NCBI RefSeq assembly: GCF_014204835.1
Contig: NZ_JACHMD010000001.1
Location: forward strand, 1,302,001-1,366,000
Direction: 5' to 3'
DNA length: 64,000 bases
Source of the DNA: Microbacterium marinum
GTDB lineage: Bacteria; Actinomycetota; Actinomycetes; Actinomycetales; Microbacteriaceae
The translations under genes and the position numbers were made by a program. Positions within the stretch are counted from its first letter, which is position 1, and each line of letters opens with the position of its first letter. Of this stretch, positions 1 through 64,000 are shown in pieces. The notes under the pieces were generated by a model, which did not search any database, had not been told where the DNA came from, and was given only the letters and a program-made list of their open reading frames with translations.

Positions 1-4
1 GAGC

Positions 5-901
5 ATGGCCTCCGACATCTTCCCCGCCCGCGGTTTCGCCCTCGAGGGCCAACACTGTCGCGTGCACGTCATCGACGTGACCACCAGCGCCGACCGCATC
101 GTGTTCGAGACCGATGAGATTCTGCTCGAGGCGCCGAACTGGGCTCCGGAGGGGCTGCTGCTGAACGGCGGCGGGCTGCTGTGGGCGTTGGACCCGGACG
201 CCGCAGATCCGGCGCTCGCCGAGGTTCCGTTCCCGACCGTTCCGACCTTGAACAACGATCACGTTCTGGTGCCGGGGAGCAATGACATCCTGCTGTCGGC
301 GAACGACGGTCAGATCTACCGGGCGCCGCGGGGTGGGGGCGAAGCGATACGTCTCACCGACCCGGCAGGCCCTTTCATGCACTTCCTGCACGGGGTCGAC
401 CCGGATGCGACACTCATCGCGTACACGGCGCTGGCTTTCGTAGACGGGGCGGCGCAGCACGGCGGCATCCGTATCGCGAACATCGACGGTTCGATGGATC
501 GTCCGATCACGCCGGGGCAGGTGGCCGACGGCAGCGAATGGTCGCCCGACGGGCAGTGGATCTACCTGAACACGGAGCACTTCTCCGAGGCGCCCGGGCA
601 CGCCCAGATCGCGCGCATGCGCGTCGACGGCACCGAACTCGACCAGCTGACGTTCGATGAGCGGGTGAACTGGTTCCCGCACTTCGCGCCGCACGGCGAG
701 ACGGCCGTGTACCTCAGCTACCCGCCGGGGACCGAGGGGCATCCGGCCGACCTCGAGGTGGAGCTGCGCCTGGTGCGGGGCGGCCAGTGGCGGCATCCCG
801 AGACCGTCGCCACCCTGCCGGGCGGGCAGGGCACGATCAACGTGAACAGCTGGGCGCCCGACGGGTCGCGATTCGCCTACGTTGACTACCCGGTCGGCTG
901 A
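5..901 (+). CDS. TolB-like beta-propeller protein
   Basis: The 298-residue protein is built from WD40-like/TolB-type PD40 repeats. Phrases such as SPDGQWIYLNTE (about residue 175), PHFAPHGETAVYLSY (about 225) and SWAPDGSRFAYVDY (C-terminus) are the usual blade signature of periplasmic TolB and related cytosolic propellers. No signal peptide or membrane segment is visible, so it is probably cytoplasmic or a sugar-metabolism-associated propeller (oligogalacturonide lyase-type folds are alternatives). Only four bases precede the ATG, so the true start could lie outside the window. Substrate unknown. Confidence 0.75.
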   Translation: MASDIFPARGFALEGQHCRVHVIDVTTSADRIVFETDEILLEAPNWAPEGLLLNGGGLLWALDPDAADPALAEVPFPTVPTLNNDHVLVPGSNDILLSANDGQIYRAPRGGGEAIRLTDPAGPFMHFLHGVDPDATLIAYTALAFVDGAAQHGGIRIANIDGSMDRPITPGQVADGSEWSPDGQWIYLNTEHFSEAPGHAQIARMRVDGTELDQLTFDERVNWFPHFAPHGETAVYLSYPPGTEGHPADLEVELRLVRGGQWRHPETVATLPGGQGTINVNSWAPDGSRFAYVDYPVG

Positions 902-916
902 GGTCGCGCCTGCGCC

Positions 917-2047
917 TCAAGCGACTCCCAACACCTGACGCGCGAAGCGCTCGCCGATGAGGCGGTGCGCCTCGGGACTCGGGTGGAGCCGGTCGGGGAG
1001 CGGGTGAACCGCGGCATCCGCTTCGCCATACAGGCCGAGCCCGTCGACGAGGTGCAGATTCGGGTCGTCGCGGTGCGCGTATACGTCGGCAAGGGCGTTG
1101 CGGATGACCTCGAGGGTGAGGCGTCCGCCGGCGGTGTCGCCGGGCGTCCCCGCAGCACCGAAGAGCAGGGTTCCGCTAGCGAACGACTCGGGTTCGATGA
1201 TGCCGGGGCCGGGAGTGTTCCCGTGGATGCCGCACCAGATCGGCGTGATGAGGTGCAGGGGCGTATCGGGGTGGCCGTCGCGGATCGTGTCGAGGAAGCC
1301 GTGGACCGCGGGGACGAACGCGCGCAGCCGCATGGCGTCTGCGTTCACGACGTTGATGCCGAGCGCGACGCTGATGACGTCGGCGGGGGTGTCGCGGATG
1401 ACGCGCGCCATGAACGGGTCGATCTGGGCGCTGCCGCCGACGCCGAGGTTGCGCAGGTCGAGTCCGGCGCGGCGGGCAGCGAGCGAGACCCAGGTGGCGC
1501 TCGGCTGCGTCGCGTTGGAGCCCTGGCTGATCGAGCTGCCGTGGTGCACCCAGCGCGGGCGCTCGGTGGCGTCTGGGGAGGCGGGCGCGTCGGCGCGCAG
1601 CGCGATGAGCTCGATCATCTCGTTGTGCGGCAGCCAGAGCTCGACGAGCTTGTCGCGCGGGTCGAGCCCGTCGACGGTGATGCGCTGCGCGGGTCCGTCG
1701 ACGAGCTGACGGATGCCGGTGGCCGGGTCGGTGTCGAGGGTGTCGCCGCCCTCGAGCTCGACGCTGTCGTGCAGGGCACCGTCGATGCGGACGTCGACGG
1801 GTCCGCGCGGGCGGGAGAGGCCGCGGAGGGTGGCGCGCGTCGAGTGCAGGTCGAGTTCGAGGCGGGATGCTGCGGTTCGTAGGGCGATGCGTGCGCCGGC
1901 GGGCTGCGCCTCAACGCCGAGCAGCTGCGGGTCGGGGAACTGGGTGCGGACCCACGCCGGGAGGCGGTGCGGACGCAAGCCGCGACTCGTGGGTTCGAGC
2001 TCGGCGAGTCCGCGGACGGTCGTGGTGTCGAGGGTGATGTCGATCAT
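917..2047 (-). CDS. SGNH/GDSL-type hydrolase
   Basis: A 376-residue esterase or lipase of the SGNH hydrolase fold. Block I is HHGSSISQG with the likely nucleophile Ser172; the oxyanion Gly lies in GVGGS (about 203-206); the GxN block is GIN at 230-232; the catalytic pair is DRLH, Asp352 and His355. About 160 residues precede the catalytic domain and probably form a beta-sandwich, as in carbohydrate-esterase-like SGNH proteins. The start overlaps the end of the upstream TetR gene by 4 bp (ATGA), so the two are translationally coupled and the regulator probably controls this hydrolase. Actual substrate is not evident. Confidence 0.85.
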   Translation of the reverse strand: MIDITLDTTTVRGLAELEPTSRGLRPHRLPAWVRTQFPDPQLLGVEAQPAGARIALRTAASRLELDLHSTRATLRGLSRPRGPVDVRIDGALHDSVELEGGDTLDTDPATGIRQLVDGPAQRITVDGLDPRDKLVELWLPHNEMIELIALRADAPASPDATERPRWVHHGSSISQGSNATQPSATWVSLAARRAGLDLRNLGVGGSAQIDPFMARVIRDTPADVISVALGINVVNADAMRLRAFVPAVHGFLDTIRDGHPDTPLHLITPIWCGIHGNTPGPGIIEPESFASGTLLFGAAGTPGDTAGGRLTLEVIRNALADVYAHRDDPNLHLVDGLGLYGEADAAVHPLPDRLHPSPEAHRLIGERFARQVLGVA

Positions 2048-2601
2048 GCGGGGTCCTCCGGAGTCCAGGTGCGGAGGGCGCGGTCGAGGGCGTCGAGCGC
2101 GCGGTTCCAGGAGGCGTCGGTGGCCTCGTCGCGGTGGGCGAACGACGTGGCGGATTCGAGGGCGAGGTAGCCGGCGATGGTGGCGCTCGCGAAGCGGACC
2201 GCGTGGACGGTCTCGCCCTCGGGCAGCGCGTAGGCGCCGAGCGATCCGACGACGAGAGCCGAGACGCGGGATGCCATCGGCTCGGTGATCTCGTTGCGCT
2301 CGACCGGCTGCGAGATCATCGCCCAGCGCGCCGGGTGGGCGACGGCGTAGGCGCGCTGCGCGTTCGCGAGGTCGCGGAGGGTGGGGGCGTCGCCGATGGC
2401 GTCGGCGAGCTCGGCGAAGACGGCGGCCTGGACGGCACTTCGTAGCGCAGCGAGGTCGCGGACGTGGGCGTACAAGCTGGCGGTCTGCACGCCGACGCGG
2501 CGGGCGAGCGCCGACATCGAGAGCGCGCCGGGTCCGTCAGTGTCGATGAGGTCGAGCGCCGCCCGGGTGAGGGCATCAGGAGAGAGGTTCGCGCGGGGCA
2601 C
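2044..2601 (-). CDS. TetR/AcrR family transcriptional regulator
   Basis: The 185-residue protein has an N-terminal TetR helix-turn-helix (ALSMSALARRVGVQTASLYAHV, residues about 27-48). The C-terminal ligand domain resembles the WHG-type TetR domain (HPARWAM near residue 90). It is the first gene of a two-gene minus-strand operon and overlaps the SGNH hydrolase by 4 bp, so local autoregulation plus control of the hydrolase is the simplest reading. No ligand can be inferred. Confidence 0.85.
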   Translation of the reverse strand: MPRANLSPDALTRAALDLIDTDGPGALSMSALARRVGVQTASLYAHVRDLAALRSAVQAAVFAELADAIGDAPTLRDLANAQRAYAVAHPARWAMISQPVERNEITEPMASRVSALVVGSLGAYALPEGETVHAVRFASATIAGYLALESATSFAHRDEATDASWNRALDALDRALRTWTPEDPA

Positions 2602-2645
2602 GTTCCGTCAACCTACACCCTTTAGGTTTGAGTTCGCGAATGTGG

Positions 2646-3452
2646 CTAATCGCAGGTCTCGAACACGTAGGCCGCACCCTCCGGCGGGACGAGATCCCGA
2701 TCGCGCAGAACGATGGATGCCGGGGTCTCGGGGTCGGCGCACACCTCGTCCCACGTGCGGGGGAGGTTGTCGGTGTACTCGATGGCGAGGACGTGGTCGC
2801 CGTAGACCTCGGTGTAGGCGGAGCACTCCTCGTAGGCGGCGCACTCCTCGACGACCGCGAAATCGAAGCCGGCTCGGGAGTGGAGGAAAGCGGCATCCTC
2901 AGCGGCATTCTTCTGTCCGGCCGCGAGCCCGACATCGTGCGCCGTGTCGACGAGCAACGTCGCGAGGTCGAGCGCATCGTCTCGGGTGAGGGTGCCGTCG
3001 GTGCGCGTGTAGGTGTCGAGGTTGTCGAACTCGACGGCGTCGAACCCGTCGGATGCGCAGTCGCGGATCCAGGGCCCGACGATAGCCGCGATCTCGTCCG
3101 CCTTGCGGGTGTCGAGGATGACCTCGTCCGGCCAGTCCGGGTCGATGACCGGCTCGCCGTCGTCGTCGCGGAGCAGGAGGTCGTCCGGCCAGGCGTCGAG
3201 TTCGCCCGGCTGCGTCTGGAATCCGTTGACATAACAAACGGAGTACACGTCGTCGACGGATGCCGCGGCCCGGTCGCGAGCGACGATCTCGACGCCCGCG
3301 GGCGGGTCGTAGGCGCCGCCGAGTTGGTAGTCGAGCTGGGCTCCGGCGGGCGGACGCTGGGGTCCGGCGGGCGGGTCGTAGATGGTCTGTGTGCAGCCCG
3401 TGAGGAGGAGTGCGACGACGCCGAGGAAGGGCAGTGCGCGTCGGACGGTCAT
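2646..3452 (-). CDS. GH114-like lipoprotein (endo-alpha-1,4-polygalactosaminidase family)
   Basis: A 268-residue secreted lipoprotein: a short charged N-region, a hydrophobic core and the lipobox LLTGC with lipidated Cys20. The mature part matches the GH114/TM1410-like barrel: an opening YQLGGAYDPPAGVEIVARD segment, a CYVNG strand, DCASDGFDAVEFDN (catalytic acidic residues expected on this strand), AAGQKNA, and FAVVEEC. Family members cleave alpha-1,4-linked polygalactosamine, and many actinobacterial homologues are uncharacterised. Monocistronic; the tRNA lies about 50 bp beyond its start on the other strand. Confidence 0.8.
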   Translation of the reverse strand: MTVRRALPFLGVVALLLTGCTQTIYDPPAGPQRPPAGAQLDYQLGGAYDPPAGVEIVARDRAAASVDDVYSVCYVNGFQTQPGELDAWPDDLLLRDDDGEPVIDPDWPDEVILDTRKADEIAAIVGPWIRDCASDGFDAVEFDNLDTYTRTDGTLTRDDALDLATLLVDTAHDVGLAAGQKNAAEDAAFLHSRAGFDFAVVEECAAYEECSAYTEVYGDHVLAIEYTDNLPRTWDEVCADPETPASIVLRDRDLVPPEGAAYVFETCD

Positions 3453-3498
3453 GTCGCGAACCTACCCGACACGACGGGTCGGTAGACTCGACGGGCCA

Positions 3499-3571
3499 GC
3501 CTCTGTAGCTCAATGGAAGAGCAGTTCCGTCCTAAGGAAACGGTTGGGGGTTCGAGTCCCTCCAGGGGCAC
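3499..3571 (+). tRNA. tRNA-Arg (anticodon CCT)
   Basis: A full cloverleaf can be folded: acceptor GCCTCTG (3499-3505) pairs with CAGGGGC (3563-3569); the D stem is GCTC/GAGC; the anticodon loop is GTCCTAA with CCT at 3531-3533; the T arm is GGGGG-TTCGAGT-CCCTC (3546-3562). The anticodon stem has one terminal G-A mismatch. The discriminator is A3570, followed by CC but not a complete CCA. No integrase gene or duplicated 3-prime end was seen next to it. Confidence 0.95.
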
Positions 3572-3688
3572 CGTTGCGTTCGGGGCTCTGGTTGCATGTC
3601 GTCGCCCGGAGTCGACCGCTCACCCTCGACGGCGAGGCGGCATCCGTTTAACCTGAGGCCACACGGATGCCGAACGGAGGAGGCGAGC

Positions 3689-3961
3689 ATGGTCGACGTA
3701 TTGCGCCTCGTCCTCGAGGTCTTGGGACTCGTCGTCGCCGTCGACCCGTCGATGGGCGGCTCCGCCTTTGCCGTCGCGGTGCTGGCGCTGGCTGCTCTCA
3801 CGGTCGCGCTACTCGCGACCGCCGCGCACGCGAGCACGCGCGGAGCGGCGCCGCATCCCACCCGCCGCATCGAACTCGCGGCGCCGCTCGCCCAAAGCGA
3901 TCCCGATGCGCCGGGACACATCCGCCGTCGCGGGCCCAGTCAGGTGACTGCGGCCGCGTAG
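3689..3961 (+). CDS. small membrane protein preceding yidC-like gene
   Basis: A 90-residue protein starting at the ATG that follows a strong GGAGGAGGCG ribosome site; the in-frame codons upstream have no such support. Residues 1-45 contain two hydrophobic segments (LRLVLEVLGLVVAV and [21 protein letters not shown]). The C-terminal half is basic and Pro-rich and probably cytoplasmic. It lies 84 bp upstream of the YidC/Oxa1 gene on the same strand. It resembles the DUF6412 small proteins often found in that position in Microbacterium; that family assignment is from memory, not a search. Confidence 0.6.
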   Translation: MVDVLRLVLEVLGLVVAVDPSMGGSAFAVAVLALAALTVALLATAAHASTRGAAPHPTRRIELAAPLAQSDPDAPGHIRRRGPSQVTAAA

Positions 3962-4045
3962 CGTCGAACCGTCCGGGCACTCCGTGCCCCGGCATCCGTT
4001 CGCGGCCGATCAGCCGACCCTGATCGCTCCGACGAACGGAACCCC

Positions 4046-4759
4046 GTGGACATCACCACCCTGCCTGTCATCTCCACCCTGATCGACCTCACCTCGCGCG
4101 GCCTGCTCGCCCTGACCTCGCTGCTCACCCCGTGGACGGGAGCGCTCGCCGGCGCGCTCGCCATCGTGCTCGTGACCCTCGTGGTGCGGGCGGCGCTCAT
4201 CCCCGCCGGCATCGCGCAAGCCAAGGCCGGCCTGGCGCGCAGCCGGCTCGCGTCGCGCTTGCGGGAACTCCAAACCCGCTATCGCGGTGACCGGGAACGC
4301 CTGCAGCGCGAGACCATGGAGCTTTACCGCTCCGAGAAGGTGTCGCCGTTCGCCGGCTGCCTGCCGATTCTCATCCAGGCGCCGATCGTCGGCCTGCTGT
4401 ACTCCGTGTTCCTCCACGCGAGCATCGCCGGGCACGCCAACGAGCTGCTGTCGCAGACGCTGCTCGGCGTTCCGCTCGGGACGAGCCTGCTGCACGCCGT
4501 CTCGACAGGGACGGCGGACGTGGTGACCTGGCTGGTGATCGGATGCCTGGTGCTGGTGATCGCGGCGGTGGGGGAGATCACGCGCCGGGCGTTCCGGATC
4601 GAGTCGGCGGAGGGGATGCCGGTGGGCGTGCTGGGAGCCCTGCAGTTCGCCACCGCGGTCGTCGCGGTGTTCGTGCCGCTCGCGGCGGGGGTGTACCTGC
4701 TGACGACCGTGACGTGGACCCTGGGGCAGCGGGTGGTGTTGCGGCGGGTCTACGGATGA
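4046..4759 (+). CDS. YidC/Oxa1/Alb3-family membrane protein insertase (accessory paralogue)
   Basis: A 237-residue polytopic protein starting at GTG. It shows the Oxa1 core: a first transmembrane segment (about 30-52), a cytoplasmic basic coiled loop with RELQTRYRGDRERLQRETMELY (about 70-92), the FAGCLPILIQAPIVGLLYSV segment (about 100-120) and further membrane helices to the C-terminus. The family inserts membrane proteins with or without SecYEG. It is short compared with essential actinobacterial YidC and is not beside rpmH/rnpA, so it is read as an accessory copy paired with the small membrane protein upstream. SD is weak (ACGGAAC). Confidence 0.8.
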   Translation: MDITTLPVISTLIDLTSRGLLALTSLLTPWTGALAGALAIVLVTLVVRAALIPAGIAQAKAGLARSRLASRLRELQTRYRGDRERLQRETMELYRSEKVSPFAGCLPILIQAPIVGLLYSVFLHASIAGHANELLSQTLLGVPLGTSLLHAVSTGTADVVTWLVIGCLVLVIAAVGEITRRAFRIESAEGMPVGVLGALQFATAVVAVFVPLAAGVYLLTTVTWTLGQRVVLRRVYG

Positions 4760-4803
4760 GCCGAGCTCGGGCCGTCACGACCGAACCAGCGCAGACGCAC
4801 CGG

Positions 4804-5427
4804 CTACTCAGAGGCCCAGCCCGTGACGATGATGTTGCACTCCGCCCGCTTCTCGGCGAGGTCGACGAGGTCTCGTTCGAAGTTCGCGACCTGCGGGTCG
4901 AGGTGGTCGTCCGCGGTCCGATGCCTGGCCAAGAGGTCGAGATTGGCTCGCGCCGTGTGGTTCGTGCCCTCCAGTGCCGCCCGCAGAGCCTCCACCGCGA
5001 CGCGCAGATCCGGCTCGACGTGCGGGTTGCCGATGTCGGCCAGCAAGCGGACCTCCTCAAGAAGGGATGTCGCGATCCGGCCGACGTCCAGGGCCGACGC
5101 GACGGCATCGACCGTCGCCTCGCGGACCGCCCGCTCGCGGTCGATTCCCTGGTCCATCGCGAGAGCCGCACCGAAAGTCGCGGACCGGACGCCGTCCTCC
5201 TCGGCGGCCCTCATCGCCAGGCCCCGCTTGTCACTGAGTCGCTGCTCAGCCTGTCGAGCCTCGAGGTCGTGTGCGGTGTAGGCCGCCACCATTCCGAGCA
5301 GTCCCGCGGCGATGCCCGTCATCACGCCACAGGCGGCGCCTCCGCCCGGCGCGCCCTTCGCCTGGGCGAGACGGTCCACCCATTCGGCGAGCGGCGTCTC
5401 TGCAGGGTCGATGTCATCGCTGGGCAT
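4804..5427 (-). CDS. cyclodeaminase/cyclohydrolase family protein (FTCD_C-like)
   Basis: The 207-residue all-helical protein begins PLAEWVDRLAQAKGAPGGGAACG, the Gly-rich opening helix of the formiminotransferase-cyclodeaminase C-terminal domain. The rest has the expected helices (GMVAAYTAHDLEARQAEQ, VDAVASALDVGRIATSLLEEV). Family members act on 5-formimino-THF or methenyl-THF in one-carbon metabolism. No formiminotransferase domain is present, so this is the stand-alone type. It converges with the yidC-like gene and is not part of an obvious operon. Confidence 0.8.
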   Translation of the reverse strand: MPSDDIDPAETPLAEWVDRLAQAKGAPGGGAACGVMTGIAAGLLGMVAAYTAHDLEARQAEQRLSDKRGLAMRAAEEDGVRSATFGAALAMDQGIDRERAVREATVDAVASALDVGRIATSLLEEVRLLADIGNPHVEPDLRVAVEALRAALEGTNHTARANLDLLARHRTADDHLDPQVANFERDLVDLAEKRAECNIIVTGWASE

Positions 5428-5553
5428 GCGACGACGCTACCCGCAGCGACTCCCGGCGACGAAGCGGGCGGGATGACGGCCCGCGAGGATACGGCCACGG
5501 TCGCCCGCTGCAACCCTTGCAGGTGAAGAGACACCGTGCTTTACCGTGACACC

Positions 5554-7914
5554 ATGACCCGCTCCCTGCCCTTCGACGTCGCGCCCTGGAGCATCGGCCT
5601 CAGCGGCGTCGACGTCGACCGCCTGTCGCACCGCGAATCCGTCTTCGCCCTCTCCAACGGGCACATCGGCTGGCGGGGGCTGCTCGACGAGGGGGAGCCC
5701 CACGGCGTTCCGGGCAGCTACCTCAACGGCGTCTTCGAGGAGCACCCGATGCCCTACGCCGAGGACGGCTACGGCTACCCCGAGTCCGGGCAGAGCGTCA
5801 TCAACGTGCCCAACGGCCAGGTCATCCGCCTCACCGTTGACGACGAACCCCTCGACATCCGCGAAGGCACTTTCCACGACCACGAACAGCACCTCGACTT
5901 CCGAGCCGGCGCCCTGGAACGCACGCTCACCTGGACCCCGCCCGCCGGCGGCACCGTCCGCATCCGTTCGACCCGCCTCGTCTCGCTCGCTCACCGCTCC
6001 GTCGCCGCCGTCCGGTACGAGGTCGAAGCCCTCTACGACCCGGTCACGATCACCCTTCAGTCCGAGCTCGTCGCCAACGAACCCCTGCCCGAGCCGCACC
6101 CCGACCCGCGCGTGCAGGACATCCTCGAGACCCCGCTTCGCAGCGCAGGCAGCTTCGTCTTCGACAGCGCTGCGACCCTCGTCCACGAGACTCGCAACAG
6201 CGGGATCGGCGTCGCCGTCAGCATGGACCACCTGGTGTCGGGCGCGGCCGCCGAGGTGCGCACCGCGGCATCCGACGACCTCGCCCGCACCACCATCCGC
6301 GCACGCCTCGCACCCGGCGAACGTCTCGAGGTCGTCAAGATCGTCGGGCACGCATGGGCTACCGGACTCTCGGCGCCCGCGCTGCGCGACCGCGCCGAAG
6401 CCGCCGTCGCCGACGCGATGCGGGACGGCTGGAGCGGCCTCGTCGCCGCCCAGCGCGAACGCCTCGACGACTTCTGGACCTGCGCCGACGTCCGCGTCGA
6501 CGGGCAGCCCCGCCTGCAGCAGGCAGTGCGATTCGCGCTGTTCTCGGTGTTCCAGGCCGCCGCGCGCGCCGAGCAGCGCTCCGTCCCCGGCAAGGGGCTG
6601 ACCGGCGCCGGCTACGCGGGCCACGTCTTCTGGGACGTCGAGGCCTACGTCCTGCCCGTCCTCACGGCGACCGCACCGGATGCCGCGAGGGAAGCCCTCC
6701 GCTGGCGCCACGCCACCCTCGACCACGCCCGCGATCGCGCGCGCCAGCTGCACCTGCGCGGAGCGGCGTTCGCCTGGCGCACCATCGACGGACGCGAGTC
6801 GTCGGGATACTGGCCCGCCAGCACCGCCGCCTTCCACATCAATGCCGACATTGCCGCCGCCGTCGTCCACTACGTCCGCGCGACCGGGGACGTCGACTTC
6901 GAACGCGACGCCGGCTTCGAGATCCTCGTCGAGACCGCCCGCCTCTGGCAGTCCCTCGGCCGCACCGACGCCGACGGTCACTTCCACATCGACGGCGTCA
7001 CCGGCCCCGACGAGTACACCGCCCTTTACGACGACAACGTCTTCACCAACTTGATGGCCCGGGCGAACCTCGAAGCCGCCGCGGATTCCGCGCGTCGGCA
7101 TCCGGATCTCGCCCGTGCTCTCGGGGTCGACGACGCCGAGATCGGCGTGTGGGTGCGTACGGCCGGCGCGATGCACGTGCCGTACGACGAGGAACGCGGC
7201 GTTCACCCGCAGGCAGCCCGGTTCACCGAGCTGGAACGGTGGGACTTCGAGGCCGAAACCCCCGGCGACGAGCTGCTGCAGGAGCGCTACCCGTACGTGC
7301 AGCTCTACCGCAAACAGGTGCTCAAGCAGGCGGACCTCGTGCTCGCACTGTTCTTCTGCACCGACGCGTTCACGGCAGACGAGAAGGCGCGGGCGTTCCG
7401 CTACTACGAGGCGCTGACCGTGCGCGACTCGTCGCTGTCGGCGGCGATCCAGGCGGTGGTCGCCGCCGAGGTCGGGCACCTCGGGCTCGCGGCCGACTAC
7501 CTCGCCGAAGCCGCGACCATCGACCTCGACGACCTGCACGGCAACGCCGAGGACGGCCTGCACATCGCTTCCCTCGGCGGTATCTGGACGGCGCTCGTTG
7601 CCGGCTTCGGCGGCATGCGCGACACAGACGACGGCCTGCGGTTCGCCCCTCGTCTGCCGGAACAGCTGACAGGGCTCGCGTTCGGCATCCGCTGGCAGGG
7701 GCGCACCCTGCATCTCGAGATCGCGCCGGATGCCACGACCTACCGCATCAGCGCCGGCGCGCCGCTGACGATCCGGCACTTCGGCGAGCCCGTGGAGCTG
7801 ACGTCAGGTGCGGACGTAACGATGCCGACACCGCCGCTGCCGGACCCGGGGGAGCACCCGACCCAGCCGAAGGGCCGCGAGCCGCGGCCCTTCGCGGAGG
7901 CGCTTGCGGAGTGA
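5554..7914 (+). CDS. Glycoside hydrolase family 65 protein (maltose/trehalose/kojibiose-type phosphorylase)
   Basis: Using the ATG at 5554 the protein is 786 residues, the normal GH65 length, and the general-acid Glu of GVTGPDEYT falls at residue 487, the number known for Lactobacillus brevis maltose phosphorylase. An in-frame GTG at 5536 is an alternative start. The N-terminal beta-sandwich (ESVFALSNGHIGWRG), the linker and the (alpha/alpha)6 barrel (GHVFWDVEAYVLPVL; RYPYVQLYRKQVLKQADLV) are all present. These enzymes phosphorolyse alpha-glucosidic disaccharides to beta-glucose-1-phosphate. The usual beta-phosphoglucomutase neighbour is absent, so which disaccharide is used cannot be read. 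Confidence 0.9.
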   Translation: MTRSLPFDVAPWSIGLSGVDVDRLSHRESVFALSNGHIGWRGLLDEGEPHGVPGSYLNGVFEEHPMPYAEDGYGYPESGQSVINVPNGQVIRLTVDDEPLDIREGTFHDHEQHLDFRAGALERTLTWTPPAGGTVRIRSTRLVSLAHRSVAAVRYEVEALYDPVTITLQSELVANEPLPEPHPDPRVQDILETPLRSAGSFVFDSAATLVHETRNSGIGVAVSMDHLVSGAAAEVRTAASDDLARTTIRARLAPGERLEVVKIVGHAWATGLSAPALRDRAEAAVADAMRDGWSGLVAAQRERLDDFWTCADVRVDGQPRLQQAVRFALFSVFQAAARAEQRSVPGKGLTGAGYAGHVFWDVEAYVLPVLTATAPDAAREALRWRHATLDHARDRARQLHLRGAAFAWRTIDGRESSGYWPASTAAFHINADIAAAVVHYVRATGDVDFERDAGFEILVETARLWQSLGRTDADGHFHIDGVTGPDEYTALYDDNVFTNLMARANLEAAADSARRHPDLARALGVDDAEIGVWVRTAGAMHVPYDEERGVHPQAARFTELERWDFEAETPGDELLQERYPYVQLYRKQVLKQADLVLALFFCTDAFTADEKARAFRYYEALTVRDSSLSAAIQAVVAAEVGHLGLAADYLAEAATIDLDDLHGNAEDGLHIASLGGIWTALVAGFGGMRDTDDGLRFAPRLPEQLTGLAFGIRWQGRTLHLEIAPDATTYRISAGAPLTIRHFGEPVELTSGADVTMPTPPLPDPGEHPTQPKGREPRPFAEALAE

Positions 7915-7999
7915 TGCTCGCCTGACCCATCCCGCATCCGCTCGGCGGTCCCACACGCGAGCCGGCCCCGCGGCGCCGCGGCGGTGGCACGCTGGAAGT

Positions 8000-8905
8000 G
8001 TGACGTCCGGACCACCCTCTCCGCCCGTGACTCGGTTGCGGGGCCGCCTGCTCACCGCGCTCGCCGGTGACCCGACCGGTATGGCGCCGTACGTCCGTGC
8101 GCTCGCCGACGGTGATGACGCCGGATATTTCGCGGAGGACGGCCCCGCGTGGACGGTGCACGGCGGCATGGGCACCCTGGTCGCCGGCATCCGTGCCCTT
8201 CTCCTGCAAGCGCTCCATCCCGGGGCCCTCGCCGGCGTGCACGACTGGTCCCGATATCGCGACGACCCGATCGGGCGCCTCACCGGCACCGTCCGCTGGG
8301 TCATCACGCTCACCTACGGTTCGACGACGCAGGCGGACGCTGAGACCGCCCGCGTCAGCCGATTCCACCGTCGCGTGCAGGGGGAGTACGTCGCGGGAGA
8401 CGGCTCCGGGCGCACATACACCGCCGAGGCAGCCGACCTCGTGCGCTGGGTGCACCTCGCTTTCACAGACGCGTTCCTGCGGAGCCACCAGGCTTACGGC
8501 CGCGCCATCCCCGGCGGGCCGGACGCGTATGTCGCCGACTGGGGCACCGCCGGGCGGCTCATGCGCGTGCCCGATCCGCCGCTCACCGAGGCGGACCTCC
8601 GCGCGGAGATAGATGGCTTCCTCGACCGCGGCGAGCTGCGCCGGGACGAGCGCGTCGACGACGTCGTGCGGTTCCTCAAGAAGCCCCCGTTCACCGGGAT
8701 GATGGGCGTCGCCTACCGCGTCCTCTTCGCCGCGGCGGTCGCGACCTTCCCGCCGCGCATCCGACGCGTGCTGGGCCTGCGCCGCTCGTGGCTGCCGGTG
8801 AAGACGGCGACCCGGCTGATCCTGCGCGTGACCGAGCGTGCGCTGGGGTCAGGGCCGCGGACGCAGGATATGGCGCGGTTGCGCCTGCGACGCCTCGGGT
8901 TGTAG
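8000..8905 (+). CDS. Oxygenase MpaB family (DUF2236) protein
   Basis: A 301-residue protein starting at GTG 8000; upstream in-frame codons are low-quality Arg/Pro-rich sequence. Recognisable segments are GGMGTLVAGIRALLLQALHPGALAGVHDWSRY (split here only by family memory, about 55-85), YGSTTQADAETARVSRFH and LVRWVHLAFTDAFLRS. This is the ER-bound oxygenase/MpaB-prime/latex-clearing-protein fold, which binds heme through conserved His residues in helices of this type. Substrate in Microbacteria is unknown; these proteins are common and soluble or peripheral. 35 bp upstream of a small membrane protein on the same strand. Confidence 0.8.
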   Translation: MTSGPPSPPVTRLRGRLLTALAGDPTGMAPYVRALADGDDAGYFAEDGPAWTVHGGMGTLVAGIRALLLQALHPGALAGVHDWSRYRDDPIGRLTGTVRWVITLTYGSTTQADAETARVSRFHRRVQGEYVAGDGSGRTYTAEAADLVRWVHLAFTDAFLRSHQAYGRAIPGGPDAYVADWGTAGRLMRVPDPPLTEADLRAEIDGFLDRGELRRDERVDDVVRFLKKPPFTGMMGVAYRVLFAAAVATFPPRIRRVLGLRRSWLPVKTATRLILRVTERALGSGPRTQDMARLRLRRLGL

Positions 8906-8939
8906 CGCCGGCGTACGACCGTCCCGCTAGCCTGAGCGC

Positions 8940-9347
8940 GTGCCCTTCGCCTTCGCGCTCACCGTCGTGCTCGCTCTGATCGCGGTCTTTCAAGTCGCCC
9001 TCGCCCTGGGCGCTCCGCTCGGACACTTCGCGTGGGGCGGTCAGCACCGCGTCCTGCCCGCGCGCCTCCGCATCGGCAGCCTCGTGTCGATCCTTATCTA
9101 TGCGCTCATCGCCCTCCTGGCATGGGACCGCGTCCGCGCCATCGACCTGCTTCCGAACGGTGTCCCTGAGGTCGGGATGTGGGTCGTCTTCGCGTACTTC
9201 GTGCTCGGCATCTTCATGAACGCCATCTCGCGCAGCACACCCGAGCGGTTCACGATGGTCCCGGTCACGCTCGTGCTCTCGGTGCTCTCGTTCCTCATCG
9301 CGATGGGATTCGGCGAACTGGCGACGGCTGCCGGCGACCCGAACTGA
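8940..9347 (+). CDS. small integral membrane protein
   Basis: A 135-residue protein from GTG with four hydrophobic segments (about residues 3-25, 45-65, 80-100, 108-128). Characteristic short motifs are ALGAPLGHFAWGG after helix 1, and ARLRIGSLVSIL. It looks like the conserved actinobacterial integral membrane proteins of about 130 residues with a GxxxGxxxWGG loop. It follows the MpaB-type gene by 35 bp and could be co-transcribed. No function is known to me. Confidence 0.7.
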   Translation: MPFAFALTVVLALIAVFQVALALGAPLGHFAWGGQHRVLPARLRIGSLVSILIYALIALLAWDRVRAIDLLPNGVPEVGMWVVFAYFVLGIFMNAISRSTPERFTMVPVTLVLSVLSFLIAMGFGELATAAGDPN

Positions 9348-9430
9348 GGTCCCTGGACGGTCATTGCAACCCCCCGCATTCTCATCGACCGGCGTGAGAC
9401 GGTCAGGAGAAGAGTCGCCCCCTGCCCTCG

Positions 9431-9589
9431 ATGAAGCAGTTCACCGCGTGGAGGGTCCGACAACTCGGGGGTGGCGTCCTCGAATGGACCTCACCCCTCG
9501 GCAGAACCTACCGCGAAGACGCACCCACCCCGGCCGTCGCCTTCGCGCCTGCCGTTGCCTCCGCCTCCGCGGCCCCGGCGCCCTTCTGA
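9431..9589 (+). pseudogene. C-terminal remnant of a DUF222/HNH endonuclease
   Basis: The 52-codon frame reads MKQFTAWRVRQLGGGVLEW-TSPLGRTYRED, then a Pro/Ala-rich tail ending AAPAPF and a stop. This is the typical extreme C-terminus of Microbacteriaceae DUF222-HNH proteins, which follows their HNH domain with an EWTSPxGRxYR motif. The HNH domain and the 400-odd upstream residues are missing, and the bases before 9431 do not continue the frame sensibly. It is therefore read as a leftover of a deleted or recombined gene. Recognition is from memory of the family. Confidence 0.55.
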
Positions 9590-9601
9590 CCGGCTCCCGC
9601 G

Positions 9602-10408
9602 CTAGGGCAAGATGCTGTCCACGTAGCCGCCGTCGACCCGCAGCGCGCCACCGGTCGTCGCCGACGCCAGCGGCGACGAGAGATAGACGACCATGTTCGC
9701 GATCTCCTCGGGTTCGATGAGCCGGCCGATCAGCGACTGCGGCCGCGCAGTGCGCATGAACTCGCGCTGCGCCGCCTCCCAGTCGAGCAACCGGTCGACC
9801 ATCTCGTAGACGAAGTCCTCCACGCCTTCGGTGTGCGTCGGCCCGGCGATCACTGAGTTCACCGTCACGCCGGAGCCTGCGGCGGCCTTCGCGAACCCAC
9901 GCGACATCGCGAGCAGCGCGCTCTTCGATGCGCCGTAGTGGATCATCTCCTCGGGGATCACGATCGCCGAGTCGCTCGCGATGTTCAGCACCCGGCCCCA
10001 CCCGCGATCCGTCATCCCCGGCAGTACCAGGCGTGTCAACCGTGCCGCGCTCAGCACGTTCACGTCGAAGAACCGGCGCCACTCGTCGTCATCGATCTCG
10101 AGAGCCGGCGTCGAACCGAAGATGCCGAGGTTGTTCACCAGCACGTCGACGGTGCCTGCGGCATCCACCAACGCCTGGGCGCCCTCGGCAGACGTGACAT
10201 CGGCGGCGGCGCCTCGCACCGCGAGCCCGGCGAGGGAATCGACCGTCCGCGCCACACGTTCCGGGTCGCGTCCGTTGACGACGACGTCGGCGCCCGCCTC
10301 GGCGAGTCGCCGTGCGATGGCCAGCCCGATGCCCTGCGTCGAACCCGTCACCACCGCGGTCTTCCCCGCCAGGTCCAACGTCAGCTTCCGTGTCGCTTCC
10401 TCGCTCAT
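9602..10408 (-). CDS. SDR family oxidoreductase
   Basis: With the ATG at 10408 (AGAAGG about 10 bp upstream) the protein is 268 residues, a classical short-chain dehydrogenase. The cofactor motif is TGSTQGIG (about 21-28), the structural motif reads NNLGIF in place of NNAG, the catalytic Ser lies in NIASDSA and the active site is YGASKSA. The C-terminal VDGGY is typical. The acidic or neutral residue after beta-2 (NGRDPERV) suggests NADP(H). It lies 116 bp downstream of a TetR gene on the same strand and is likely under its control. Substrate unknown. Confidence 0.9.
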   Translation of the reverse strand: MSEEATRKLTLDLAGKTAVVTGSTQGIGLAIARRLAEAGADVVVNGRDPERVARTVDSLAGLAVRGAAADVTSAEGAQALVDAAGTVDVLVNNLGIFGSTPALEIDDDEWRRFFDVNVLSAARLTRLVLPGMTDRGWGRVLNIASDSAIVIPEEMIHYGASKSALLAMSRGFAKAAAGSGVTVNSVIAGPTHTEGVEDFVYEMVDRLLDWEAAQREFMRTARPQSLIGRLIEPEEIANMVVYLSSPLASATTGGALRVDGGYVDSILP

Positions 10409-10524
10409 GGGGCGCCCCTTCTCCGTCGCGTCGTCCTCCTTCGATGGTGGCAGAGCCACGCGCACTGGGGGTCGACGCCGAAAGGGCCACGGGCGTATCG
10501 CGTGAGCGCGCCGCGCCGCCGGAT

Positions 10525-11139
10525 TCACGCGTCGTCAAGATCGACTGTCGTCAGCAGCTCCAACTGGCGGCGGAGAGTCTCCGTCACGTCGACGGCCCCC
10601 GGGTCGTGCATCCACTGCACCTGCGCGCCGTCCCACACCGACAGCGTCGACACCGCAGCGAACTCGGGATCGACGCCGGGGCGCAGCAGCCCGGCATCCG
10701 CCATCTCGGCGAACGCCGCCGTGAACTCGGAGCGCACCCGTGCGTAGCGGTCGTGGAAGTACTGGTGGCTCGGATGTCCGGGCGTCGCCGACTCCGCCGC
10801 AAGCAGCGTGTACAGCTCCACGATCCCGGGGATCCGCTCATTCGCCCGCGCCAGCCGCAGAAACGCGGCGGGCGTGTCCGCAGGCCCAGCGGCCGGCTGC
10901 GGCGCGGCATCCCGCGGACTGAGCGCATCACGATCCTCCAGCACCCGCTGCAGCAGCACACTCTTGTTCGCGAAGTGATGCAGGATCGTCGACGCATCGA
11001 TGCCGACCCGATCGGCGATCTCCTTGAGTGACCCCGAGCGGTACCCGTGCGTCGCGAACACCTCGCCCGCCGCGTCGAGGATCTCGCGCTGCCGCGCCGC
11101 CGTCTTCGCGTACGGTCCGCGCTTGGTGGGGGATGCCAT
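10525..11139 (-). CDS. TetR family transcriptional regulator
   Basis: A 204-residue TetR repressor with N-terminal helix-turn-helix (SLKEIADRVGIDASTILHHFANK, about 37-59) and a ligand-binding C-terminal domain. It is divergent from the GH30 gene, with a 78-bp gap containing the perfect dyad CAACG-AG-CGTTG, and upstream of the SDR gene on its own strand. Control of the glycosidase, of itself and perhaps of the SDR is the likely role. Confidence 0.85.
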   Translation of the reverse strand: MASPTKRGPYAKTAARQREILDAAGEVFATHGYRSGSLKEIADRVGIDASTILHHFANKSVLLQRVLEDRDALSPRDAAPQPAAGPADTPAAFLRLARANERIPGIVELYTLLAAESATPGHPSHQYFHDRYARVRSEFTAAFAEMADAGLLRPGVDPEFAAVSTLSVWDGAQVQWMHDPGAVDVTETLRRQLELLTTVDLDDA

Positions 11140-11163
11140 GACCCCAGCCTACCGACGAAAGCT

Positions 11164-11175
11164 CAACGAGCGTTG
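11164..11175. promoter_or_regulatory. candidate TetR operator
   Basis: CAACG-AG-CGTTG is a perfect 5+5 dyad in the 78-bp gap between the divergent TetR and GH30 genes. Position and symmetry fit a TetR-family operator, although one dyad of this size can occur by chance. Confidence 0.45.
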
Positions 11176-11217
11176 GATTTTACGCTACCGTGGACGCACA
11201 CGACCTCGGGAGAGCAC

Positions 11218-12606
11218 ATGGCGACGACGGCATCCGCACCCATCCGCTGGATCACCACCACGCAGCAAGATCCGTGGCGCGAACAATCCGCGCCCCTGAT
11301 CGGCGACGTCACCGCGATGCCTTCCGTCTTCGTCGAGCTCGACCGGCCCCAGCAGGAGATCGAGGGCTTCGGCGCCTCGTTCAACGAGCTCGGTTGGACG
11401 TCTCTCGCTCACCTGTCAGCCGAAGACCGCGACACCGTGCTCCGCGAGTTCTTCGAACCCGGCGCCGGCCTCGGTCTCACCCGCTGCCGCATGCCCGTCG
11501 GTGCCAACGACTTCTCCACCGACTGGTACAGCTACGACGAAACCCCCGGCGATCTCGCCCTCGAGGACTTCTCGATCGATCACGACCACGCCGCGCTCAT
11601 CCCGTTCATCCAGGCCGCGCAGCGCCACCAGCCGCGCCTCACGCTCTGGGCATCGCCCTGGAGCCCGCCCACGTGGATGAAGACCAACGGCCACTACGCC
11701 GGCGCGAAGGCGAACCCACTCGTGTCCGACGTCGACAACGGCATCCGCGACGACCAGCTCGGCGCCGAAGGCACCGACATGATGCGCCTCGACGACGAAA
11801 CCCTCGCCGCCTACGCCGCCTACTTCGGGCGCTTCGTCGACGCCTATGCCGAACGCGGCATCCCCATCACGATGGTCATGCCGCAGAACGAGTTCAACTC
11901 GGCGCAGATCTTCCCCAGCTGCACCTGGACGCCGGAGGGACTCGCCGCCTTCGTGCGCCACCTCGGCCCCGAGATGCGTCGCCGCGACGTCGATGTCTAC
12001 ATCGGCACGCTCGAGCGCGCCGATGACGGGCTCGTCGAACGGGTGCTCGCCGACGAGACCGCCGCCGGCTACATCAGCGGCATCGGCGCACAGTGGGCGG
12101 GCAAGGGCGCCGTGCCGTACCTGCACCGTCACCACCCCGACCTCACGATCTACCAGACCGAGCAGGAATGCGGCGACGGCCGCAACGACTGGCGCCTCGC
12201 CCGCTACGCCTGGCACCTCATGCGCCACTTCTTCAGTCACGGTGCCACCGCCTACATGTACTGGAACATGTCCCTCCTCCGCGGCGGCGTCAGCCGGTGG
12301 GGCTGGGCGCAGAACTCGCTCGTCACCGTCGACGCCGATACGCGCACGTACACCTTCAACCACGAGCACTACATGCTCAAACACGTGTCGCACTTCGTGG
12401 CACCCGGCGCCCGACGCATCCCCACCCTCAGCTACACCGGCCACGACAACCAGCTCGTGTTCCAGAACCCCGACGGGAGTCTCGTCATCGTCGTGCAGAA
12501 TGACCTCGCGGAGGACACCGACGTGAGCTTCCTCATCGAGGGTCAGGCGCTCAGCGTCACCCTGCCGGCGGACTCGCTGAGCACACTCGTCGTGCCGGGG
12601 AAGTAG
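11218..12606 (+). CDS. Glycoside hydrolase family 30 (glucosylceramidase/beta-glycosidase type)
   Basis: A 462-residue GH30 enzyme starting at ATG 11218. It opens with the family signature QEIEGFGASFNELGW, has WASPWSPPTWMK near residue 145, the acid/base Glu225 in MPQNEFN and the nucleophile Glu315 in YQTEQECG. A beta-sandwich side domain closes the protein (FQNPDGSLVIVVQND). There is no signal peptide, so the enzyme appears cytoplasmic and would act on imported glycosides. It is divergent from a TetR gene, with a dyad between them. Family activities include beta-glucosidase, beta-xylosidase and beta-1,6-glucanase; the exact one is not readable. Confidence 0.9.
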   Translation: MATTASAPIRWITTTQQDPWREQSAPLIGDVTAMPSVFVELDRPQQEIEGFGASFNELGWTSLAHLSAEDRDTVLREFFEPGAGLGLTRCRMPVGANDFSTDWYSYDETPGDLALEDFSIDHDHAALIPFIQAAQRHQPRLTLWASPWSPPTWMKTNGHYAGAKANPLVSDVDNGIRDDQLGAEGTDMMRLDDETLAAYAAYFGRFVDAYAERGIPITMVMPQNEFNSAQIFPSCTWTPEGLAAFVRHLGPEMRRRDVDVYIGTLERADDGLVERVLADETAAGYISGIGAQWAGKGAVPYLHRHHPDLTIYQTEQECGDGRNDWRLARYAWHLMRHFFSHGATAYMYWNMSLLRGGVSRWGWAQNSLVTVDADTRTYTFNHEHYMLKHVSHFVAPGARRIPTLSYTGHDNQLVFQNPDGSLVIVVQNDLAEDTDVSFLIEGQALSVTLPADSLSTLVVPGK

Positions 12607-12619
12607 GTCGCACAGACCG

Positions 12620-13498
12620 TCAGTCGAACGTCGCCGCGGTGTCCCGCGGATACTCGCCGCCCGCGAGCTTCACCAGATGCGCGTGCGCGTACTCGCAGAC
12701 CAGCGCGTGCCGGTAGACCATCTGCGGCACGTCGACATTCGAGTCCATCCACAGACTCAGCGCGCCGACCTTCCACGCGCGGAACGTGTCGTCGCCCGTG
12801 ACAGAGGTCAGGATCTCGAGGAACGAATCGTCGAACCGCATCGAGTGCACCGCACGGCGGTACTCCTCCACCGTCAGTGCCATCGAGAACGGGATGTTCA
12901 TGAAGCACAGCGCCGTCTGGATGTCCAAGCGGATCACCCGGCGCACGTGGCGTTCGGCATCCAGCCGGGGGATGTCCAAGTGCGTGAAGTCCAGCGCCTC
13001 CCGCCGCTCCACCCGCACCTTGTCCAGCGCGATCAGCACGTCGTACACGTTGATGTCGTGCTCGACCACCGCCTGATCGCCGAGCCCCGACAGTGCCGTC
13101 GGCCGCAACGTCACCGGCGCCATGTCCACCGGCGTGTTCCGGATGATGAAGTTCACGAGATTCGTCTCCACGACGAAATGCCGGATCAGCAGATCCACCG
13201 CACTCGGCGACACGAAGTGCCGCAGGAACCATACGCACAGCGCGTCCATTACTCGCAGCGGCATCCACCGGAACGGCAGCACTCGCTTGATCACAGACAC
13301 GACCGCCACGACCACCCGCGACAGGACCCGAGCCACCGGATACAGCCACCGACGCGATAGCCGCCGCTGATCGTTGATGATCTGGCGCACCACCGCTCGA
13401 TCGAGCGGTACCGACGGGTCGGCGTGGATCGCCTCCCACATGCTCGGATCCGACCGGACGAACTCCGGCACCACCGGCAGCGGCGGCCGCTTCGCCAT
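12620..13498 (-). CDS. uncharacterised protein in KASIII-HDO operon
   Basis: A 292-residue protein I do not recognise. The N-terminal third is basic with a hydrophobic stretch (VARVLSRVVVAVVSVIKRVLPF, about 50-70) that could be membrane-associated. The middle carries several His and acidic residues (RHFVVETNLVNFI, VEHDINVYDVL, HLDIPRLDAERHVRRVI). The C-terminal half is helical (YRRAVHSMRFDDSFLEILTSVTGDD). Its ATG overlaps the stop of the diiron-oxidase-like gene by one base (TGATG), so the three minus-strand genes form a coupled operon. No catalytic motif was identified. Confidence 0.75.
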   Translation of the reverse strand: MAKRPPLPVVPEFVRSDPSMWEAIHADPSVPLDRAVVRQIINDQRRLSRRWLYPVARVLSRVVVAVVSVIKRVLPFRWMPLRVMDALCVWFLRHFVSPSAVDLLIRHFVVETNLVNFIIRNTPVDMAPVTLRPTALSGLGDQAVVEHDINVYDVLIALDKVRVERREALDFTHLDIPRLDAERHVRRVIRLDIQTALCFMNIPFSMALTVEEYRRAVHSMRFDDSFLEILTSVTGDDTFRAWKVGALSLWMDSNVDVPQMVYRHALVCEYAHAHLVKLAGGEYPRDTAATFD

Positions 13499-14175
13499 CA
13501 GCGATCCAGCTCTTCCAGCTGCAGCGCGTACAGCCGCGCCACCACCTGCGCACACCGCACGATCTCGTCTGCGTCGTCCTCGCCGATGATCCCCGACGTC
13601 AGGATCGCCTCCAGGTCGCCGGTGTGGCCGCCGTCGGCGACCTCGTGATACCGCATGAAGTGCACCTGCGAATCGGCGAGCCCCAGCACCTCCTGGAACC
13701 GCTTCGCCCACCCTGCCGCGCGCTGAGCGCCCAAGCCCTCGATGATGAACATCGCGCCCAGGAGCCCCACCGGGTTCGGGCGGTCGGCATACGTGAACAT
13801 GTAGCCCGACAGCGCTTCGGATCCGAGGTTCTTCCGACCGGCGCGCAGCTCGTCCAGCGACCCGCCGATCGCGACGTAGTCCCGCTCGAGCATCAGATAG
13901 TCGCGGTGCTCCTCCTCGGCGTGCTTGATCGCCGCCGCCCTCAGCTCGAAGTGCGCGATGTCGAAGTTCGACGCGGCCCGCGAGATCCAGGGCGACCCGT
14001 CCACCACCTGCTGGCGGAGGTTGAACAGCAGCCGCTCGTAGTCGTGCAGGGTGACCGTGCCCTCCTCGAGGCGCTGCAGGACGGGCACGCGGGCGAGGTG
14101 GTCCTCCAGCTCGACCCACACGTCGGCGAGCCGGTCCGCGAGGGTCGCCACGTCGGCGGTGGATTCAATAGTCAT
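13498..14175 (-). CDS. heme-oxygenase-like (TenA/HDO-type) iron-containing oxidase candidate
   Basis: A 225-residue all-helical protein of the TenA/heme-oxygenase-like superfamily. Candidate metal ligands fall in the pattern of heme-oxygenase-like diiron oxidases: Glu87-x2-His90 (in HAEEEHRDYL), Glu146 (FIIEG) and His177-x3-Asp181-x2-His184 (HEVADGGH). The last spacing equals the H-x3-D-x2-H of SznF, and the Glu146 to His90 distance is close to UndA (both remembered). Such enzymes oxidise fatty acids or amino acids using O2. It sits between a KASIII-like gene (4-bp ATGA overlap) and an unknown gene (1-bp overlap), so its substrate may be the condensed product. Confidence 0.75.
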   Translation of the reverse strand: MTIESTADVATLADRLADVWVELEDHLARVPVLQRLEEGTVTLHDYERLLFNLRQQVVDGSPWISRAASNFDIAHFELRAAAIKHAEEEHRDYLMLERDYVAIGGSLDELRAGRKNLGSEALSGYMFTYADRPNPVGLLGAMFIIEGLGAQRAAGWAKRFQEVLGLADSQVHFMRYHEVADGGHTGDLEAILTSGIIGEDDADEIVRCAQVVARLYALQLEELDR

Positions 14176-15308
14176 GACGGGGCTCCTTGCGGTGGGGCGA
14201 CGACGGTCAGGTGAGCGAAAGCGAACGAGAACCGACCCGATTCGGGAACGGCGAGCAGGATGGTCTCCCCGGGGGAGAAGCGGCCGGTGCGGAACGCCTC
14301 CTCGAGTGCGATGAAGATGCTGGCCGACCCCGTGTTGCCGCACGTCTCGAGGTTCGAGAACCACCGGTCCGTGTCGAGCGTGGGCACGCGACGGCGCAGA
14401 CCGTCGAACGCCAGATCGCGGAACGCGTTCGTGCTGTAGTGGCATACGACGTGGTCGAGGTGTCCCACGTCGACGAGTCCGATGTCGACGAGCTCTTCGA
14501 ACTGCGCGAGCCCCGCGCCCGCGAGATCGTCGAGCATGCTCACGTCCTGGCGCAGCAGGAACATACCCGCGGCAGCAGCCTCGTCGACCGGCACGTCCTG
14601 CCAGGTGGTCCCGACCTCGGCGGACGGCCCGTCCATTCCCGCGCGCATGCAGACGTCGTGCTGGTGCGCGAGCGACATGTGCCGCACCCAGTCGACCCGC
14701 AACGAGATGCGCGACGGGTGCGGCTGGAACTCCACGACCACCGCCCCCGCCCCATCCGAGAGCATCCACCGGAGGAAGTGCGAATCCATCCCGGCTCGGA
14801 TGCCGTCGTACCGGCGCTGCCGCAGACTGCGGCTGGCCAGCTCCGAACCCACCACGGCAGCCCGCGGATGGTCGCCCAGTTTGATCTTCGACACCGCGGC
14901 ATCCAGCGCGGCAAGACTCGATGCGCACACGCCCGACGCTGAGAGCAGCTGCATCGGTCCGCCGCCCAGACGGCCGTGGACCATCGAGGCGAAGCCCGGC
15001 ACAAGCACATCGCCGATCGTCGTCGCCGTCGCCAGCATGCGCAGATCCTCCGCACGGATGCCGCGATCGTCGAGCGCCGCCCGCAGCGCCTTGACCGCGA
15101 GCTCCTCGTTCAGCTCGGTCGGCTCGCCGTGCTCGTCGAGCGCATAGTGCCGCTGCCGGATGCCGTTGGCGTCGAGCACGCGCCGGCGGATCCGCGTGGT
15201 GACGGGATCGTCGCCGCCGAGCCGCTGCACGATGCCGTCGTTGTCGACCGGCTCGCCCGGGAGGTAGCGGCCGAAGCCCGTGATGTATGCAGCCGCCGTC
15301 GTCCCCAT
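14172..15308 (-). CDS. 3-oxoacyl-ACP synthase III (FabH)-like protein
   Basis: A 378-residue thiolase-fold protein with the KASIII triad: Cys128 (SASGVCASSLAA), His290 (VCHYSTNAF) and Asn325 (CGNTGSAS). Its neighbours are not fatty-acid synthesis genes, and it is longer than FabH (about 320), with an insert around residues 205-260. It is therefore probably a specialised condensing or acyl-transfer enzyme. First gene of a tightly overlapping three-gene operon. The 108 bp to the divergent gene at 15,416 should hold the promoter. Confidence 0.85.
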   Translation of the reverse strand: MGTTAAAYITGFGRYLPGEPVDNDGIVQRLGGDDPVTTRIRRRVLDANGIRQRHYALDEHGEPTELNEELAVKALRAALDDRGIRAEDLRMLATATTIGDVLVPGFASMVHGRLGGGPMQLLSASGVCASSLAALDAAVSKIKLGDHPRAAVVGSELASRSLRQRRYDGIRAGMDSHFLRWMLSDGAGAVVVEFQPHPSRISLRVDWVRHMSLAHQHDVCMRAGMDGPSAEVGTTWQDVPVDEAAAAGMFLLRQDVSMLDDLAGAGLAQFEELVDIGLVDVGHLDHVVCHYSTNAFRDLAFDGLRRRVPTLDTDRWFSNLETCGNTGSASIFIALEEAFRTGRFSPGETILLAVPESGRFSFAFAHLTVVAPPQGAPS

Positions 15309-15415
15309 GGCCTCGACCCTAGGGGGTCAGCGTGCACGATGCCCGCGCTGTCCCCAGCGTGCCCGCGCTCGACGTCGCGCCTCCGTGGGGAACGCGCGTT
15401 CGTTACGCTCGCCGT

Positions 15416-16303
15416 ATGCCTTTCCGCTCCGCCCTCCGTGCCCTGAACGACCCCAACTCCGTCGCGCACGGTGTGGTGTCGACGGGCGTCGTCGCCGCCC
15501 TCGCCCTCATCGATCCCCGCCGTCTGACGGTCGGTCAGCGCGCGATCTACCGGCTCGCGAACGCGGGGCTCGCCGCCTGGATCGTCGGCATCAGCTTCCG
15601 CAGCGCCGACCCGAGCGGTTCCATCCCGCCGATGGGACGGGCCGCGCTCGTCGCCGGAACTGGCGGAGCAACCCTGGGTTTCGCTGAAGCGGGTGAAGCG
15701 GTCGACGCCCGTGTGCACGAAGCGATCGCGCGTGCCGGTGCCGCACATCCCCGTCGCTGGCTGGCCGCCGGCGGTGCGATCCTCGCCCTCGGTTCATGGG
15801 GACTCGGCCGCGCGCTCGACACCCCCGAGGACACCCCGGAACCAGAAGAAGTGGTCGTCGACCTGCCAGAGGACATCCGCACGCTTGCCGCCCACCTGCT
15901 CTCCGCCACGGACGACTTCGGTGCGCCGGAGCTCCGCGCCCAGCTCGCCGATGCCCGCCGCCTCGTCTTCGACGACAGCGACGACAGCGACGACGAATTC
16001 TGGCCTGACGCGCAGCTCGCCGTCTCGGACGATCTGCCGAAGGCCGTGCCGTCGAACGCGACGTTCCCCGTTGTCGGCCGCTTCCGCGCGTTCGACGACC
16101 TGACCTTCGATGTGCGCCTGATGGTGACGGACGGCGTGCTCGCGAGCATCGTGGTCGAAGAGGGTGCCGACTGGGCGGCAGAGCAGCGCGACGCCTGGTA
16201 CGAATCCGGCCGCCACCTCGGCGAGCTCGGCAACTGGCCTGTTCCCGGCGACCTCGCGCTGCTCGTCGAAACGCGGGAAGGTCTCCGCCCGATCGGCGTG
16301 TAG
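15416..16303 (+). CDS. hypothetical membrane-anchored protein
   Basis: A 295-residue protein from ATG 15416. The N-terminal part has three weakly hydrophobic segments ([47 protein letters not shown] at about 130). The C-terminal half is soluble and acidic ([16 protein letters not shown] near 195) and ends with a compact beta-rich stretch ([19 protein letters not shown]). I do not recognise a family. Divergent from the KASIII-like operon. Confidence 0.7.
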
Positions 16304-16338
16304 GGAATGTTCCGGCACCGGTGAACGCTGGGCCCCGT

Positions 16339-17208
16339 ATGACGAACACCACGCAGCCTGCACAGTCGTCCGGAACGTTCCGCCTCGGAGGCGACCTCGA
16401 GGTCACCCGCCTCGGATACGGCACGATGCAGCTCACCGGCCCCGGGGTCTGGGGCCCACCGGAAGACCACGACGAAGCGATCCGGGTGCTCCGTCGCTCC
16501 GTCGAACTCGGCGTCAACTTCTTCGACACCGCCGAGTCGTACGGCCCGTACGTGGCCGAGGAGCTCCTGAAGGAAGCCCTCCACCCGTACGCCGACGACG
16601 TCGTCATCGCGACCAAGTCGGGCCTGACCCGCACCGGTCCGAACCAGTGGCCGCCGCTCGGTCGGCCCGAGTTCCTGCGTCAGGGGGCCGAGATGAGCCT
16701 CCGCCGCCTCGGCCTCGAGCGCATCGACCTGTTCCAGCTTCACCGCATCGATCCGAAGGTGCCCCTCGAGGACCAGGTGGGCGAGCTCAAGAAGCTCCAG
16801 GACGAGGGGAAGATCCGACACATCGGTCTTTCCGAGGTGACCATCGACGAGGTGAAGGCCGCGCAGAAGATCGTCGAGATCGTCAGCGTCCAGAACCTCT
16901 ACAACCTCCAGCACCGCGACGCGGAAGAGCTGCTCGACTGGTCCGAGGAACAAGGCATCGGGTTCATCCCGTGGTTCCCACTCGCGACCGGCGGTCTCAC
17001 CGGCCCGGATTCGCCGCTGACCGACATCGCCGAGCGCAAGAACGCGACGCCCGCGCAGATCGCGCTCGCCTGGCTGCTCAAGCGCTCGCCGGTGATGCTG
17101 CCGATCCCGGGCACATCGAGCGTCGCGCACCTCGAGGACAACGTGCAGGGGGCCGTCATCGAGCTGACCGACGAGGAGTTCGCGGAGCTGTCGAAGCTCG
17201 GCAGCTGA
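16339..17208 (+). CDS. aldo/keto reductase
   Basis: A 289-residue AKR from ATG 16339 (an in-frame GTG at 16321 is possible). The (beta/alpha)8 barrel shows [12 protein letters not shown] (catalytic Asp and Tyr), a Lys in [17 protein letters not shown] (His), IGLSEV, and [14 protein letters not shown] with the phosphate-binding PIPGTSS near the C-terminus. It resembles the yajO/aryl-alcohol subfamily that reduces aldehydes with NADPH. It stands alone between unrelated genes. Confidence 0.9.
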
Positions 17209-17247
17209 CCCCTCGCGTCACCCGCCCGCCTCTGTCAGGCTGGGCGG

Positions 17248-17895
17248 GTGACGAGTATCTCTCCCGCCCAGTTCCATAGCGCGACCGGCGTCGCCGACTG
17301 GCGCGTCACGGCGATCGGGCCTCAAGCCGTCTTCGTCGCGCCGTCGCTCATCGAGGGATCGCGTCTCGTTCCGGTGGTCGTAGCCGCGGCCGAGCGACAC
17401 GGGGTGCGTCCCGATGTCGACCTGCGGCCCGAGGCAGTGGTCGTCCGCGTGCCGAGCGGGGAGGACGGCATCCCGGCTGCCGCGACCGACTTCGCCCGAG
17501 CGGTGTCGGAGGGCGCGGCATCCCTCGGGCTGCGGGCGGATCCCGCGCGGGTCCAGAGCGTCGGCGTCTACGTGGCCGAGCACTCCGGCGCCGACGTGCG
17601 CCCGTTCTTCCTCGCCGCCCTCGGGTACGACGCCGTCGGCGACACCGACGCGGCGGATCCGCTGCGATCAGGGCCGGTTCTCGCCTTCAATCCGCTTACC
17701 GGGGATGCGCCTGGCCGGGGGCGCACGCACCTCGATGTCTTCGTCCCCGCCGATCAGGCGCAGGCGAGGGTGGATGCCGCGATCGCGGCCGGCGGACGTC
17801 TCGTCGACGACGCGAACGCACCGGCCTGGTGGACGCTCGCCTCACCCGACAATCACGGCGTCGACATCGCGAGTTGGACGGACACGTACGAATGA
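17248..17895 (+). CDS. VOC-family protein with degenerate pterin dehydratase-like N-terminus
   Basis: A 215-residue fusion. Residues 1-95 look like a 4a-hydroxytetrahydrobiopterin dehydratase domain in which the His-rich signature has decayed (AERHGVRPDVDLRPEAVVVRV). Residues 105-210 form a glyoxalase/VOC-like domain (VGVYVAEHSGADVRPFFLAALGYDA ... RTHLDVFVPADQAQARVDAAIAAGG). This two-domain layout is common in actinobacteria and has no assigned reaction. The stop overlaps the start of a 44-codon frame (ATGA). Confidence 0.75.
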   Translation: MTSISPAQFHSATGVADWRVTAIGPQAVFVAPSLIEGSRLVPVVVAAAERHGVRPDVDLRPEAVVVRVPSGEDGIPAAATDFARAVSEGAASLGLRADPARVQSVGVYVAEHSGADVRPFFLAALGYDAVGDTDAADPLRSGPVLAFNPLTGDAPGRGRTHLDVFVPADQAQARVDAAIAAGGRLVDDANAPAWWTLASPDNHGVDIASWTDTYE

Positions 17896-18026
17896 GCATC
17901 GTCTGTCCGCCCTTCGCCGGAACGATCCCGACGAAGTACGGCCAGACCCACCTCACCGTCGCCTACGCTGAGCACATCGCGCCGGCCCTGCAGCAGGCGC
18001 TCGACGCGATAGGCCTCCCCGAGTAA
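17892..18026 (+). CDS. small ORF overlapping VOC gene
   Basis: A 44-residue frame starting in an ATGA overlap with the VOC gene: it begins MSIVCPPFAGTIPTKYGQ and ends with an amphipathic helix (AEHIAPALQQALDAIGLPE). The overlap and good amino-acid composition support translation. The family is unknown and a chance extension cannot be excluded. Confidence 0.4.
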   Translation: MSIVCPPFAGTIPTKYGQTHLTVAYAEHIAPALQQALDAIGLPE

Positions 18027-18033
18027 AGAATTC

Positions 18034-18087
18034 TTGACACGTTGCGGGTCGTCGTGTCATCCTCCTCATGTCAAACATTCCTGACAT
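18034..18087 (+). promoter_or_regulatory. promoter with two dyads upstream of membrane protein/XRE operon
   Basis: TTGACA (18034-18039) is a consensus -35; the -10 is weak. Two inverted repeats share the TGACA core: TGACACG-N11-CGTGTCA (18035-18059) and ATGTCA-N8-TGACAT (18068-18087). Their centres are about 30 bp apart (three helical turns), and the second ends just before the ribosome site CGGAGG. The likely binder is the XRE protein encoded by the second gene of the operon. Confidence 0.55.
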
Positions 18088-18099
18088 CGGAGGTGCAGC

Positions 18100-18534
18100 A
18101 TGGCTCGTGAGGAACGCGCCGCGTGGGTCGGACTCGTCGTCTCGCTCATCGCCATCGCGGTGTACGCCGCGGTCGTCGCGGGGAGGGCGGCATCCACCCC
18201 CCTCGCGGAGGTCGACTGGCTCGGACCCATGCTCTGGACGATCATCGGCGGCATCGTCGTCTCGATCGTCGTCACGATCATCTGGGGTGTCGTCGCCGAG
18301 GGCGGGTCCCTCCGCGGCGAGAACGCCGCCGACGAACGCGACCGAGCGATCACGCAGATGGGCGACCGCGTCGGTGTCGCGTTCCTCGTCATCGGCGGCG
18401 TCGTCGGCATCGCCCTCTGCGCGATCGACGCCGCCCCGTTCTGGATCGCGAACACGCTCTATGCGGGCTTCGCCCTCTCGTCCGTCGTCGGCGGCATCGC
18501 CCGCGTCGTCGCCTACCGCCGCGGGCTCGTCTGA
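18100..18534 (+). CDS. membrane protein paired with XRE regulator
   Basis: A 144-residue protein with four transmembrane segments (about 8-28, 42-66, 90-112, 117-136). The cytoplasmic loop [13 protein letters not shown] between TM2 and TM3 is typical of DUF2178-like proteins that pair with short XRE regulators. It is preceded by CGGAGG and overlaps the XRE gene by one base (TGATG). Function unknown; possibly a sensor or antagonist of the regulator. Confidence 0.75.
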
Positions 18535-18749
18535 TGGTCAAGCCGACACGCGTCACGAACGCCATCCGCGAGCTGCGCACCGACCGCGGGCTCACCCAGG
18601 CCGACCTCGCCGGCGCCGTCGGCGTCACCCGCCAGACCCTGATCGCCATCGAACAGGGCAAGTACTCGCCCTCGCTCGAGATGGCCTTCCAGATCGTCCG
18701 CGTCCTCGACGTCCCCTTCGACGCGGCCTTCCAGTACCCGGAGGACTGA
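18534..18749 (+). CDS. short XRE-family helix-turn-helix regulator
   Basis: A 71-residue Cro/CI-type protein that is little more than a DNA-binding domain: [20 protein letters not shown], then [20 protein letters not shown]. Proteins of this size (YozG-like) usually sit after a small membrane-protein gene, as here, where the start overlaps the preceding stop. The two TGACA-containing dyads upstream of the operon are its likely target. Confidence 0.85.
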
Positions 18750-18752
18750 CCC

Positions 18753-19739
18753 ATGACCGACACGATGACCGTCTGGCGCCAGCGCTGCTACGGTTCCGCC
18801 GACGCCGTCCGCCCCGAGACCGTCCCCGTCCCCGCACCGCGCGCCAGCGAGGTCCTGCTGCAGACGGATGCCGTCGCTCTCAACTCCGGCGACATCCACC
18901 TCATGCGCGGTGAGCCGGGACTCGTCCGCGTCGCGCTCGGCCTCCGCGGACCGCGCATCCGCGGCCGCGGCATGGATGTCGCCGGCACCGTCCTCGCCGT
19001 CGGCGACGGCGTCACCGAGTTCGCCGTCGGCGACGCCGTCGTGGGGTCGGGGCGCGAGACCCTCGCCGACCGCGTCGTCGTCCCCGCGAAGCGACTCACC
19101 CGCCTGCCCGAGACGGTCGCGCCCGCGATCGCGGCGACCCTGCCCATCGCCGGCAACACCGCCGTGCAGACCCTCGACGCCTGCCGCGTCGGCTCGGGCG
19201 CGCGCGTCCTCATCGCGGGAGCGGGCGGCGGCGTCGGCACCTTCCTCGTGCAGCTCGCCGCCGACCGCGGCGCCGAGGTGTGGGCGACGTGCGGAGAGCG
19301 CGCGCGACCCGTGCTCGAGCGTCTCGGCGCCGCGCGGACGTTCGACTACCGCGCGCTCGAACTCAGCGACCTGCCCCGCGGCAGGTTCGACGCCGTGGTC
19401 GACATCGCCGGCGAGCCGCCCCTCTCGGTCCTCCGCGACCTGCTCGCCCCCGGCGGCACCGCTGCCCTGGTCGGCGGCGACGGGCATCCCTTCTTCGGAC
19501 CCTTCGGACGCATCCTCCGCTCCGCCGTCACCCGCGGGCGGTTCCGCCCGATCACCGCGGTCACCCGCACCGAGACGACGGCGCAGCTGGTCGAGCTCGC
19601 GGCATCCGGTCGTCTCACCCCGCACCTCGAGCGCACCTTCCCGCTCTCGCAGGCCGGCGCCGCCCTCGCCTACGTCGAGGCGGGCCGCACCGTGGGCAAG
19701 GTCGTGGTCGTCCGCGACGGCCTTCGCCCACAAGGATGA
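18753..19739 (+). CDS. zinc-independent MDR-family NAD(P)-dependent oxidoreductase
   Basis: A 328-residue medium-chain dehydrogenase starting 3 bp after the XRE gene, so third in the operon. The GroES-like domain has VALNSGDIHLMRG and GMDVAGTVLAVGDGV, but none of the catalytic Zn ligands. The cofactor motif is GAGGGVG (about 155). This is the quinone-oxidoreductase/zeta-crystallin type, probably NADPH-dependent and acting on small carbonyls. Control by the XRE regulator is inferred from gene order. Confidence 0.85.
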   Translation: MTDTMTVWRQRCYGSADAVRPETVPVPAPRASEVLLQTDAVALNSGDIHLMRGEPGLVRVALGLRGPRIRGRGMDVAGTVLAVGDGVTEFAVGDAVVGSGRETLADRVVVPAKRLTRLPETVAPAIAATLPIAGNTAVQTLDACRVGSGARVLIAGAGGGVGTFLVQLAADRGAEVWATCGERARPVLERLGAARTFDYRALELSDLPRGRFDAVVDIAGEPPLSVLRDLLAPGGTAALVGGDGHPFFGPFGRILRSAVTRGRFRPITAVTRTETTAQLVELAASGRLTPHLERTFPLSQAGAALAYVEAGRTVGKVVVVRDGLRPQG

Positions 19740-19752
19740 AGCCGACTGGGCT

Positions 19753-19872
19753 TTGCAGGAATCCGAGTATGTCAGCCGTGACGAGGCACGAGAGGGCTTC
19801 GTTGTCGGATTCTGCTTCGACAACACCGATCGGCCCGCCTGCTCCGATTTCAAGGAAGATGATTGGCGCTAG
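19753..19872 (+). pseudogene. short protein-like frame, possible gene remnant
   Basis: After the dehydrogenase stop, one frame runs to a TAG at 19870-19872 and reads DEADWALQESEYVSRDEARE, then GFVVGFCFDNTDRP and FKEDDWR. This composition is protein-like and unlike the Arg/Pro/Ala-rich shadows typical here. The only possible starts are TTG 19753 or an overlap into the upstream gene, and no SD is visible. It may be the 3-prime end of a lost gene. GC is also lower than in neighbouring genes. Confidence 0.35.
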
Positions 19873-19926
19873 CTCGACTGGGTGAAGCAGGCAACAGCTC
19901 AGCTATCGTCTGCACGCGGACGCGTG

Positions 19927-20418
19927 TCAGCCGGCGCACGCGATCTGAGCGGGTGGGGTGAACTCGATACCAAGCTCTACATCGAGGTCGCAAACGGACC
20001 CGAGGAAGCCTTCCGCGAAACTCGCACTCAGTGGTGGCCGACTGCTCGCGGACGAAGACGCCCAAACGATCATTTCTGAAACCGCCGCACCCGCTCGGGC
20101 CGGCCCGCAATGCTGACCCATGTTCTCGCCCGTTTGGGTGAACAGATCATTCATGGGAGCTGAGGCCTCGTCGATCTCAGCGGCTGAGGAGGCCCTGTCC
20201 ATTCGATCCATCGCTGCATTTAGAAGCTCGATCGATTCTGCCGTCGAAGTCTTGCAACTGTCCGGGGCGACGGTCTCTTGCGGCGATGCCACCTCGGCTT
20301 CAGATTGACTTGCTGTTGGCATAACAACGTCGTTGGGCGCTGCGGTGCTGCATCCCGCGCAGCTCAACACGATGATCGAGCATGCAACAAGTAGTGCGCT
20401 TATCGTTCTGGTCGGCAT
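19927..20418 (-). CDS. hypothetical lipoprotein
   Basis: A 163-residue protein from the second in-frame ATG (20418; GGAACC just upstream). The signal peptide ends SCAGC, a lipobox with Cys at about residue 23. The mature part is helical (ESIELLNAAMDRMDRASSAAEID) with four Cys residues that could form disulfides (DSCK, HCGP, VCDL, IACAG). No family recognised. It marks the last ordinary gene before the mobile region. Confidence 0.65.
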   Translation of the reverse strand: MPTRTISALLVACSIIVLSCAGCSTAAPNDVVMPTASQSEAEVASPQETVAPDSCKTSTAESIELLNAAMDRMDRASSAAEIDEASAPMNDLFTQTGENMGQHCGPARAGAAVSEMIVWASSSASSRPPLSASFAEGFLGSVCDLDVELGIEFTPPAQIACAG

Positions 20419-20644
20419 TGGTTCCTGCCCCCCGAGTCGCATGATAAAGACGTGCTCAGTCGTCTCTGATCGGGCTCCGTCGGCGTCAGCCTATAGCTCG
20501 AACCAGCCGCCCGAGGGGGGATCGCGATCGATGTCCGGGTCGAACGCAGACGACCACCGGGAGCATTTGGTGACCTCGATGAGAACGGTGGTCGGATCTT
20601 GAGGGGCTGACCTTCAAAGGCGCACACCGAGACTCGGCCTCCCC

Positions 20645-20741
20645 GCCAAAAACGATCGTTTTCGGCCGCATCGCGTGGAAGACGCTGAAACGCCCGCCGT
20701 AAACGTGGTCCAGAACTTGGTTTCGGTAAGGGTTTTCGGCG
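20645..20741 (+). repeat. res-like repeat, copy A
   Basis: First of four copies of a dispersed element. A 22-bp near-palindrome (20645-20666, core AACGATCGTT, one mismatch) is followed by an arm at 20687-20704 (GAAACGCCCGCCGTAAAC) and its partial inverse at 20720-20737 (GTTTCGGTAAGGGTTTTC). Arm spacing is identical to copy B. The rest of 20443-20832 contains no convincing gene. Confidence 0.8.
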
Positions 20742-20832
20742 CCCAGCGGCAAGCGCCGAGGTCTCGACACGCCGGTCTCCAACGCCGCTCGCGGACGTGG
20801 AGTCGCGTAATGTGTCGGCCGCGTCCGTTTGA

Positions 20833-22217
20833 GTGGTGGTCTTTCGCTTCGTTGCGATGATCAGCTGTCGTTAGTTTAGGCGGCGGTGATCTCGGGGAGT
20901 ATCACCGCCTCGTCGATGGTGGGGGTGGTCGCGGTGAGCTCGGTCATGGAGGCTTCGGAGAAGTAGCGGCGGTCGGCGGCTTCCCATTCGTCGTGTTGCT
21001 CGACGAGGACGGAGCCGGCCAGGCGGAGCAGGGCGGCGTTGTTCGGGAACACGCCAACGACGTCGGTGCGGCGCTTGATCTCCCGATTGAGGCGTTCCAG
21101 CGGGTTCGTGGACCAGATCTGTCGCCAATGCCGGGCGGGGAACGCTTTGAACGCGAGGATGTCGTCACGGGCGTCGGTGAGCATCACGGCGGTCTTGGGG
21201 TGGACGCGCTCGATCATGCGCACGACTTCGTCGAACTGGGCATCGATGTGCTCGGCGTCGGGTTGGGCGAAGATCGTGCGGATCACGCTGGCGACCATCT
21301 CCTGCCGGCCCTTCGGGAGGGCGGTCAGGACGTTGCGCATGAAGTGGACGCGGCAGCGCTGCCAGGCGGCGCCCTGCAACACGGTCGCTGCGGCCTTCTT
21401 CAGTCCGGCGTGGGCGTCGGAGATCACCAGCTTCACCCCGCCCAGACCTCGTGTCTTCAACGAGCGCAGGAACTGCTTCCAGAACTCCTCGGTCTCGCTG
21501 TCTCCGACATCGAAGCCCAGCACGACCCGCCGCCCGTCAGCGGCGACGCCGATCGCGACGACGACCGCCTGGGACACGACACGGTGGTCGATGCGGACCT
21601 TGCAGTAGGTCGCGTCGAGGAACACGTAGGGGTAGGCGATGTCAGACAGCGAGCGGTCGCGGAACGATGCGACCTCGGCGTCGAGCCCTTGGCAGATGCG
21701 GGACACCTCGGACTTCGAGATGCCAGTGTCAGCGCCGAGCGCTTTGACGAGGTCATCGACCTTCCGGGTTGAGACGCCGTGGAGGTAGGCCTCCATCACG
21801 ACCGCGAACAAGGCTTGGTCGACCCGGCGGCGCCGCTCCAGCAGCGACGGGAAGAACGACCCCTGCCGCAACTTCGGGATCCGCAACTCCAGATCCCCAG
21901 CCGTGGTCGACAGCACCCGCGGCCGGGAACCGTTGCGGGTAGTCGTGCGCTCGCTCGTGCGCTCGTAGGGGGCGGCGCCGATGAATGCGGCTGTCTCCGC
22001 GTCGATCAGCTCCTGGTAGAGCCGCTCGGTCGCGGCTCGGATGCGGTCGGTGGTGCCGGTGAGCTTCAGTTCCCCGAGCAGCTCGAGGAGGGCAGACTGG
22101 TCAAGAGCCATCGTGCGGTGTCGTCTTTCTGTGTGAGTTCTTGGTCGTTCTCACTGACCATCGCACGATGGCTCACCCCGTCGCGGTCACGACGCCGCGG
22201 GCCCGAAAGACCACCAC
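20833..22217 (-). mobile_element. IS256-family insertion sequence
   Basis: The transposase gene is bounded by terminal inverted repeats: GTGGTGGTCTTTCG at 20833-20846 and its exact complement at 22204-22217. The element is about 1.38 kb, normal for the family. No 8-9 bp target duplication is seen at the boundaries. Confidence 0.85.
20876..22111 (-). CDS. IS256-family transposase
   Basis: A 411-residue DDE transposase of the Mutator/IS256 group. It carries FLDATYCKVRIDHR (first Asp, about 166), LVISDAHAGLKKA (second Asp, about 230), the conserved CRVHFMRNVL (C/H motif) and NPLERLNREIKRRTDVVGVFPN with the third catalytic Glu. The frame is intact, so the element is potentially active. Confidence 0.95.
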   Translation of the reverse strand: MALDQSALLELLGELKLTGTTDRIRAATERLYQELIDAETAAFIGAAPYERTSERTTTRNGSRPRVLSTTAGDLELRIPKLRQGSFFPSLLERRRRVDQALFAVVMEAYLHGVSTRKVDDLVKALGADTGISKSEVSRICQGLDAEVASFRDRSLSDIAYPYVFLDATYCKVRIDHRVVSQAVVVAIGVAADGRRVVLGFDVGDSETEEFWKQFLRSLKTRGLGGVKLVISDAHAGLKKAAATVLQGAAWQRCRVHFMRNVLTALPKGRQEMVASVIRTIFAQPDAEHIDAQFDEVVRMIERVHPKTAVMLTDARDDILAFKAFPARHWRQIWSTNPLERLNREIKRRTDVVGVFPNNAALLRLAGSVLVEQHDEWEAADRRYFSEASMTELTATTPTIDEAVILPEITAA

Positions 22218-22263
22218 CCCGCGGGACTCCAGGTAATGTGTCACGTGTTAGAGAAGTGCGCCC

Positions 22264-22297
22264 AAAATCCCGGTGAGCCCACCGGGATTTCGTTTTT
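22264..22297 (+). terminator. rho-independent terminator
   Basis: AAATCCCGGTG-agcc-CACCGGGATTT is followed by CGTTTTT: a perfect stem with a T run. Confidence 0.85.
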
Positions 22298-22305
22298 GGC
22301 GTAGC

Positions 22306-22336
22306 AAGCCGGCCCCCTCTGGGACCGGCTTTTTCT
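22306..22336 (+). terminator. second rho-independent terminator in tandem
   Basis: AAGCCGGcCCC-ctct-GGGaCCGGCTT followed by TTTCT. It lies 9 bp after the first terminator. Nothing obviously transcribed lies between the IS256 end and the pair, so they probably belong to a transcript cut off by the IS insertion. Confidence 0.8.
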
Positions 22337-22405
22337 ATGCCTTCCCGCATCGACGGTTAGGCACGCTTCGGCCACGGCCGGACACTCCGAAAAGGAGGTG
22401 GCGAG

Positions 22406-22546
22406 ATGGACCACATGGTCTACATCATCTCGGTGCCTGCGACGGTCATCACGTCGATGACCGTATTCATCTGCAAGGCCCTGCCCTTGCTGTCGGACCG
22501 CGTGAACAAGCGCGCCCGACAGCTGCAGCGCGCCAAGCGGAAGTAA
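22406..22546 (+). CDS. 46-residue hydrophobic small protein
   Basis: A 46-codon gene with a near-perfect ribosome site (AAAGGAGGTGGCGAG-ATG), the strongest SD in the region. It reads MDHMVYIISVPATVITSMTV, then FICKALPLL and a basic tail (RVNKRARQLQRAKRK). That is one transmembrane helix followed by a positively charged cytoplasmic tail. It lies after two tandem terminators and 87 bp before cmtR. No family recognised; it could be a membrane-acting peptide or a regulatory small protein. Confidence 0.65.
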   Translation: MDHMVYIISVPATVITSMTVFICKALPLLSDRVNKRARQLQRAKRK

Positions 22547-22621
22547 CTGCAGACACCAGAAAATCGCTCATACGCCACTTCCAGGGGAGAACTCTGCCCA
22601 AAAATAGGTCAGCGCCGGATG

Positions 22622-22627
22622 TATAGT
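22622..22627 (+). promoter_or_regulatory. -10 box of cmtR (leaderless transcript)
   Basis: TATAGT lies 7 bp before the ATG at 22634 with no SD between, the layout of a leaderless actinobacterial gene. No good -35 is visible. Confidence 0.55.
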
Positions 22628-22633
22628 CATTGC

Positions 22634-22992
22634 ATGCTGACTCTTGCTTCGCGTGTGGACGTCATGAACCGTCTCGGTCGGGCGATGGCTGATCCGACGC
22701 GTTCCCGGATCCTGCTGTCACTCCTGGATGCGCCTGGGTATCCGGCGGAGTTGGCGCGCGAGCTCGACCTGTCGCGTACGAATGTGTCGAACCACCTGGC
22801 GTGCTTGCGGGGGTGTGGGCTGATTGTCGCTTCCCCGGAGGGAAGACGCACGCGATATGAGGTCGCGGACCCGCATCTCGCGTTGGGCTTGCGGCAGTTG
22901 CTCGAGGCGGTCGTCGCGGTGGACAAGGGCGTGGCTTGTACGGCGGATGGGTGCGAGTGCTGCGCGCCCACCGGCTCGGCGGAAGTCGCGCA

Positions 22993-22996
<4 letters not shown>
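22634..22996 (+). CDS. cmtR: CmtR-type ArsR/SmtB metal-sensing repressor (Cd/Pb)
   Basis: A 120-residue winged-helix repressor. With the ATG at 22634 the ligands Cys57 and Cys61 (HLACLRGCGL) and Cys102 fall at exactly the residue numbers of Mycobacterium tuberculosis CmtR, which binds Cd(II) and Pb(II) there. The tail has further Cys residues (TADGCECCAP). It overlaps the P-type ATPase gene (GTGA), so it is an autoregulated repressor of the efflux operon. The start chosen gives a leaderless message; the ATG five codons upstream would place the -10 inside the coding sequence. Confidence 0.92.
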
Positions 22997-25106
<2,110 letters not shown>

Positions 25107-25110
<4 letters not shown>

Positions 25111-25361
25111 ATGTTGCGCAGGTCGTGAGTACGGTGCAGTCAGGCTGGACTTCCGCGAGCCTCATCTTCGCTCTGGCCTCGACCGCACTTCTTGCGCTCG
25201 TCCTCATTGTCGGCGTCGTCCTCATCGTGAGGTTGGCTGCTACCCAGCGTCAGGCGCCCGGGCACTCTCATGACGCTTCGTGCGACAACGACGCATCCCA
25301 GGATCAGGTCGGTGGATCGGAAGCTACTGGGCAAGGATCACCGCCGCGAACTCCGCTGTGA
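25107..25361 (+). CDS. small membrane protein after metal ATPase
   Basis: An 84-residue protein whose ATG overlaps the ATPase stop (ATGA). It has one transmembrane helix (about 18-44) and a hydrophilic tail with HSHDASCD, a possible metal-binding cluster. The tight coupling suggests it works with the ATPase, but no family was recognised. Confidence 0.6.
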
Positions 25362-25447
25362 CGGTCCCCGCTGGGGCTGTCACCTCCGTATCCTCACAGC
25401 CACTGAATCACCGAGGTCGCCGAGTACCTGAGATAACTTTGAACTAC

Positions 25448-25870
25448 ATGTTTCGCATCTCGACGTCCGCACCGGATGCGACCCGTGACCGTTTGTTGAT
25501 AACGAGAATCGTGACGTGTGTCGCGCTGTCGTTACTGCTCCTCCTCACCGGCGCCGGTATCGGTCATGCGGAGGCCGCGGACGTGAGTGCCCCGTATTCG
25601 GGTACGGTGCAGACCGATCAGGAAGAACCACGGTCCGACAACGCTGTCACCGTTCCTACCGCGACGCAGGCAGAAGGCTTCGGTCTTGTCCTGTGCGCGA
25701 TCGGCCTGTTCTGCGGACTGCTCATCCTCTTGACACCCCAAGGCGGAGTACAGCGACGACGAGTGCACGTTTACGCTCGGTTGCGCCCCCTGCCCCTGTC
25801 GCTGATTCCTTGGGTTCAGGCGCCGCCCCGAGCCCCGACGCCTTCTCTGTTGAGCATCTCGCGGACGTGA
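25448..25870 (+). CDS. hypothetical membrane protein of metal island
   Basis: A 140-residue protein from ATG 25448. It has an N-terminal hydrophobic segment ending GIGHAEA (signal peptide or TM, about 20-42), an exported hydrophilic linker and a second TM (GFGLVLCAIGLFCGLLILL, about 78-97), then a basic Pro-rich tail. The start has no clear SD. It is co-directional with the island genes. Function not recognised. Confidence 0.5.
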   Translation: MFRISTSAPDATRDRLLITRIVTCVALSLLLLLTGAGIGHAEAADVSAPYSGTVQTDQEEPRSDNAVTVPTATQAEGFGLVLCAIGLFCGLLILLTPQGGVQRRRVHVYARLRPLPLSLIPWVQAPPRAPTPSLLSISRT

Positions 25871-26090
25871 CTGGTAGCTGACGGCACTCGCGTAGACCCT
25901 GACCGCGCCTCCCGTACGCCTCGCTCTGACCCGTCCTGCTACCTCTTCGATCGCGGCATCCAAGTCCCGTCCGCGATAACTAGCCGACGCGGTCTCTGCG
26001 GCACGCGCTGCTCACAGGTCACCGCATCTGAGCCGTCCATGGCTCTCATTGGCGCGCGCGATCTGCGCAGACGGAAGAAGGACACGAATC

Positions 26091-26747
26091 ATGAAAACAC
26101 CCGCGAAAGTGACGATCCTCGTCCTCGCCGGTCTCATCGCGGTGGTCATCGGAGCGATCCTCATCGCGGTGATGAACCGGCCTGCAGCCCCCGAACCTGA
26201 ACCCAGCGGAAGTGCCCTTCCAGGCACCCGGACCAACACACACATCCTGGATGAGGCCGGCCCCGACGCTCCCACGCTTGTCGAGTTCCTCGATTTTGAG
26301 TGCGAGGCCTGTGGCGGTCTCTACCCCGTGATCGAGCAGGTCCGCGAGCAGTACCGCGGCGATATCAACTACGCCATCCGGTACTTCCCCATCCCTTCTC
26401 ACGCCAACTCGATGAACGCTGCCCTCGCCGTCGAAGCCGCCGCCCAGCAGGGAAAGGTCGAGGACATGTACCACCGCATGTTCGAAACGCAAGCGGAGTG
26501 GGGGGAGCGCCAAAGCTCAGAGGCGCCCCGGTTCCGCACCTTCGCTGAAGAACTCGGGCTCGACATGACCGCGTTCGACGCGGCGGTCGCAGACCCGGAA
26601 ACACGAGCGCGCGTGGAGCTCGACTACAACGAAGGCATCGCATGGGACGTTCGAGGAACACCCACGTTCTTCCTGGACGGCGAGGTGCTCGAACTCACCC
26701 AGCTGAGCGATCTCACCGATGCGCTTGATGAGGCGATCTCCGACTGA
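26091..26747 (+). CDS. membrane-anchored DsbA-like thioredoxin protein
   Basis: A 218-residue protein from ATG 26091 (GAAGAAGGAC upstream). An N-terminal anchor (about 7-28) is followed by a DsbA/Thioredoxin_4 domain with Cys71-Glu-Ala-Cys74 and the cis-Pro loop GTPTFFLDG. It faces the cell exterior and should oxidise or isomerise disulfides. It is 45 bp upstream of ccsB, so the pair resembles a cytochrome c maturation or extracytoplasmic thiol module inside a metal-resistance island. Confidence 0.88.
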   Translation: MKTPAKVTILVLAGLIAVVIGAILIAVMNRPAAPEPEPSGSALPGTRTNTHILDEAGPDAPTLVEFLDFECEACGGLYPVIEQVREQYRGDINYAIRYFPIPSHANSMNAALAVEAAAQQGKVEDMYHRMFETQAEWGERQSSEAPRFRTFAEELGLDMTAFDAAVADPETRARVELDYNEGIAWDVRGTPTFFLDGEVLELTQLSDLTDALDEAISD

Positions 26748-26792
26748 TGGCCGACACACCGACACCGCACAACGGCTTGGATCGAGTCCCTC

Positions 26793-27839
26793 ATGGCTGA
26801 CCCGACGACTCTGACGCTCGATGACATCTCGCTGCTCCTGGTGTGGACGGCTATCGCGATCTACGCGCTCGGGTTCTTGGCGTACGCGACCGACCTTTCC
26901 CGCCGCTCATCGTCCACGGTGACGCCTCATCAGACGCCGGTCTTGGCAGGTTCGCGAACCGGGCCTGCGACGGGTCCCTCACCAGAAGACGATCCGCACA
27001 GTACTGCGGCCGCCCGTGGTCGCCTCGCGAGTGACAAAGCATCCCGCTATGTGTGGGCACGTATCGGCACCACGCTGACCACCCTCGGGTTTGTCCTCCA
27101 TCTGGGCGGTACCCTCGCGCGAGGAGTCGCCGCGGACCGTGTGCCGTGGGCGAATATGTATGAGTTCGCTCTGACGGGCACGCTTCTCATCGTTGCCGTC
27201 TACCTCACCGTGCTGCGACGGTACGATCTCCGATTCCTCGGTGCTTTCTTGATCGGAATGGTGGTCCTGCTCCTCGGGGGCGCGGCGCTGTCGTTCTACG
27301 TCGAAGTGACTCCCTTGATGGACCCGCTGAAGAGCGTCTGGCTGGTGATCCACGTCTTCGTCGCTTCCCTCGCGACGGCACTTTTCGCCATCGCCTGCGG
27401 ACTATCGGTCACGCAGCTCCTGCAGTCCAGACGAGAACGACACACGGCACCAACCCGCCGGCAAATCGCGCCGCCCGAACCCCCCGTGACTGCGAGAAAG
27501 CGAAGCTACCTCGACACCCTTCCTCCTGCGGACACTCTCGAAGCGTTGGCGTACCGCTTCGCGATCGTCGGATTCGTTGCGTGGACATTCACCCTCATCG
27601 CCGGCGCGATCTGGGCAAACGATTCATGGGGGCGCTACTGGGGCTTCGACACGAAGGAGGTATGGACCTTCGTGATTTGGGTTCTGTACGCGGGCTACAT
27701 TCACGCTCGCGCCACCAAAGGGTGGCGAGGAGTGCGGTCAGCATGGCTGTCGATCGTGGGCTTCGCCGCAGTCTTGTTCAACTTCACAGTCGTGAACATG
27801 TTCTTCAAAGGTCTCCACTCGTACTCAGGACTGAGCTGA
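26793..27839 (+). CDS. ccsB: CcsB/ResC-type cytochrome c biogenesis protein
   Basis: A 348-residue polytopic protein with the CcsA/CcsB heme-handling core: periplasmic His/Trp motifs, a tryptophan-rich loop (NDSWGRYWGFDTKEVW, about 272-287) and final helices ending VVNMFFKGLHSYSGLS. In System II it works with ResB to deliver heme to apocytochrome c. No ResB or CcdA is encoded in the window, so this copy either borrows the chromosomal partner or has another role. It lies 3 bp before lspA. Confidence 0.9.
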   Translation: MADPTTLTLDDISLLLVWTAIAIYALGFLAYATDLSRRSSSTVTPHQTPVLAGSRTGPATGPSPEDDPHSTAAARGRLASDKASRYVWARIGTTLTTLGFVLHLGGTLARGVAADRVPWANMYEFALTGTLLIVAVYLTVLRRYDLRFLGAFLIGMVVLLLGGAALSFYVEVTPLMDPLKSVWLVIHVFVASLATALFAIACGLSVTQLLQSRRERHTAPTRRQIAPPEPPVTARKRSYLDTLPPADTLEALAYRFAIVGFVAWTFTLIAGAIWANDSWGRYWGFDTKEVWTFVIWVLYAGYIHARATKGWRGVRSAWLSIVGFAAVLFNFTVVNMFFKGLHSYSGLS

Positions 27840-27842
27840 CCG

Positions 27843-28412
27843 ATGATCACCAAATCCACATCCACGGCGCTCACCGGAGCGCAGAGGGTCGCGCTGTTCT
27901 CTTTGACCGTCACCGTTGCCGCGCTCACCGCGTTAGTCGATCAAGCAACGAAAGCGACCGCGATCATGGAGCTCGCCCCCCGCGGACGTGTCCCTCTCCT
28001 AGGAGACCTTTTCGGGCTGCAGCTGGCGTTCAATCCGGGCACTGTCATGTCGCTCGGCGCCGACTCCACCTGGGTCTTGACGACGATCTCCGCGATCGCG
28101 TGCGCAGCGCTCCTCATCGGCGCGACCCGCGCCCGCTCAAAGGGGTGGTCGACCGCGATCGGCTTCGTGCTCGGAGGCGCGTCAGGCAACCTCCTCGATC
28201 GGTTCCTAGCGCCCCCGGGCGGAGGCAACGGGCACGTCATCGACTTCCTCGCCTACGGCAACCTCTTCATCGGCAACCTGGCCGACATCTTCATCGGCGT
28301 GGGGTTCGGCCTCGGGGTCCTCCTGTACGTGCGGAAGCATTCCGCAGGCCGCGACCGTCGGGTTCGCGTACGCCCTGAGCCTGCCAGCGCTGCAGTGGGG
28401 GAGCCGAGATGA
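27843..28412 (+). CDS. lspA: lipoprotein signal peptidase II (LspA), copy 1
   Basis: A 189-residue aspartic membrane peptidase with four TM segments. The catalytic pair is Asp119 (GNLLDRF) and Asp148 (NLADIF); substrate-side motifs VDQATK and LAFNPG are present. It is followed by a Gly-rich insert (APPGGGNGHVIDF). It overlaps the M23 peptidase start by 4 bp (ATGA). It cleaves prolipoproteins before the lipidated Cys. A second paralogue lies 2.3 kb downstream. Confidence 0.93.
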   Translation: MITKSTSTALTGAQRVALFSLTVTVAALTALVDQATKATAIMELAPRGRVPLLGDLFGLQLAFNPGTVMSLGADSTWVLTTISAIACAALLIGATRARSKGWSTAIGFVLGGASGNLLDRFLAPPGGGNGHVIDFLAYGNLFIGNLADIFIGVGFGLGVLLYVRKHSAGRDRRVRVRPEPASAAVGEPR

Positions 28413-29824
28413 GAAGCGGTCCAACTGAGTCAGACTGCGGATGCGGGCCCACCCCGTCCGAACTTCGCGACCTTCGCCGAGGTGTCACCCGCCGCGCCGT
28501 CGTTGCCGCTGGGGCGCTCGGGGCCCTTATCGCGGGGTTCGCGTCAGGACCGGGCGACCCGGCTTTTGCCGCCAAGTACCCAACGTGGGACGACGTGGAA
28601 AAGGCACGACGTAACGAGGCGTCGAAGAACTCGGAGATCGCCCGCATCGAGACGCTCATCCGGTCGCTGCAATCCGATGTGGAGGCCAAACAAGCTGAAG
28701 CCGAGCGACTCGGCCAGGAGCACGTGCTCGCCGTCGAAGCATACGAGGACGCTGTCGATCGGGCAGAAACGCTCCAGGCGCAAGCTGATGCGGAGTCCGC
28801 CCGGGCAGAAGCCGCCGCGCAAAAACTGGGCATCCTCATCACGGAGCAATACCGTTCCGGGAAGCGTGACCCCGCCCTGGAACTCTTCTTCTCGGGAGAA
28901 CCCGGTAGTGCTGATGATCTCTTATCGCGCCTGGGCACGATGGACAGACTCGTCGAGGCGAACCGTGAGGTGTATGCCGATGCCACCGGCGCCAGAGACA
29001 ACGCCCAGAGCCTGAGCGCCCAGGCCGAAGTCGCCCGCGCCGAGCGTGACCGGCGGAAGAACGACGCCGAGAAGAAGATGCAAGCGGCTCAAAACGCAGC
29101 CCAAGCAGCCCTCGTCGCGCTGGAAACCCAATCCGAGCACCGAGATGTTCTCGAAGCACAACTCGCCGCCCTTCGAGATACGACCGCGATCACGGTGGCC
29201 GATTACCAGACGGGTGTTGAGGTTCGACGCAGGGAACGAGCGGAGCGGATTCGCCGCGAACGCGCAGCCGCCGCAGCGCGCGCAAGAGAAGAAGAGCGCC
29301 GACGGCAAGAGGAGGAGCGTGAACAGGCAGCAAACGCAGGAGGTGGTGGTACTGGCGGGAACACCTCTGGCGGCGGCGCTGCCAGCGGTGGCGGACAAGT
29401 ACAACCGTCCGGTTGGGTCCGTCCAGCGCACGGCGGCGTGACCTCCTACTTCGGATCACGCGGCACCATCTGCAGCAATGGCTACTGCACCGCTAGCGGG
29501 CACCGTGGACTCGATTTCGCAGCGAGCTGCGGTGCACCTATCTACGCGGCAGCATCAGGAACAGTCACCTTCGCCGGGTGGAGCGGCTCGTGGGGGAACT
29601 ACATCAAGATTCTCCACAGCGACGGATCTACCACGGCGTACGCGCACATCCTCAACGGGGGCTACAACGTCAGGTATGGCCAACGGGTACGCGCAGGTCA
29701 GCTCATCGCCTACGCCGGTACTACCGGAGCCTCCACAGGATGTCATCTGCATTTCGAGGTATATCGCGACGGCGTTCGAGTGGATCCCGCAGCGCACCTC
29801 CGAAACCGAGGAGTACGTGTGTGA
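28409..29824 (+). CDS. Tat-exported M23 metallopeptidase with coiled coil
   Basis: A 471-residue secreted cell-wall hydrolase. The N-terminus has a twin-arginine-type signal (RRGVTRRAVVAAGALG) ending near PAFA. Residues about 60-300 are coiled coil like the PcsB/RipA-associated family, followed by a Gly-rich linker (GGGGTGGNTSGGGAASGGG). The C-terminal LytM domain has GHRGLDFA and HLHFE, the Zn-binding H-x3-D and H-x-H. It should cut peptidoglycan cross-bridges or stems. It overlaps lspA. Confidence 0.9.
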   Translation: MRSGPTESDCGCGPTPSELRDLRRGVTRRAVVAAGALGALIAGFASGPGDPAFAAKYPTWDDVEKARRNEASKNSEIARIETLIRSLQSDVEAKQAEAERLGQEHVLAVEAYEDAVDRAETLQAQADAESARAEAAAQKLGILITEQYRSGKRDPALELFFSGEPGSADDLLSRLGTMDRLVEANREVYADATGARDNAQSLSAQAEVARAERDRRKNDAEKKMQAAQNAAQAALVALETQSEHRDVLEAQLAALRDTTAITVADYQTGVEVRRRERAERIRRERAAAAARAREEERRRQEEEREQAANAGGGGTGGNTSGGGAASGGGQVQPSGWVRPAHGGVTSYFGSRGTICSNGYCTASGHRGLDFAASCGAPIYAAASGTVTFAGWSGSWGNYIKILHSDGSTTAYAHILNGGYNVRYGQRVRAGQLIAYAGTTGASTGCHLHFEVYRDGVRVDPAAHLRNRGVRV

Positions 29825-29977
29825 CGCGCTCGGCTGAAAAGCCGGCGAGCCCAGCCGCGCCGCTGACGCCGCCATCGACGACCCGGCACCTACGTCGACA
29901 GCCTCGCCCGATCCCGCTGACGAGAAGTAACCCTTTTCGCCCCCGATCATCAACTGCACCTGAAGGAACCGCACAAC

Positions 29978-30682
29978 ATGACCCATATGCCTATTCGCCG
30001 ACTCAGCCGGAAACCACGATGGGTGCGCCTGGCGATGCTGCTTGTCACCAGCGCAGCCGCTCTCACCTGGGGAATGACTGCCGGCGCGACCTCTGCGACC
30101 GCACACGACAGTCTCCTCTCCGCAAGTCCTGAGGCGGACTCCACAACGACTGAGATTCCCGCCGAAGTCACTCTGACATTTAGCGATGAAGTCTTCACGG
30201 CAGGAAGTGCGGTCCAGATCGCAGTGATCGCACCAGACGGTGAGGAGATCGTCGCCGGGTCTCCCGCGATCAACGGCAACACCGTCAGCCAGCCGATCAC
30301 CGAGACCGCGACGCCCGGCACCTTCACTGTGCAGTGGCGGGTCGTCTCTAGCGACGGCCACCCCATCAGCGACGAATACACCTACACTCTCGCGCAGAAC
30401 ACCGGTACCGAGGAATCGACCCCATCGTCGCCGTCGAGCTCCGAGGCTGACCAGGACCCCGCCCCGTCCTCTACGGCAGCAGCGACACAGCCCGCAGACG
30501 TTCACTCCGGACCTCGCGAGGGAACCGAGTTCCTGCCGATCATGACGGTGATCGCGGGTGTGGGCGTGGTCGGTGGCGCATTGGTGTCTGTGATGATGGT
30601 TGCCCGCGCGCGCCGACGCCGCGACCGCGCCGACGCAAACGCGGCGACCAAGACGGTGGGAGGGAGCGAACGCAATGGCTGA
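29978..30682 (+). CDS. copC: CopC-domain copper protein with C-terminal membrane anchor
   Basis: A 234-residue protein. The signal peptide ends ATSATAHD, so the mature N-terminus is His-Asp, the copper-binding first residue of CopC. The CopC beta-sandwich follows, with DGHPIS (copper His near residue 128). A Ser/Pro/Glu linker and one TM helix (about 187-210) anchor it, ending in a basic tail. It binds Cu(II) outside the membrane. It overlaps the next gene (lspA copy 2). Confidence 0.9.
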   Translation: MTHMPIRRLSRKPRWVRLAMLLVTSAAALTWGMTAGATSATAHDSLLSASPEADSTTTEIPAEVTLTFSDEVFTAGSAVQIAVIAPDGEEIVAGSPAINGNTVSQPITETATPGTFTVQWRVVSSDGHPISDEYTYTLAQNTGTEESTPSSPSSSEADQDPAPSSTAAATQPADVHSGPREGTEFLPIMTVIAGVGVVGGALVSVMMVARARRRRDRADANAATKTVGGSERNG

Positions 30683-31217
30683 CAGCCCGGAAAAGCGGTT
30701 TGCGCTGGCGTGCGTCGCCGCTGGCCTCGTGGTGGTGGCTGATCAAGCAACCAAAGCAGCGGCGGTCGCCGGGTTGAGTACAGCTGAAGGTCTCCCACTG
30801 CTCGGAGATTTCCTGACGCTACAGCTGGCCTTCAACCCGGGCGGCGTGTTGTCCTTCGGGGCTCAGGCTCCATGGCTGCTCACCGCCTTGGGAATCGTCT
30901 CGATCGCTCTCATCGCGACAGCCATGATCCGTGCCCGCACAACACGGTGGGCGGTGGGGCTCGGGATCATTCTCGGAGGAGCGATCGGCAATACGGTTGA
31001 CCGGCTCTTCTCGCCGCCTGGGTTTGGGGTGGGGCACGTCACCGACTTCCTGGCCTACGGCACCCTGTTCATCGGCAACCTCGCTGACCTCGCCCTTGCC
31101 GTGGGCGCGGTCATCCTCATTGCCACGCTGTGGTCTCAGAACCGAGTGCGCCAAGCAAACGGGGCGAGACGATCAAGCTCGGGCAGTGCAGTGTCAACAG
31201 TGGGACCCGCCCAGTGA
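30675..31217 (+). CDS. lspA: lipoprotein signal peptidase II (LspA), copy 2
   Basis: A 180-residue paralogue of the LspA 2.3 kb upstream, with the same VADQATK and LQLAFNPGG signature and catalytic Asp109 (GNTVDRL) and Asp138 (NLADLA). The start overlaps the copC stop. Two LspA genes in one island, both next to an exported metal or cell-wall protein, suggest dedicated processing of island lipoproteins, or that the proteins have been recruited for another proteolytic task. Confidence 0.93.
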   Translation: MADSPEKRFALACVAAGLVVVADQATKAAAVAGLSTAEGLPLLGDFLTLQLAFNPGGVLSFGAQAPWLLTALGIVSIALIATAMIRARTTRWAVGLGIILGGAIGNTVDRLFSPPGFGVGHVTDFLAYGTLFIGNLADLALAVGAVILIATLWSQNRVRQANGARRSSSGSAVSTVGPAQ

Positions 31218-31549
31218 TGGCGAAGAAACGCGCCCCGTCCGTCTATCAGCGCAACGCGCTCGCTCCCAGTCTCATAGCGGCCGCGATCCTCTTCCTGGCG
31301 CCCGTGCTGCTTGGCGGACCGTGGTTTCTGCTCGTGCTCTTCATCGTTGCGATCCTCGCGCTCATCGTGGCGTGGTTCGCGTTCCAAGCCAAGCAATGGT
31401 GGTGGATACCGGCCTTTGCTGCTGTCGCCATCATCTGGAACCCGGCCTACCCCCTCCCCTTCTCGGGGCAGATCTGGTCGGCGGCGCAGCCAGCCGCCGC
31501 CGTCCTCTTCTTGATCGCCGGGGCGCTCATCAAGGTGCGCCGCCCATGA
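31217..31549 (+). CDS. small membrane protein (DUF6804-like)
   Basis: A 110-residue protein from ATG 31217, overlapping the lspA stop by one base. It has four hydrophobic segments and a tryptophan-rich motif (AKQWWWIPAFAAVAIIWNPAYPLPF) that I associate with DUF6804. A role is not known; co-translation with lspA and the CopC/CtaG neighbourhood point to the envelope. Confidence 0.65.
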   Translation: MAKKRAPSVYQRNALAPSLIAAAILFLAPVLLGGPWFLLVLFIVAILALIVAWFAFQAKQWWWIPAFAAVAIIWNPAYPLPFSGQIWSAAQPAAAVLFLIAGALIKVRRP

Positions 31550-31595
31550 CTGTCGATGCCGCCAGCGTGGGTCGCAGGGCTCAGCTGCGACACGC

Positions 31596-32543
31596 ATGAG
31601 AGGGACGGCGTTGAGCGACCCGCCGACGTTAAGCGATTTCGTCAGTTACATCCCCCTCGAGCTCCCGGTACTTCCCGCCGTAGGAGTACTTCTCGCGGCG
31701 GTGTACCTTGCCGGTGCGATACGGCTGTGGAAGGCGGGACGACGCTGGCCTGTATGGCGATCGTTGAGCTTCCTGCTCGGGTGCATCGCCCTCGCGGCTA
31801 TCACCGGGTTGGGCGTCGAGGCGTACGGCTACGCACTGTTCTCAGTGTTTATGTTTCAGCAGCTCACCCTCATGATGGCCATCCCGCCACTCCTGGTCCT
31901 CGGATCGCCGGGAACACTGCTACTCCGTGCAACCCCTCACCGCGGGGTAGGACGCGCGGTGCTACGTGCAGCGCATGGTGGCCTCCGCAGCCGCGCCGCA
32001 CGATGGGTGCTCAGCCCGTGGGTCGCGCTGCCGGTCTACCTGTCTGCGTTTTACGGCCTCTATCTCGTCAACCTTGCCGACCCCGTCCTCGCGAACCCTT
32101 TCGGGCACATCGCCCTGGAGATCAGCTTCCTCATCGCGGGGATAGTGTTCACCATCCCGGTGCTCTCCGACGACCCTCTTCCCATACGGATGAGTGAGGG
32201 CGCCCGGGCGTTAGACGTGTTCGTCGAAACAGCACTGCACGCGTTTTTCGGCGTCTTCCTGATGGTGGCGCCCAGCCTTCTCATCAGTTCGTTCGAGGCG
32301 TCCTCACTGACGCTCGGGATCGATCCGCTCGCAGATCAGCAGGTGGCGGGTGGGCTGGCCTGGTCCTACGGGGAAGCTCCCACCCTCTTGATGCTGATGT
32401 TCGCAATGCACCGGTGGTTCCGCGTCAGCACCGCACGCGACGCCGCTGACGCACGGTATGCCGACGTTCACGGTGACCCTGAGCTCGACGCATACAACAC
32501 CTACCTCACATCCCTCCGGCGTAAGGGTGATGGGAATGCGTAG
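31596..32543 (+). CDS. CtaG-type cytochrome c oxidase assembly/copper membrane protein
   Basis: A 315-residue protein of the caa3_CtaG family with seven to eight TM helices. Recognisable segments are FSVFMFQQLTLMMAIPPLLVLGSPGTLLLR, a His in FGHIALEISFLIAG, TALHAFFGVFLM and the C-terminal MFAMHRWFR. Relatives insert or deliver copper for caa3 oxidase or are fused to CopD. Following CopC in the same run of genes it is likely part of copper handling. Confidence 0.85.
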   Translation: MRGTALSDPPTLSDFVSYIPLELPVLPAVGVLLAAVYLAGAIRLWKAGRRWPVWRSLSFLLGCIALAAITGLGVEAYGYALFSVFMFQQLTLMMAIPPLLVLGSPGTLLLRATPHRGVGRAVLRAAHGGLRSRAARWVLSPWVALPVYLSAFYGLYLVNLADPVLANPFGHIALEISFLIAGIVFTIPVLSDDPLPIRMSEGARALDVFVETALHAFFGVFLMVAPSLLISSFEASSLTLGIDPLADQQVAGGLAWSYGEAPTLLMLMFAMHRWFRVSTARDAADARYADVHGDPELDAYNTYLTSLRRKGDGNA

Positions 32544-32567
32544 GTCGCCTGTGCAGAACCGCACCCG

Positions 32568-32981
32568 GTGGGCCGCCCCATGACTTGGATCGGTGACGTC
32601 CTGCAGCTGCGCCCCATCGAAGGTCGGTTGACCGTCGCTGAGCGAGCGGCGTGTATCGAAGTATTCGTCCGGCTCGCGCGCGCGGCGGAAGCATCCGAGG
32701 GCACTCAGCTTCAAGCAGAGAACGCGGACGATGTTGACCCCTGCGACGTCAGAGGTATCGAGTGGGCTGAGGCATGTGGGCAGGTGGCGGTCGCCCTCGG
32801 GTGCCCATCGACATCCGACCGAGAGCGGATCCGGGCAGCTCTCACGGTCTGCCGTGTTACGTGCGCCGCGTACGCCCAAGAGTGCGAGGGCAGAGCAGCA
32901 GTCACAGCTCGATGCCGCGACCGTTTGGTGGCCAGCCGCGACTGTGAGGAGGCATGCGCGGCGCTTCTCGCAGTGATGTGA
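32568..32981 (+). CDS. Cys-rich helical protein, possible copper-storage (Csp/DUF326-like)
   Basis: A 137-residue protein (GTG 32568; ATG 32580 also possible). The C-terminal half carries a series of Cys on amphipathic helices: LTVCRVTCAAYAQECEG, ARCRDRL, SRDCEEACAALL, with others near the middle (DPCDV, EACGQ, LGCP). The C-x3-C helical spacing and final CxxxC resemble four-helix Csp/DUF326 copper-storage proteins, but there are fewer Cys and the match is from memory. It is the last gene of the copper-related run. No signal peptide is seen, so it is cytosolic. Confidence 0.55.
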   Translation: MGRPMTWIGDVLQLRPIEGRLTVAERAACIEVFVRLARAAEASEGTQLQAENADDVDPCDVRGIEWAEACGQVAVALGCPSTSDRERIRAALTVCRVTCAAYAQECEGRAAVTARCRDRLVASRDCEEACAALLAVM

Positions 32982-32997
32982 TCACGACGGAACTCGC

Positions 32998-33936
32998 CTA
33001 GGCGTGTCGAGTCGACGACGGTTCGGAGTCCTGGATATGTGCGGTCTCGATCTGGAACGTCGAATGCAGGATCGACACGGGGAAGTGGTCAGCGACACAT
33101 TCCTTGACGCTCGTGAGAACTTCGGCGGCGTGGCCATCGGTGAAGCATTCGTCCTCGACGACGACGTGAGCAGTGATCGTCGGTAGGCCGGTGGCGACCG
33201 TCGATGCGTGCAGGTCGTGCACATCCTTCACGTGATCCAGCTCGAGGATATGTGCACGCACCGCGTCGAGGTCCAGGCCTTGAGGAGTGAACTCCATCAG
33301 CACACTGCCGGTCTCGCGCATCAGCTTGAAAGCGCGCGGCACGATTAGCGCAGCGATGAACAAGCCAGCGATTGCGTCCGCCTGCAGAAACCCTGTGGTT
33401 GCGATGACGATGGCTGCGACGATCACGCCTAGTGAACCGAGAGCGTCGTTAAGGACTTCCAAGAACGCTGCGCGCATGTTGAAGTTCGCTGCCCTGCTGG
33501 AGGACAGGATGACGATCGCGACGATGTTAGCCGCCAGACCAACGACTCCAAATACCAGCAGCTCACCGGCAGGAACCTCGGGCGGCTCAAACAACCTCCG
33601 CACACCCTCAACTGCGGTGTACGTCCCTACAACCAGTAGCAGCGATGCCTGCGCCAGGGCGGCGATTACCTCGATGCGACGGAAACCCCATGTGCGCTTC
33701 GCCGTCGCGGGACGCAGCATCAAGCTCGCGGCAATCAACGCAACCAGCAACCCCGACGCGTCGGTGACGGCGTGCGCGGTGTCTGTGAGCAGGGCGAGGC
33801 TTCCCGTGACGAAAGCGCCAACCGCTTGAACGATGACCAGCGTGGCGGTTATCGCAAAAGCAACCCACAGTCTCCGTCGAAAATCGCGTGGTGCCGCACC
33901 CGCACTCGGGACTGCGTGATCGTGTCCAGCACCCAT
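32998..33936 (-). CDS. cation diffusion facilitator (CDF) family transporter
   Basis: A 312-residue CDF exporter with six TM helices and a C-terminal cytoplasmic domain (ELDHVKDVHDLHAST; AHVVVEDECF). The metal site in TM2 is HAVTD (H-x3-D), but in TM5 the usual His is Glu: FLEVLNDALGS (E-x3-D). CzcD-like exporters move Zn(II), Cd(II) or Co(II) out against protons. It is co-transcribed with an ArsR repressor (the ATG touches the ArsR stop). Confidence 0.92.
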   Translation of the reverse strand: MGAGHDHAVPSAGAAPRDFRRRLWVAFAITATLVIVQAVGAFVTGSLALLTDTAHAVTDASGLLVALIAASLMLRPATAKRTWGFRRIEVIAALAQASLLLVVGTYTAVEGVRRLFEPPEVPAGELLVFGVVGLAANIVAIVILSSSRAANFNMRAAFLEVLNDALGSLGVIVAAIVIATTGFLQADAIAGLFIAALIVPRAFKLMRETGSVLMEFTPQGLDLDAVRAHILELDHVKDVHDLHASTVATGLPTITAHVVVEDECFTDGHAAEVLTSVKECVADHFPVSILHSTFQIETAHIQDSEPSSTRHA

Positions 33937-34319
33937 CAGGACACCTCCTGTGAACCGAGCGTCTGCTTTCCGTGAAGGTGCCCCTGGAGAACAGCGCTGT
34001 CGCCTGTGGCTCGAAGAAGTGACCCGGCTGCGTCGAACAGCCCCGCCAATTGAGTCGGCTCAGCTATCGCATACCAGGACGCACGCCCGACTGGCCGTGT
34101 TGTCACGAGGCCGCACTCCAATAGGAATGCGAGGTGTCGGCTCACCGTGGACTGCGCCAAGCCGAGATGCGCAACAAGGTCCCTGACCTTGTGCTCACCG
34201 AGGGAAAGGTGCTGCAGGACGGCGAGACGGGAAGGCTCGCTGAGCGCCTGGAACAGGTGCGCGTAGATCCGGTTGGCGTCATCGCGGAACGTGTCGGGAG
34301 ATACCTGATTGATCGTCAC
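33936..34319 (-). CDS. ArsR/SmtB-family metal-responsive repressor
   Basis: A 127-residue winged helix: HLFQALSEPSRLAVLQHLSLG, recognition helix AQSTVSRHLAFLLECGLV, wing VGRASWYAI. The C-terminus carries His residues (QGHLHGKQ) that could contribute to an alpha-5 Zn site as in SmtB/CzrA. It is the promoter-proximal gene of the CDF operon and probably autoregulates through the dyads just upstream. Confidence 0.9.
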   Translation of the reverse strand: MTINQVSPDTFRDDANRIYAHLFQALSEPSRLAVLQHLSLGEHKVRDLVAHLGLAQSTVSRHLAFLLECGLVTTRPVGRASWYAIAEPTQLAGLFDAAGSLLRATGDSAVLQGHLHGKQTLGSQEVS

Positions 34320-34321
34320 AG

Positions 34322-34360
34322 AGCGATGATATCGCTGTAATGCGGTATGAGCAACATTAC
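34322..34360. promoter_or_regulatory. candidate ArsR operators
   Basis: Two inverted repeats lie immediately upstream of the arsR-type start: AGCGAT-gat-ATCGCT (34322-34336) and GTAATG-N12-CATTAC (34337-34360). ArsR proteins bind dyads overlapping the promoter, so these are plausible autoregulatory sites. Confidence 0.5.
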
Positions 34361-34498
34361 CGCGGGCGGGACGACTCTAGAGTCACCCCCAACAGGCGGG
34401 GTCATATGCGTCACTGTTAAGTGAAGGGCGGAACGAGCGTCATGCTTGCCTCCGCCCGGGCTGCCCCGGCGTGGGTGACGGCCTGACACAATAGGGGA

Positions 34499-35116
34499 AT
34501 GCCTCAGTCCCGAGTGACCCGCGTTATGCGAGGTCTGCTCGCGGCGTGTGTCGCGACATTCGCGGCGTTGGTGTCGCACGTCTCAGGCGGAGGTGAGGTG
34601 CCGGGTTGGGTGGGCATCCTCGTTCCCCTGGTGCTGTCTGTGGTTGTGTGCACTGTTCTTGCGGGGCGGCGCCTGTCGGCGTGGCGGCTGACGCTCGCGG
34701 TAATGGCCAGTCAATTCCTGTTCCACAACCTGTTCATCCTCGGCACGGTCTCTGCGTCCCCGATGCCGATGCGTGCGGACCGTCACATGCACGGCAGCGT
34801 CGTGATGCCTGACATGGGGATGACTGCACCGGCGTCGGTGGTCCCGCAGGACGTGTGGATGCCGATGATGCATGCGATTGCAGTGCTGGTGACGGTCGCT
34901 GCGCTGTACCGCGGTGAGCGCATGTTCAACCGGCTGCGCGAGATCGCGATGATCCTCGTTGCGTGGGTTCGTGTTCTGCTGCCCGCCCTGGTCGTGCTGC
35001 CCGTCGAGGGATGCAGTCAGTTGGTACCGGCGGCGGCTGTGCCGGTTCGGCGCAAGCGTTCTCCGTTGGTATGGTCTGCTGCTCGCCGTGGGCCGCCGCT
35101 GATTGCTGCGTTCTGA
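34499..35116 (+). CDS. Met/His-rich membrane protein of copper operon
   Basis: A 205-residue protein with about five TM helices. The loop after TM3 is rich in copper-type ligands (SPMPMRADRHMHGSVVMPDMGM, about 85-107) and another MPMMHA follows. It is the first gene of a copper cluster: this gene, CopC, PCuAC, Dyp peroxidase. I do not know a family name; the position matches that of CopD-like genes in related clusters, and copper binding is inferred from the Met/His loop. Confidence 0.75.
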   Translation: MPQSRVTRVMRGLLAACVATFAALVSHVSGGGEVPGWVGILVPLVLSVVVCTVLAGRRLSAWRLTLAVMASQFLFHNLFILGTVSASPMPMRADRHMHGSVVMPDMGMTAPASVVPQDVWMPMMHAIAVLVTVAALYRGERMFNRLREIAMILVAWVRVLLPALVVLPVEGCSQLVPAAAVPVRRKRSPLVWSAARRGPPLIAAF

Positions 35117-35232
35117 CTCCCGCCGACCGTTCCCAAGTGGTGGGCATGCTTCGGCGTTCTCTTCGCGCTTCTGGTTGAGCGCTCCTATGTCTTTTGCGCC
35201 CGGCAGTCGGGTGCCTGCGAGAGGTTTCTCGA

Positions 35233-35823
35233 ATGTCACCGTTCCGCAAATTCGCGGTCGGGGTGGCGGCAGCGGTCGTTGTTGTGTTGACGACAGCTGT
35301 CCCCGCATCGGCCCACGACGAGTTAGTGTCCAGCACTCCCGCCGTTGACGACCGTTTAGAGACGGCACCTACGGGGCTGTCATTGGAGTTTTCGGCTGAC
35401 GTGATGGAGCTGGGCGCTCTGATTATGGTCGCGGACGGGGCGGGAGGGGATTGGGCTGACGGCACCCCGACGGTTGACAGAACTTCGGTCACCATTCCCG
35501 TCACGGAAGGCATGCCTTCGGGTGGGTATGAAGTGCGGTGGCGGGTGGTATCCGCAGATGGTCACCCCATCTCCGGAGTGATCCCGTTCACTGTTGGCGA
35601 TGGGGAACCGCTAGTACGGGAACCCGCTGCAGCCGACGGCGCTGAGGTGGACGCGGGCGCAGGAAACGACGCGCAGGCAAGTCAGAACGCACAGGACATG
35701 GGCGGCATCCCACGGGTTGTCGTCATCGGTGGCATCGGCGCGGCGGTAGCTGTAGCGGTGTTTGCCCCCATACTTCTCCTTCGCCGCCGGCATGCGGCCG
35801 GCACCAGCAGCCCGGAGCAGTAA
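35233..35823 (+). CDS. copC: CopC-domain copper protein
   Basis: A 196-residue protein from ATG 35233. The signal peptide ends VPASAHDEL, giving a mature N-terminal His-Asp for copper. A CopC sandwich follows with SADGHPISG, then an acidic Ala/Gln linker and a TM anchor (about 160-185). It is the second CopC in the window; both end in membrane anchors. It lies 35 bp before the PCuAC lipoprotein gene. Confidence 0.9.
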   Translation: MSPFRKFAVGVAAAVVVVLTTAVPASAHDELVSSTPAVDDRLETAPTGLSLEFSADVMELGALIMVADGAGGDWADGTPTVDRTSVTIPVTEGMPSGGYEVRWRVVSADGHPISGVIPFTVGDGEPLVREPAAADGAEVDAGAGNDAQASQNAQDMGGIPRVVVIGGIGAAVAVAVFAPILLLRRRHAAGTSSPEQ

Positions 35824-35858
35824 GCCCGGCGCTGGAACACTCTTGAAAGGCACTTTCT

Positions 35859-36416
35859 GTGATCCCTCGCACCACTTCCACCCGTCTCGGCCTGATCCTG
35901 GCCGCGGCCGCGCTGACCCTCACCGGCTGCGCATCGACCACCCCCGGACCGGCTGCAAGCACGGACGCCGATACGGTGGTCGCTGGCGACTCGGTGTCAA
36001 TGACCGATTCGTGGGTGAAAGCTGCCGACTCGGGCATGTCCGCCGCGTTCGGTGAGCTCACCAACGACAGCAACACCGACGTGACCGTCGTATCCGCCAC
36101 TACCGAGGTGTCCTCGATGCTCGAGCTGCATGAGACGGTCGAGAACGAGAACGGCGAGATGGTGATGCGTCAGATCGAGGGTGGGTTCACCATCCCCGCC
36201 GGTGACACGCTCTCCCTCGAACCTGGCGGAAACCACATCATGATGATGGATCTCCCTGCTCCGCTTGCCGCGGGCGAGGAAGCCACCTTCATCCTCACCT
36301 TCTCCGACGACAGCACGTACGAATTCACCGCGCCGGTGAAGGACTACTCCGGCGCGAACGAGAACTATGAGGGCGGCGACATGGACATGGGCGGCGACAT
36401 GGACTCGGACGGCTGA
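35859..36416 (+). CDS. PCu(A)C-type copper chaperone lipoprotein
   Basis: A 185-residue lipoprotein (lipobox LTGC, Cys24; GTG start). The domain shows the Cu(I) site of the family: His in LELHETV, Met in MVMRQIEGG, and HIMMM (HxM). After the domain, the acidic Met-rich tail (GGDMDMGGDMDSDG) may also bind copper. It shares an ATGA overlap with the Dyp peroxidase gene. In Streptomyces lividans the equivalent ECuC works with DtpA. Confidence 0.9.
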   Translation: MIPRTTSTRLGLILAAAALTLTGCASTTPGPAASTDADTVVAGDSVSMTDSWVKAADSGMSAAFGELTNDSNTDVTVVSATTEVSSMLELHETVENENGEMVMRQIEGGFTIPAGDTLSLEPGGNHIMMMDLPAPLAAGEEATFILTFSDDSTYEFTAPVKDYSGANENYEGGDMDMGGDMDSDG

Positions 36417-37654
36417 TGAGCCCCCGCGATCGGAACGAACGACCCGGTCGTGCCGGCGCGACCCGGCGGCAGTTTCTCCTTGGAGGAGCTGTCGCCGGTG
36501 TCGGCGCTGCTGCCGCGATCGCGATCGACGCGGGCCTGAACGCCGCGGACAACACCGCCGTTCGTACGTCGGTCTCAGAACCGCTCAACGGTGACGTCAC
36601 GGTCCCGTTCTACGGCGCACATCAGGCCGGGATCGACACGGCTGCCCAAGCGCACGGACTGTTCCTCGCGTTCGACCTGCTGCCCACCACGGACCGAGAC
36701 GCGCTGCGCCGCATGATGCGGATCCTCACCGATGACGCTGCTCGCATGACGCAGGGGAAGTCGGCCCTGGCCGACTCGGAACCGGAACTCGCCGTCACCC
36801 CCTCCCGCCTCACCGTCACGTTCGGGTTCGGGCCCGGGCTGGTCGAACGAGCTGGCGGCGCCCGCCCCGGGTGGCTCGCCCCGTTACCGGCGTTTTCGAT
36901 CGACCGGCTGCAGAAGGAGTACAGCGACGGTGACCTGCTGATCCAGATCGCCGCCGACGACCCTCTCACCGTCGCCCACACCTCCCGGATGATGCTGAAA
37001 GACACCCGGAGCTTTGCCACCTTGCGGTGGTCGCAGCAAGGGTTCCGCCGTGCCCACGGGTCGGTGAAGCCGGGCACCACGATGCGGAACCTGTTTGGTC
37101 AGGTGGACGGGACCAGCAACCCCGAACCGGGCACCGCCGACTTCGACACGGTCGTGTGGAACACCACCGACGGGTGGGCAGCCGACGGCACCGGCATAGT
37201 CGTGCGGCGTATCGCGATGGACCTCGACAAGTGGGACCGGCTCGACCGGCCAGGCCGCGACCAGTCCGTGGGCCGCTACCAGTCCAACGGGGCACCGCTG
37301 ACGGGAACCGACGAGTTCGACGAACCCGACTTCACCGCGAAAACCCCAATCGGGTTCCCCGTGATCCCCGAGTTCTCCCATCTGCGCCGCTCCCGCAGCG
37401 AGAACACTGCCGAGCGAATCTTCCGCCGCGCGTTCAACTACGACGACACCCCCACGCCCGGGCAGATCTCCAACGCGGGACTCATCTTCGTGTCCTTCCA
37501 AGCCGACATCGAAAAACAGTTCACCCCGATCCAGCGCCGCCTAGACGAGCTCGACCTCCTCAACGAGTGGACCGCCCCGATCGGCTCGGCCGTCTTCGCC
37601 GCCCCGCCCGGGTGCGCCGAAGGCGGCTACATCGGCGAAACCCTCCTCACCTGA
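36416..37654 (+). CDS. Tat-exported Dyp-type heme peroxidase
   Basis: A 412-residue peroxidase with twin-arginine signal TRRQFLLGGAV (about 16-26). The Dyp signature GxxDG is FGQVDGTSNP (about 225-234). The proximal-heme His is expected in PEFSHLRRSR (about 318-327), and the C-terminal FQADIEKQFTPIQRRLDE is characteristic. It belongs to the EfeB/DtpA type and overlaps the PCuAC gene. The CopC-PCuAC-Dyp set parallels the S. lividans DtpA locus, where it supports maturation of the copper radical oxidase GlxA (recalled, not searched). No such oxidase is in the window. Confidence 0.92.
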   Translation: MSPRDRNERPGRAGATRRQFLLGGAVAGVGAAAAIAIDAGLNAADNTAVRTSVSEPLNGDVTVPFYGAHQAGIDTAAQAHGLFLAFDLLPTTDRDALRRMMRILTDDAARMTQGKSALADSEPELAVTPSRLTVTFGFGPGLVERAGGARPGWLAPLPAFSIDRLQKEYSDGDLLIQIAADDPLTVAHTSRMMLKDTRSFATLRWSQQGFRRAHGSVKPGTTMRNLFGQVDGTSNPEPGTADFDTVVWNTTDGWAADGTGIVVRRIAMDLDKWDRLDRPGRDQSVGRYQSNGAPLTGTDEFDEPDFTAKTPIGFPVIPEFSHLRRSRSENTAERIFRRAFNYDDTPTPGQISNAGLIFVSFQADIEKQFTPIQRRLDELDLLNEWTAPIGSAVFAAPPGCAEGGYIGETLLT

Positions 37655-37830
37655 AATCACCTTTGACCGCCATAGCCACCGTGGAGAGTCTGCCGCCTCA
37701 CCTCGTAAACCCACTCGGTTTGGCATACTCCTCCCACGCCCCCTTCCCTGTGCTCTTACTTCTCAGCCTGCGCTCTCCCCGGCCTTGGTGGAGTAGCGAG
37801 AAAGCTGCCGCCCCGTAAGGGTGACGGTAG

Positions 37831-37929
37831 GTGGGGCACCAACTCCCTCCGGTGCCTCACGGTGATCACACGGGTGGTGCCAACTGATCACCAGTTCGGG
37901 CAGGTCGTTTCGGTGCGACCTGCCCGAAC
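37831..37929. repeat. three consecutive inverted repeats downstream of Dyp gene
   Basis: Back-to-back hairpins: GTGGGGCACC/GGTGCCTCAC (37831-37860, 10-nt loop, one G-U), GGTGATCA/TGATCACC (37861-37892) and a perfect 14-bp stem GTTCGGGCAGGTCG/CGACCTGCCCGAAC with 8-nt loop (37894-37929). They occupy 99 bp with almost no spacers, just left of res-like copy B. No T run follows. No gene lies in 37655-38059. Confidence 0.7.
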
Positions 37930-37959
37930 CTCGTCCAAAAGCGAAGGCGCACCTTCTTT

Positions 37960-38055
37960 GCCGAAAACGATCGTTTACGGCTGTGCCGTGTCGAACGCGC
38001 GAGAACGCCCGCCGGAAACGCGGTTCGTAACCTTGTTTCGGCGGGCGTTTTCGGT
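37960..38055 (+). repeat. res-like repeat, copy B
   Basis: Palindrome 37960-37981 (GCCGAAAACG-AT-CGTTTACGGC), then arm GAGAACGCCCGCCGGAAAC (38001-38019) and its inverse GTTTCGGCGGGCGTTTTC (38035-38052). Arm-to-arm and palindrome-to-arm distances equal those of copy A. It ends 4 bp before the sulP stop, so it is not the promoter of a following gene. Confidence 0.85.
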
Positions 38056-38059
38056 TGGG

Positions 38060-39592
38060 TTAGTGGCTGCCGCCGAGGTTGCCGGTGAGGCGTCCGTGGA
38101 AGGCGGTGGCGGTGTCGTTGAGGCCTTCGATGTGGACGGTTTTGCCGTGGTGTTCGTACTTGGTGACGATGGCGTCGAGGGCGGCGACGGTGGAGGCGTC
38201 CCAGACGTGTGAGCGGGTCATGTCGATGATGACTCGTTCGGGGTCATCGTTGTATTCGAACTGCGTGGTCAGGTCGTTGCTGGAAGCGAAGAACAGCTCC
38301 CCGTCGACGGCGTAGTACGCGGTCGGGACGGCAGCGGTGTCGTCGACGGTGCGGGTGACGGTGACGAAGTGCGCGACGCGGCGGGCGAACATGATCATCG
38401 CGGCGATGACGCCGAGGATCACGCCGATGGCGAGGTTGTGGGTCCAGACGGTCGCGATCACGGTGATGAGCATCACGGCGGTCTCGCTCTTGGGCATCCG
38501 CTTGAGGGTGTTCATTCGGATGCTGTGCCAGTCGAACGTCGCGATCGCGACGACGATCATGACCGCGACGAGGGCGGCCATGGGGATGATGGCGACGACG
38601 TCGCCGAGGGCGAGGACCAGGACGAGGAGGAAGACGCCGGCGAGGAAGGTGGAGATGCGCGTGCGGGCGCCGGAGGCCTTCACGTTGATCATGGTCTGGC
38701 CGATCATGGCGCAACCGCCCATGCCGCCGAACGCTCCGGAGAGGACGTTCGCGACGCCCTGACCCCATGCTTCGCGGGTCTTGCGGGAGTGGGTGTCGGT
38801 GATGTCGTCGACGAGCTTCGCGGTCATGAGGGACTCGAGCAGGCCGACCACCGCCATCGCGAGGGCGTAGGGGGCGATGATCTGCAGTGTCTCGAAGGTG
38901 AGCGGCACATTCGGAATGAACAGTGCCGGCAGGCTCTCGGGGAGTTCTCCCTGGTCGCCCACGTTCGGGACAAGCCAGCCTGTCGTGACGACGACGACGG
39001 TGAGCAGCACGATCGCGACCAGCGGTGCCGGGATGATCTTGGTGAACCGGGGCATCACGAACATGATCACCAGGCCCACAGCGACCAGCGGGTACACCAG
39101 CCACGGAATGTTCGCCCCGAACAGCTGGGGGAACTGAGAGGTGAAGATGAGGATCGCCAAGGCGTTCACGAACCCGACCATCACCGACCGAGGGATGAAG
39201 CGCATCAGCTTGGCGACGCCGAGGACGGCGAACACGATCTGGATGAGCCCACCGAGGAGGACTGTCGCGATGAAGTAGTCCATCCCGTGCTCACGGGCGA
39301 CGGGTGCGATGACGAGCGCGATGGCGCCGGTCGCGGCGGTGATCATCGCGGGTCGGCCGCCGAGGAACGCGATCGCGACGGCCATCACGAACGAGGAGAA
39401 CAACCCGACGCGGGGGTCCACGCCCGCGATGATCGAGAATGCGATCGCCTCCGGGATCAGGGCAAGGGCCACAACGAGGCCGGCGAGGACTTCGCGGGTG
39501 AGGAGCTTTGGGCTGCGCAGCGCTTGCAGCACGGTGGGTTCGATTCGGTATCGCGCTTTGGTGTCGCGCGCAGGGCTGACAGCGGTCAACAT
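38060..39592 (-). CDS. SulP-family anion transporter with STAS domain
   Basis: A 510-residue transporter from ATG 39592. The N-terminal SLC26/SulP membrane domain includes [24 protein letters not shown] and [23 protein letters not shown], and there is a C-terminal STAS domain (about 410-510; [18 protein letters not shown]). Bacterial members move sulfate, bicarbonate or dicarboxylates; the substrate here is not readable. It is divergent from a MerR gene with paired direct repeats between them. Confidence 0.92.
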
Positions 39593-39714
39593 GCCTCCAT
39601 GGGTAGAGCTCTCCCTAGGAGAGCGGTCGTTGAGGGTGCGCCCGTGAGCGCGGCGCCGGATGCCCGACGCAGGAGAATGGGGGAGGGTGCTGATCGCACC
39701 CTGGAACAAACATC

Positions 39715-39750
39715 ACGTAACGTGAGAGTTCAAATGTAACGTAACGTGAG
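39715..39750. promoter_or_regulatory. paired direct repeats between sulP and merR
   Basis: ACGTAACGTGAG occurs at 39715-39726 and 39739-39750, exactly 24 bp apart, in the divergent sulP/MerR intergenic region. Each contains the near-palindrome ACGTAACGT. It is a probable binding site of the MerR regulator. Confidence 0.6.
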
Positions 39751-39783
39751 GTTTGCTGTCGAATCGGAAGGGATACGGTCGCG

Positions 39784-40152
39784 ATGGAGGAAGAGACCGC
39801 CCGTATAGGCGAGGTCACCGAGCGCACAGAGCTGTCCTCCCGGACCCTGCGTCACTATGACGAAATCGGGCTGGTCACTCCCTCCGCGCGCACCGAGGGC
39901 GGGTTCCGGCTCTACACCGAGGCCGATATCGCGCGCATCCTCCTGATCCGTCGGATGAAGCCGCTCGGGTTCACTCTCGACGAGATGAGGGAACTGCTGG
40001 ACGTTGTCGACGCCCTCGCGGCATCACCGGACGACGTCGACCTGCGGAAGCGGCTCGACGCGATCCGCGACGAAACCGCAGAGCGGCGAGAGAAGCTCAG
40101 CCGACAAGTCGCCATGGCCGACGAGTTCATGGAGCAACTCTCACAAGTCTGA
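39784..40152 (+). CDS. MerR-family transcriptional regulator
   Basis: A 122-residue regulator with the MerR winged helix (RIGEVTERTELSSRTLRHYDEIGLV; GFRLYTEADIARILLIRRM), a dimerisation coiled coil and no Cys, so it is not a metal sensor of the CueR/ZntR type. It lacks a C-terminal ligand domain. Divergent from sulP; the duplicated ACGTAACGTGAG upstream is its probable target. Confidence 0.9.
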   Translation: MEEETARIGEVTERTELSSRTLRHYDEIGLVTPSARTEGGFRLYTEADIARILLIRRMKPLGFTLDEMRELLDVVDALAASPDDVDLRKRLDAIRDETAERREKLSRQVAMADEFMEQLSQV

Positions 40153-40172
40153 GTCCAGGGCGGCGGGTTGCC

Positions 40173-40514
40173 TCAGTCCTCGAGGAGTTCCACTCGAGTT
40201 CGCTGCGCTACCGCTTCGCGGAGCGGGCGAACAGCGTCCGCGTCCCACGACTCCAGGTTGGGGAATGACCACTCGAACACCTCGCCCCTCGGGTTGGAGG
40301 GGAGCTCACCGGCCCCGCCGGGCAGCCGATCGACGTCGTCCGAGAGGTTCGTGATGACATCAAGGACCGTGTGGAAGAGCTCGTGGCCAGTCTCGTCTCG
40401 CAGGACGTATCTCGCGCGCAGCGCTGACGAATGAAGTGGTTCGGGTGGGCCAGGGGGGAATGGCCCACCCGAACCTCCGGCGCAGTCTGCGAAGTAACTT
40501 GCCGGCTGCGGCAC
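40173..40514 (-). CDS. hypothetical protein, possibly 5-prime truncated
   Basis: A 113-residue frame whose C-terminal two thirds look genuine (ARYVLRDETGHELFHTVLDV, ITNLSDDVDRLPGG, EVFEWSFPNLESWDADAVR). The first 30 residues are low-complexity Gly/Pro encoded across a perfect 15-bp hairpin at 40438-40475. No other start codon precedes the good part, so the gene may have lost its 5-prime end there. No family recognised. Confidence 0.4.
   Translation of the reverse strand: MPQPASYFADCAGGSGGPFPPGPPEPLHSSALRARYVLRDETGHELFHTVLDVITNLSDDVDRLPGGAGELPSNPRGEVFEWSFPNLESWDADAVRPLREAVAQRTRVELLED
40438..40475. terminator. perfect hairpin, possible terminator
   Basis: GGTTCGGGTGGGCCA, 8-nt loop GGGGGGAA, TGGCCCACCCGAACC: 15 perfect base pairs without a T run. 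It lies downstream of the minus-strand gene at 40548 and could end its transcript. Confidence 0.5.
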
Positions 40515-40547
40515 TGATAGTGCCGCAGCGCGCTGGGGGACGCGCGT

Positions 40548-41054
40548 CTAGAGGTACTCAGATCGTGCTGCGTGGGCGATCGAATGATCGCGGATGTCGT
40601 CCCAGTCGAGAACCACGACGCCGTGGAGGCCGGTGGGGTCGTCGCATCGGTCGAGAAGTCGTTCTGTGAGAGCTGACACATCGGTGCAGCCGCTGACGTT
40701 GAGGAAAGTGACTTCGACGTCTCGCGCCTTCTCGCGTTCGAGGTTCGAGTGAAGCCGAGCGCCGAGCCCTGAGGCGATGCGATCAAACCTCCCCGCGTGG
40801 CGGGGAGCGAGCATGACCGCGAACAGGATGTGGCGGACGGATGTTGTTCGAGCCGCTGTGGCAAGCGCAAGAGTCCCCAGTGCACGGAGTCGCTCCGGTC
40901 CGGTGTGGCGGTCATCGGTGCGAAGGTCGGCGAATGCGAGCACGGCTCGGGGTGCAGAGTTCGGAGCCGATGCGCGCGACGCGTGGTCGAGGGCAGACAT
41001 TCCCCGCGCCAAGGGGGTGTCGACGTCACCGAGCAGCACAGTGCTGTGACTCAT
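40548..41054 (-). CDS. hypothetical protein
   Basis: A 168-residue soluble protein with no recognised family. It contains alternating alpha/beta-looking segments (RAVLAFADLRTDDRH, SVRHILFAVMLAPRHAG, DVEVTFLNVSGCTDVS, GLHGVVVLDWDDIRDHS). The pattern could be a nucleotide-binding or universal-stress-like fold, but no G-x2-G motif is seen. Upstream of it lies nhaA on the same strand, 79 bp away. Confidence 0.6.
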   Translation of the reverse strand: MSHSTVLLGDVDTPLARGMSALDHASRASAPNSAPRAVLAFADLRTDDRHTGPERLRALGTLALATAARTTSVRHILFAVMLAPRHAGRFDRIASGLGARLHSNLEREKARDVEVTFLNVSGCTDVSALTERLLDRCDDPTGLHGVVVLDWDDIRDHSIAHAARSEYL

Positions 41055-41133
41055 GGTTTGCCTTCCGTTGGAGGGAACGGTCGACGACCGTTGCCGACCA
41101 GACTTCCCGGCTCACCATGACTTGCCTGCGACC

Positions 41134-42492
41134 CTACTCCTTGTCTGCTCTTGCGCCTCTCTCTTCCTGGTAAATGTCGGGGGTTCCGTCCGCGTCCTTA
41201 TCTACGGCCTCGGCCGCTGAGATTTGGCGGTACCGGCGGTTACGAGCCAGGAGGATTCCTGCTGCGCCGAGGGAGGCGAGGAGTGATGCGATCATGATCG
41301 CGATCTTCGCGTCGTCGCCCTCCGTCGAGCCGGAGGGGAAGCTGAGTTCCGCGATCAGGAGCGACACGGTGAACCCGATCCCCGCCAGGAGCGAGACACC
41401 GAGCATGTCGACCCACCGCAGCGCGGGGTGGAGGCGGATTTTCGTCACAAGGGTGAGAGTGCGGACGGCAAGAAGGATGCCGATCGGTTTGCCGAGGACG
41501 AGGCCTGCGACGATACCGAGAGCGACCGGGTCGGTCGCGGCGCGGAGAATCCCGTCCGCGCCGCCCACGGCGACTCCGGCAGCGAAGAAGGCGAACACGG
41601 GTACAGCGAACCCTGCGGACACGGGCCGGAAGCGATGCTCAAACTCGTGCGCGAGGTCCTTTGCGCGCGGTCCTTCTGTGACGCCGCGTGCAGGCTTGAC
41701 GGGGATCGTGAAGGCGAGAGCGACGCCTGCGATGGTGGCGTGTATGCCGGATGCGTGGAGGAACGCCCATGCGATGAAGCCGATCGGGAGCAACACCAGC
41801 CAGGCCATCGATGGGCGGTTCGCGAAGAGTGCACGGTATCGCTGGGCGATAAACCCGTAGCCCGCGATGACTCCGGCCGCGATGAGTAGCGGGAGCACCG
41901 CGATGTCTTCGGTGTAGAAGATGGCGATGATGCCGATGGCGATTAGGTCATCCACGACAGCGAGAGTCAGCAGGAAGATCCGCAGTGGGCTGGGAAGGTG
42001 TGAGCCGACGAGAGCGAGGACTGCGACGGCGAACGCGATGTCGGTGGCCGTGGGGATTGCCCACCCTTGGGCCAGCCCGTCCTGCCCGCGCACCACAGCG
42101 ACGTAGATAAGCGCTGGGACGGCCACTCCGCCGATCGCAGCAGTGACGGGGACGACTGCGGTACTGAAACGTCGAAGGTCGCCGGCGACGATCTCCCGTT
42201 TGAGCTCGAGGCCTACCAGGAAGAAGAAGATTGCGAGCAACCCATCGGCCGCCCATGCTCCTAATGAGAGTTCCAGGTGCCACGGCTCGTACCCGAAGCG
42301 GAAGTCGCGGAGCGCGAAGTAGCTGTCCGTGGCGGGAGAGTTTGCCCAGATGATGGCAGCGACCGCAGCGATCACGAGCAGGGCGCCGCCCACAGCCTCC
42401 TTGCGGAGGATTTCGGATACTCGCGCGGCTTCGGCGTAGCCCTGCCAACGTGGGGCGCGGGTTTCCGTACGGTCGCTGGTCGGCACGGTCAC
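41134..42492 (-). CDS. nhaA: Na+/H+ antiporter NhaA
   Basis: A 452-residue NhaA. Signature segments: [36 protein letters not shown], and the Asp-Asp pair in [17 protein letters not shown] that binds Na+/Li+; also [19 protein letters not shown] helix and [16 protein letters not shown]. The C-terminal tail is hydrophilic and acidic. It exchanges Na+ for H+ in pH and salt homeostasis. It is divergent from a potassium-uptake gene, giving a K+/Na+ module. Confidence 0.95.
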
Positions 42493-42666
42493 AGGGAGGC
42501 CTCCGGGAGGGTCGATAGACAGAATGTCGACCAGGCTTCCCGACGCACCACTCCCAGCCTATCGGGTACCCCTGAGAAGGCTATGCACGTGGCGGTCACT
42601 GCATTACGGTGAATCCCTGGTGTGCCGGGAAGTCTGGTCGGCGCCGGTGCGGAGCGCGCCGGGACG

Positions 42667-44085
42667 ATGAACAACGGAGCACGGATGCCGATCGGGTCCC
42701 AGACGAGCAAGCGTGCCCGGCTGGCCCGGAGGGGCCCTCATTTCTCCTTTCGCGCACTAGAGACAGTCCTGCGAAAGTCTCAGGCGCAAGCCGCGGTCGC
42801 CATCTTCGTCCTCGCAGCAGCACTGTTCTCCGCCCTTCTCGCTCTTCCCATCGCAACAGCAGACGGACAGGGGATGCCCCTGCAGGACGCGATCTTCACC
42901 GCGGTGTCAGCCATCACCGTCACCGGACTCACCACAGTGGATACCGCCGTTGCCTGGTCCCCCTTCGGGCTCGGGGTGATTCTCGTCGCGATCCAGGTCG
43001 GAGGGCTGGGCGTGATCACGATCGCGTTACTACTCGCGCGTGCTGTCACGCGCCGTCTCGGTCTCGGCGGTCGAGTATTCGCACAACAAAGCATCGGTTC
43101 CCCCGAACTCGGTGAGGTCCGCCGGCTCCTCACGATCGTCATCGTCACCACCCTCAGCATCCAAGGCGCCCTCGCGGTGCTACTCGCCCCACCCTTCATC
43201 GCTGCGGAAGGGTGGGCGACGGGGACCTGGCATGCCGTGTTCTACGCCGTGTCAGCGTTCAATAACGCCGGCTTCACCACACACACCGGAGGGCTGACGG
43301 TTTTTGACGGGAACCTGTTCATCCTCGGCCCGATCGTCGTGGGGGTCTTTGTCGGTTCGCTCGGATTTCCCGTGTTCCTCAACATCATCAAGAACAAGTG
43401 GGATCGCACCCGTTGGACTCTCCACACCAAGCTCACCCTGGCAACAACGCTGATCCTCCTGCTCCTCGGGACCGGTGCATGGACGCTATTCGAATGGTCA
43501 AACCCCGCGACCATCGGCGACATGGACCCTGCCGCCAAAATCTTCCACGGCGTGTTCGCCTCGACGATGATGCGATCGGGCGGGTTCGCCATCACCGACA
43601 CCGCCGCCTCCACCACCACAACCCTGCTTCTCAGCGACGCACTGATGTTCGTTGGCGGGGGTTCCGCATCCACCGCCGGTGGCATCAAAGTGACCACCCT
43701 TGCCGTGCTGTTTCTCGCGATCGTCGCTGAGGCTCGCGGCACCAAAGACGTCCGCGTCGCTCAACGCACCATTCCCGACAGCATCCTGCGAGTCGCCATC
43801 AGTGTCACTTTCTTGGGCGCTTCACTGGTTCTCACCGCGACAACCCTGCTCACTCTGACCAACGACGCCTCACTGGACCGGGTCCTGTTCGAAGTCATTT
43901 CCGCCTTCGCAACCTGCGGGCTCTCCGTCGGTCTCTCAGCCGAGCTGGACGCGTTCGGCAAGATCATCCTTTCCGTCCTGATGCTCGCCGGACGCATCGG
44001 CCCCATCGGGCTCGCAGCGGCTCTCGCCATCCGGCACCGGAACGTCCTGTACACCTACGCAAACGAACGCCCCATCATCGGATAG
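42667..44085 (+). CDS. TrkH/KtrB-type potassium uptake membrane subunit
   Basis: A 472-residue K+ channel-like subunit (ATG 42667; starts at 42622 or 42685 are possible). The four M1-P-M2 repeats show degenerate selectivity filters: TVTGLTT, FNNAGFTT, MRSGGFAIT and ATCGLSVG. The length fits KtrB rather than TrkH. The partner KtrA/TrkA RCK subunit is not in the window. Divergent from nhaA. Confidence 0.92.
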   Translation: MNNGARMPIGSQTSKRARLARRGPHFSFRALETVLRKSQAQAAVAIFVLAAALFSALLALPIATADGQGMPLQDAIFTAVSAITVTGLTTVDTAVAWSPFGLGVILVAIQVGGLGVITIALLLARAVTRRLGLGGRVFAQQSIGSPELGEVRRLLTIVIVTTLSIQGALAVLLAPPFIAAEGWATGTWHAVFYAVSAFNNAGFTTHTGGLTVFDGNLFILGPIVVGVFVGSLGFPVFLNIIKNKWDRTRWTLHTKLTLATTLILLLLGTGAWTLFEWSNPATIGDMDPAAKIFHGVFASTMMRSGGFAITDTAASTTTTLLLSDALMFVGGGSASTAGGIKVTTLAVLFLAIVAEARGTKDVRVAQRTIPDSILRVAISVTFLGASLVLTATTLLTLTNDASLDRVLFEVISAFATCGLSVGLSAELDAFGKIILSVLMLAGRIGPIGLAAALAIRHRNVLYTYANERPIIG

Positions 44086-44102
44086 TCGGACTGAAGCGTT
44101 CT

Positions 44103-44197
44103 CCTGCCGATAACGATCGTTTACGGTGCACTCGCGATAGAGGCCACGGATCGCGCGAAAAACGCACATCAGAACGTGGTTTCGGCGGGCGTTCAAT
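44103..44197 (+). repeat. res-like repeat, copy C
   Basis: Palindrome 44106-44127 (GCCGATAACG-AT-CGTTTACGGT) and arm GTTTCGGCGGGCGTT (44179-44193). The middle arm has diverged (GAAAAACGCACATCAGAAC), but the palindrome-to-last-arm distance is 52 bp against 54 in copies A and B. It lies about 95 bp upstream of the first formaldehyde-dehydrogenase-type gene. Confidence 0.8.
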
Positions 44198-44287
44198 GTC
44201 TCGCGAAGGGCTGGCGTTGTCAATGCCCTACCAGCAGGCTATCGAGGCCAGTAGGTTCTCGAGCAACACCATTTGATCGGAGTAGAC

Positions 44288-45454
44288 ATGAAAGCAGTAG
44301 TGTACGAGGGACCCCGTCAGGTCAGCACGAAGGATGTCCCGGACGCGAAGATCGAGCGACCCTCCGATGTGCTGGTCAGGGTGACGACAACGAACATCTG
44401 CGGCTCGGATCTTCACATGTACGAGGGGCGGACCTCCTTCGAGGTAGGCCGGACGTTCGGCCACGAGAACATGGGGGAGGTCATCGAGGTCGGTAGTGGT
44501 GTGGAGAAGGTCAGGGTCGGAGACCGGGTTGTGCTCCCGTTCAACATCTCGTGCGGGTTCTGTAAGAACTGCGAACGCGGCCTGACCAACTACTGCCTCA
44601 CCACCCAGCCCGACCCATCATTCGCCGGTGCGGCCTACGGGTTCGCCGACATGGGTCCCTACGGTGGTGGCCAGGCGGAACTGCTCCGTGTGCCTTTCGG
44701 TGACCACAACGCGCTGCGCTTGGGCGAGGATGCGGAGGAGAAGGAGAACGACTACGTCATGCTCTCCGACATCTTCCCCACCGGCTATCACGCCACCGAG
44801 ATGGCCGGCGTGATACCCGGCGACAGTGTTGTCATCGCCGGGGCGGGTCCGGTCGGGCTGATGGCCGCCCTGTCCGCGATGATCAAGGGCGCCGCGAAGG
44901 TGATGGTGGTCGATCGTCACCCCGACCGGCTCGCGTTGGCCGAGCAGATCGGCGCGATCGCCATCGATGACTCCAAGGTCGATCCCGTGCAAGCCGTGCT
45001 CGACGAGACGATGGGGCTGGGAGCTGACCGGGGTTGTGAATGCGTGGGTTACCAGGCCCACGATCCTCAAGGCAACGAGGACACGGCCGCTACCCTGAAC
45101 ATGCTCATCAACGCGGTGCGTTTCACCGGAGGAATCGGCACCGTCGGCGTGTTCGTCCCCCAGGACCCCGGAGGCAAGGATGACCTCGCCAAGCAGGGAA
45201 AGGCGGCCATCGACTTCGGAACGCATTGGTTCAAGGGTCAGACCATGGGGAGCGGTCAGGCCCCGGTCAAGCGGTACAACCGCCAGCTGCGGGACTTGAT
45301 CGCCGCCGGCAAGGCGACCCCTTCGTGGATCGTCTCCCACGAGATCTCGCTGGACCAGGCTGCCGATGCCTACAAGAACTTCGACGCCCGGTCCAAGGGT
45401 TGGACGAAGGTCCTCATCAAGCCCGGGATGTCGACCGAGAAGAAGACGAACTGA
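44288..45454 (+). CDS. fdhA: glutathione-independent formaldehyde dehydrogenase-type Zn alcohol dehydrogenase, copy 1
   Basis: A 388-residue Zn-MDR enzyme from ATG 44288 (CGGAG upstream). Catalytic Zn ligands are Cys38, His59 and Glu60; the structural Zn site is Cys89, 92, 95 and 103 (CGFCKNCERGLTNYC). The cofactor motif is GAGPVG, with Asp in VVDRHPDR indicating NAD. The long insert after the second domain (YQAHDPQGNEDTAATLN) is typical of FdhA/formaldehyde dismutase-like proteins. It oxidises formaldehyde or related aldehydes. Near-identical to the gene at 52,472. Confidence 0.88.
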   Translation: MKAVVYEGPRQVSTKDVPDAKIERPSDVLVRVTTTNICGSDLHMYEGRTSFEVGRTFGHENMGEVIEVGSGVEKVRVGDRVVLPFNISCGFCKNCERGLTNYCLTTQPDPSFAGAAYGFADMGPYGGGQAELLRVPFGDHNALRLGEDAEEKENDYVMLSDIFPTGYHATEMAGVIPGDSVVIAGAGPVGLMAALSAMIKGAAKVMVVDRHPDRLALAEQIGAIAIDDSKVDPVQAVLDETMGLGADRGCECVGYQAHDPQGNEDTAATLNMLINAVRFTGGIGTVGVFVPQDPGGKDDLAKQGKAAIDFGTHWFKGQTMGSGQAPVKRYNRQLRDLIAAGKATPSWIVSHEISLDQAADAYKNFDARSKGWTKVLIKPGMSTEKKTN

Positions 45455-45455
45455 T

Positions 45456-45495
45456 ATGGCCGAGACGCTGCAGGGCAAGAGAGTCGCCATCCTCG
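45456..45495 (+). pseudogene. truncated 5-prime end of DJ-1/PfpI gene
   Basis: The first 13 codons (MAETLQGKRVAIL) match the intact gene at 53,640, then the sequence changes abruptly at 45495/45496. It is the right edge of the 1,393-bp duplication. From 45496 to 45832 no gene is recognised. Confidence 0.9.
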
Positions 45496-45800
45496 GAGGT
45501 CTCTCCTATGTCACCCGTTCACAACCTCCTGGGGAAGTACAGCTAGTCGTTGTCGCGCTGGCGGCGCTGTCCGCGAGTCGACTTGGAAGCGCAAGCTCGA
45601 GGAAGATCGATCAGCCTGCCGCTTGAGCCGACGAATATCCGGCTGACGCGGATAGGCGCCAGCCGGATCCTCGATCAATTGCCGTAGATCGTCCGCAGCC
45701 CTTCCTGGTCACCGCGGCCGCGTGCAGCCGGTTGGCCATGTTGCACGTGCTAGTGGTAGGCGCCATGACTTGGCCGGCAGTCTGGGCAGAATGGCCGACG

Positions 45801-45828
45801 CTTGACCCCTGATCTTGGAGGGGTCAAG
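45801..45828. repeat. inverted repeat next to IS3 fragment
   Basis: CTTGACCCCT-gatcttgg-AGGGGTCAAG, a perfect 10-bp stem with an 8-nt loop, 4 bp before the IS3-derived direct repeat. Confidence 0.6.
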
Positions 45829-45832
45829 CGCC

Positions 45833-45928
45833 TCAGCCCGAACGCCTACGAAGCCGCACGCTCCGCCACGCTCGCGGAAGCGGCATAACCGAACCGACAC
45901 CGTGTCCACGATCAAGGGCCAAGGCCCC
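45833..45928 (+). repeat. 96-bp direct repeat, left copy (IS3-family transposase end)
   Basis: Same sequence as 47125-47220 with one mismatch. It encodes the last residues of an IS3-type transposase (SPNAYEAARSATLAEAA) plus the following non-coding end. The two copies flank the SDR gene. Confidence 0.9.
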
Positions 45929-46008
45929 ACAGCCGACACCGCGTCGCAGCTCCCGCACTGAACGAGCGGCGCCGACCGACGCCGCTCCCTGAGAGAAAGA
46001 AGCACACA

Positions 46009-46767
46009 ATGTCAAACTCGCTCGATGGCAAGGTCGCACTGGTCACCGGTGGTGGCGGAGGGATCGGGCGCGAGACCGCGAAGGTCCTCGTGGACCACGG
46101 CGCACGGGTCGTCGTCGCCGACCTGTCCGAGGATGCCGGCAACGGGACGCTCGAGTACATCGACGGCGGAGACGCCGTGGCGTTCGTCCGGGCGGACGTG
46201 ACCGACCTCGCGTCGATGCAGCACGTGGTCCAGGCCGCGGTGGACCGCTACGGCCGACTCGACATCGCGCACAACAACGCCGGCATCGAGCTCACCGGCC
46301 CCGACCTCGCCGACGTCACGGTGGAGCAGTTCGACAAGGTGATCGCCGTCAACCTCACCGGAGTGTTCATCAGCATGAAGGCCGAGATCCCGCAGATGCT
46401 GGCGCAGGGCGGCGGATCCATCATCAACACCGCCTCGTCCCTCGGGCAGGCCGCCATCGCCCACCAGTCCGCCTACGTCACGTCGAAGCACGGCGTCATC
46501 GGCCTCACCCGAGCCGCCGCGGTGGAGTATTCCGACAAAGGCATCCGCGTGAACGCAGTGCTGCCCGGGGTGATCCAGACGCCAATGATAGACGCGCTGG
46601 AGGAGACCTACCCCGGCTTCAAGGACGCGCTGCTGACGAAGCACCCGATCGGCCGACTCGGCACGCCGCACGACATCGCCGAGATGGTCGCGTGGCTCGG
46701 TTCCGACGCGGCCGCCTTCGCGACCGGCTCGCAGTTCGCCGTCGACGGCGGGTACCTCGCGATTTAG
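46009..46767 (+). CDS. SDR family oxidoreductase
   Basis: A 252-residue classical SDR: cofactor motif TGGGGGIG (14-21), an Asp after beta-2 (VVADLSED) favouring NAD, NNAG (about 90), Ser in NTASSLG and the active site YVTSK. The C-terminal FAVDGGY is standard. GAGAGAAAG lies upstream. It is flanked by 96-bp direct repeats of an IS3 end and followed by a 20-bp terminator hairpin, so it is a captured single-gene cassette. Substrate unknown. Confidence 0.9.
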   Translation: MSNSLDGKVALVTGGGGGIGRETAKVLVDHGARVVVADLSEDAGNGTLEYIDGGDAVAFVRADVTDLASMQHVVQAAVDRYGRLDIAHNNAGIELTGPDLADVTVEQFDKVIAVNLTGVFISMKAEIPQMLAQGGGSIINTASSLGQAAIAHQSAYVTSKHGVIGLTRAAAVEYSDKGIRVNAVLPGVIQTPMIDALEETYPGFKDALLTKHPIGRLGTPHDIAEMVAWLGSDAAAFATGSQFAVDGGYLAI

Positions 46768-46780
46768 ACGAGGTGGCCAC

Positions 46781-46828
46781 GACGGACGGGAGGCACGGTG
46801 TCAGCTGGCACCGTGCCTCCCGTCCGTC
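46781..46828 (+). terminator. 20-bp perfect hairpin after SDR gene
   Basis: GACGGACGGGAGGCACGGTG, loop TCAGCTGG, then the exact complement (46809-46828). It starts 14 bp after the SDR stop. There is no T run, as in other hairpins of this region. Confidence 0.75.
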
Positions 46829-46847
46829 ACCGGTCGCACCGCGACCG

Positions 46848-47180
46848 CGGGTCGCTGGTCGGCGCGATCTTCCACTCTGACCACGGCAGCGTCTACACCT
46901 CGAAGGCTACGCCGCGCTCTGCGAGCAGCTGGGCGTGACCCAGTCCACGGGCGCGGTCGGCACGAGTGCCGACAACTCACTCGCGGAAAGCTTCAACGCC
47001 ACGCTCAAGCGCGAACTCCTCGCCGGCCGGTCAGCGTTCCCGGACCAGGCCACCGCCTACCGGGCCGTGTTCCGGTGGGCGAACCGCTACAACACTCGCC
47101 GGCGCCACTCCGCGATCGGCAACATCAGCCCGAACGCCTACGAAGCCGCACGCTCCGCTACGCTCGCGGAAGCGGCATAA
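46848..47180 (+). pseudogene. IS3-family transposase C-terminal fragment
   Basis: The frame reads GAIFHSDHGSVYTSK (second DDE Asp), then needs a one-base shift to continue YAALCEQLGVTQS and ADNSLAESFNATLKRELL (catalytic Glu) to the stop at 47180. The N-terminal half and the first Asp are missing. It is an inactive remnant with a frameshift near 46907. Confidence 0.85.
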
Positions 47181-47220
47181 CCGAACCGACACCGTGTCCA
47201 CGATCAAGGGCCAAGGCCCC
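47125..47220 (+). repeat. 96-bp direct repeat, right copy
   Basis: End of the IS3-family fragment, matching 45833-45928. The sequence from 47221 to 47543 contains no gene I can support. Confidence 0.9.
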
Positions 47221-47543
47221 GGCGTTTGCTCAGGTCAGCGGCTCGTTCGCCCAGTGGGCGCATCAAGCGATAGACGCAAAGCCGACGTGATTAGGTCGTC
47301 CGTTCGATTCCGACAGGCGGCTCCGGCGAACCGTTCTGGTGGTCGCGCGATGCGCTGGCCTCACGGCTCTGCCCGACACCGACGTCGCTCTCCTCTGCGA
47401 TGGACCCCTCGCCGGCTGAGCGCTCGCGGCCGGCATCCTGTCCGTGTGCCGATAGGCCTCGCACCGCTCGGCAACGCAGCGTGGCGTTGCGTCGCGACCT
47501 GGCGACGGCTCGGCGGGGCGCGATCGTCTCGTGCGTTGGCGGA

Positions 47544-47855
47544 CTACGGGAGCTTGGACGCGAGGACGTCGGCCGCCAGGATCTCGGGTGCTGCGCCGAG
47601 GAGGTGCTGGTTGGCCATCAGGGCTGCGACGATGGCGCCGTTGGCGTGGGCGTCGCGAGCGGCCTCGTCGGGGAATGCATCGAAGATCCAGAAGGTGTCG
47701 GCGTGGGTCCTGACCGCGAACCAGACAATCGTTCCTACTTCTTCGTTGGCGAGTGCGACAGCGCCGGCGAGCAGATCGGCGACCGCGTCGTGCTGTCCAT
47801 CGGCCGCGACGATCTTGGCGACGAAGGCATACGGAAGTGATGCGGGTGTGGACAT
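47544..47855 (-). CDS. antibiotic biosynthesis monooxygenase (ABM)-domain protein
   Basis: A 103-residue ferredoxin-like ABM protein: YAFVAKIVAADGQHDAVADLL, TIVWFAVRTHADTFWIFDAF, DEAARDAHANGAIVAALM. It is of the YgiN/putative quinol monooxygenase type and probably acts on quinones or small aromatics without cofactor. It is divergent from the AraC-type gene at 47,963 and similar to the ABM gene at 54,206. Confidence 0.85.
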   Translation of the reverse strand: MSTPASLPYAFVAKIVAADGQHDAVADLLAGAVALANEEVGTIVWFAVRTHADTFWIFDAFPDEAARDAHANGAIVAALMANQHLLGAAPEILAADVLASKLP

Positions 47856-47962
47856 GAGGGACTCTCCTTGACGTCGGGGTTCTTCGTGGGACGAGTTCAG
47901 CGTATGACGAGCGAGGGCCGGTGGGGAGTGGCGTATACGGCAGTATTGCTACTGTTTACGTC

Positions 47963-48904
47963 ATGCGTATCGGACTGATCGCGATCGACGGCTGCTTCGG
48001 TTCGGCTATCGCGTCGATCATCGACATCGTGCGGGTGGCCGACGGAGCCCGCGGCGATGTCGACCCGCGGATCGACCCGATCGAACTCGCCATCCTCGGA
48101 CCGAAACGGCGAGTGACCACGACGGCATCGATGACCCTGTCGGTGGACCACCCGCTGTCGGAGTCCGGAGAGTTCGACGTGGTCGTCGTCCCTGCGCTTG
48201 GAACCCTTACGGCCGCCGCTACCAACGACGTCCTCCAGAGCCGAGATGCTCGTTCGGTCATCGCCTCGCTCGGGCGCCTCGACGAGGCGACCACCCGGAT
48301 CGCCGCGGCGTGCACCGGCGTGTTCGCTGTCGCCGAGACCGGCCGGATGCATCATCGGAGGGCGACGACCAGCTGGTTCCTGGGGCCGGAGTTCCTGAAG
48401 CGCTATCCGACCGTCGCCCTCGATCTCGACACCATGGTCGTGGTCGACGGGAACCTCGTCACCGCCGGCGCCGCGTTCGCCCACATCGACCTCGCGCTCT
48501 CACTCGTGCGATCGATCAGCCCCGACCTGGCCCAACATGTCGCCAAGCTCCTCATCATCGACGAGCGTCCGTCGCAGGCGGCCTTCGTCGCCTACGAACA
48601 TCTCCGGCACGAGGACCCGATCGTCGTCGAGTTCGAACGCTTCGTGCGCGCCCGCCTGGACGAACCGTTCAACGTCGCCTTCGTCGCGCAGTCGCTCGGC
48701 ACCAGCCGGCGCACCCTCGAACGACGAGTCCGTGCGGCGCTCAACCTCACTCCGCTCGGCTTCGTCCAACGGCTTCGCATCGAACGAGCTCGGCACCTCT
48801 CAGCAACCACGGACTTCACCTCCGCCGAGATCGCGCTACGGGTCGGCTACGCGAACGCCGAGACTCTGCGCTCCCTCCTGCGCAGGGAGCGACGCCGTTC
48901 CTGA
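47963..48904 (+). CDS. GlxA-type AraC-family transcriptional regulator
   Basis: A 313-residue regulator. The N-terminal DJ-1/PfpI-like domain (LIAIDGCFGSAIASIIDIVRVA; AACTGVFAVAETG, with the nucleophile-elbow Cys) is fused to a C-terminal AraC domain with two helix-turn-helices (NVAFVAQSLGTSRRTLERRV; TSAEIALRVGYANAETLRSLLRR). Start ATG 47963. It is divergent from the ABM gene, which is probably its target. Known GlxA-type relatives respond to small metabolites such as arginine or glycine betaine; the ligand here is unknown. Confidence 0.88.
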   Translation: MRIGLIAIDGCFGSAIASIIDIVRVADGARGDVDPRIDPIELAILGPKRRVTTTASMTLSVDHPLSESGEFDVVVVPALGTLTAAATNDVLQSRDARSVIASLGRLDEATTRIAAACTGVFAVAETGRMHHRRATTSWFLGPEFLKRYPTVALDLDTMVVVDGNLVTAGAAFAHIDLALSLVRSISPDLAQHVAKLLIIDERPSQAAFVAYEHLRHEDPIVVEFERFVRARLDEPFNVAFVAQSLGTSRRTLERRVRAALNLTPLGFVQRLRIERARHLSATTDFTSAEIALRVGYANAETLRSLLRRERRRS

Positions 48905-49274
48905 CCTATCGCCATGCCTGTAGCCGGTGTCCTAGCACTCGACTGGAACCACCTCTCAGCACGTCGCGTCGACGCTCCTGCGTCGCCCCTGGACGATCCA
49001 CTCGACACGCCCGCAGCACAGGTCATGTGACGTGTCCCGGCTTCCCGGACGGTCGGGGTTGGGTGGCTGTGATGTCGCTGCGTTCTCGTCGAGGGGGTCA
49101 GCAGACTCGATCAGGGTCGACTGGGATGAGACGCGAAGGCGGTCAGGTCAGGGCGGCCGAAGCCGGCCGGCGGGGTAGCGTCGGTCACGTCGAGGTCTTT
49201 CGGACGGATGGCGTAGGAACCTCCGTCGTCGGGAGACCTCGACGTCTATCTGCGGACCGACGCGCCCGGCCGAC
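48905..49274. other. intergenic stretch without recognised genes
   Basis: About 370 bp with no supportable frame. It ends in an ISL3-type terminal repeat, so it is probably a decayed transposon interior. Confidence 0.5.
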
Positions 49275-49300
49275 CTACACCCTCATCTGGGAAGAGCCCC
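49275..49300 (-). mobile_element. ISL3-type terminal inverted repeat
   Basis: CTACACCCTCATCTGG-GAAGAGCCCC; its complement matches the end at 62727-62750 (GGCTCTTCGCAGATGAGGGT...) and resembles 56301-56326. It is the right end of a lost ISL3 element. Confidence 0.7.
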
Positions 49301-49502
49301 TAAACCTTCAGCAGTCCCAACTCCTTGTGCTCGTCAGTGGTGACGCCGGCCTTGCGGCCGGAGTCGATCGCGTCCCGGTTTATCCAGTTCCGCAGACACG
49401 ACTCGCTGATCCCAAGATCACGAGCCGTCTGGCCGACGGGTTGCCCTGCGCAACGAGGTCAAGGACACGGCGCCGAAACTCCGGCGGGTGAGCAGCAGGC
49501 AT
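49300..49502 (-). pseudogene. IS3-family OrfA remnant with frameshift
   Basis: Starts MPAAHPPEFRRRVLDLVAQG, then a one-base shift is needed to continue PVGQTARDLGISESCLRNWI and DSGRKAGVTTDEHKELG before a premature stop. This is the helix-turn-helix part of an IS3/IS911 OrfA. Inactive. Confidence 0.8.
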
Positions 49503-49567
49503 TACACGGACTCCTTCCGAGACCATCATCGCCTCAACTCAGGTGTCCGGAAAAGCGGGTCAGGCTC

Positions 49568-49637
49568 CGATCGTCTATCGCGCCGCAGTGATCCTCAACG
49601 CCGTCATCGCCTGGACCCGGCAATTGTCAGACACGCC
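49568..49637 (+). mobile_element. IS5-like right-end fragment
   Basis: 70 bp exactly inverse to 51829-51898. It encodes the C-terminus IVYRAAVILNAVIAWTRQLS of an IS5-type transposase and ends in TCAGACACGCC followed by CTAG (49638-49641). Confidence 0.85.
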
Positions 49638-49664
49638 CTAGATCACGGGTGACGCTGGTGAAAA

Positions 49665-50489
49665 TCATCTCGACGTTGCAATAAGCTGCGCCCGATTGCG
49701 CGCGCCGACCTTCCGGAGAAGGTTCGACACATGGAACTTCACCGTGTTGACGGAGATGAGGAGCTCTTCCGCGATTTCGGCGTTGCGCGCTCCCGATGCG
49801 AGAAGCCGTAACACATCTCGTTCGCGCATGGAGAGTTGTGAGAATTGCGGAAGTGGCTCGGGTTCCGCCGGCGGATCGAGGGGGAGCCGGATGTCGACTG
49901 AGGACCCCCAGCCGGGTGTTGAGGAGACCGCAATCGCGCCGTCGAGGGCTGTGACGCGTTCGACGATTGGCCGGATCGAGTCGTCGTGTGCGGAAAGTTC
50001 GCCGGCCCCGTCATCTCGGATGCCGATCAGGAGATTTAGGCCGTCGCAGTCCCACTGGATGCGCACCCGCCGAGCCTCGCTGCGATCCGCGAATGCGAGC
50101 ACCGAGCTGCGGACGATGGCCCGCGCCGCGTGCGCGACCTCCCCTGGGAGTGCCCGACCGGTCGCGGGCGGCTCAACGAACTGCACGTCGAGATCGCCGA
50201 ACCGGACGAGGGGGAGCAGGTCGCTCTGCAGTCGGGCGAACGCACCGACGACGGGTTCGAGGATGCTGCTGCGTTCCTGATCGGTGACAGCGCGCAGCCC
50301 GATCAAGGCGCTCGTTGCCGCCTCGATCGCCATGTTGCGTGCTGCGCGGTCATCGAGGCGGGGCGATCGCAGAAGCGCGAGTATAGATTCGAGCGTGATC
50401 GCGTGCCGGTCAGCATGCTCGGCGACGATTCGGGCGTGGTCGGCGACATGCTGACGTGACGCGGGCGACGCCAGTTCGGTGAGGTCCAC
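49665..50489 (-). CDS. LuxR-type regulator fused to a GHKL ATPase-like domain
   Basis: A 274-residue protein (GTG start). Residues about 100-205 resemble a histidine-kinase ATPase domain (VAHAARAIVRSSVLAFADRS, LLIGIRDDGAGE, STPGWGSSVDIRLPLD). Residues 215-274 are a LuxR/NarL helix-turn-helix (LSMRERDVLRLLASGARNAE, then ISVNTVKFHVSNLL). No receiver or phospho-acceptor His is obvious. It is divergent from hxlB, with nested dyads in the 100-bp gap, so it probably regulates the hxl genes, perhaps in response to formaldehyde or a sugar phosphate. Confidence 0.85.
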   Translation of the reverse strand: MDLTELASPASRQHVADHARIVAEHADRHAITLESILALLRSPRLDDRAARNMAIEAATSALIGLRAVTDQERSSILEPVVGAFARLQSDLLPLVRFGDLDVQFVEPPATGRALPGEVAHAARAIVRSSVLAFADRSEARRVRIQWDCDGLNLLIGIRDDGAGELSAHDDSIRPIVERVTALDGAIAVSSTPGWGSSVDIRLPLDPPAEPEPLPQFSQLSMRERDVLRLLASGARNAEIAEELLISVNTVKFHVSNLLRKVGARNRAQLIATSR

Positions 50490-50496
50490 GGTGACA

Positions 50497-50534
50497 ACCT
50501 ACCCACTCAGGTAGGCCCATGCCTACGGGTAGGT
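50497..50534. promoter_or_regulatory. nested dyads between LuxR gene and hxlB
   Basis: Outer dyad ACCTACCC ... GGGTAGGT (50497-50534) encloses an inner dyad GTAGGC-ccat-GCCTAC (50511-50526). They are centred between the divergent starts and are candidate sites for the LuxR-type protein. Confidence 0.6.
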
Positions 50535-50589
50535 GGCCCTGCTCCTTTGCGGGGGGGCCAAAGCGGCCGACGGCCGTGAGGATAGGGCG

Positions 50590-51168
50590 ATGGATGTCCT
50601 CGAAATCGGTGTGGGCAACTCGCTCAGCCGCATTGCCCGCGAACTCGAACTCGCAACCGACAGACTGATCGCTCGCGACCGGGCGGAATTGGCGGAGCTC
50701 GCGGATATCGTCGGCGCTGCTCCGCGAGTCTTCGTGCTGGGTGCAGGCCGATCGGGGCTCGCGCTGCGAATGACCGCGATGCGACTCATGCATCTTGGCC
50801 TGGCCGTCCACGTCGTCGGGGAGGTCACCGCTCCTGCGATCGAACCAGGTGACTTGCTCCTCGCTGCCAGCGGTTCCGGAACGACGGGCGGGATCGTGCG
50901 CGCGGCACAGACTGCCGTCGATGCTGGCGCCCGGGTGGCGGCTGTTACAACAGTCCCAGACTCTCCGCTTGCAACGCTGGCCGCCGTCACGGTAGTCGTG
51001 CCGGCTGCCGGCAAGCTTGATCGCTCTGAAGCGGCATCTGAGCAGTATGCCGGCAGTCTCTTCGAGCAATTGGTCGTTGTTCTCGGCGACGCGCTTTTCC
51101 ACACACTCTGGCGCCGCTCCGGCTTGACCGCTGATGAGCTCTGGCCTCGCCACGCAAATCTCGAATGA
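50590..51168 (+). CDS. hxlB: 6-phospho-3-hexuloisomerase
   Basis: A 192-residue SIS-domain isomerase: VFVLGAGRSGLALRMTAMRL, HVVGEVTAPAI, LLLAASGSGTTGGIVRAAQTA, and the C-terminal ASEQYAGSLFEQLVVVLGDA, all typical of HxlB/PHI. It converts hexulose-6-phosphate to fructose-6-phosphate, the second step of the ribulose-monophosphate route for formaldehyde. It is 28 bp upstream of hxlA. Confidence 0.93.
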   Translation: MDVLEIGVGNSLSRIARELELATDRLIARDRAELAELADIVGAAPRVFVLGAGRSGLALRMTAMRLMHLGLAVHVVGEVTAPAIEPGDLLLAASGSGTTGGIVRAAQTAVDAGARVAAVTTVPDSPLATLAAVTVVVPAAGKLDRSEAASEQYAGSLFEQLVVVLGDALFHTLWRRSGLTADELWPRHANLE

Positions 51169-51196
51169 CGCAAACCACTGCACGAAAGGAATCCAA

Positions 51197-51820
51197 ATGA
51201 AACTGCAGTTTGCCATGGACACCCTCTCCACCGAGGCCGCCCTCGAACTCGCTGCTGCTGCCGCGCCGCACGTCGACATCCTCGAGCTCGGTACCCCGCT
51301 TATCAAGAGTGCTGGCCTTTCGGTGATTACCGCGATCAAGCAGGCCCACCCCGACAAGGTCGTCTTCGCCGACCTCAAGACGATGGATGCCGGCGAGCTC
51401 GAGGCTGATATTGCCTTCACTGCGGGTGCCGATCTCGTGACGGTCCTCGGCTGCGCCGGTGACAGCACGATTGCCGGTGCTGTGAAGGCGGCGAAGAAGC
51501 ACGGTAAGGGCGTTGTCGTCGATCTCATCGGCGTGAGCGACAAGGCGAAGCGTGCGAAAGAGGTCGTAGCACTTGGAGCAGAGTTCGTCGAGATGCACGC
51601 GGGCCTCGACGAGCAGGCCGAAGAGGGCTTCACCTTTGCCACCCTGCTCGAGGACGGCAAAGCTTCTGGCGTGCCGTTCTCAGTCGCAGGCGGCATCAAT
51701 AGCTCGACGATCGCTTCGGTGCAGGAATCTGGTGCGCAGGTGGCTGTGGCAGGAGGCGCGATCTACGGCGCTCCCGATGTCGGTGCTGCCGCCGCGGAAC
51801 TCCGTGCAGCCATCGTCTGA
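51197..51820 (+). CDS. hxlA: 3-hexulose-6-phosphate synthase
   Basis: A 207-residue OMPDC-superfamily enzyme from ATG 51197 (GAAAGGA upstream). The active site DLKTMDAG (D-x-K-x-x-D) is intact, along with DILELGTPLIKSAG, the VEMHAGLDEQ strand and the phosphate-binding VAGGIN and AVAGGAIYG. It condenses formaldehyde with ribulose-5-phosphate. With hxlB it can fix or detoxify formaldehyde released by neighbouring oxidases. The stop is 4 bp from an IS5-like element. Confidence 0.95.
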   Translation: MKLQFAMDTLSTEAALELAAAAAPHVDILELGTPLIKSAGLSVITAIKQAHPDKVVFADLKTMDAGELEADIAFTAGADLVTVLGCAGDSTIAGAVKAAKKHGKGVVVDLIGVSDKAKRAKEVVALGAEFVEMHAGLDEQAEEGFTFATLLEDGKASGVPFSVAGGINSSTIASVQESGAQVAVAGGAIYGAPDVGAAAAELRAAIV

Positions 51821-51828
51821 CGACCTAG

Positions 51829-52193
51829 GGCGTGTCTGACAATTGCCGGGTCCAGGCGATGACGGCGTTGAGGATCACTGCGGCGCGATAGACGATCGCA
51901 TGCTTGTCGTTGTGGGTGGCGAGTCCACGCCATTGCTTGAGGTGGCAGTAGTGGCGCTCGATGACGTTGCGGCCCTTGTAGTCGGCGGCATCGAACCCGA
52001 CGGGTCGTCCGCCGCTTGACCGGCGGCGCTTGCGGTGGCCTTACTAGTCGGATGGTTCGGGGATCACGGCCTTGATGCCGCGGGCGCGCAGGTGCCCGCG
52101 GATCGCGCGGGATGAGTACGCCTTGTCGCCGCGGATCGCCGAGACACGATCAGAGTCTCTCAGCGAGCCGCCGATCTATTTCTCAGACACGCC
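51829..52193 (-). mobile_element. internally deleted IS5-like element (365 bp) with target duplication
   Basis: Both ends carry the repeat GGCGTGTCTGA/TCAGACACGCC and are flanked by CTAG (51825-51828 and 52194-52197), the YTAR-type target duplication of the IS5 group. Inside, on the minus strand, is a C-terminal transposase piece (AIRGHLRARGIKAVIPEPSD, then two in-frame stops, then GHRKRRRSSGGRPVGFDAADY, ending in VIAWTRQLSDTP). The N-terminal half is deleted, so it is non-autonomous. Confidence 0.88.
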
Positions 52194-52286
52194 CTAGGTA
52201 TACAACTACTTTCCACCTGAGCAGACCTTTCCGATGCCCACTCCCGGCGGAATGGCCGCTCCGAGTCAGGTGGGCAGGTCGCGTCC

Positions 52287-52381
52287 CCTGCCGTAAACGA
52301 TCGTTTACGGTGCACTCGCGATAGAGGCCACGGATCGCGCCGAAAACGCACATCAGAAGGTGGTTTCGGCGGGCGTTCAAT
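52287..52381 (+). repeat. res-like repeat, copy D
   Basis: Palindrome 52291-52310 is perfect over 20 bp (CCGTAAACGATCGTTTACGG). The last arm is GTTTCGGCGGGCGTT at 52363-52377. Same layout and orientation as copy C. Confidence 0.85.
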
Positions 52382-52471
52382 GTCTCGCGAAGGGCTGGCG
52401 TTGTCAATGCCCTACCAGCAGGCTATCGAGGCCAGTAGGTTCTCGAGCAACACCATTTGATCGGAGTAGAC

Positions 52472-53638
52472 ATGAAAGCAGTAGTGTACGAGGGACCCCG
52501 TCAGGTCAGCACGAAGGATGTCCCGGACGCGAAGATCGAGCGACCCTCCGATGTGCTGGTCAGGGTGACGACAACGAACATCTGCGGCTCGGATCTTCAC
52601 ATGTACGAGGGGCGGACGTCCTTCGAGGTAGGCCGGACGTTCGGCCACGAGAACATGGGGGAGGTCATCGAGGTCGGTAGTGGTGTGGAGAAGGTCAGGG
52701 TCGGAGACCGGGTTGTGCTCCCGTTCAACATCTCGTGCGGGTTCTGTAAGAACTGCGAACGCGGCCTGACCAACTACTGCCTCACCACCCAGCCCGACCC
52801 ATCATTCGCCGGTGCGGCCTACGGGTTCGCCGACATGGGTCCCTACGGTGGTGGCCAGGCGGAACTGCTCCGTGTGCCTTTCGGTGACCACAACGCGCTG
52901 CGCTTGGGCGAGGATGCGGAGGAGAAGGAGAACGACTACGTCATGCTCTCCGACATCTTCCCCACCGGCTATCACGCCACCGAGATGGCCGGCGTGATAC
53001 CCGGCGACAGTGTTGTCATCGCCGGGGCGGGTCCGGTCGGGCTGATGGCCGCCCTGTCCGCGATGATCAAGGGCGCCGCGAAGGTGATGGTGGTCGATCG
53101 TCACCCCGACCGGCTCGCGTTGGCCGAGCAGATCGGCGCGATCGCCATCGATGACTCCAAGGTCGATCCCGTGCAAGCCGTGCTCGACGAGACGATGGGG
53201 CTGGGAGCTGACCGGGGTTGTGAATGCGTGGGTTACCAGGCCCACGATCCTCAAGGCAACGAGGACACGGCCGCTACCCTGAACATGCTCATCAACGCGG
53301 TGCGTTTCACCGGAGGAATCGGCACCGTCGGCGTGTTCGTCCCCCAGGACCCCGGAGGCAAGGATGACCTCGCCAAGCAGGGAAAGGCGGCCATCGACTT
53401 CGGAACGCATTGGTTCAAGGGTCAGACCATGGGGAGCGGTCAGGCCCCGGTCAAGCGGTACAACCGCCAGCTGCGGGACTTGATCGCCGCCGGCAAGGCG
53501 ACCCCTTCGTGGATCGTCTCCCACGAGATCTCGCTGGACCAGGCTGCCGATGCCTACAAGAACTTCGACGCCCGGTCCAAGGGTTGGACGAAGGTCCTCA
53601 TCAAGCCCGGGATGTCGACCGAGAAGAAGGCGAACTGA
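52472..53638 (+). CDS. fdhA: glutathione-independent formaldehyde dehydrogenase-type Zn alcohol dehydrogenase, copy 2
   Basis: A 388-residue protein identical to the copy at 44,288 except for Ala instead of Thr near the C-terminus (EKKAN). The same Zn ligands are present (Cys38, His59, Glu60; Cys89/92/95/103). It is the head of an apparent operon with a DJ-1/PfpI gene 1 bp after the stop and an ABM gene, the context missing from copy 1. Confidence 0.88.
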   Translation: MKAVVYEGPRQVSTKDVPDAKIERPSDVLVRVTTTNICGSDLHMYEGRTSFEVGRTFGHENMGEVIEVGSGVEKVRVGDRVVLPFNISCGFCKNCERGLTNYCLTTQPDPSFAGAAYGFADMGPYGGGQAELLRVPFGDHNALRLGEDAEEKENDYVMLSDIFPTGYHATEMAGVIPGDSVVIAGAGPVGLMAALSAMIKGAAKVMVVDRHPDRLALAEQIGAIAIDDSKVDPVQAVLDETMGLGADRGCECVGYQAHDPQGNEDTAATLNMLINAVRFTGGIGTVGVFVPQDPGGKDDLAKQGKAAIDFGTHWFKGQTMGSGQAPVKRYNRQLRDLIAAGKATPSWIVSHEISLDQAADAYKNFDARSKGWTKVLIKPGMSTEKKAN

Positions 53639-53639
53639 T

Positions 53640-54209
53640 ATGGCCGAGACGCTGCAGGGCAAGAGAGTCGCCATCCTCGCCGCCGACGGGGTCGAGCGAG
53701 TCGAGCTCGAGAAGCCCCGCGAGGCGCTGGAGCAGGCTGGTGCACAGACCGAGGTTCTGTCGATCCACGACGGTGAGATTCAGGCCCGTGAGAACGATCT
53801 GGATGCAGCAGGCACGTTCACTGTCGACGGGTTGGTCGCGGGCGCCTCTGTCGCCCACTATGACGCCCTGCTTCTCCCGGGCGGCACGGTTAACCCCGAT
53901 CAACTCCGGGTTGACCCCGACGCGGTCTCCTTTGTCCGCGAGTTCGTCGAAAGCGGCAAGCCCGTTGCGGCGATCTGTCACGGACCGTGGACGCTGATCG
54001 AGGCGGGTGTGGTCGAAGGTCGCACCTTGACGTCCTTCCCGAGCATCCGCACAGACCTGCGCAACGCCGGTGCTGACGTCGTCGACCAGGACGTTGTGGT
54101 GGACGGGAACCTGATCACCAGCCGCTCGCCCGATGACCTGCCTGCGTTCTGCGACACGATCGTGGCGAAATTTGCGAGCAATTCAACTCAGGGAGAGGTG
54201 ACGTCATGA
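53640..54209 (+). CDS. DJ-1/PfpI-family protein
   Basis: A 189-residue protein starting 1 bp after fdhA copy 2. It has KRVAILAADGVERVELEKPR, DALLLPGGTVNPDQLR and the nucleophile elbow AAICHGPWTL with the reactive Cys, as in YhbO/PfpI. DJ-1 relatives act as glyoxalase III or deglycases and handle reactive aldehydes, which fits the formaldehyde theme. It overlaps the ABM gene (ATGA). Confidence 0.92.
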   Translation: MAETLQGKRVAILAADGVERVELEKPREALEQAGAQTEVLSIHDGEIQARENDLDAAGTFTVDGLVAGASVAHYDALLLPGGTVNPDQLRVDPDAVSFVREFVESGKPVAAICHGPWTLIEAGVVEGRTLTSFPSIRTDLRNAGADVVDQDVVVDGNLITSRSPDDLPAFCDTIVAKFASNSTQGEVTS

Positions 54210-54508
54210 GCGTGACGAAGGGACTGCTTGTCAGGCTGGAGGCCCTGCCCGGCAAGGAAGACGAGGTCGCGGAATTCCTCGGCATCGGGCGAGGACTCGT
54301 CGAGGAGGAGCCGGCCACCATCGCGTGGTTCGCGATCCGTCTCGGCCCGTCCTCCTTCGGGATCTTCGACGTGTTCCCCGATGGCGCCGGCCGCGACGCG
54401 CACCTGTCTGGCGCGGTTGCGACCGCTCTCGGCGAGCAGACCGGCAAACTGTTCAGCGAGCCGACGATCGAGAAGTTGGACGTCCTGGGCTCCAAACTCC
54501 CCGCCTGA
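54206..54508 (+). CDS. ABM-domain (putative quinol monooxygenase) protein
   Basis: A 100-residue ABM protein overlapping the DJ-1 stop. It contains GLLVRLEALPGKEDEVAEFL, ATIAWFAIRLGPSSFGIFDV and FPDGAGRDAHLSGAVATAL. Similar to the ABM gene at 47,544. Its 3-prime end is duplicated at 55,817. A terminator-like structure follows. Confidence 0.85.
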   Translation: MSVTKGLLVRLEALPGKEDEVAEFLGIGRGLVEEEPATIAWFAIRLGPSSFGIFDVFPDGAGRDAHLSGAVATALGEQTGKLFSEPTIEKLDVLGSKLPA

Positions 54509-54535
54509 CACCACAGACCGGGAGTACTGTCCCAG

Positions 54536-54609
54536 AAAGGAGGGGTCGCTGCGCGCGGTGACTTCGGGCTTACACAGCCCGCTGACGTCGTGGCAGCGGC
54601 CCTTCTTTT
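54536..54609 (+). terminator. long structured terminator or attenuator
   Basis: Bases 54536-54552 pair with 54593-54609 in one unbroken 17-bp helix (three G-U pairs), enclosing a small hairpin CGGGCT-tacac-AGCCCG. The 3-prime arm ends CTTCTTTT, a T run. It lies 27 bp after the ABM stop and 40 bp before the flavoprotein start. Confidence 0.65.
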
Positions 54610-54648
54610 GCGCCCTATCGCTAATCGCCAACAGATCGGGGAACCGCG

Positions 54649-55779
54649 ATGACAGGAACTGACGACGGCGTTGCCACGATGCGTGCACCCGAGGTAGCAG
54701 TGATCGGGGGTGGGATCGTCGGTCTGTCGACGGCGTACGCGCTGCGGGAGCAGGGCGTGCCGGTGCGCTTGTATGAGGCTGGTCTGCCTGGGATGGGTCA
54801 GTCCGCAGGCGAGTCGCGGATCTTTCGGCATGCGCACGATGACCCGCGACTCGTCGCTTTCGCGCGCGAAAGCCGTGGGGTGTGGGATGAGTGGGCCGAA
54901 CATTTCGATGTCGAGCTGGTCTCATCGGACGGTGTCCTGGCGATCGGAGACAGCGCCCTGGCGCGGCTGCGGGTGCTCGACCAGGTCGGCGGCGTGGAAG
55001 CGCACGAGATCGACGCGGCCGAGGTCGCCCAGCGGATGCCGCTGCTCGCTGGGTATTCGGGGCCAGCGGTGCTCGACGAGTCGGGCGGAGCGATCCGCAC
55101 CCGAGCCGCGATCACGGCACTCACGGGTGCCCTGGCAGATGCGGTCACCACCGGTGAGGTCATCTCCATCGATCCCCGCGCCGACGGGACGGTCGAGGTG
55201 CGCAGCGTCACCGACCGGGCTGTCTACTCCAAGGTGGTCGTGTGCGCCGGCCGCGAAACTGCCCGTCTGGCACGCAGCGTCGGCCTGTCGCTGCCGGTTC
55301 GCCTTGCCGCACACGTCCGGCTGACCTTCGACGTGAAAGCCGCCGCTCCGGCACGAGTCGCGTGCCTGCAGGACAGTAGCGGCGTCTTCGGCGAAGTCGG
55401 CGTCTACGCGACGCCGCTACCGGGCAACAGCAGCTATTCGGTCGGACTCAGCGACACCGTCGGCGTCCGCGACGACGGAACTTTCATCGACCCGGCGGCG
55501 ATTCGATCGCTGGACGAACGCGCACGCGAATACGTGACACGGGCGCTGCCCGGTCTCCACCCAGAGCCGCGCGACTTCCTTCACTGCTGGGTGACCGACC
55601 TCCCGTGGAGTGAGGACGGCGTGGCCGTGTGGGAGGCAGGCTCTGTCCTTTTTGTGGCCGGTCACAATTTGTTCAAGCAGGCACCTGTGCTGGGTCGCGC
55701 TCTTGCCCGGGCTGCGACCGGCGGCGGTCTCCGCGCCGAGCTCACGCCCGAAGCGCGCCTCGGCGAGGCCCAGAGCTAG
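54649..55779 (+). CDS. sarcosine oxidase-like FAD-dependent oxidoreductase
   Basis: A 376-residue DAO-family flavoprotein. The FAD-binding motif is VIGGGIVGLSTAYAL (about 16-30), a second glycine-rich stretch is VVCAGRETARLARSVGL, and Cys313 (FLHCWVTDLPWSEDG) matches the position of the covalent-flavin Cys of monomeric sarcosine oxidase. Relatives (MSOX, SolA) demethylate N-methyl amino acids, releasing formaldehyde and H2O2. That fits the adjacent formaldehyde enzymes. Its stop codon TAG lies within a CTAG target sequence of an IS5-like end, so the C-terminus may be altered. Confidence 0.85.
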   Translation: MTGTDDGVATMRAPEVAVIGGGIVGLSTAYALREQGVPVRLYEAGLPGMGQSAGESRIFRHAHDDPRLVAFARESRGVWDEWAEHFDVELVSSDGVLAIGDSALARLRVLDQVGGVEAHEIDAAEVAQRMPLLAGYSGPAVLDESGGAIRTRAAITALTGALADAVTTGEVISIDPRADGTVEVRSVTDRAVYSKVVVCAGRETARLARSVGLSLPVRLAAHVRLTFDVKAAAPARVACLQDSSGVFGEVGVYATPLPGNSSYSVGLSDTVGVRDDGTFIDPAAIRSLDERAREYVTRALPGLHPEPRDFLHCWVTDLPWSEDGVAVWEAGSVLFVAGHNLFKQAPVLGRALARAATGGGLRAELTPEARLGEAQS

Positions 55780-55788
55780 GGCGTGTCT
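55776..55788 (+). mobile_element. IS5-like left-end trace
   Basis: CTAG followed by GGCGTGTCT, the same end as 51825-51837. The rest of the element is missing. Confidence 0.6.
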
Positions 55789-55816
55789 CCCAATCGGGGG
55801 GGTGACCCGCGATTCT

Positions 55817-55886
55817 GGCCGGCAAACTGTTCAGCGAGCCCACGATCGAAAAGTTGGACGTCCGGGGCTCCAAAATCCCCGCCTGA
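55817..55886 (+). pseudogene. duplicated 3-prime end of ABM gene
   Basis: 70 bp closely matching 54439-54508 (GKLFSEPTIEKLDVxGSK region) with several mismatches, including a changed Leu codon. The rest of the gene is absent. Confidence 0.85.
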
Positions 55887-55904
55887 GACCATGATCTCGT
55901 CGAG

Positions 55905-55959
55905 CGTCGCCGGTACCTCACCCTTGTTGGCATAGTCCACGGGTGAGGTACCGGCGACG
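55905..55959. repeat. 19-bp inverted repeat
   Basis: CGTCGCCGGTACCTCACCC and its exact complement are separated by 17 bp. A long perfect stem at a junction of mobile fragments; terminator or transposon-derived. Confidence 0.65.
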
Positions 55960-55991
55960 GTGCGGCGAGTACCCGTGCGATGGTTCTGCCG

Positions 55992-56135
55992 TCACGATGG
56001 GGTCACGCCTGTGGCTTCCTCCAATGCCGCGGCGAGGTATCTCGCGGAAGCGCCGACGCCCTTGTCCGCGACGTGCTCGGGCGTGCCAGCTGCAACCATG
56101 GTCCCGCTGGCGTCGCCCGCACCGGGCCCTAGTGT
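55992..56135 (-). pseudogene. C-terminal remnant of a UvrA-like gene
   Basis: Reads LGPGAGDASGTMVAAGTPEH and ASARYLAAALEEATG, aligning with the C-terminus of the UvrA-like gene at 60,058 (LGPGAGDNGGTVVASGTPAE, ...APYLAAALAEA). It is a different paralogue, cut off by the ISL3 fragment. Confidence 0.8.
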
Positions 56136-56326
56136 GACTACGAGGGGCTCGCCTGCTTCGACCGGACCGGCACTTCGAACGGCCCGACCGAGGCGATCAA
56201 CGGCCGCCTCGAGCACCTCCACGGCTCCGCCCTCGGCTTCCGCAACCTCACCAACTACATCTCCCGATCGCTCCTCGAAACCGGAGGATTCAGACCACTG
56301 CTACACCCTCAAATGCGATGAGCCCC
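56136..56326 (+). pseudogene. ISL3-family transposase C-terminus and right end
   Basis: Encodes LACFDRTGTSNGPTEAINGR (catalytic Glu), LEHLHGSALGFRNLTNYISR and LLETGGFRPLLHP to a stop at 56321, followed by the terminal repeat CTACACCCTCAAATGCGATG-AGCCCC (56301-56326). The N-terminal portion is missing. Confidence 0.85.
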
Positions 56327-56419
56327 ATAACCCGCTTCGTCTCCATTCCGCCTTGCGCGCTGCCCGGTCGACAAGTCTCGCCGTCGGGCGCTGCCCTTGG
56401 GTTCCGATACGCTTCCCGC

Positions 56420-58264
56420 ATGACGAGTGGGCAGATGGAACGGCGCACGAGTTGGCGAACGATTCGCACGGAGTCGGGTTCGGCTGTGTTCTTGGTCGTC
56501 GTCGCAGCGGTCGCCTTGCTCTGGGCGAACTCGCCACTCTCCGAGGCCTATTTCGGGCTGTGGGATGTCGAGATCGGGTTCGATGTCGGAGGGTTCGGAC
56601 TGCACATGAACCTGCACCACTGGATCAACGACGGCCTCATGGTGGTCTTCTTCTTCGTCGTTGGCCTCGAGGTGCGACAGGAGTTCGCGCATGGGTCGCT
56701 CCGAGACGCCAGCCGCGCGCGTCTCGCGTTGATCGCTGGCGTCGCTGGCGTGGCACTGCCCGCAGTTTTCTACATCCTGATCGTGGCCGCCGCGGGCGGC
56801 GACGGGCTCGGTGGATGGGGCGCGGTGGTCGGTACCGACACCGCGTTCCTGTTGGGTGCCCTCGCGCTCGTCGGCCCGAAACTCTCCGGCCAGTTGCGGG
56901 TGTTCCTACTCACCCTTACCGTCGTCGATGACTTCCTCGCCGTCTCCATCATCGGCATTGTCTACAGCGACGAGATCCGGCTCGTTCCGCTGCTGATCGC
57001 AGTTGCCTGCCTCGCCGGGTTGTGGCTTCTGGGTCGTTCGCGGCAATGGAGCGCCACACCGTACGTGCTGATTGTCGTTGTGCTCTGGTTCGCGACCGTT
57101 GATTCCGGAGTCCACGCCTCCCTCGCGGGCATGGTCGCAGGGCTCCTTATCCCCGCCTACCCGACGCGTCGGCACAAGGTGGTCGCGGCTCGTCAGCTGT
57201 TCCGCGACTTCTGGCAGTCGCCGAGCGCGGCATCGGCCCGCGCAGTCGATCGAGGCTTGGCGGGAGGTATCTCGGTAAATGAACGCATGCACGAGGTTTT
57301 GCGCATGCCGACCGCGCTCGTCATCGTCCCGATCTTCGCGCTCGCGAACGCTGGCGTCGACCTGCGCGGCGGCGTGCTCGTCGATTCCTTCCAGTCCTCC
57401 GTGACGTGGGGAGTCATCGTGGGTCTCGTGCTCGGCAAACTTCTCGGCATCGGTCTCGCCACCTTCGTCGCTGTGAAGCTTGGAGCCGGTCGGCTACCCG
57501 AGGGTGTCGGGATGGGCAGCGTGTTTGGCGGCGCGGCGCTTTCGGGAATCGGGTTCACCGTGTCGCTCCTGGTGATCGGCCTCGCGTTCGGCTCGACGTC
57601 CGACCTGGGTCGGCAAGCGACCGTCGGCGTGTTGGTCGCGATGGTGCTCGCTACCGCGCTTGGTTGGCTGATTTTCCGGGTTGCTGCGAAACGCTGGGGA
57701 GAGGAGACGGCAGATCTGCCGATGGTGCTCACACCGCCCGTGGATCCTGAAGTCGACCACATCCGTGGACCAGAGGACGCTCAGCTCACGCTCGTCGAGT
57801 ACATCGACTTCGAATGCCCCTATTGCGCGCACGCAACGGGTTCCTGGGAGGACCTTCGCAGCCGGTTCGGGGACGATCTCCGGTATGTCGTTCGCCAGCT
57901 GCCACATCACCCTCACGGCCCCATAGCCGCACGAGCGTCGGAGGCGGCATCGAATCAGGGGATGTTCTGGCCGTGGCTGGACTTCGTCTTCACGCGGCAA
58001 GATGCGCTCGAGCGCGAAGATCTGATCCGCTACGCCGAAGAGCTGGGCCTGGATGTCGCCCAGTTCACGGCTGACCTCGATAGTGCCGCCGTACGTGCCC
58101 GTGTGGAGCGGGATCTCGAAAGCGCCGATGCAAGCGGGGCGCACGCCACCCCGACGTTCTTCGTAGACGGCCGACGGTTGCTGGGTAGCTACGACGCTCG
58201 AACGCTCACCTCAGCCCTCGAAGCCAGCCGCCGAGGCACACGAACCCAGGAAGTGCGCTCCTGA
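56420..58264 (+). CDS. nhaA: NhaA-thioredoxin (DsbA-like) fusion antiporter
   Basis: A 614-residue two-domain protein from ATG 56420. Residues 1-425 are NhaA (FFFVVGLEVRQEFAHGSLRD; VVGTDTAFLLGALALVG; TVVDDFLAVSIIGIVY with the Asp pair; [16 protein letters not shown]). Residues 440-614 are a DsbA-like domain with Cys466-Pro-Tyr-Cys469 (DFECPYCAHAT) and the cis-Pro loop ATPTFFVDG. The fusion couples Na+/H+ exchange with a thiol-disulfide domain. The topology predicts which side of the membrane the CxxC faces, but I cannot fix it here. It differs clearly from the NhaA at 41,134. Confidence 0.92.
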   Translation: MTSGQMERRTSWRTIRTESGSAVFLVVVAAVALLWANSPLSEAYFGLWDVEIGFDVGGFGLHMNLHHWINDGLMVVFFFVVGLEVRQEFAHGSLRDASRARLALIAGVAGVALPAVFYILIVAAAGGDGLGGWGAVVGTDTAFLLGALALVGPKLSGQLRVFLLTLTVVDDFLAVSIIGIVYSDEIRLVPLLIAVACLAGLWLLGRSRQWSATPYVLIVVVLWFATVDSGVHASLAGMVAGLLIPAYPTRRHKVVAARQLFRDFWQSPSAASARAVDRGLAGGISVNERMHEVLRMPTALVIVPIFALANAGVDLRGGVLVDSFQSSVTWGVIVGLVLGKLLGIGLATFVAVKLGAGRLPEGVGMGSVFGGAALSGIGFTVSLLVIGLAFGSTSDLGRQATVGVLVAMVLATALGWLIFRVAAKRWGEETADLPMVLTPPVDPEVDHIRGPEDAQLTLVEYIDFECPYCAHATGSWEDLRSRFGDDLRYVVRQLPHHPHGPIAARASEAASNQGMFWPWLDFVFTRQDALEREDLIRYAEELGLDVAQFTADLDSAAVRARVERDLESADASGAHATPTFFVDGRRLLGSYDARTLTSALEASRRGTRTQEVRS

Positions 58265-58362
58265 GTCGTCAAGCGTCGCGGGGCGCGTCGGTACACCTGC
58301 CCGAGCGAACAAGAACACCCGATGGCAGGGCGCTCGTCGCCCTCGACAGCGCTGGCGCGGGA

Positions 58363-59517
58363 ATGTACCTCCCCGTTGCGGCACTCTTCCTCATCCAAGT
58401 TCGCGGATTCTCGGTTGCGGATGCGGGCCTCGCATTGGGCATCGGGGCAGGCGTCGGTCTGCTGTTCCCCGTCCTCGCCGGGACGCTGGTCGACCGAGTT
58501 GGCCCTCGCAGGGTGATCGGCACCGGACAGTTGCTCCGAGCCATCGCGATGCTCGTCTACCTACTCGTACCCGGTTGGCCCGGGGCGATTGCCGGGAGCG
58601 CGATCTGCGCCGCCGGGATGCAGCTGCACTACGGATCGCTATACGCCTTCCTGACAGCATTGCGTCCCAGCGACGGGTTTCACGATGCGCAGTTCGCTCG
58701 CGTTGAGATGGTGCGTTCGGCTGGCTACGGTGCTGGCGCGCTCCTCGGTGCCGTGCTGCTGGCCTGGGACCCCGCCATGTTGCCTTGGCTGCTGGCGGTC
58801 AAACTCGTCACGTCGACGATGGCAGCCATACTTGTGTTCACGATGCGGATGCCGCCGCACACGTCATCTCGCTCGGTGAAGGCTACGTCCGCCGCACCAG
58901 GAGTGCTACGGAACCGCCCGTTTCTCGGGCTCATCCTTCTGGGCTTTCTCATCACCCTGGTGATGGAGTTCTTCCCGGTTGCCTTTCCGGTGATCGCTGT
59001 CGAACAACTCGGCGCGCCGGCATGGTTGCCGAGCCTCGCAAACGCCGGCCTGGCCATGCTGTCGAGCACCCTCACAGGAGTCGCGGTGGCGCTGACGAGC
59101 TCACGTTCTCGGGCATTCGCTGTGCGGCTCGGAGCAGTGCTGCTCTTGGCGTGGATCGCCTCAATGGTGGCCGTCTACGCGGTTCCTTCAGCGTGGCTTG
59201 CGGTAGCCCTGTTCGGATCGGCGCTGATCTTCGGAGTCGGCACGGTCGTGCTCGGCACGAGGATGAACGCGGCCGCGAGTGAGGCCGCCCCACCGGAACA
59301 GGCTGGACGCTACCTCGCTGCGTTCCAGTACTCATTCAGCGTCGCCAGCCTCACCGCGCCTCTTCTGATGTCGGCTTTCGCGTTGTCGGGTTGGTTGCCG
59401 TGGGTGCTACTCGTATTGGGGCCTGCGGGGGCGCTCGTACTGCTTCCGTGGCTACGTCGCGCGCTGCCGCCCCGTGTGCTCGCTCTCGCTCCCGACGAGA
59501 CTGAAGCCGGAGCCTAA
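58363..59517 (+). CDS. MFS transporter (N-terminal start unclear)
   Basis: A 384-residue MFS protein from the first in-frame ATG, but that ATG lies inside TM1. The same frame upstream reads DGRALVALDSAGAG before MYLPVAALFL, the normal MFS opening, and contains no ATG, GTG or TTG back to the stop of the preceding gene. Either a CTG start is used (for example near 58297) or a start was lost. About eleven TM helices remain; DRVGPRRVIGTGQLLR is the loop 2-3 motif. Substrate unknown; it follows the NhaA fusion by less than 100 bp. Confidence 0.8.
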   Translation: MYLPVAALFLIQVRGFSVADAGLALGIGAGVGLLFPVLAGTLVDRVGPRRVIGTGQLLRAIAMLVYLLVPGWPGAIAGSAICAAGMQLHYGSLYAFLTALRPSDGFHDAQFARVEMVRSAGYGAGALLGAVLLAWDPAMLPWLLAVKLVTSTMAAILVFTMRMPPHTSSRSVKATSAAPGVLRNRPFLGLILLGFLITLVMEFFPVAFPVIAVEQLGAPAWLPSLANAGLAMLSSTLTGVAVALTSSRSRAFAVRLGAVLLLAWIASMVAVYAVPSAWLAVALFGSALIFGVGTVVLGTRMNAAASEAAPPEQAGRYLAAFQYSFSVASLTAPLLMSAFALSGWLPWVLLVLGPAGALVLLPWLRRALPPRVLALAPDETEAGA

Positions 59518-59557
59518 CCCGTCCGCATCCGACGGGTGAGGACGACGCCACCACCTG

Positions 59558-59995
59558 TTACAACAGATGCACGATCCCTGTGTCACCCCAGGCGGACGCG
59601 AGATACTCCGCGGCGAGACGCCGATGACAACGATCAGGAGAGGCCTCTGAGCAAAGGAGCACTGCCTCGTTGAAGTCAGCAGGACTGAGCACCGCTTCGA
59701 CCTGGCGACCTTCCAAGAGGCGCACGTACTCAGCGGCGTATTGCTCCCGCGGCACAGCCCCGTGCTGGTAGTCACGTAGCGCTTGCTCTGTCGGGGTGAG
59801 GAGCAACTCCTGCCGATAATGCATGTCGCAAATCTCACTGAGGAAGAACTCGAGGTCGTCTCGCTTTCGGAATCCTGCGAGCTGCGAACGGTTCCGCAGC
59901 CGTATGTCAACAAGAGCCGTCGCGCCGCTGTCGGAGAGCAGACCGAAGAACTCGCGCGTCTTCTTCTTCGTGAACCCGATGGTAAACAGCCGCAT
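59558..59995 (-). CDS. DUF488-family protein
   Basis: A 145-residue protein from the ATG at 59995, seven bases after GGAGG. It has the DUF488 start MRLFTIGFTKK, VDIRLRNRSQLAGFRKRDDL, the catalytic-looking SEASPDRCHRRLAAEYL (Cys-His motif) and PREQYAAEYVRLL. Function is unknown; it is often near DNA-repair or stress genes. Divergent from the UvrA-like gene. Confidence 0.9.
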   Translation of the reverse strand: MRLFTIGFTKKKTREFFGLLSDSGATALVDIRLRNRSQLAGFRKRDDLEFFLSEICDMHYRQELLLTPTEQALRDYQHGAVPREQYAAEYVRLLEGRQVEAVLSPADFNEAVLLCSEASPDRCHRRLAAEYLASAWGDTGIVHLL

Positions 59996-60057
59996 CATCT
60001 TGCCTCCCACGGTCGATGAACCTGCTTACCACGAGACCCGCTTGGTACAGTTCTGAA

Positions 60058-62724
60058 ATGGATCACCTTTCCTCAGTGTCCACCCACGTCCAGCCCGATG
60101 TCCGGGTGCGTGGTGCCCGCGAACACAACCTCAAGGACGTCGATCTCACGGTTCCGCGTGACGCGATGGTTGTGTTCACGGGCGTGTCCGGATCCGGGAA
60201 GTCCTCCTTGGCTTTCGGCACGTTGTACGCGGAGTCGCAGCGGCGCTACTTGGAGTCAGTTGCCCCGTACGCGCGGCGACTGATCGACCAGGCGGGTGTC
60301 CCCGACGTCGACTCCATCACCGGGATGCCGCCCGCAGTCGCCTTGCAGCAGCAGCGCGGAGGGCGCAGCGCGCGCTCCTCTGTAGGCAGCATCACCACGC
60401 TGTCGAGTGTGGTTCGGATGCTCTATTCGCGAGCAGGTGAATACCCAGATGGTCAGCCGATGCTCTACGCCGAGGACTTCTCCGCGAACACCGTGCAGGG
60501 CGCGTGCCCCGAGTGCCACGGCATTGGCAGAGTGTACGCGGTGACTGAGGAGCGAATGGTGCCCGATCCCTCACTCACCATCCGGGAGCGCGCCATCGCA
60601 TCGTGGCCGACCGCCTGGCACGGCCACCAGTTGCGGGACGTGCTCGTCGCGCTCGGCTACGACGTCGACGTACCGTGGAAGGATCTGCCGAAGAAGGATC
60701 GGGACTGGATCCTCTATACCGACGAGACCCCCTTCGTTCCCGTCCACTCTCGACTCACACTCGCCGAGGCGCGCCGGGCAATCCGAGCAGGAATCGAACC
60801 GAGCTACTCGGGCACCTTCGTCGGCGCGCGGCGGTACGTGCTCGACACTTTCGCGAACACGAAGAGCGCGTCGATGAAGCGCCGCGTAGCCCAGTTCATG
60901 AGCGCGGCGGTCTGCCCGGTTTGCCATGGGAAGCGGCTCAAACCCGAAGCACTGACGGTGACGTTCGAAGGACTCGATATCGCGGACTTCTCAGCCTTGC
61001 CACTGCGTGAATTGGCTGAGCTCCTCGAGTCCGTCGTCGCCGAGTCTGACCGCGAGAGCGAGACCTCCGCCGCCGTGGTAGACGTCGCGACTAAACGTGA
61101 AGCCGTCGAGCAGCGCGTTGCTGCTGGCGGCTCCGCTCACTCCGCTGCGCCGGATGTCCGTCGCACACCGAATCAGTCTGTCGAGAAGCGCGCCGCGGCA
61201 GCCCGCCTGGGCGCAGAATTGCTGGACCGCCTGCGCCCCATCATCGATCTCGGACTCGGTTACCTCTCGCTAGGTCGCACTACGCCGACACTGTCCGGAG
61301 GGGAGCTACAACGACTTCGACTCGCCACGCAGCTCACGTCGGAACTGTTCGGTGTTGTCTACGTCCTCGACGAACCGTCAGCCGGTCTCCATCCGCACGA
61401 CGTCACCGCGCTGCTGGGTATCCTCGACGGGCTGAAGCAGCGCGGCAACAGCCTCTTCGTCGTGGAGCATTCCGTCGACGTCATGCGGCACGCGGACTGG
61501 CTGGTTGACATCGGCCCCGGAGCCGGGGAACGCGGCGGGCGCGTGATCTACAGCGGACCCACGGACGGGCTCGCGGAGGTCGACGAGTCGGTGACGCGCG
61601 GATACATCTTCGGGGGCAGCGGCCTTCCACCGCACCAGCCCCGTGCCGCCCACGACTGGTTGCAGCTGGAGCACGTCACCCGCAACAACCTGCGGGACGT
61701 ATCTGTGGCGCTACCGCTCGGAACGCTCACTGCTGTCACTGGCGTGTCAGGGTCGGGGAAGTCCAGCCTTGTCAGTCAAGTCCTGCCTGCCCTCATCGGC
61801 GCCAGGCAAGGAGACGCCCCTCGCGTCGAGGAGGAAAGCGCTGAGGCCGACGCCCTGCTCCTCACTGACGAGTCCGATGAACTCGGAGGGTCGGTCGAGG
61901 GCGATCTCACGACCGTCCGGCGTGTGGTGAGCATCGACCAGAAACCCATCGGCCGCACGCCCCGCTCCAACGTCGCGACCTACACAGGACTCTTCGATCA
62001 TGTGCGGCGCCGGTTCGCCGAGACGCCGGAAGCTCGGACACGCGGATACAAGCCCGGTCGGTTCTCCTTCAATGTCGCAGGCGGCCGTTGCCCGACCTGT
62101 GAGGGTGAAGGCTCCGTGATGGTCGAGCTGCTCTTCCTGCCCTCGGTCTACACCGTGTGTCCCGACTGCCATGGCACCCGCTATCAATCGAGCACCCTGG
62201 AGATCACCTGGCGAGGGCGCAACATCGCGGAAATCCTCGCGATGAGCGTCGAAGAGGCCCACGACTTCTTCGCCGGCGAGTACGACGTGATGCGCTCACT
62301 CACCTCGCTGGTCGATGTCGGGCTCGGGTACCTGCGCTTGGGACAGCCGGCCACAGAGCTCTCCGGTGGGGAGGCGCAGCGTGTGAAGCTGGCCACCGAA
62401 CTGCAACGAGCGCAGCGCGGCGACACTCTGTACGTGCTCGATGAGCCGACCTCCGGATTGCACTGTGCCGACGCAGACCGTCTAGTTACCCACCTTCAGA
62501 CTCTCGTCGATGCGGGCAACACGGTCGTGATGGTGGAACTCGACATGCGAGTGGTCGGCGCCGCCGACTACGTCATCGATCTCGGGCCGGGAGCCGGTGA
62601 CAACGGCGGCACAGTGGTCGCGTCCGGAACGCCAGCAGAGGTCGCCGCGTCGAGAAACAGCGCTTCAGCACCGTATCTCGCCGCCGCCCTCGCCGAGGCC
62701 GCGACGCTGACGTCAGGGGCATAA
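60058..62724 (+). CDS. UvrA-like excinuclease ATPase (accessory type)
   Basis: An 888-residue tandem ABC ATPase from ATG 60058. Walker A motifs GVSGSGKSS occur in both halves (about 40 and 565), ABC signatures are LSGGELQRLRLA and LSGGEAQRVKLA, and three CxxC zinc elements are CPECHGIG, CPVCHGKR and CPTCEGEG. It is shorter than housekeeping UvrA (about 950) and lacks part of the UvrB-binding region. This fits the UvrA2/DrrC-like class linked to resistance to DNA-binding antibiotics. Its homologous fragment at 55,992 shows a second copy once existed. Confidence 0.9.
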   Translation: MDHLSSVSTHVQPDVRVRGAREHNLKDVDLTVPRDAMVVFTGVSGSGKSSLAFGTLYAESQRRYLESVAPYARRLIDQAGVPDVDSITGMPPAVALQQQRGGRSARSSVGSITTLSSVVRMLYSRAGEYPDGQPMLYAEDFSANTVQGACPECHGIGRVYAVTEERMVPDPSLTIRERAIASWPTAWHGHQLRDVLVALGYDVDVPWKDLPKKDRDWILYTDETPFVPVHSRLTLAEARRAIRAGIEPSYSGTFVGARRYVLDTFANTKSASMKRRVAQFMSAAVCPVCHGKRLKPEALTVTFEGLDIADFSALPLRELAELLESVVAESDRESETSAAVVDVATKREAVEQRVAAGGSAHSAAPDVRRTPNQSVEKRAAAARLGAELLDRLRPIIDLGLGYLSLGRTTPTLSGGELQRLRLATQLTSELFGVVYVLDEPSAGLHPHDVTALLGILDGLKQRGNSLFVVEHSVDVMRHADWLVDIGPGAGERGGRVIYSGPTDGLAEVDESVTRGYIFGGSGLPPHQPRAAHDWLQLEHVTRNNLRDVSVALPLGTLTAVTGVSGSGKSSLVSQVLPALIGARQGDAPRVEEESAEADALLLTDESDELGGSVEGDLTTVRRVVSIDQKPIGRTPRSNVATYTGLFDHVRRRFAETPEARTRGYKPGRFSFNVAGGRCPTCEGEGSVMVELLFLPSVYTVCPDCHGTRYQSSTLEITWRGRNIAEILAMSVEEAHDFFAGEYDVMRSLTSLVDVGLGYLRLGQPATELSGGEAQRVKLATELQRAQRGDTLYVLDEPTSGLHCADADRLVTHLQTLVDAGNTVVMVELDMRVVGAADYVIDLGPGAGDNGGTVVASGTPAEVAASRNSASAPYLAAALAEAATLTSGA

Positions 62725-62726
62725 CC

Positions 62727-62750
62727 GGCTCTTCGCAGATGAGGGTGTAG
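62727..62750 (+). mobile_element. ISL3-type terminal inverted repeat
   Basis: GGCTCTTCGCAGATGAGGGT-GTAG, the mirror of 49275-49300. It is the left end of an ISL3 element that is replaced by an IS3 sequence within 75 bp. Confidence 0.7.
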
Positions 62751-62824
62751 ACGTCGAGGGTGCGTCGTTGGCCGGGTAAGGTGAATCGCTCTGGGTTTCG
62801 TTCCGTTCCGTTCTTCAAGCAAGG

Positions 62825-63139
62825 ATGGAATTGATGAATCAGAAGTACTCGCCCGAGATGCGGGAGAAGGCGTTGCGGATGCTGGACGAGGCGAAGCCCT
62901 CGCATCCGAATCTCATGACCGCGGTGCGTCATGTCGCTGGGCTTCTTGGTATGAGCGCGGAGACGTTGCGGGTGTGGCATCGCCGTCGCGAAGTCGACGG
63001 CGGGCAGCGTCCCGGTGTGCCCACCGATGTTGCCGAGGAGAACAAGCGCCTGCGGCGTGAGAACGCTGAGCTGCGCAAGGCGAACGAAGTCCTCAAAGCC
63101 GCGAGCGTGTTTTTCGCGAAGGAACTCGACCGCTCCTGA
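62825..63139 (+). CDS. IS3-family OrfA
   Basis: A 104-residue protein: a helix-turn-helix (YSPEMREKALRMLDEA; VAGLLGMSAETLRVWHRR) and a leucine-zipper helix (VAEENKRLRRENAELRKANEV) ending FFAKELDRS, as in IS3-group OrfA. The OrfB that should follow in another frame is absent (63140-63314 has none), so the element is broken. Confidence 0.9.
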   Translation: MELMNQKYSPEMREKALRMLDEAKPSHPNLMTAVRHVAGLLGMSAETLRVWHRRREVDGGQRPGVPTDVAEENKRLRRENAELRKANEVLKAASVFFAKELDRS

Positions 63140-63314
63140 CGGGTCTGCCCCGCGCACACCGCTTCCGCTGTCCCGATAGCCGGTCGTCCACCGGCACAGG
63201 TGCGGACCATCCGGGTGAACGACCAGAACCCAGCAACTACCTAAGCCTTCGATTCCCGTAAGACTGTCCCGCAAAAATGCCCGGTGAAGGTGCCCTAAAC
63301 GCTACAGTCGTCGC

Positions 63315-63896
63315 ATGCTTGTCGGATACGCCCGCGTCTCAACCTCTGGGCAGGACCTCGCCGCGCAGCGGGACGGCCTCCACTCGCTCGGCGTCGATCC
63401 CGAGAACGTGCACGTCGACCACGGCATGACCGGAACGAACCGTGAACGCCCGGGGCTCCGCGAAGCGCTTGCCGCGGTCCGCAAAGGTGACGTCCTGGTC
63501 GTCACCAAGCTCGATCGCTTCGCAAGATCACTCCCCGACGCTCGTGATATCGCCGACGAGCTGACGCGCAAGGGCGTGACGTTGAACCTCGGAGGTTCCG
63601 TCTACGACCCAACCGATCCCGTTGGGCGACTGCTGTTCAACGTCCTCGGGATGGTCGCGGAGTTCGAAGCCGACCTCATCCGTGCCCGCACGCGCGAGGG
63701 GATGGCGATCGCTAAGGCCGCGGGCAAGCTCCGCGGAAAGAAGCCCAAGCTCTCCGTCTCACAGGAGAAGCACCTGGTCGCGCTGCACCGTGCCGGCACG
63801 CACACCACGAGCGAAATCGCCGAGCTCTTCGGTGTCGCCCGCTCAACCGTGTACCGAGCGATCCAGCGCGGCGGAGCGAACCCACCCGCCGCCTGA
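63315..63896 (+). CDS. serine recombinase (Tn3-type resolvase family)
   Basis: A 193-residue small serine recombinase. It contains GYARVSTSGQDLAAQRDGL with catalytic Ser near residue 9, VVTKLDRFARSLPDA, NLGGSVYDPTDPVGRLLFNVLGMVAEFEADLIRART (E helix) and a C-terminal helix-turn-helix (TTSEIAELFGVARSTVYRAI). Intact. Its own res site is not obvious in the 170 bp upstream; it is a candidate enzyme for the res-like repeats elsewhere in this window. Confidence 0.95.
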   Translation: MLVGYARVSTSGQDLAAQRDGLHSLGVDPENVHVDHGMTGTNRERPGLREALAAVRKGDVLVVTKLDRFARSLPDARDIADELTRKGVTLNLGGSVYDPTDPVGRLLFNVLGMVAEFEADLIRARTREGMAIAKAAGKLRGKKPKLSVSQEKHLVALHRAGTHTTSEIAELFGVARSTVYRAIQRGGANPPAA

Positions 63897-63936
63897 CGAC
63901 ACCGAGCGAAGCGAGAAGGACGACACCGAGCGAAGC
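63895..63936 (+). repeat. tandem 18-bp direct repeat after the resolvase
   Basis: GACGACACCGAGCGAAGC at 63895-63912 and again at 63919-63936, overlapping the resolvase stop. Confidence 0.8.
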
Positions 63937-64000
63937 TGCTCACAGGTCGTCGACTCCGAGCTCACTTCCGCGCTGGGGCTCCTCGACGCGATGAGCCCTG

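Follow-up and report, generated by a model that had tools for sequence, protein, structure and literature searches.

The four repeats in the analysed stretch of Microbacterium marinum DNA (64,000 nucleotides, hereafter the window) are, on the evidence of genome comparison, recombination sites of about 100 bases at which blocks of metal-resistance and metabolic genes are swapped between soil bacteria, and such a site is probably worked by a small plasmid enzyme. We consider it likely that they belong to a gene-cassette system based on a serine resolvase, here named R2, which would recombine at the centre of a palindrome. In plan, the site joins a palindrome of 20-22 bp, CCGWAAACGATCGTTTWCGG, to two double arms that are inverted relative to each other and kept at a fixed spacing. 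As in a res site, the crossover site is an inverted repeat (CCGWAAACG-AT-CGTTTWCGG) with exchange close to its centre, and the cleaved dinucleotide would presumably be the central AT. The arms are accessory half-sites of a single motif, GCCGNAAAC, in the order > > < < in cassette sites, and they too follow the res plan in lying at fixed, helically phased distances, namely 44, 57, 67 and 80 bp out from the centre of the palindrome in a map pooled over seven sites, in which not each half-site passes the scan in every site.

The sequence AACGATCGTT occurs exactly four times in the window, once in each copy (A, B, C and D). The first-pass annotation had placed these copies correctly and in their common orientation, and the spacing that it noted holds, with the half-sites of D 2 bp nearer the centre (42, 65). 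With a profile built from 20 full sites, among them A, B and D, C being outside the training set, the copies score 74 (A), 81 (B), 53 (C) and 64 bits (D). All lie on the forward strand. Site A (20643-20742) has its palindrome, CCAAAAACGATCGTTTTCGG, the putative crossover site I, at 20646..20665 and its arms at 20689..20742. Site B (37959-38059) has its palindrome at 37961..37980 and its arms at 38004..38059, where they abut the 3' end of a SulP gene, bearing out the earlier remark that this copy lies at a gene 3' end. The palindrome of site C (44104..44193) is at 44107..44126 and that of site D (52288..52377), a perfect one of 20 bp, at 52291..52310; the left arm is degenerate in both.

The genes around the sites were assigned by Pfam, with blastp in addition for comparing their products with those of other loci. 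The cassette of site A (22619..25110, forward strand) holds an ArsR-family regulator and a P-type ATPase, both 63% identical to the proteins of a 4.2-kb cassette at another locus (L316). Between site A and these genes sits a Mutator-family (IS256-like) transposase (20876..22111, reverse strand; PF00872, 1.1e-134). The hypothesis that the repeat is the end of this IS was rejected, the IS being a separate element that starts 134 bp past the arms of A, and B, C and D adjoin SulP or ADH genes, not transposases. A Dyp-peroxidase operon (34499..37654, forward strand; PF04261/PF20628) occupies the palindrome side of site B, and its homologues adjoin a site in another genome (L081, G056). On the arm side is a MerR/SulP cassette (38060..40152; SulP 38060-39709, reverse strand; MerR 39784-40152, forward strand), whose products are 89% (SulP) and 70% (MerR) identical to their L317 homologues and whose homologues form a cassette of 2331 bp, palindrome to palindrome, in three other genomes. 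Sites C and D each precede an ADH-like zinc dehydrogenase gene on the forward strand (44273..45454 and 52457..53638). In D this is followed by a DJ-1/PfpI gene (53550..54209, forward strand), of which only the start is present in cassette C, the duplication ending at about 45495 on that side. The same junction of site and ADH gene as in D is found in Microbacterium sp. H83 (L315:6694-8044), with DNA 94% identical up to the palindrome and ADH 98% identical. Copies C and D do not count as two independent junctions, since both head one 1.4-kb duplication, 99.4-99.5% identical, that carries the ADH gene.

Allowing up to 3 mismatches, the 20-mer CCGAAAACGATCGTTTTCGG occurs at 16 places in the 3.12-Mb genome (reversed-pattern control, 0), and further members of the set lie just past the window (G000:1366111, which would be window position 64111) and in other parts of the genome. 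A model search detected strong sites in 13 of 398 family genomes; matches at E<=0.01 came from 72 of the 398, most of them weak and not counted as sites. A search of the wider order at 1e-6 returned 9 of 396 genomes, seven of the same genus (this genome included) and two weak ones from other families; the training sites came from 7 array genomes for the profile and 8 for the model, and refinding those is not independent. The genomes compared were picked for carrying sites or R2, and 18 of the 58 R2 loci, mostly chosen for a palindrome already seen there, led to 17 of them; their frequencies are not population estimates. Searches gave no match for a plasmid copy of site D, no PLSDB record carrying the SulP-metal cassette pair to 80%, and no tRNA that would link the island to one in window positions 16000-21000 or in L043.

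The positions at which shared DNA ends give strong support to recombination at the palindrome. The comparison covered 54 loci of 28 genomes, all selected because they carry the site or its enzyme. Blocks of near-identical DNA shared between these loci have 31 distinct breakpoints, of which 14 are no further than 25 bp from a palindrome centre (chance per position 0.0066; binomial 7e-23 for the unique boundaries) and 17 lie away from palindromes. Counted over all internal ends of blocks at least 93% identical, 31 of 63 fall no more than 25 bp from a palindrome centre in each of the two sequences. Another locus set, which included the R2 backbone loci and had a 20-bp limit, gave 7 of 91 ends at palindromes; between that run and the 31/63 run, R2 loci L184-L241 were dropped, 20 new array loci were added, the limit became 25 bp and block settings were changed, while the duplicate records L184, L220 and L238 were present in the first junction run only and left out of later ones. 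The junction, orientation and gene-end counts, and the set of 17 genomes found by way of R2 loci, retain G413 (L210), labelled as an Acidobacteria MAG and probably mis-binned.

On the shared flank of the 31 junction pairs, 127-130 of 130 bases match in 27 pairs (120, 121, 126 and 84 in the other four), and on the other flank 23-67 of 130 do; the first mismatch on the non-shared side is at -2 in one pair, at -4 in three and at -6 to -12 in 27. Five shared blocks, representing four different cassettes of 2.1-7.5 kb, are bounded by palindromes at both ends. A regulatory or terminator element riding passively on horizontally transferred islands might also look like these repeats, many of which are intergenic, with arms that form an inverted repeat beside gene ends. 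We give this reading next to no chance, as such an element would not predict that unrelated flanks switch at the palindrome centre while 98-100% identity persists on the opposite flank in 27 of the 31 pairs. The copies are also not placed in fixed positions upstream of conserved genes, an arrangement that would have spoken against recombination. The core of the first-pass proposal, a res-like crossover palindrome with accessory arms where metabolic cassettes are added or swapped, is supported by the breakpoint and cassette comparisons.

Nine clusters of cassettes recur with equal or near-equal palindrome-to-palindrome length, including 2331 bp (three times), 4198-4199 bp (three times), 2098-2099 bp (twice) and 7512/7516 bp; one copy of a recurring cassette is longer (7256 versus 5615 bp). 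Different cassettes, falling in separate sequence clusters, have a common site, whereas a transposon end would show terminal inverted repeats around one conserved element with a transposase. As in integron-type arrays, neighbouring full sites are co-oriented in 22 of 25 cases (over all 63 sites, not the 52 distinct ones, and thus including arrays common to several genomes), and the gene on the arm side ends at the arms in 37 of 47.

The enzyme is likely to be R2, a plasmid-type serine resolvase encoded just past the window (G000:1367351-1367917; another copy is at L074:7511-8155), which would catalyse the exchange. Of 58 R2 loci, 33 have the palindrome no more than 2.2 kb upstream of the gene (0/58 with the reversed control), as expected of a res site linked to a small serine resolvase gene, and it stands at 45-62 bp in 11 among the 12 closest relatives; by the 2.2-kb criterion the other 25 of the 58 loci have no palindrome, and L191 has the arms without the palindrome, although its place is in the sequence. 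The res of R2 is built from the same half-site motif, again with helical phasing, at distances, pooled in the same way, of 54/67/83/103 or 65/78/94/114 bp from the palindrome centre, in the order > > > < versus the > > < < of cassettes. Its first arm is at 54 or 65 bp versus 44 in cassettes, the steps being about one helical turn. Cassettes directly adjoin the R2 res in L320, L325 and L314. Strong sites and R2 co-occur in 6 of 13 versus 15 of 385 genomes (p=1.4e-5), in a Fisher test that is biased, its site model having been trained on array genomes and its R2 query taken from one of them (G075), and its table having been counted by hand. Modular exchange with breakpoints at the palindrome, the linkage of R2 to the site and the common half-site code are demonstrated at the level of comparison between genomes.

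By sequence, R2 matches the DNA invertase Gin (4m6f, 6.7e-29) and gamma-delta resolvase (4.5e-13), and it has the active-site motifs YARVS and LDR. The canonical active site of gamma-delta resolvase comprises S10, R8, R45, D67, R68 and R71; at the R71 position R2 has Gly, the arginine being missing, in 41 of 42 readable ORFs, 16 of the 58 loci having given no ORF by the filter.

The first-pass annotation had instead pointed to the serine resolvase at 63315 (R1; 63315..63896, forward strand; PF00239), which is probably not the cognate enzyme. The palindrome is near 1 of 30 R1 homologues in the family versus 10 of 30 for R2 (33/58 in the larger R2 set), and that single locus is this genome's own second R1 gene, the R1 of the window lying outside the 30. 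Proximity does favour R1: it ends 215 bp upstream of the palindrome of a further site, E, after which come Fic and R2, and the second R1 gene starts about 100 bp from a full site, P. Given the count in the family, and an identity of only 31-36% between R1 and R2, we disfavour R1 and regard it as extremely unlikely to be the enzyme that works the sites.

A tyrosine recombinase is another candidate. The palindrome would also fit a pair of arms flanking a 6-bp centre, as in an XerC/XerD dif-like or phage-type integrase core, which would make the repeats actinobacterial kin of the Acinetobacter pdif modules, their nearest functional parallel; PF00589 tyrosine recombinases are present in all 14 genomes checked, and one of them, of phage type, is encoded about 1.7 kb past the final site of the second array in this genome. 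This reading is disfavoured, and in our estimate very unlikely: strong sites occur in only 13 of 398 family genomes although PF00589 is in 14 of 14, the region upstream of R2 carries the same site, and the first mismatch of one junction, at -2, falls inside the 6-bp overlap. Moreover, in the eight strong-site genomes covered by both searches, that phage-type integrase gene is the only PF00589 gene less than 10 kb away from a listed strong site (G000:2898465), and the arrays do not show the linked IntI of an integron.

pdif sites have XerC/XerD cores of 11+6+11, often alternate in orientation and are not known to carry accessory arms, whereas the sites described here come with arms and a linked serine resolvase and mostly share one orientation; the 22 of 25 co-oriented neighbours speak against a pdif module. 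What the two kinds have in common is that short recombination sites enclose adaptive modules, in plasmids as well as in chromosomes (for Acinetobacter, for example PMC6449649 and PMC13141974). The cassette system works like an integron, without being classed as one. In integrons the tyrosine integrase IntI acts with a platform site, attI, distinct from the cassette sites, attC, which recombine as folded single strands. Here, too, a site lies at the gene 3' end, arrays have one orientation, the platform site linked to the recombinase is unlike the cassette sites, and cassettes carry no recombinase; however, the enzyme linked to the sites belongs to the small serine resolvases, crossover occurs at a symmetric palindrome in duplex DNA, and cassettes are often multi-gene, some with their own regulators.

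With Sin and Tn3/gamma-delta, the R2 res has in common a palindromic site I and phased accessory half-sites; the differences are the many dispersed cassette sites, which go beyond resolution alone, and the missing R71-equivalent arginine. The accessory layout of Tn3 sites II/III differs from that of R2 and cassette sites, and classical resolvases favour intramolecular deletion, a bias that counts against the R2 cassette model. Sin site II also has direct-repeat accessory half-sites (PMC9943657).

The repeats might also be ordinary plasmid-resolvase res sites, and the blocks scars of occasional cointegrate or inter-plasmid exchange with no dedicated cassette function. R2 is indeed found on 24 PLSDB plasmids (E<=1e-60), in at least six of which the match overlaps a Fic or VbhA gene (a phage carrier gave no match at 1e-60), and resolvase-mediated shuffling was already proposed (Kholodii 2001, as cited in PMC9501444 and PMC12217951). 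The CinH-RS2 case resembles ours in that resolvases exchange plasmid segments at res sites, but the accessible part of PMC9501444 describes no arrays or stand-alone cassettes with their own uniform site. We judge this explanation unlikely. Single-event scars would not predict a uniform arm layout of full sites unlike that of R2, the placement at gene 3' ends and the co-oriented arrays, or the sites in genomes with no full resolvase match. In three such array-bearing genomes (G281, G258, G296) R2 is absent or fragmentary, and it would therefore have acted in trans or been lost.

In the cassette model that we favour, each site would comprise the palindromic crossover site I, with its central AT, and one accessory half-site block, and the genes enclosed by two sites, in blocks of about 0.6 to 10 kb, would behave as cassettes. 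R2, present on actinobacterial plasmids and integrated islands, would recombine at the palindrome centre, so that cassettes could be excised, joined and swapped, possibly with circles as intermediates and with orientation and arms steering the exchange. The res of R2, which directly precedes the resolvase gene or a Fic toxin-antitoxin pair, would be the platform on which cassettes build up. Sites A-D of the window carry the ArsR/P-type ATPase, MerR/SulP and, twice, ADH cassettes, and the array ends in the R2 res, then the Fic module, then R2 immediately past the window. Points against the model are the different arm order in the R2 res, the missing arginine of R2, the R2 loci with no palindrome, the array genomes with no complete R2, the tyrosine integrase near the second array and the breakpoints away from palindromes.

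A search of the open-licence PMC literature found no serine-recombinase cassette system. We are evenly divided on whether this is a third, independently evolved cassette class beside integrons and pdif, a serine-recombinase "integron" with an R2 res platform and free-standing cassettes with a shorter 3' res-like site, spreading metal-resistance and metabolic genes in Microbacteriaceae. If so, gene-cassette capture would also have evolved with an unrelated recombinase chemistry, and it becomes testable how a resolvase, normally a deletion machine, could support cassette gain. Because the cassette site and the R2 site differ by helical-turn spacing, the role of the accessory arms in directing insertion or excision is directly testable. 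The work provides a motif with which to search for a pool of mobile genes outside any integron or transposon, along with a candidate for the enzyme that moves them, and may explain why these actinobacteria abruptly acquired genes for heavy-metal ATPases, cadmium transporters and anion transporters.

All four copies of the repeat that the first-pass annotation had reported in the window (A, B, C and D) were found as described. The genome of Microbacterium marinum (G000) is a single contig of 3.12 Mb, of which the window covers positions 1302001-1366000; it has 16 palindrome places at up to three mismatches, and the same pattern read backwards, our control, gave none; the places other than A-D lie at 0.52, 1.37, 2.59, 2.885-2.897 and 3.105-3.108 Mb. 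Site A carries an ArsR/P-type ATPase cassette (63% protein identity to its counterpart in locus L316) with a Mutator-family (IS256-like) insertion sequence in front, and site B a MerR/SulP cassette whose SulP is 89% identical to that of L317. Sites C and D carry ADH cassettes and head one duplicated segment of 1.4 kb (99.4-99.5% identity). The junction between site and ADH recurs in Microbacterium sp. H83 (L315), where the DNA is 94% identical up to the palindrome. The next site, E, at G000:1366111 beyond the window, is followed by a Fic-domain gene and then by a serine resolvase, here R2.

In the consensus, GCCGNAAACGATCGTTTNCGGC is followed by about 26 variable bases, GCCGNAAACGTNCNCCGGAAC, a short loop and GTTTCGGCAGGCGTTTTCGGC, and one half-site, GCCGNAAAC, underlies all parts of the site as variants. 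Counted from the centre of the palindrome, the accessory half-sites of cassette-type sites are at +44 (>), +57 (>), +67 (<) and +80 (<), pooled over seven mapped sites, in some of which a half-site does not pass the scan; the spacing in site D is 2 bp shorter. Arms flank the palindrome on both sides at L069:8829 (G296) and L326:4152 (G407), and some other palindromes have no recognisable cassette-type arms. Occasional recombination of symmetric palindromes in inverted alignment would give two reciprocal products, and these double-armed and armless forms could be that pair.

Shared DNA blocks were compared by BLAST (at least 93% identity over at least 400 bp) among 54 loci, 903 kb in all, holding 117 palindromes and no match to the reversed pattern. 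Of 63 internal block ends, 31 lay no more than 25 bp from the centre of a palindrome in each partner; counted as unique boundaries, these are 14 of 31 (p=0.0066 for random position). Three of the 17 boundaries away from palindromes lay 74-98 bp from one in both partners, two coincided with a palindrome in just one of the partners, and the remainder lay elsewhere. An earlier run that included R2 backbone loci, with a 20-bp limit, placed 7 of 91 ends at palindromes, the others being mostly between related R2 loci. Five blocks, representing four different cassettes, were bounded by palindromes at both ends: 2.1 kb (G000 and G281), 4.2 kb (two pairings), 7.5 kb and 7.0 kb. In 27 of the 31 junction pairs, 127-130 of the 130 bases of the shared flank were identical, with 120, 121, 126 and 84 identical in the remaining four; on the unshared flank the count was 23-67 of 130, and the first mismatch there came at -2 (one pair), -4 (three) or -6 to -12 (27). 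Exchange therefore takes place in the middle of the palindrome.

Of the 28 genomes examined, 20 had full sites, with palindrome and arms, 63 in total and 52 of them distinct. Using uncurated gene calls from a simple composition score, 37 of the 47 arm-side genes nearest to a site (within 600 bp) ended at the arms, and the palindrome side showed no preference (27 of 48 ending there). Neighbouring full sites within 10 kb had the same orientation in 22 of 25 pairs, arrays common to several genomes being counted each time. In two different genera (L067 of G281 and L072 of G258), a site at a gene 3' end closes each segment, namely two single-gene cassettes of 0.77 kb and one MerR/SulP cassette of 2.33 kb. 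Individual cassettes occur in different settings. In both G281 and G258, the 2331-bp MerR/SulP cassette has a 0.77-kb cassette as its neighbour; in M. esteraromaticum (L317), its neighbour is the P-type-ATPase cassette of 7.5 kb. The cassette of 4.2 kb, encoding ArsR, a P-type ATPase and a cadmium transporter, adjoins different P-type-ATPase cassettes in Microbacterium sp. H83 (L316) and in Microbacterium sp. CH12i (L318); in M. oleivorans P10 (L320; R2 position from L192), it abuts R2's own site, its res, directly.

The serine resolvase at window position 63315 (R1), proposed earlier, is probably not the enzyme: a palindrome was near just one of 30 loci with R1 homologues. R1 of the window itself, outside that set, lies 215 bp from site E. 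R2 (G000:1367351-1367917; L074:7511-8155) is a small serine recombinase, 31-36% identical to R1, whose closest PDB sequences are a DNA invertase and then gamma-delta. A palindrome was found within 2.2 kb upstream of R2 in 33 of 58 loci from named genomes (reversed control, none). Among the 12 closest relatives, 11 have it 45-62 bp ahead of where the match to R2 starts. The twelfth, L191 (1-130), has the R2 gene and intact arms with other sequence in the palindrome's place; here, the crossover site has been replaced or lost. Where palindromes are more distal, a Fic module can intervene before R2, as in G000. Model matches to the site at E<=1e-9 were present in 9 of 17 R2-bearing genomes, none of them used in training, most having been picked for a palindrome already shown. 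Genomes in general were chosen for carrying sites or R2.

R2's arms are built from variants of that half-site too, and pooled over loci they fall into two classes by spacing: 65/78/94/114 among the eleven close relatives, and 54/67/83/103 for most distal sites other than four that also have the 114 arm. Between first arms at 44 (cassette sites), 54 and 65, the steps are about one helical turn. Cassette arms differ from those of R2. The arginine equivalent to gamma-delta R71 is missing in R2: 41 of the 42 ORFs that could be read (L184-L241) have Gly there, no ORF being obtained from 16 of the 58 loci. For a serine resolvase, this active site is unusual. Full R2 was not found with the arrays in G281, G258 and G296, and G000 has a 103-residue R2 fragment, 94% identical to R2 of L074, about 14 kb past its second array.

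The Fic-domain gene and R2 directly behind site E (L043:6502-7966, genome 1366501-1367965) form a chromosomal module resembling a plasmid-maintenance module. At 1e-60, R2 matched 24 plasmid records and no phage record; on six or more of these plasmids, the match is overlapped by a Fic or VbhA gene. On two Microbacterium plasmids, NZ_CP012699.1 (L343 ~421-5340) and NZ_CP089591.1 (L344 ~2458-5400), the Fic module has as neighbours genes annotated as recombinase, Mu-type transposase and AAA ATPase, and the palindrome is no longer intact there. By annotation, this gene set is Tn402/Tn5053-like. The plasmid arrangement resembles that of the Tn5053/Tn402 'res hunters' (cited in PMC12217951), as if a transposon had landed in the site. 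Transposon-like genes where the palindrome is missing suggest that the R2 site is a true res.

We propose that R2 dimers would bind site I and the accessory half-sites, that two sites would synapse, and that double-strand exchange would occur at the central AT of the palindrome. Between like-oriented sites, the segment would be excised as a circle with one site, and such a circle, or a plasmid with one site, could be captured at another site, R2's res included. The logic of R2's res as a platform is seen in one flank that is joined to R2's res in G075 and to a cassette array in G281 and G258 (99.9% identity over 0.9 kb). For the arrays of G281, G258 and G296, R2 would have to act in trans or to have been lost.

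The window array belongs to an acquired island, as a left-flank match of 106 bp lies 38 bp from the right flank in the relative G836 and 1.9 kb from it in G799, with about 49 kb between them in G000 (window ~18007 to genome 1369227). No tRNA was found at the island edges in G000. A 77-nt inverted repeat, 99% complementary, lies at window 49568-49644 and 51822-51898, 2.2 kb apart; its two halves may be the termini of a distinct insertion element located between C and D. Exact CCGNAAACGATCGTTTNCGG occurs in 12 of 299 family genomes and 9 of 85 genera, with no reversed match in the rows listed. A model of 103 positions made from 23 sites, trained partly on genomes that it later found, matched 72 of 398 family genomes at E<=0.01, mostly weakly, and 13 of 398 at E<=2.2e-9; an order-wide draw at 1e-6 gave 9 of 396 genomes, seven of them Microbacterium (G000 included) and two weak ones from other families. 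Such a patchy distribution is expected for mobile DNA.

A phage-type tyrosine integrase (PF00589; domain match G000:2898465-2899061 in ORF L045:11922-13139, genome 2897922-2899139) is encoded about 1.7 kb past the final site of the second array of G000. Across eight array genomes, no other PF00589 gene lies 10 kb or less from any strong site listed, so we read this one as probably incidental. In conclusion, a resolvase cassette system based on R2 is probable, our confidence being lowered slightly by the missing palindrome of L191 and by this nearby integrase. Among open-licence PMC papers, we found work on integrons, pdif modules and resolvases, and none on serine-resolvase cassette arrays. 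Kholodii reportedly proposed resolvase shuffling in 2001, which may anticipate part of the mechanism. There is a real chance that the system merits a class of its own.
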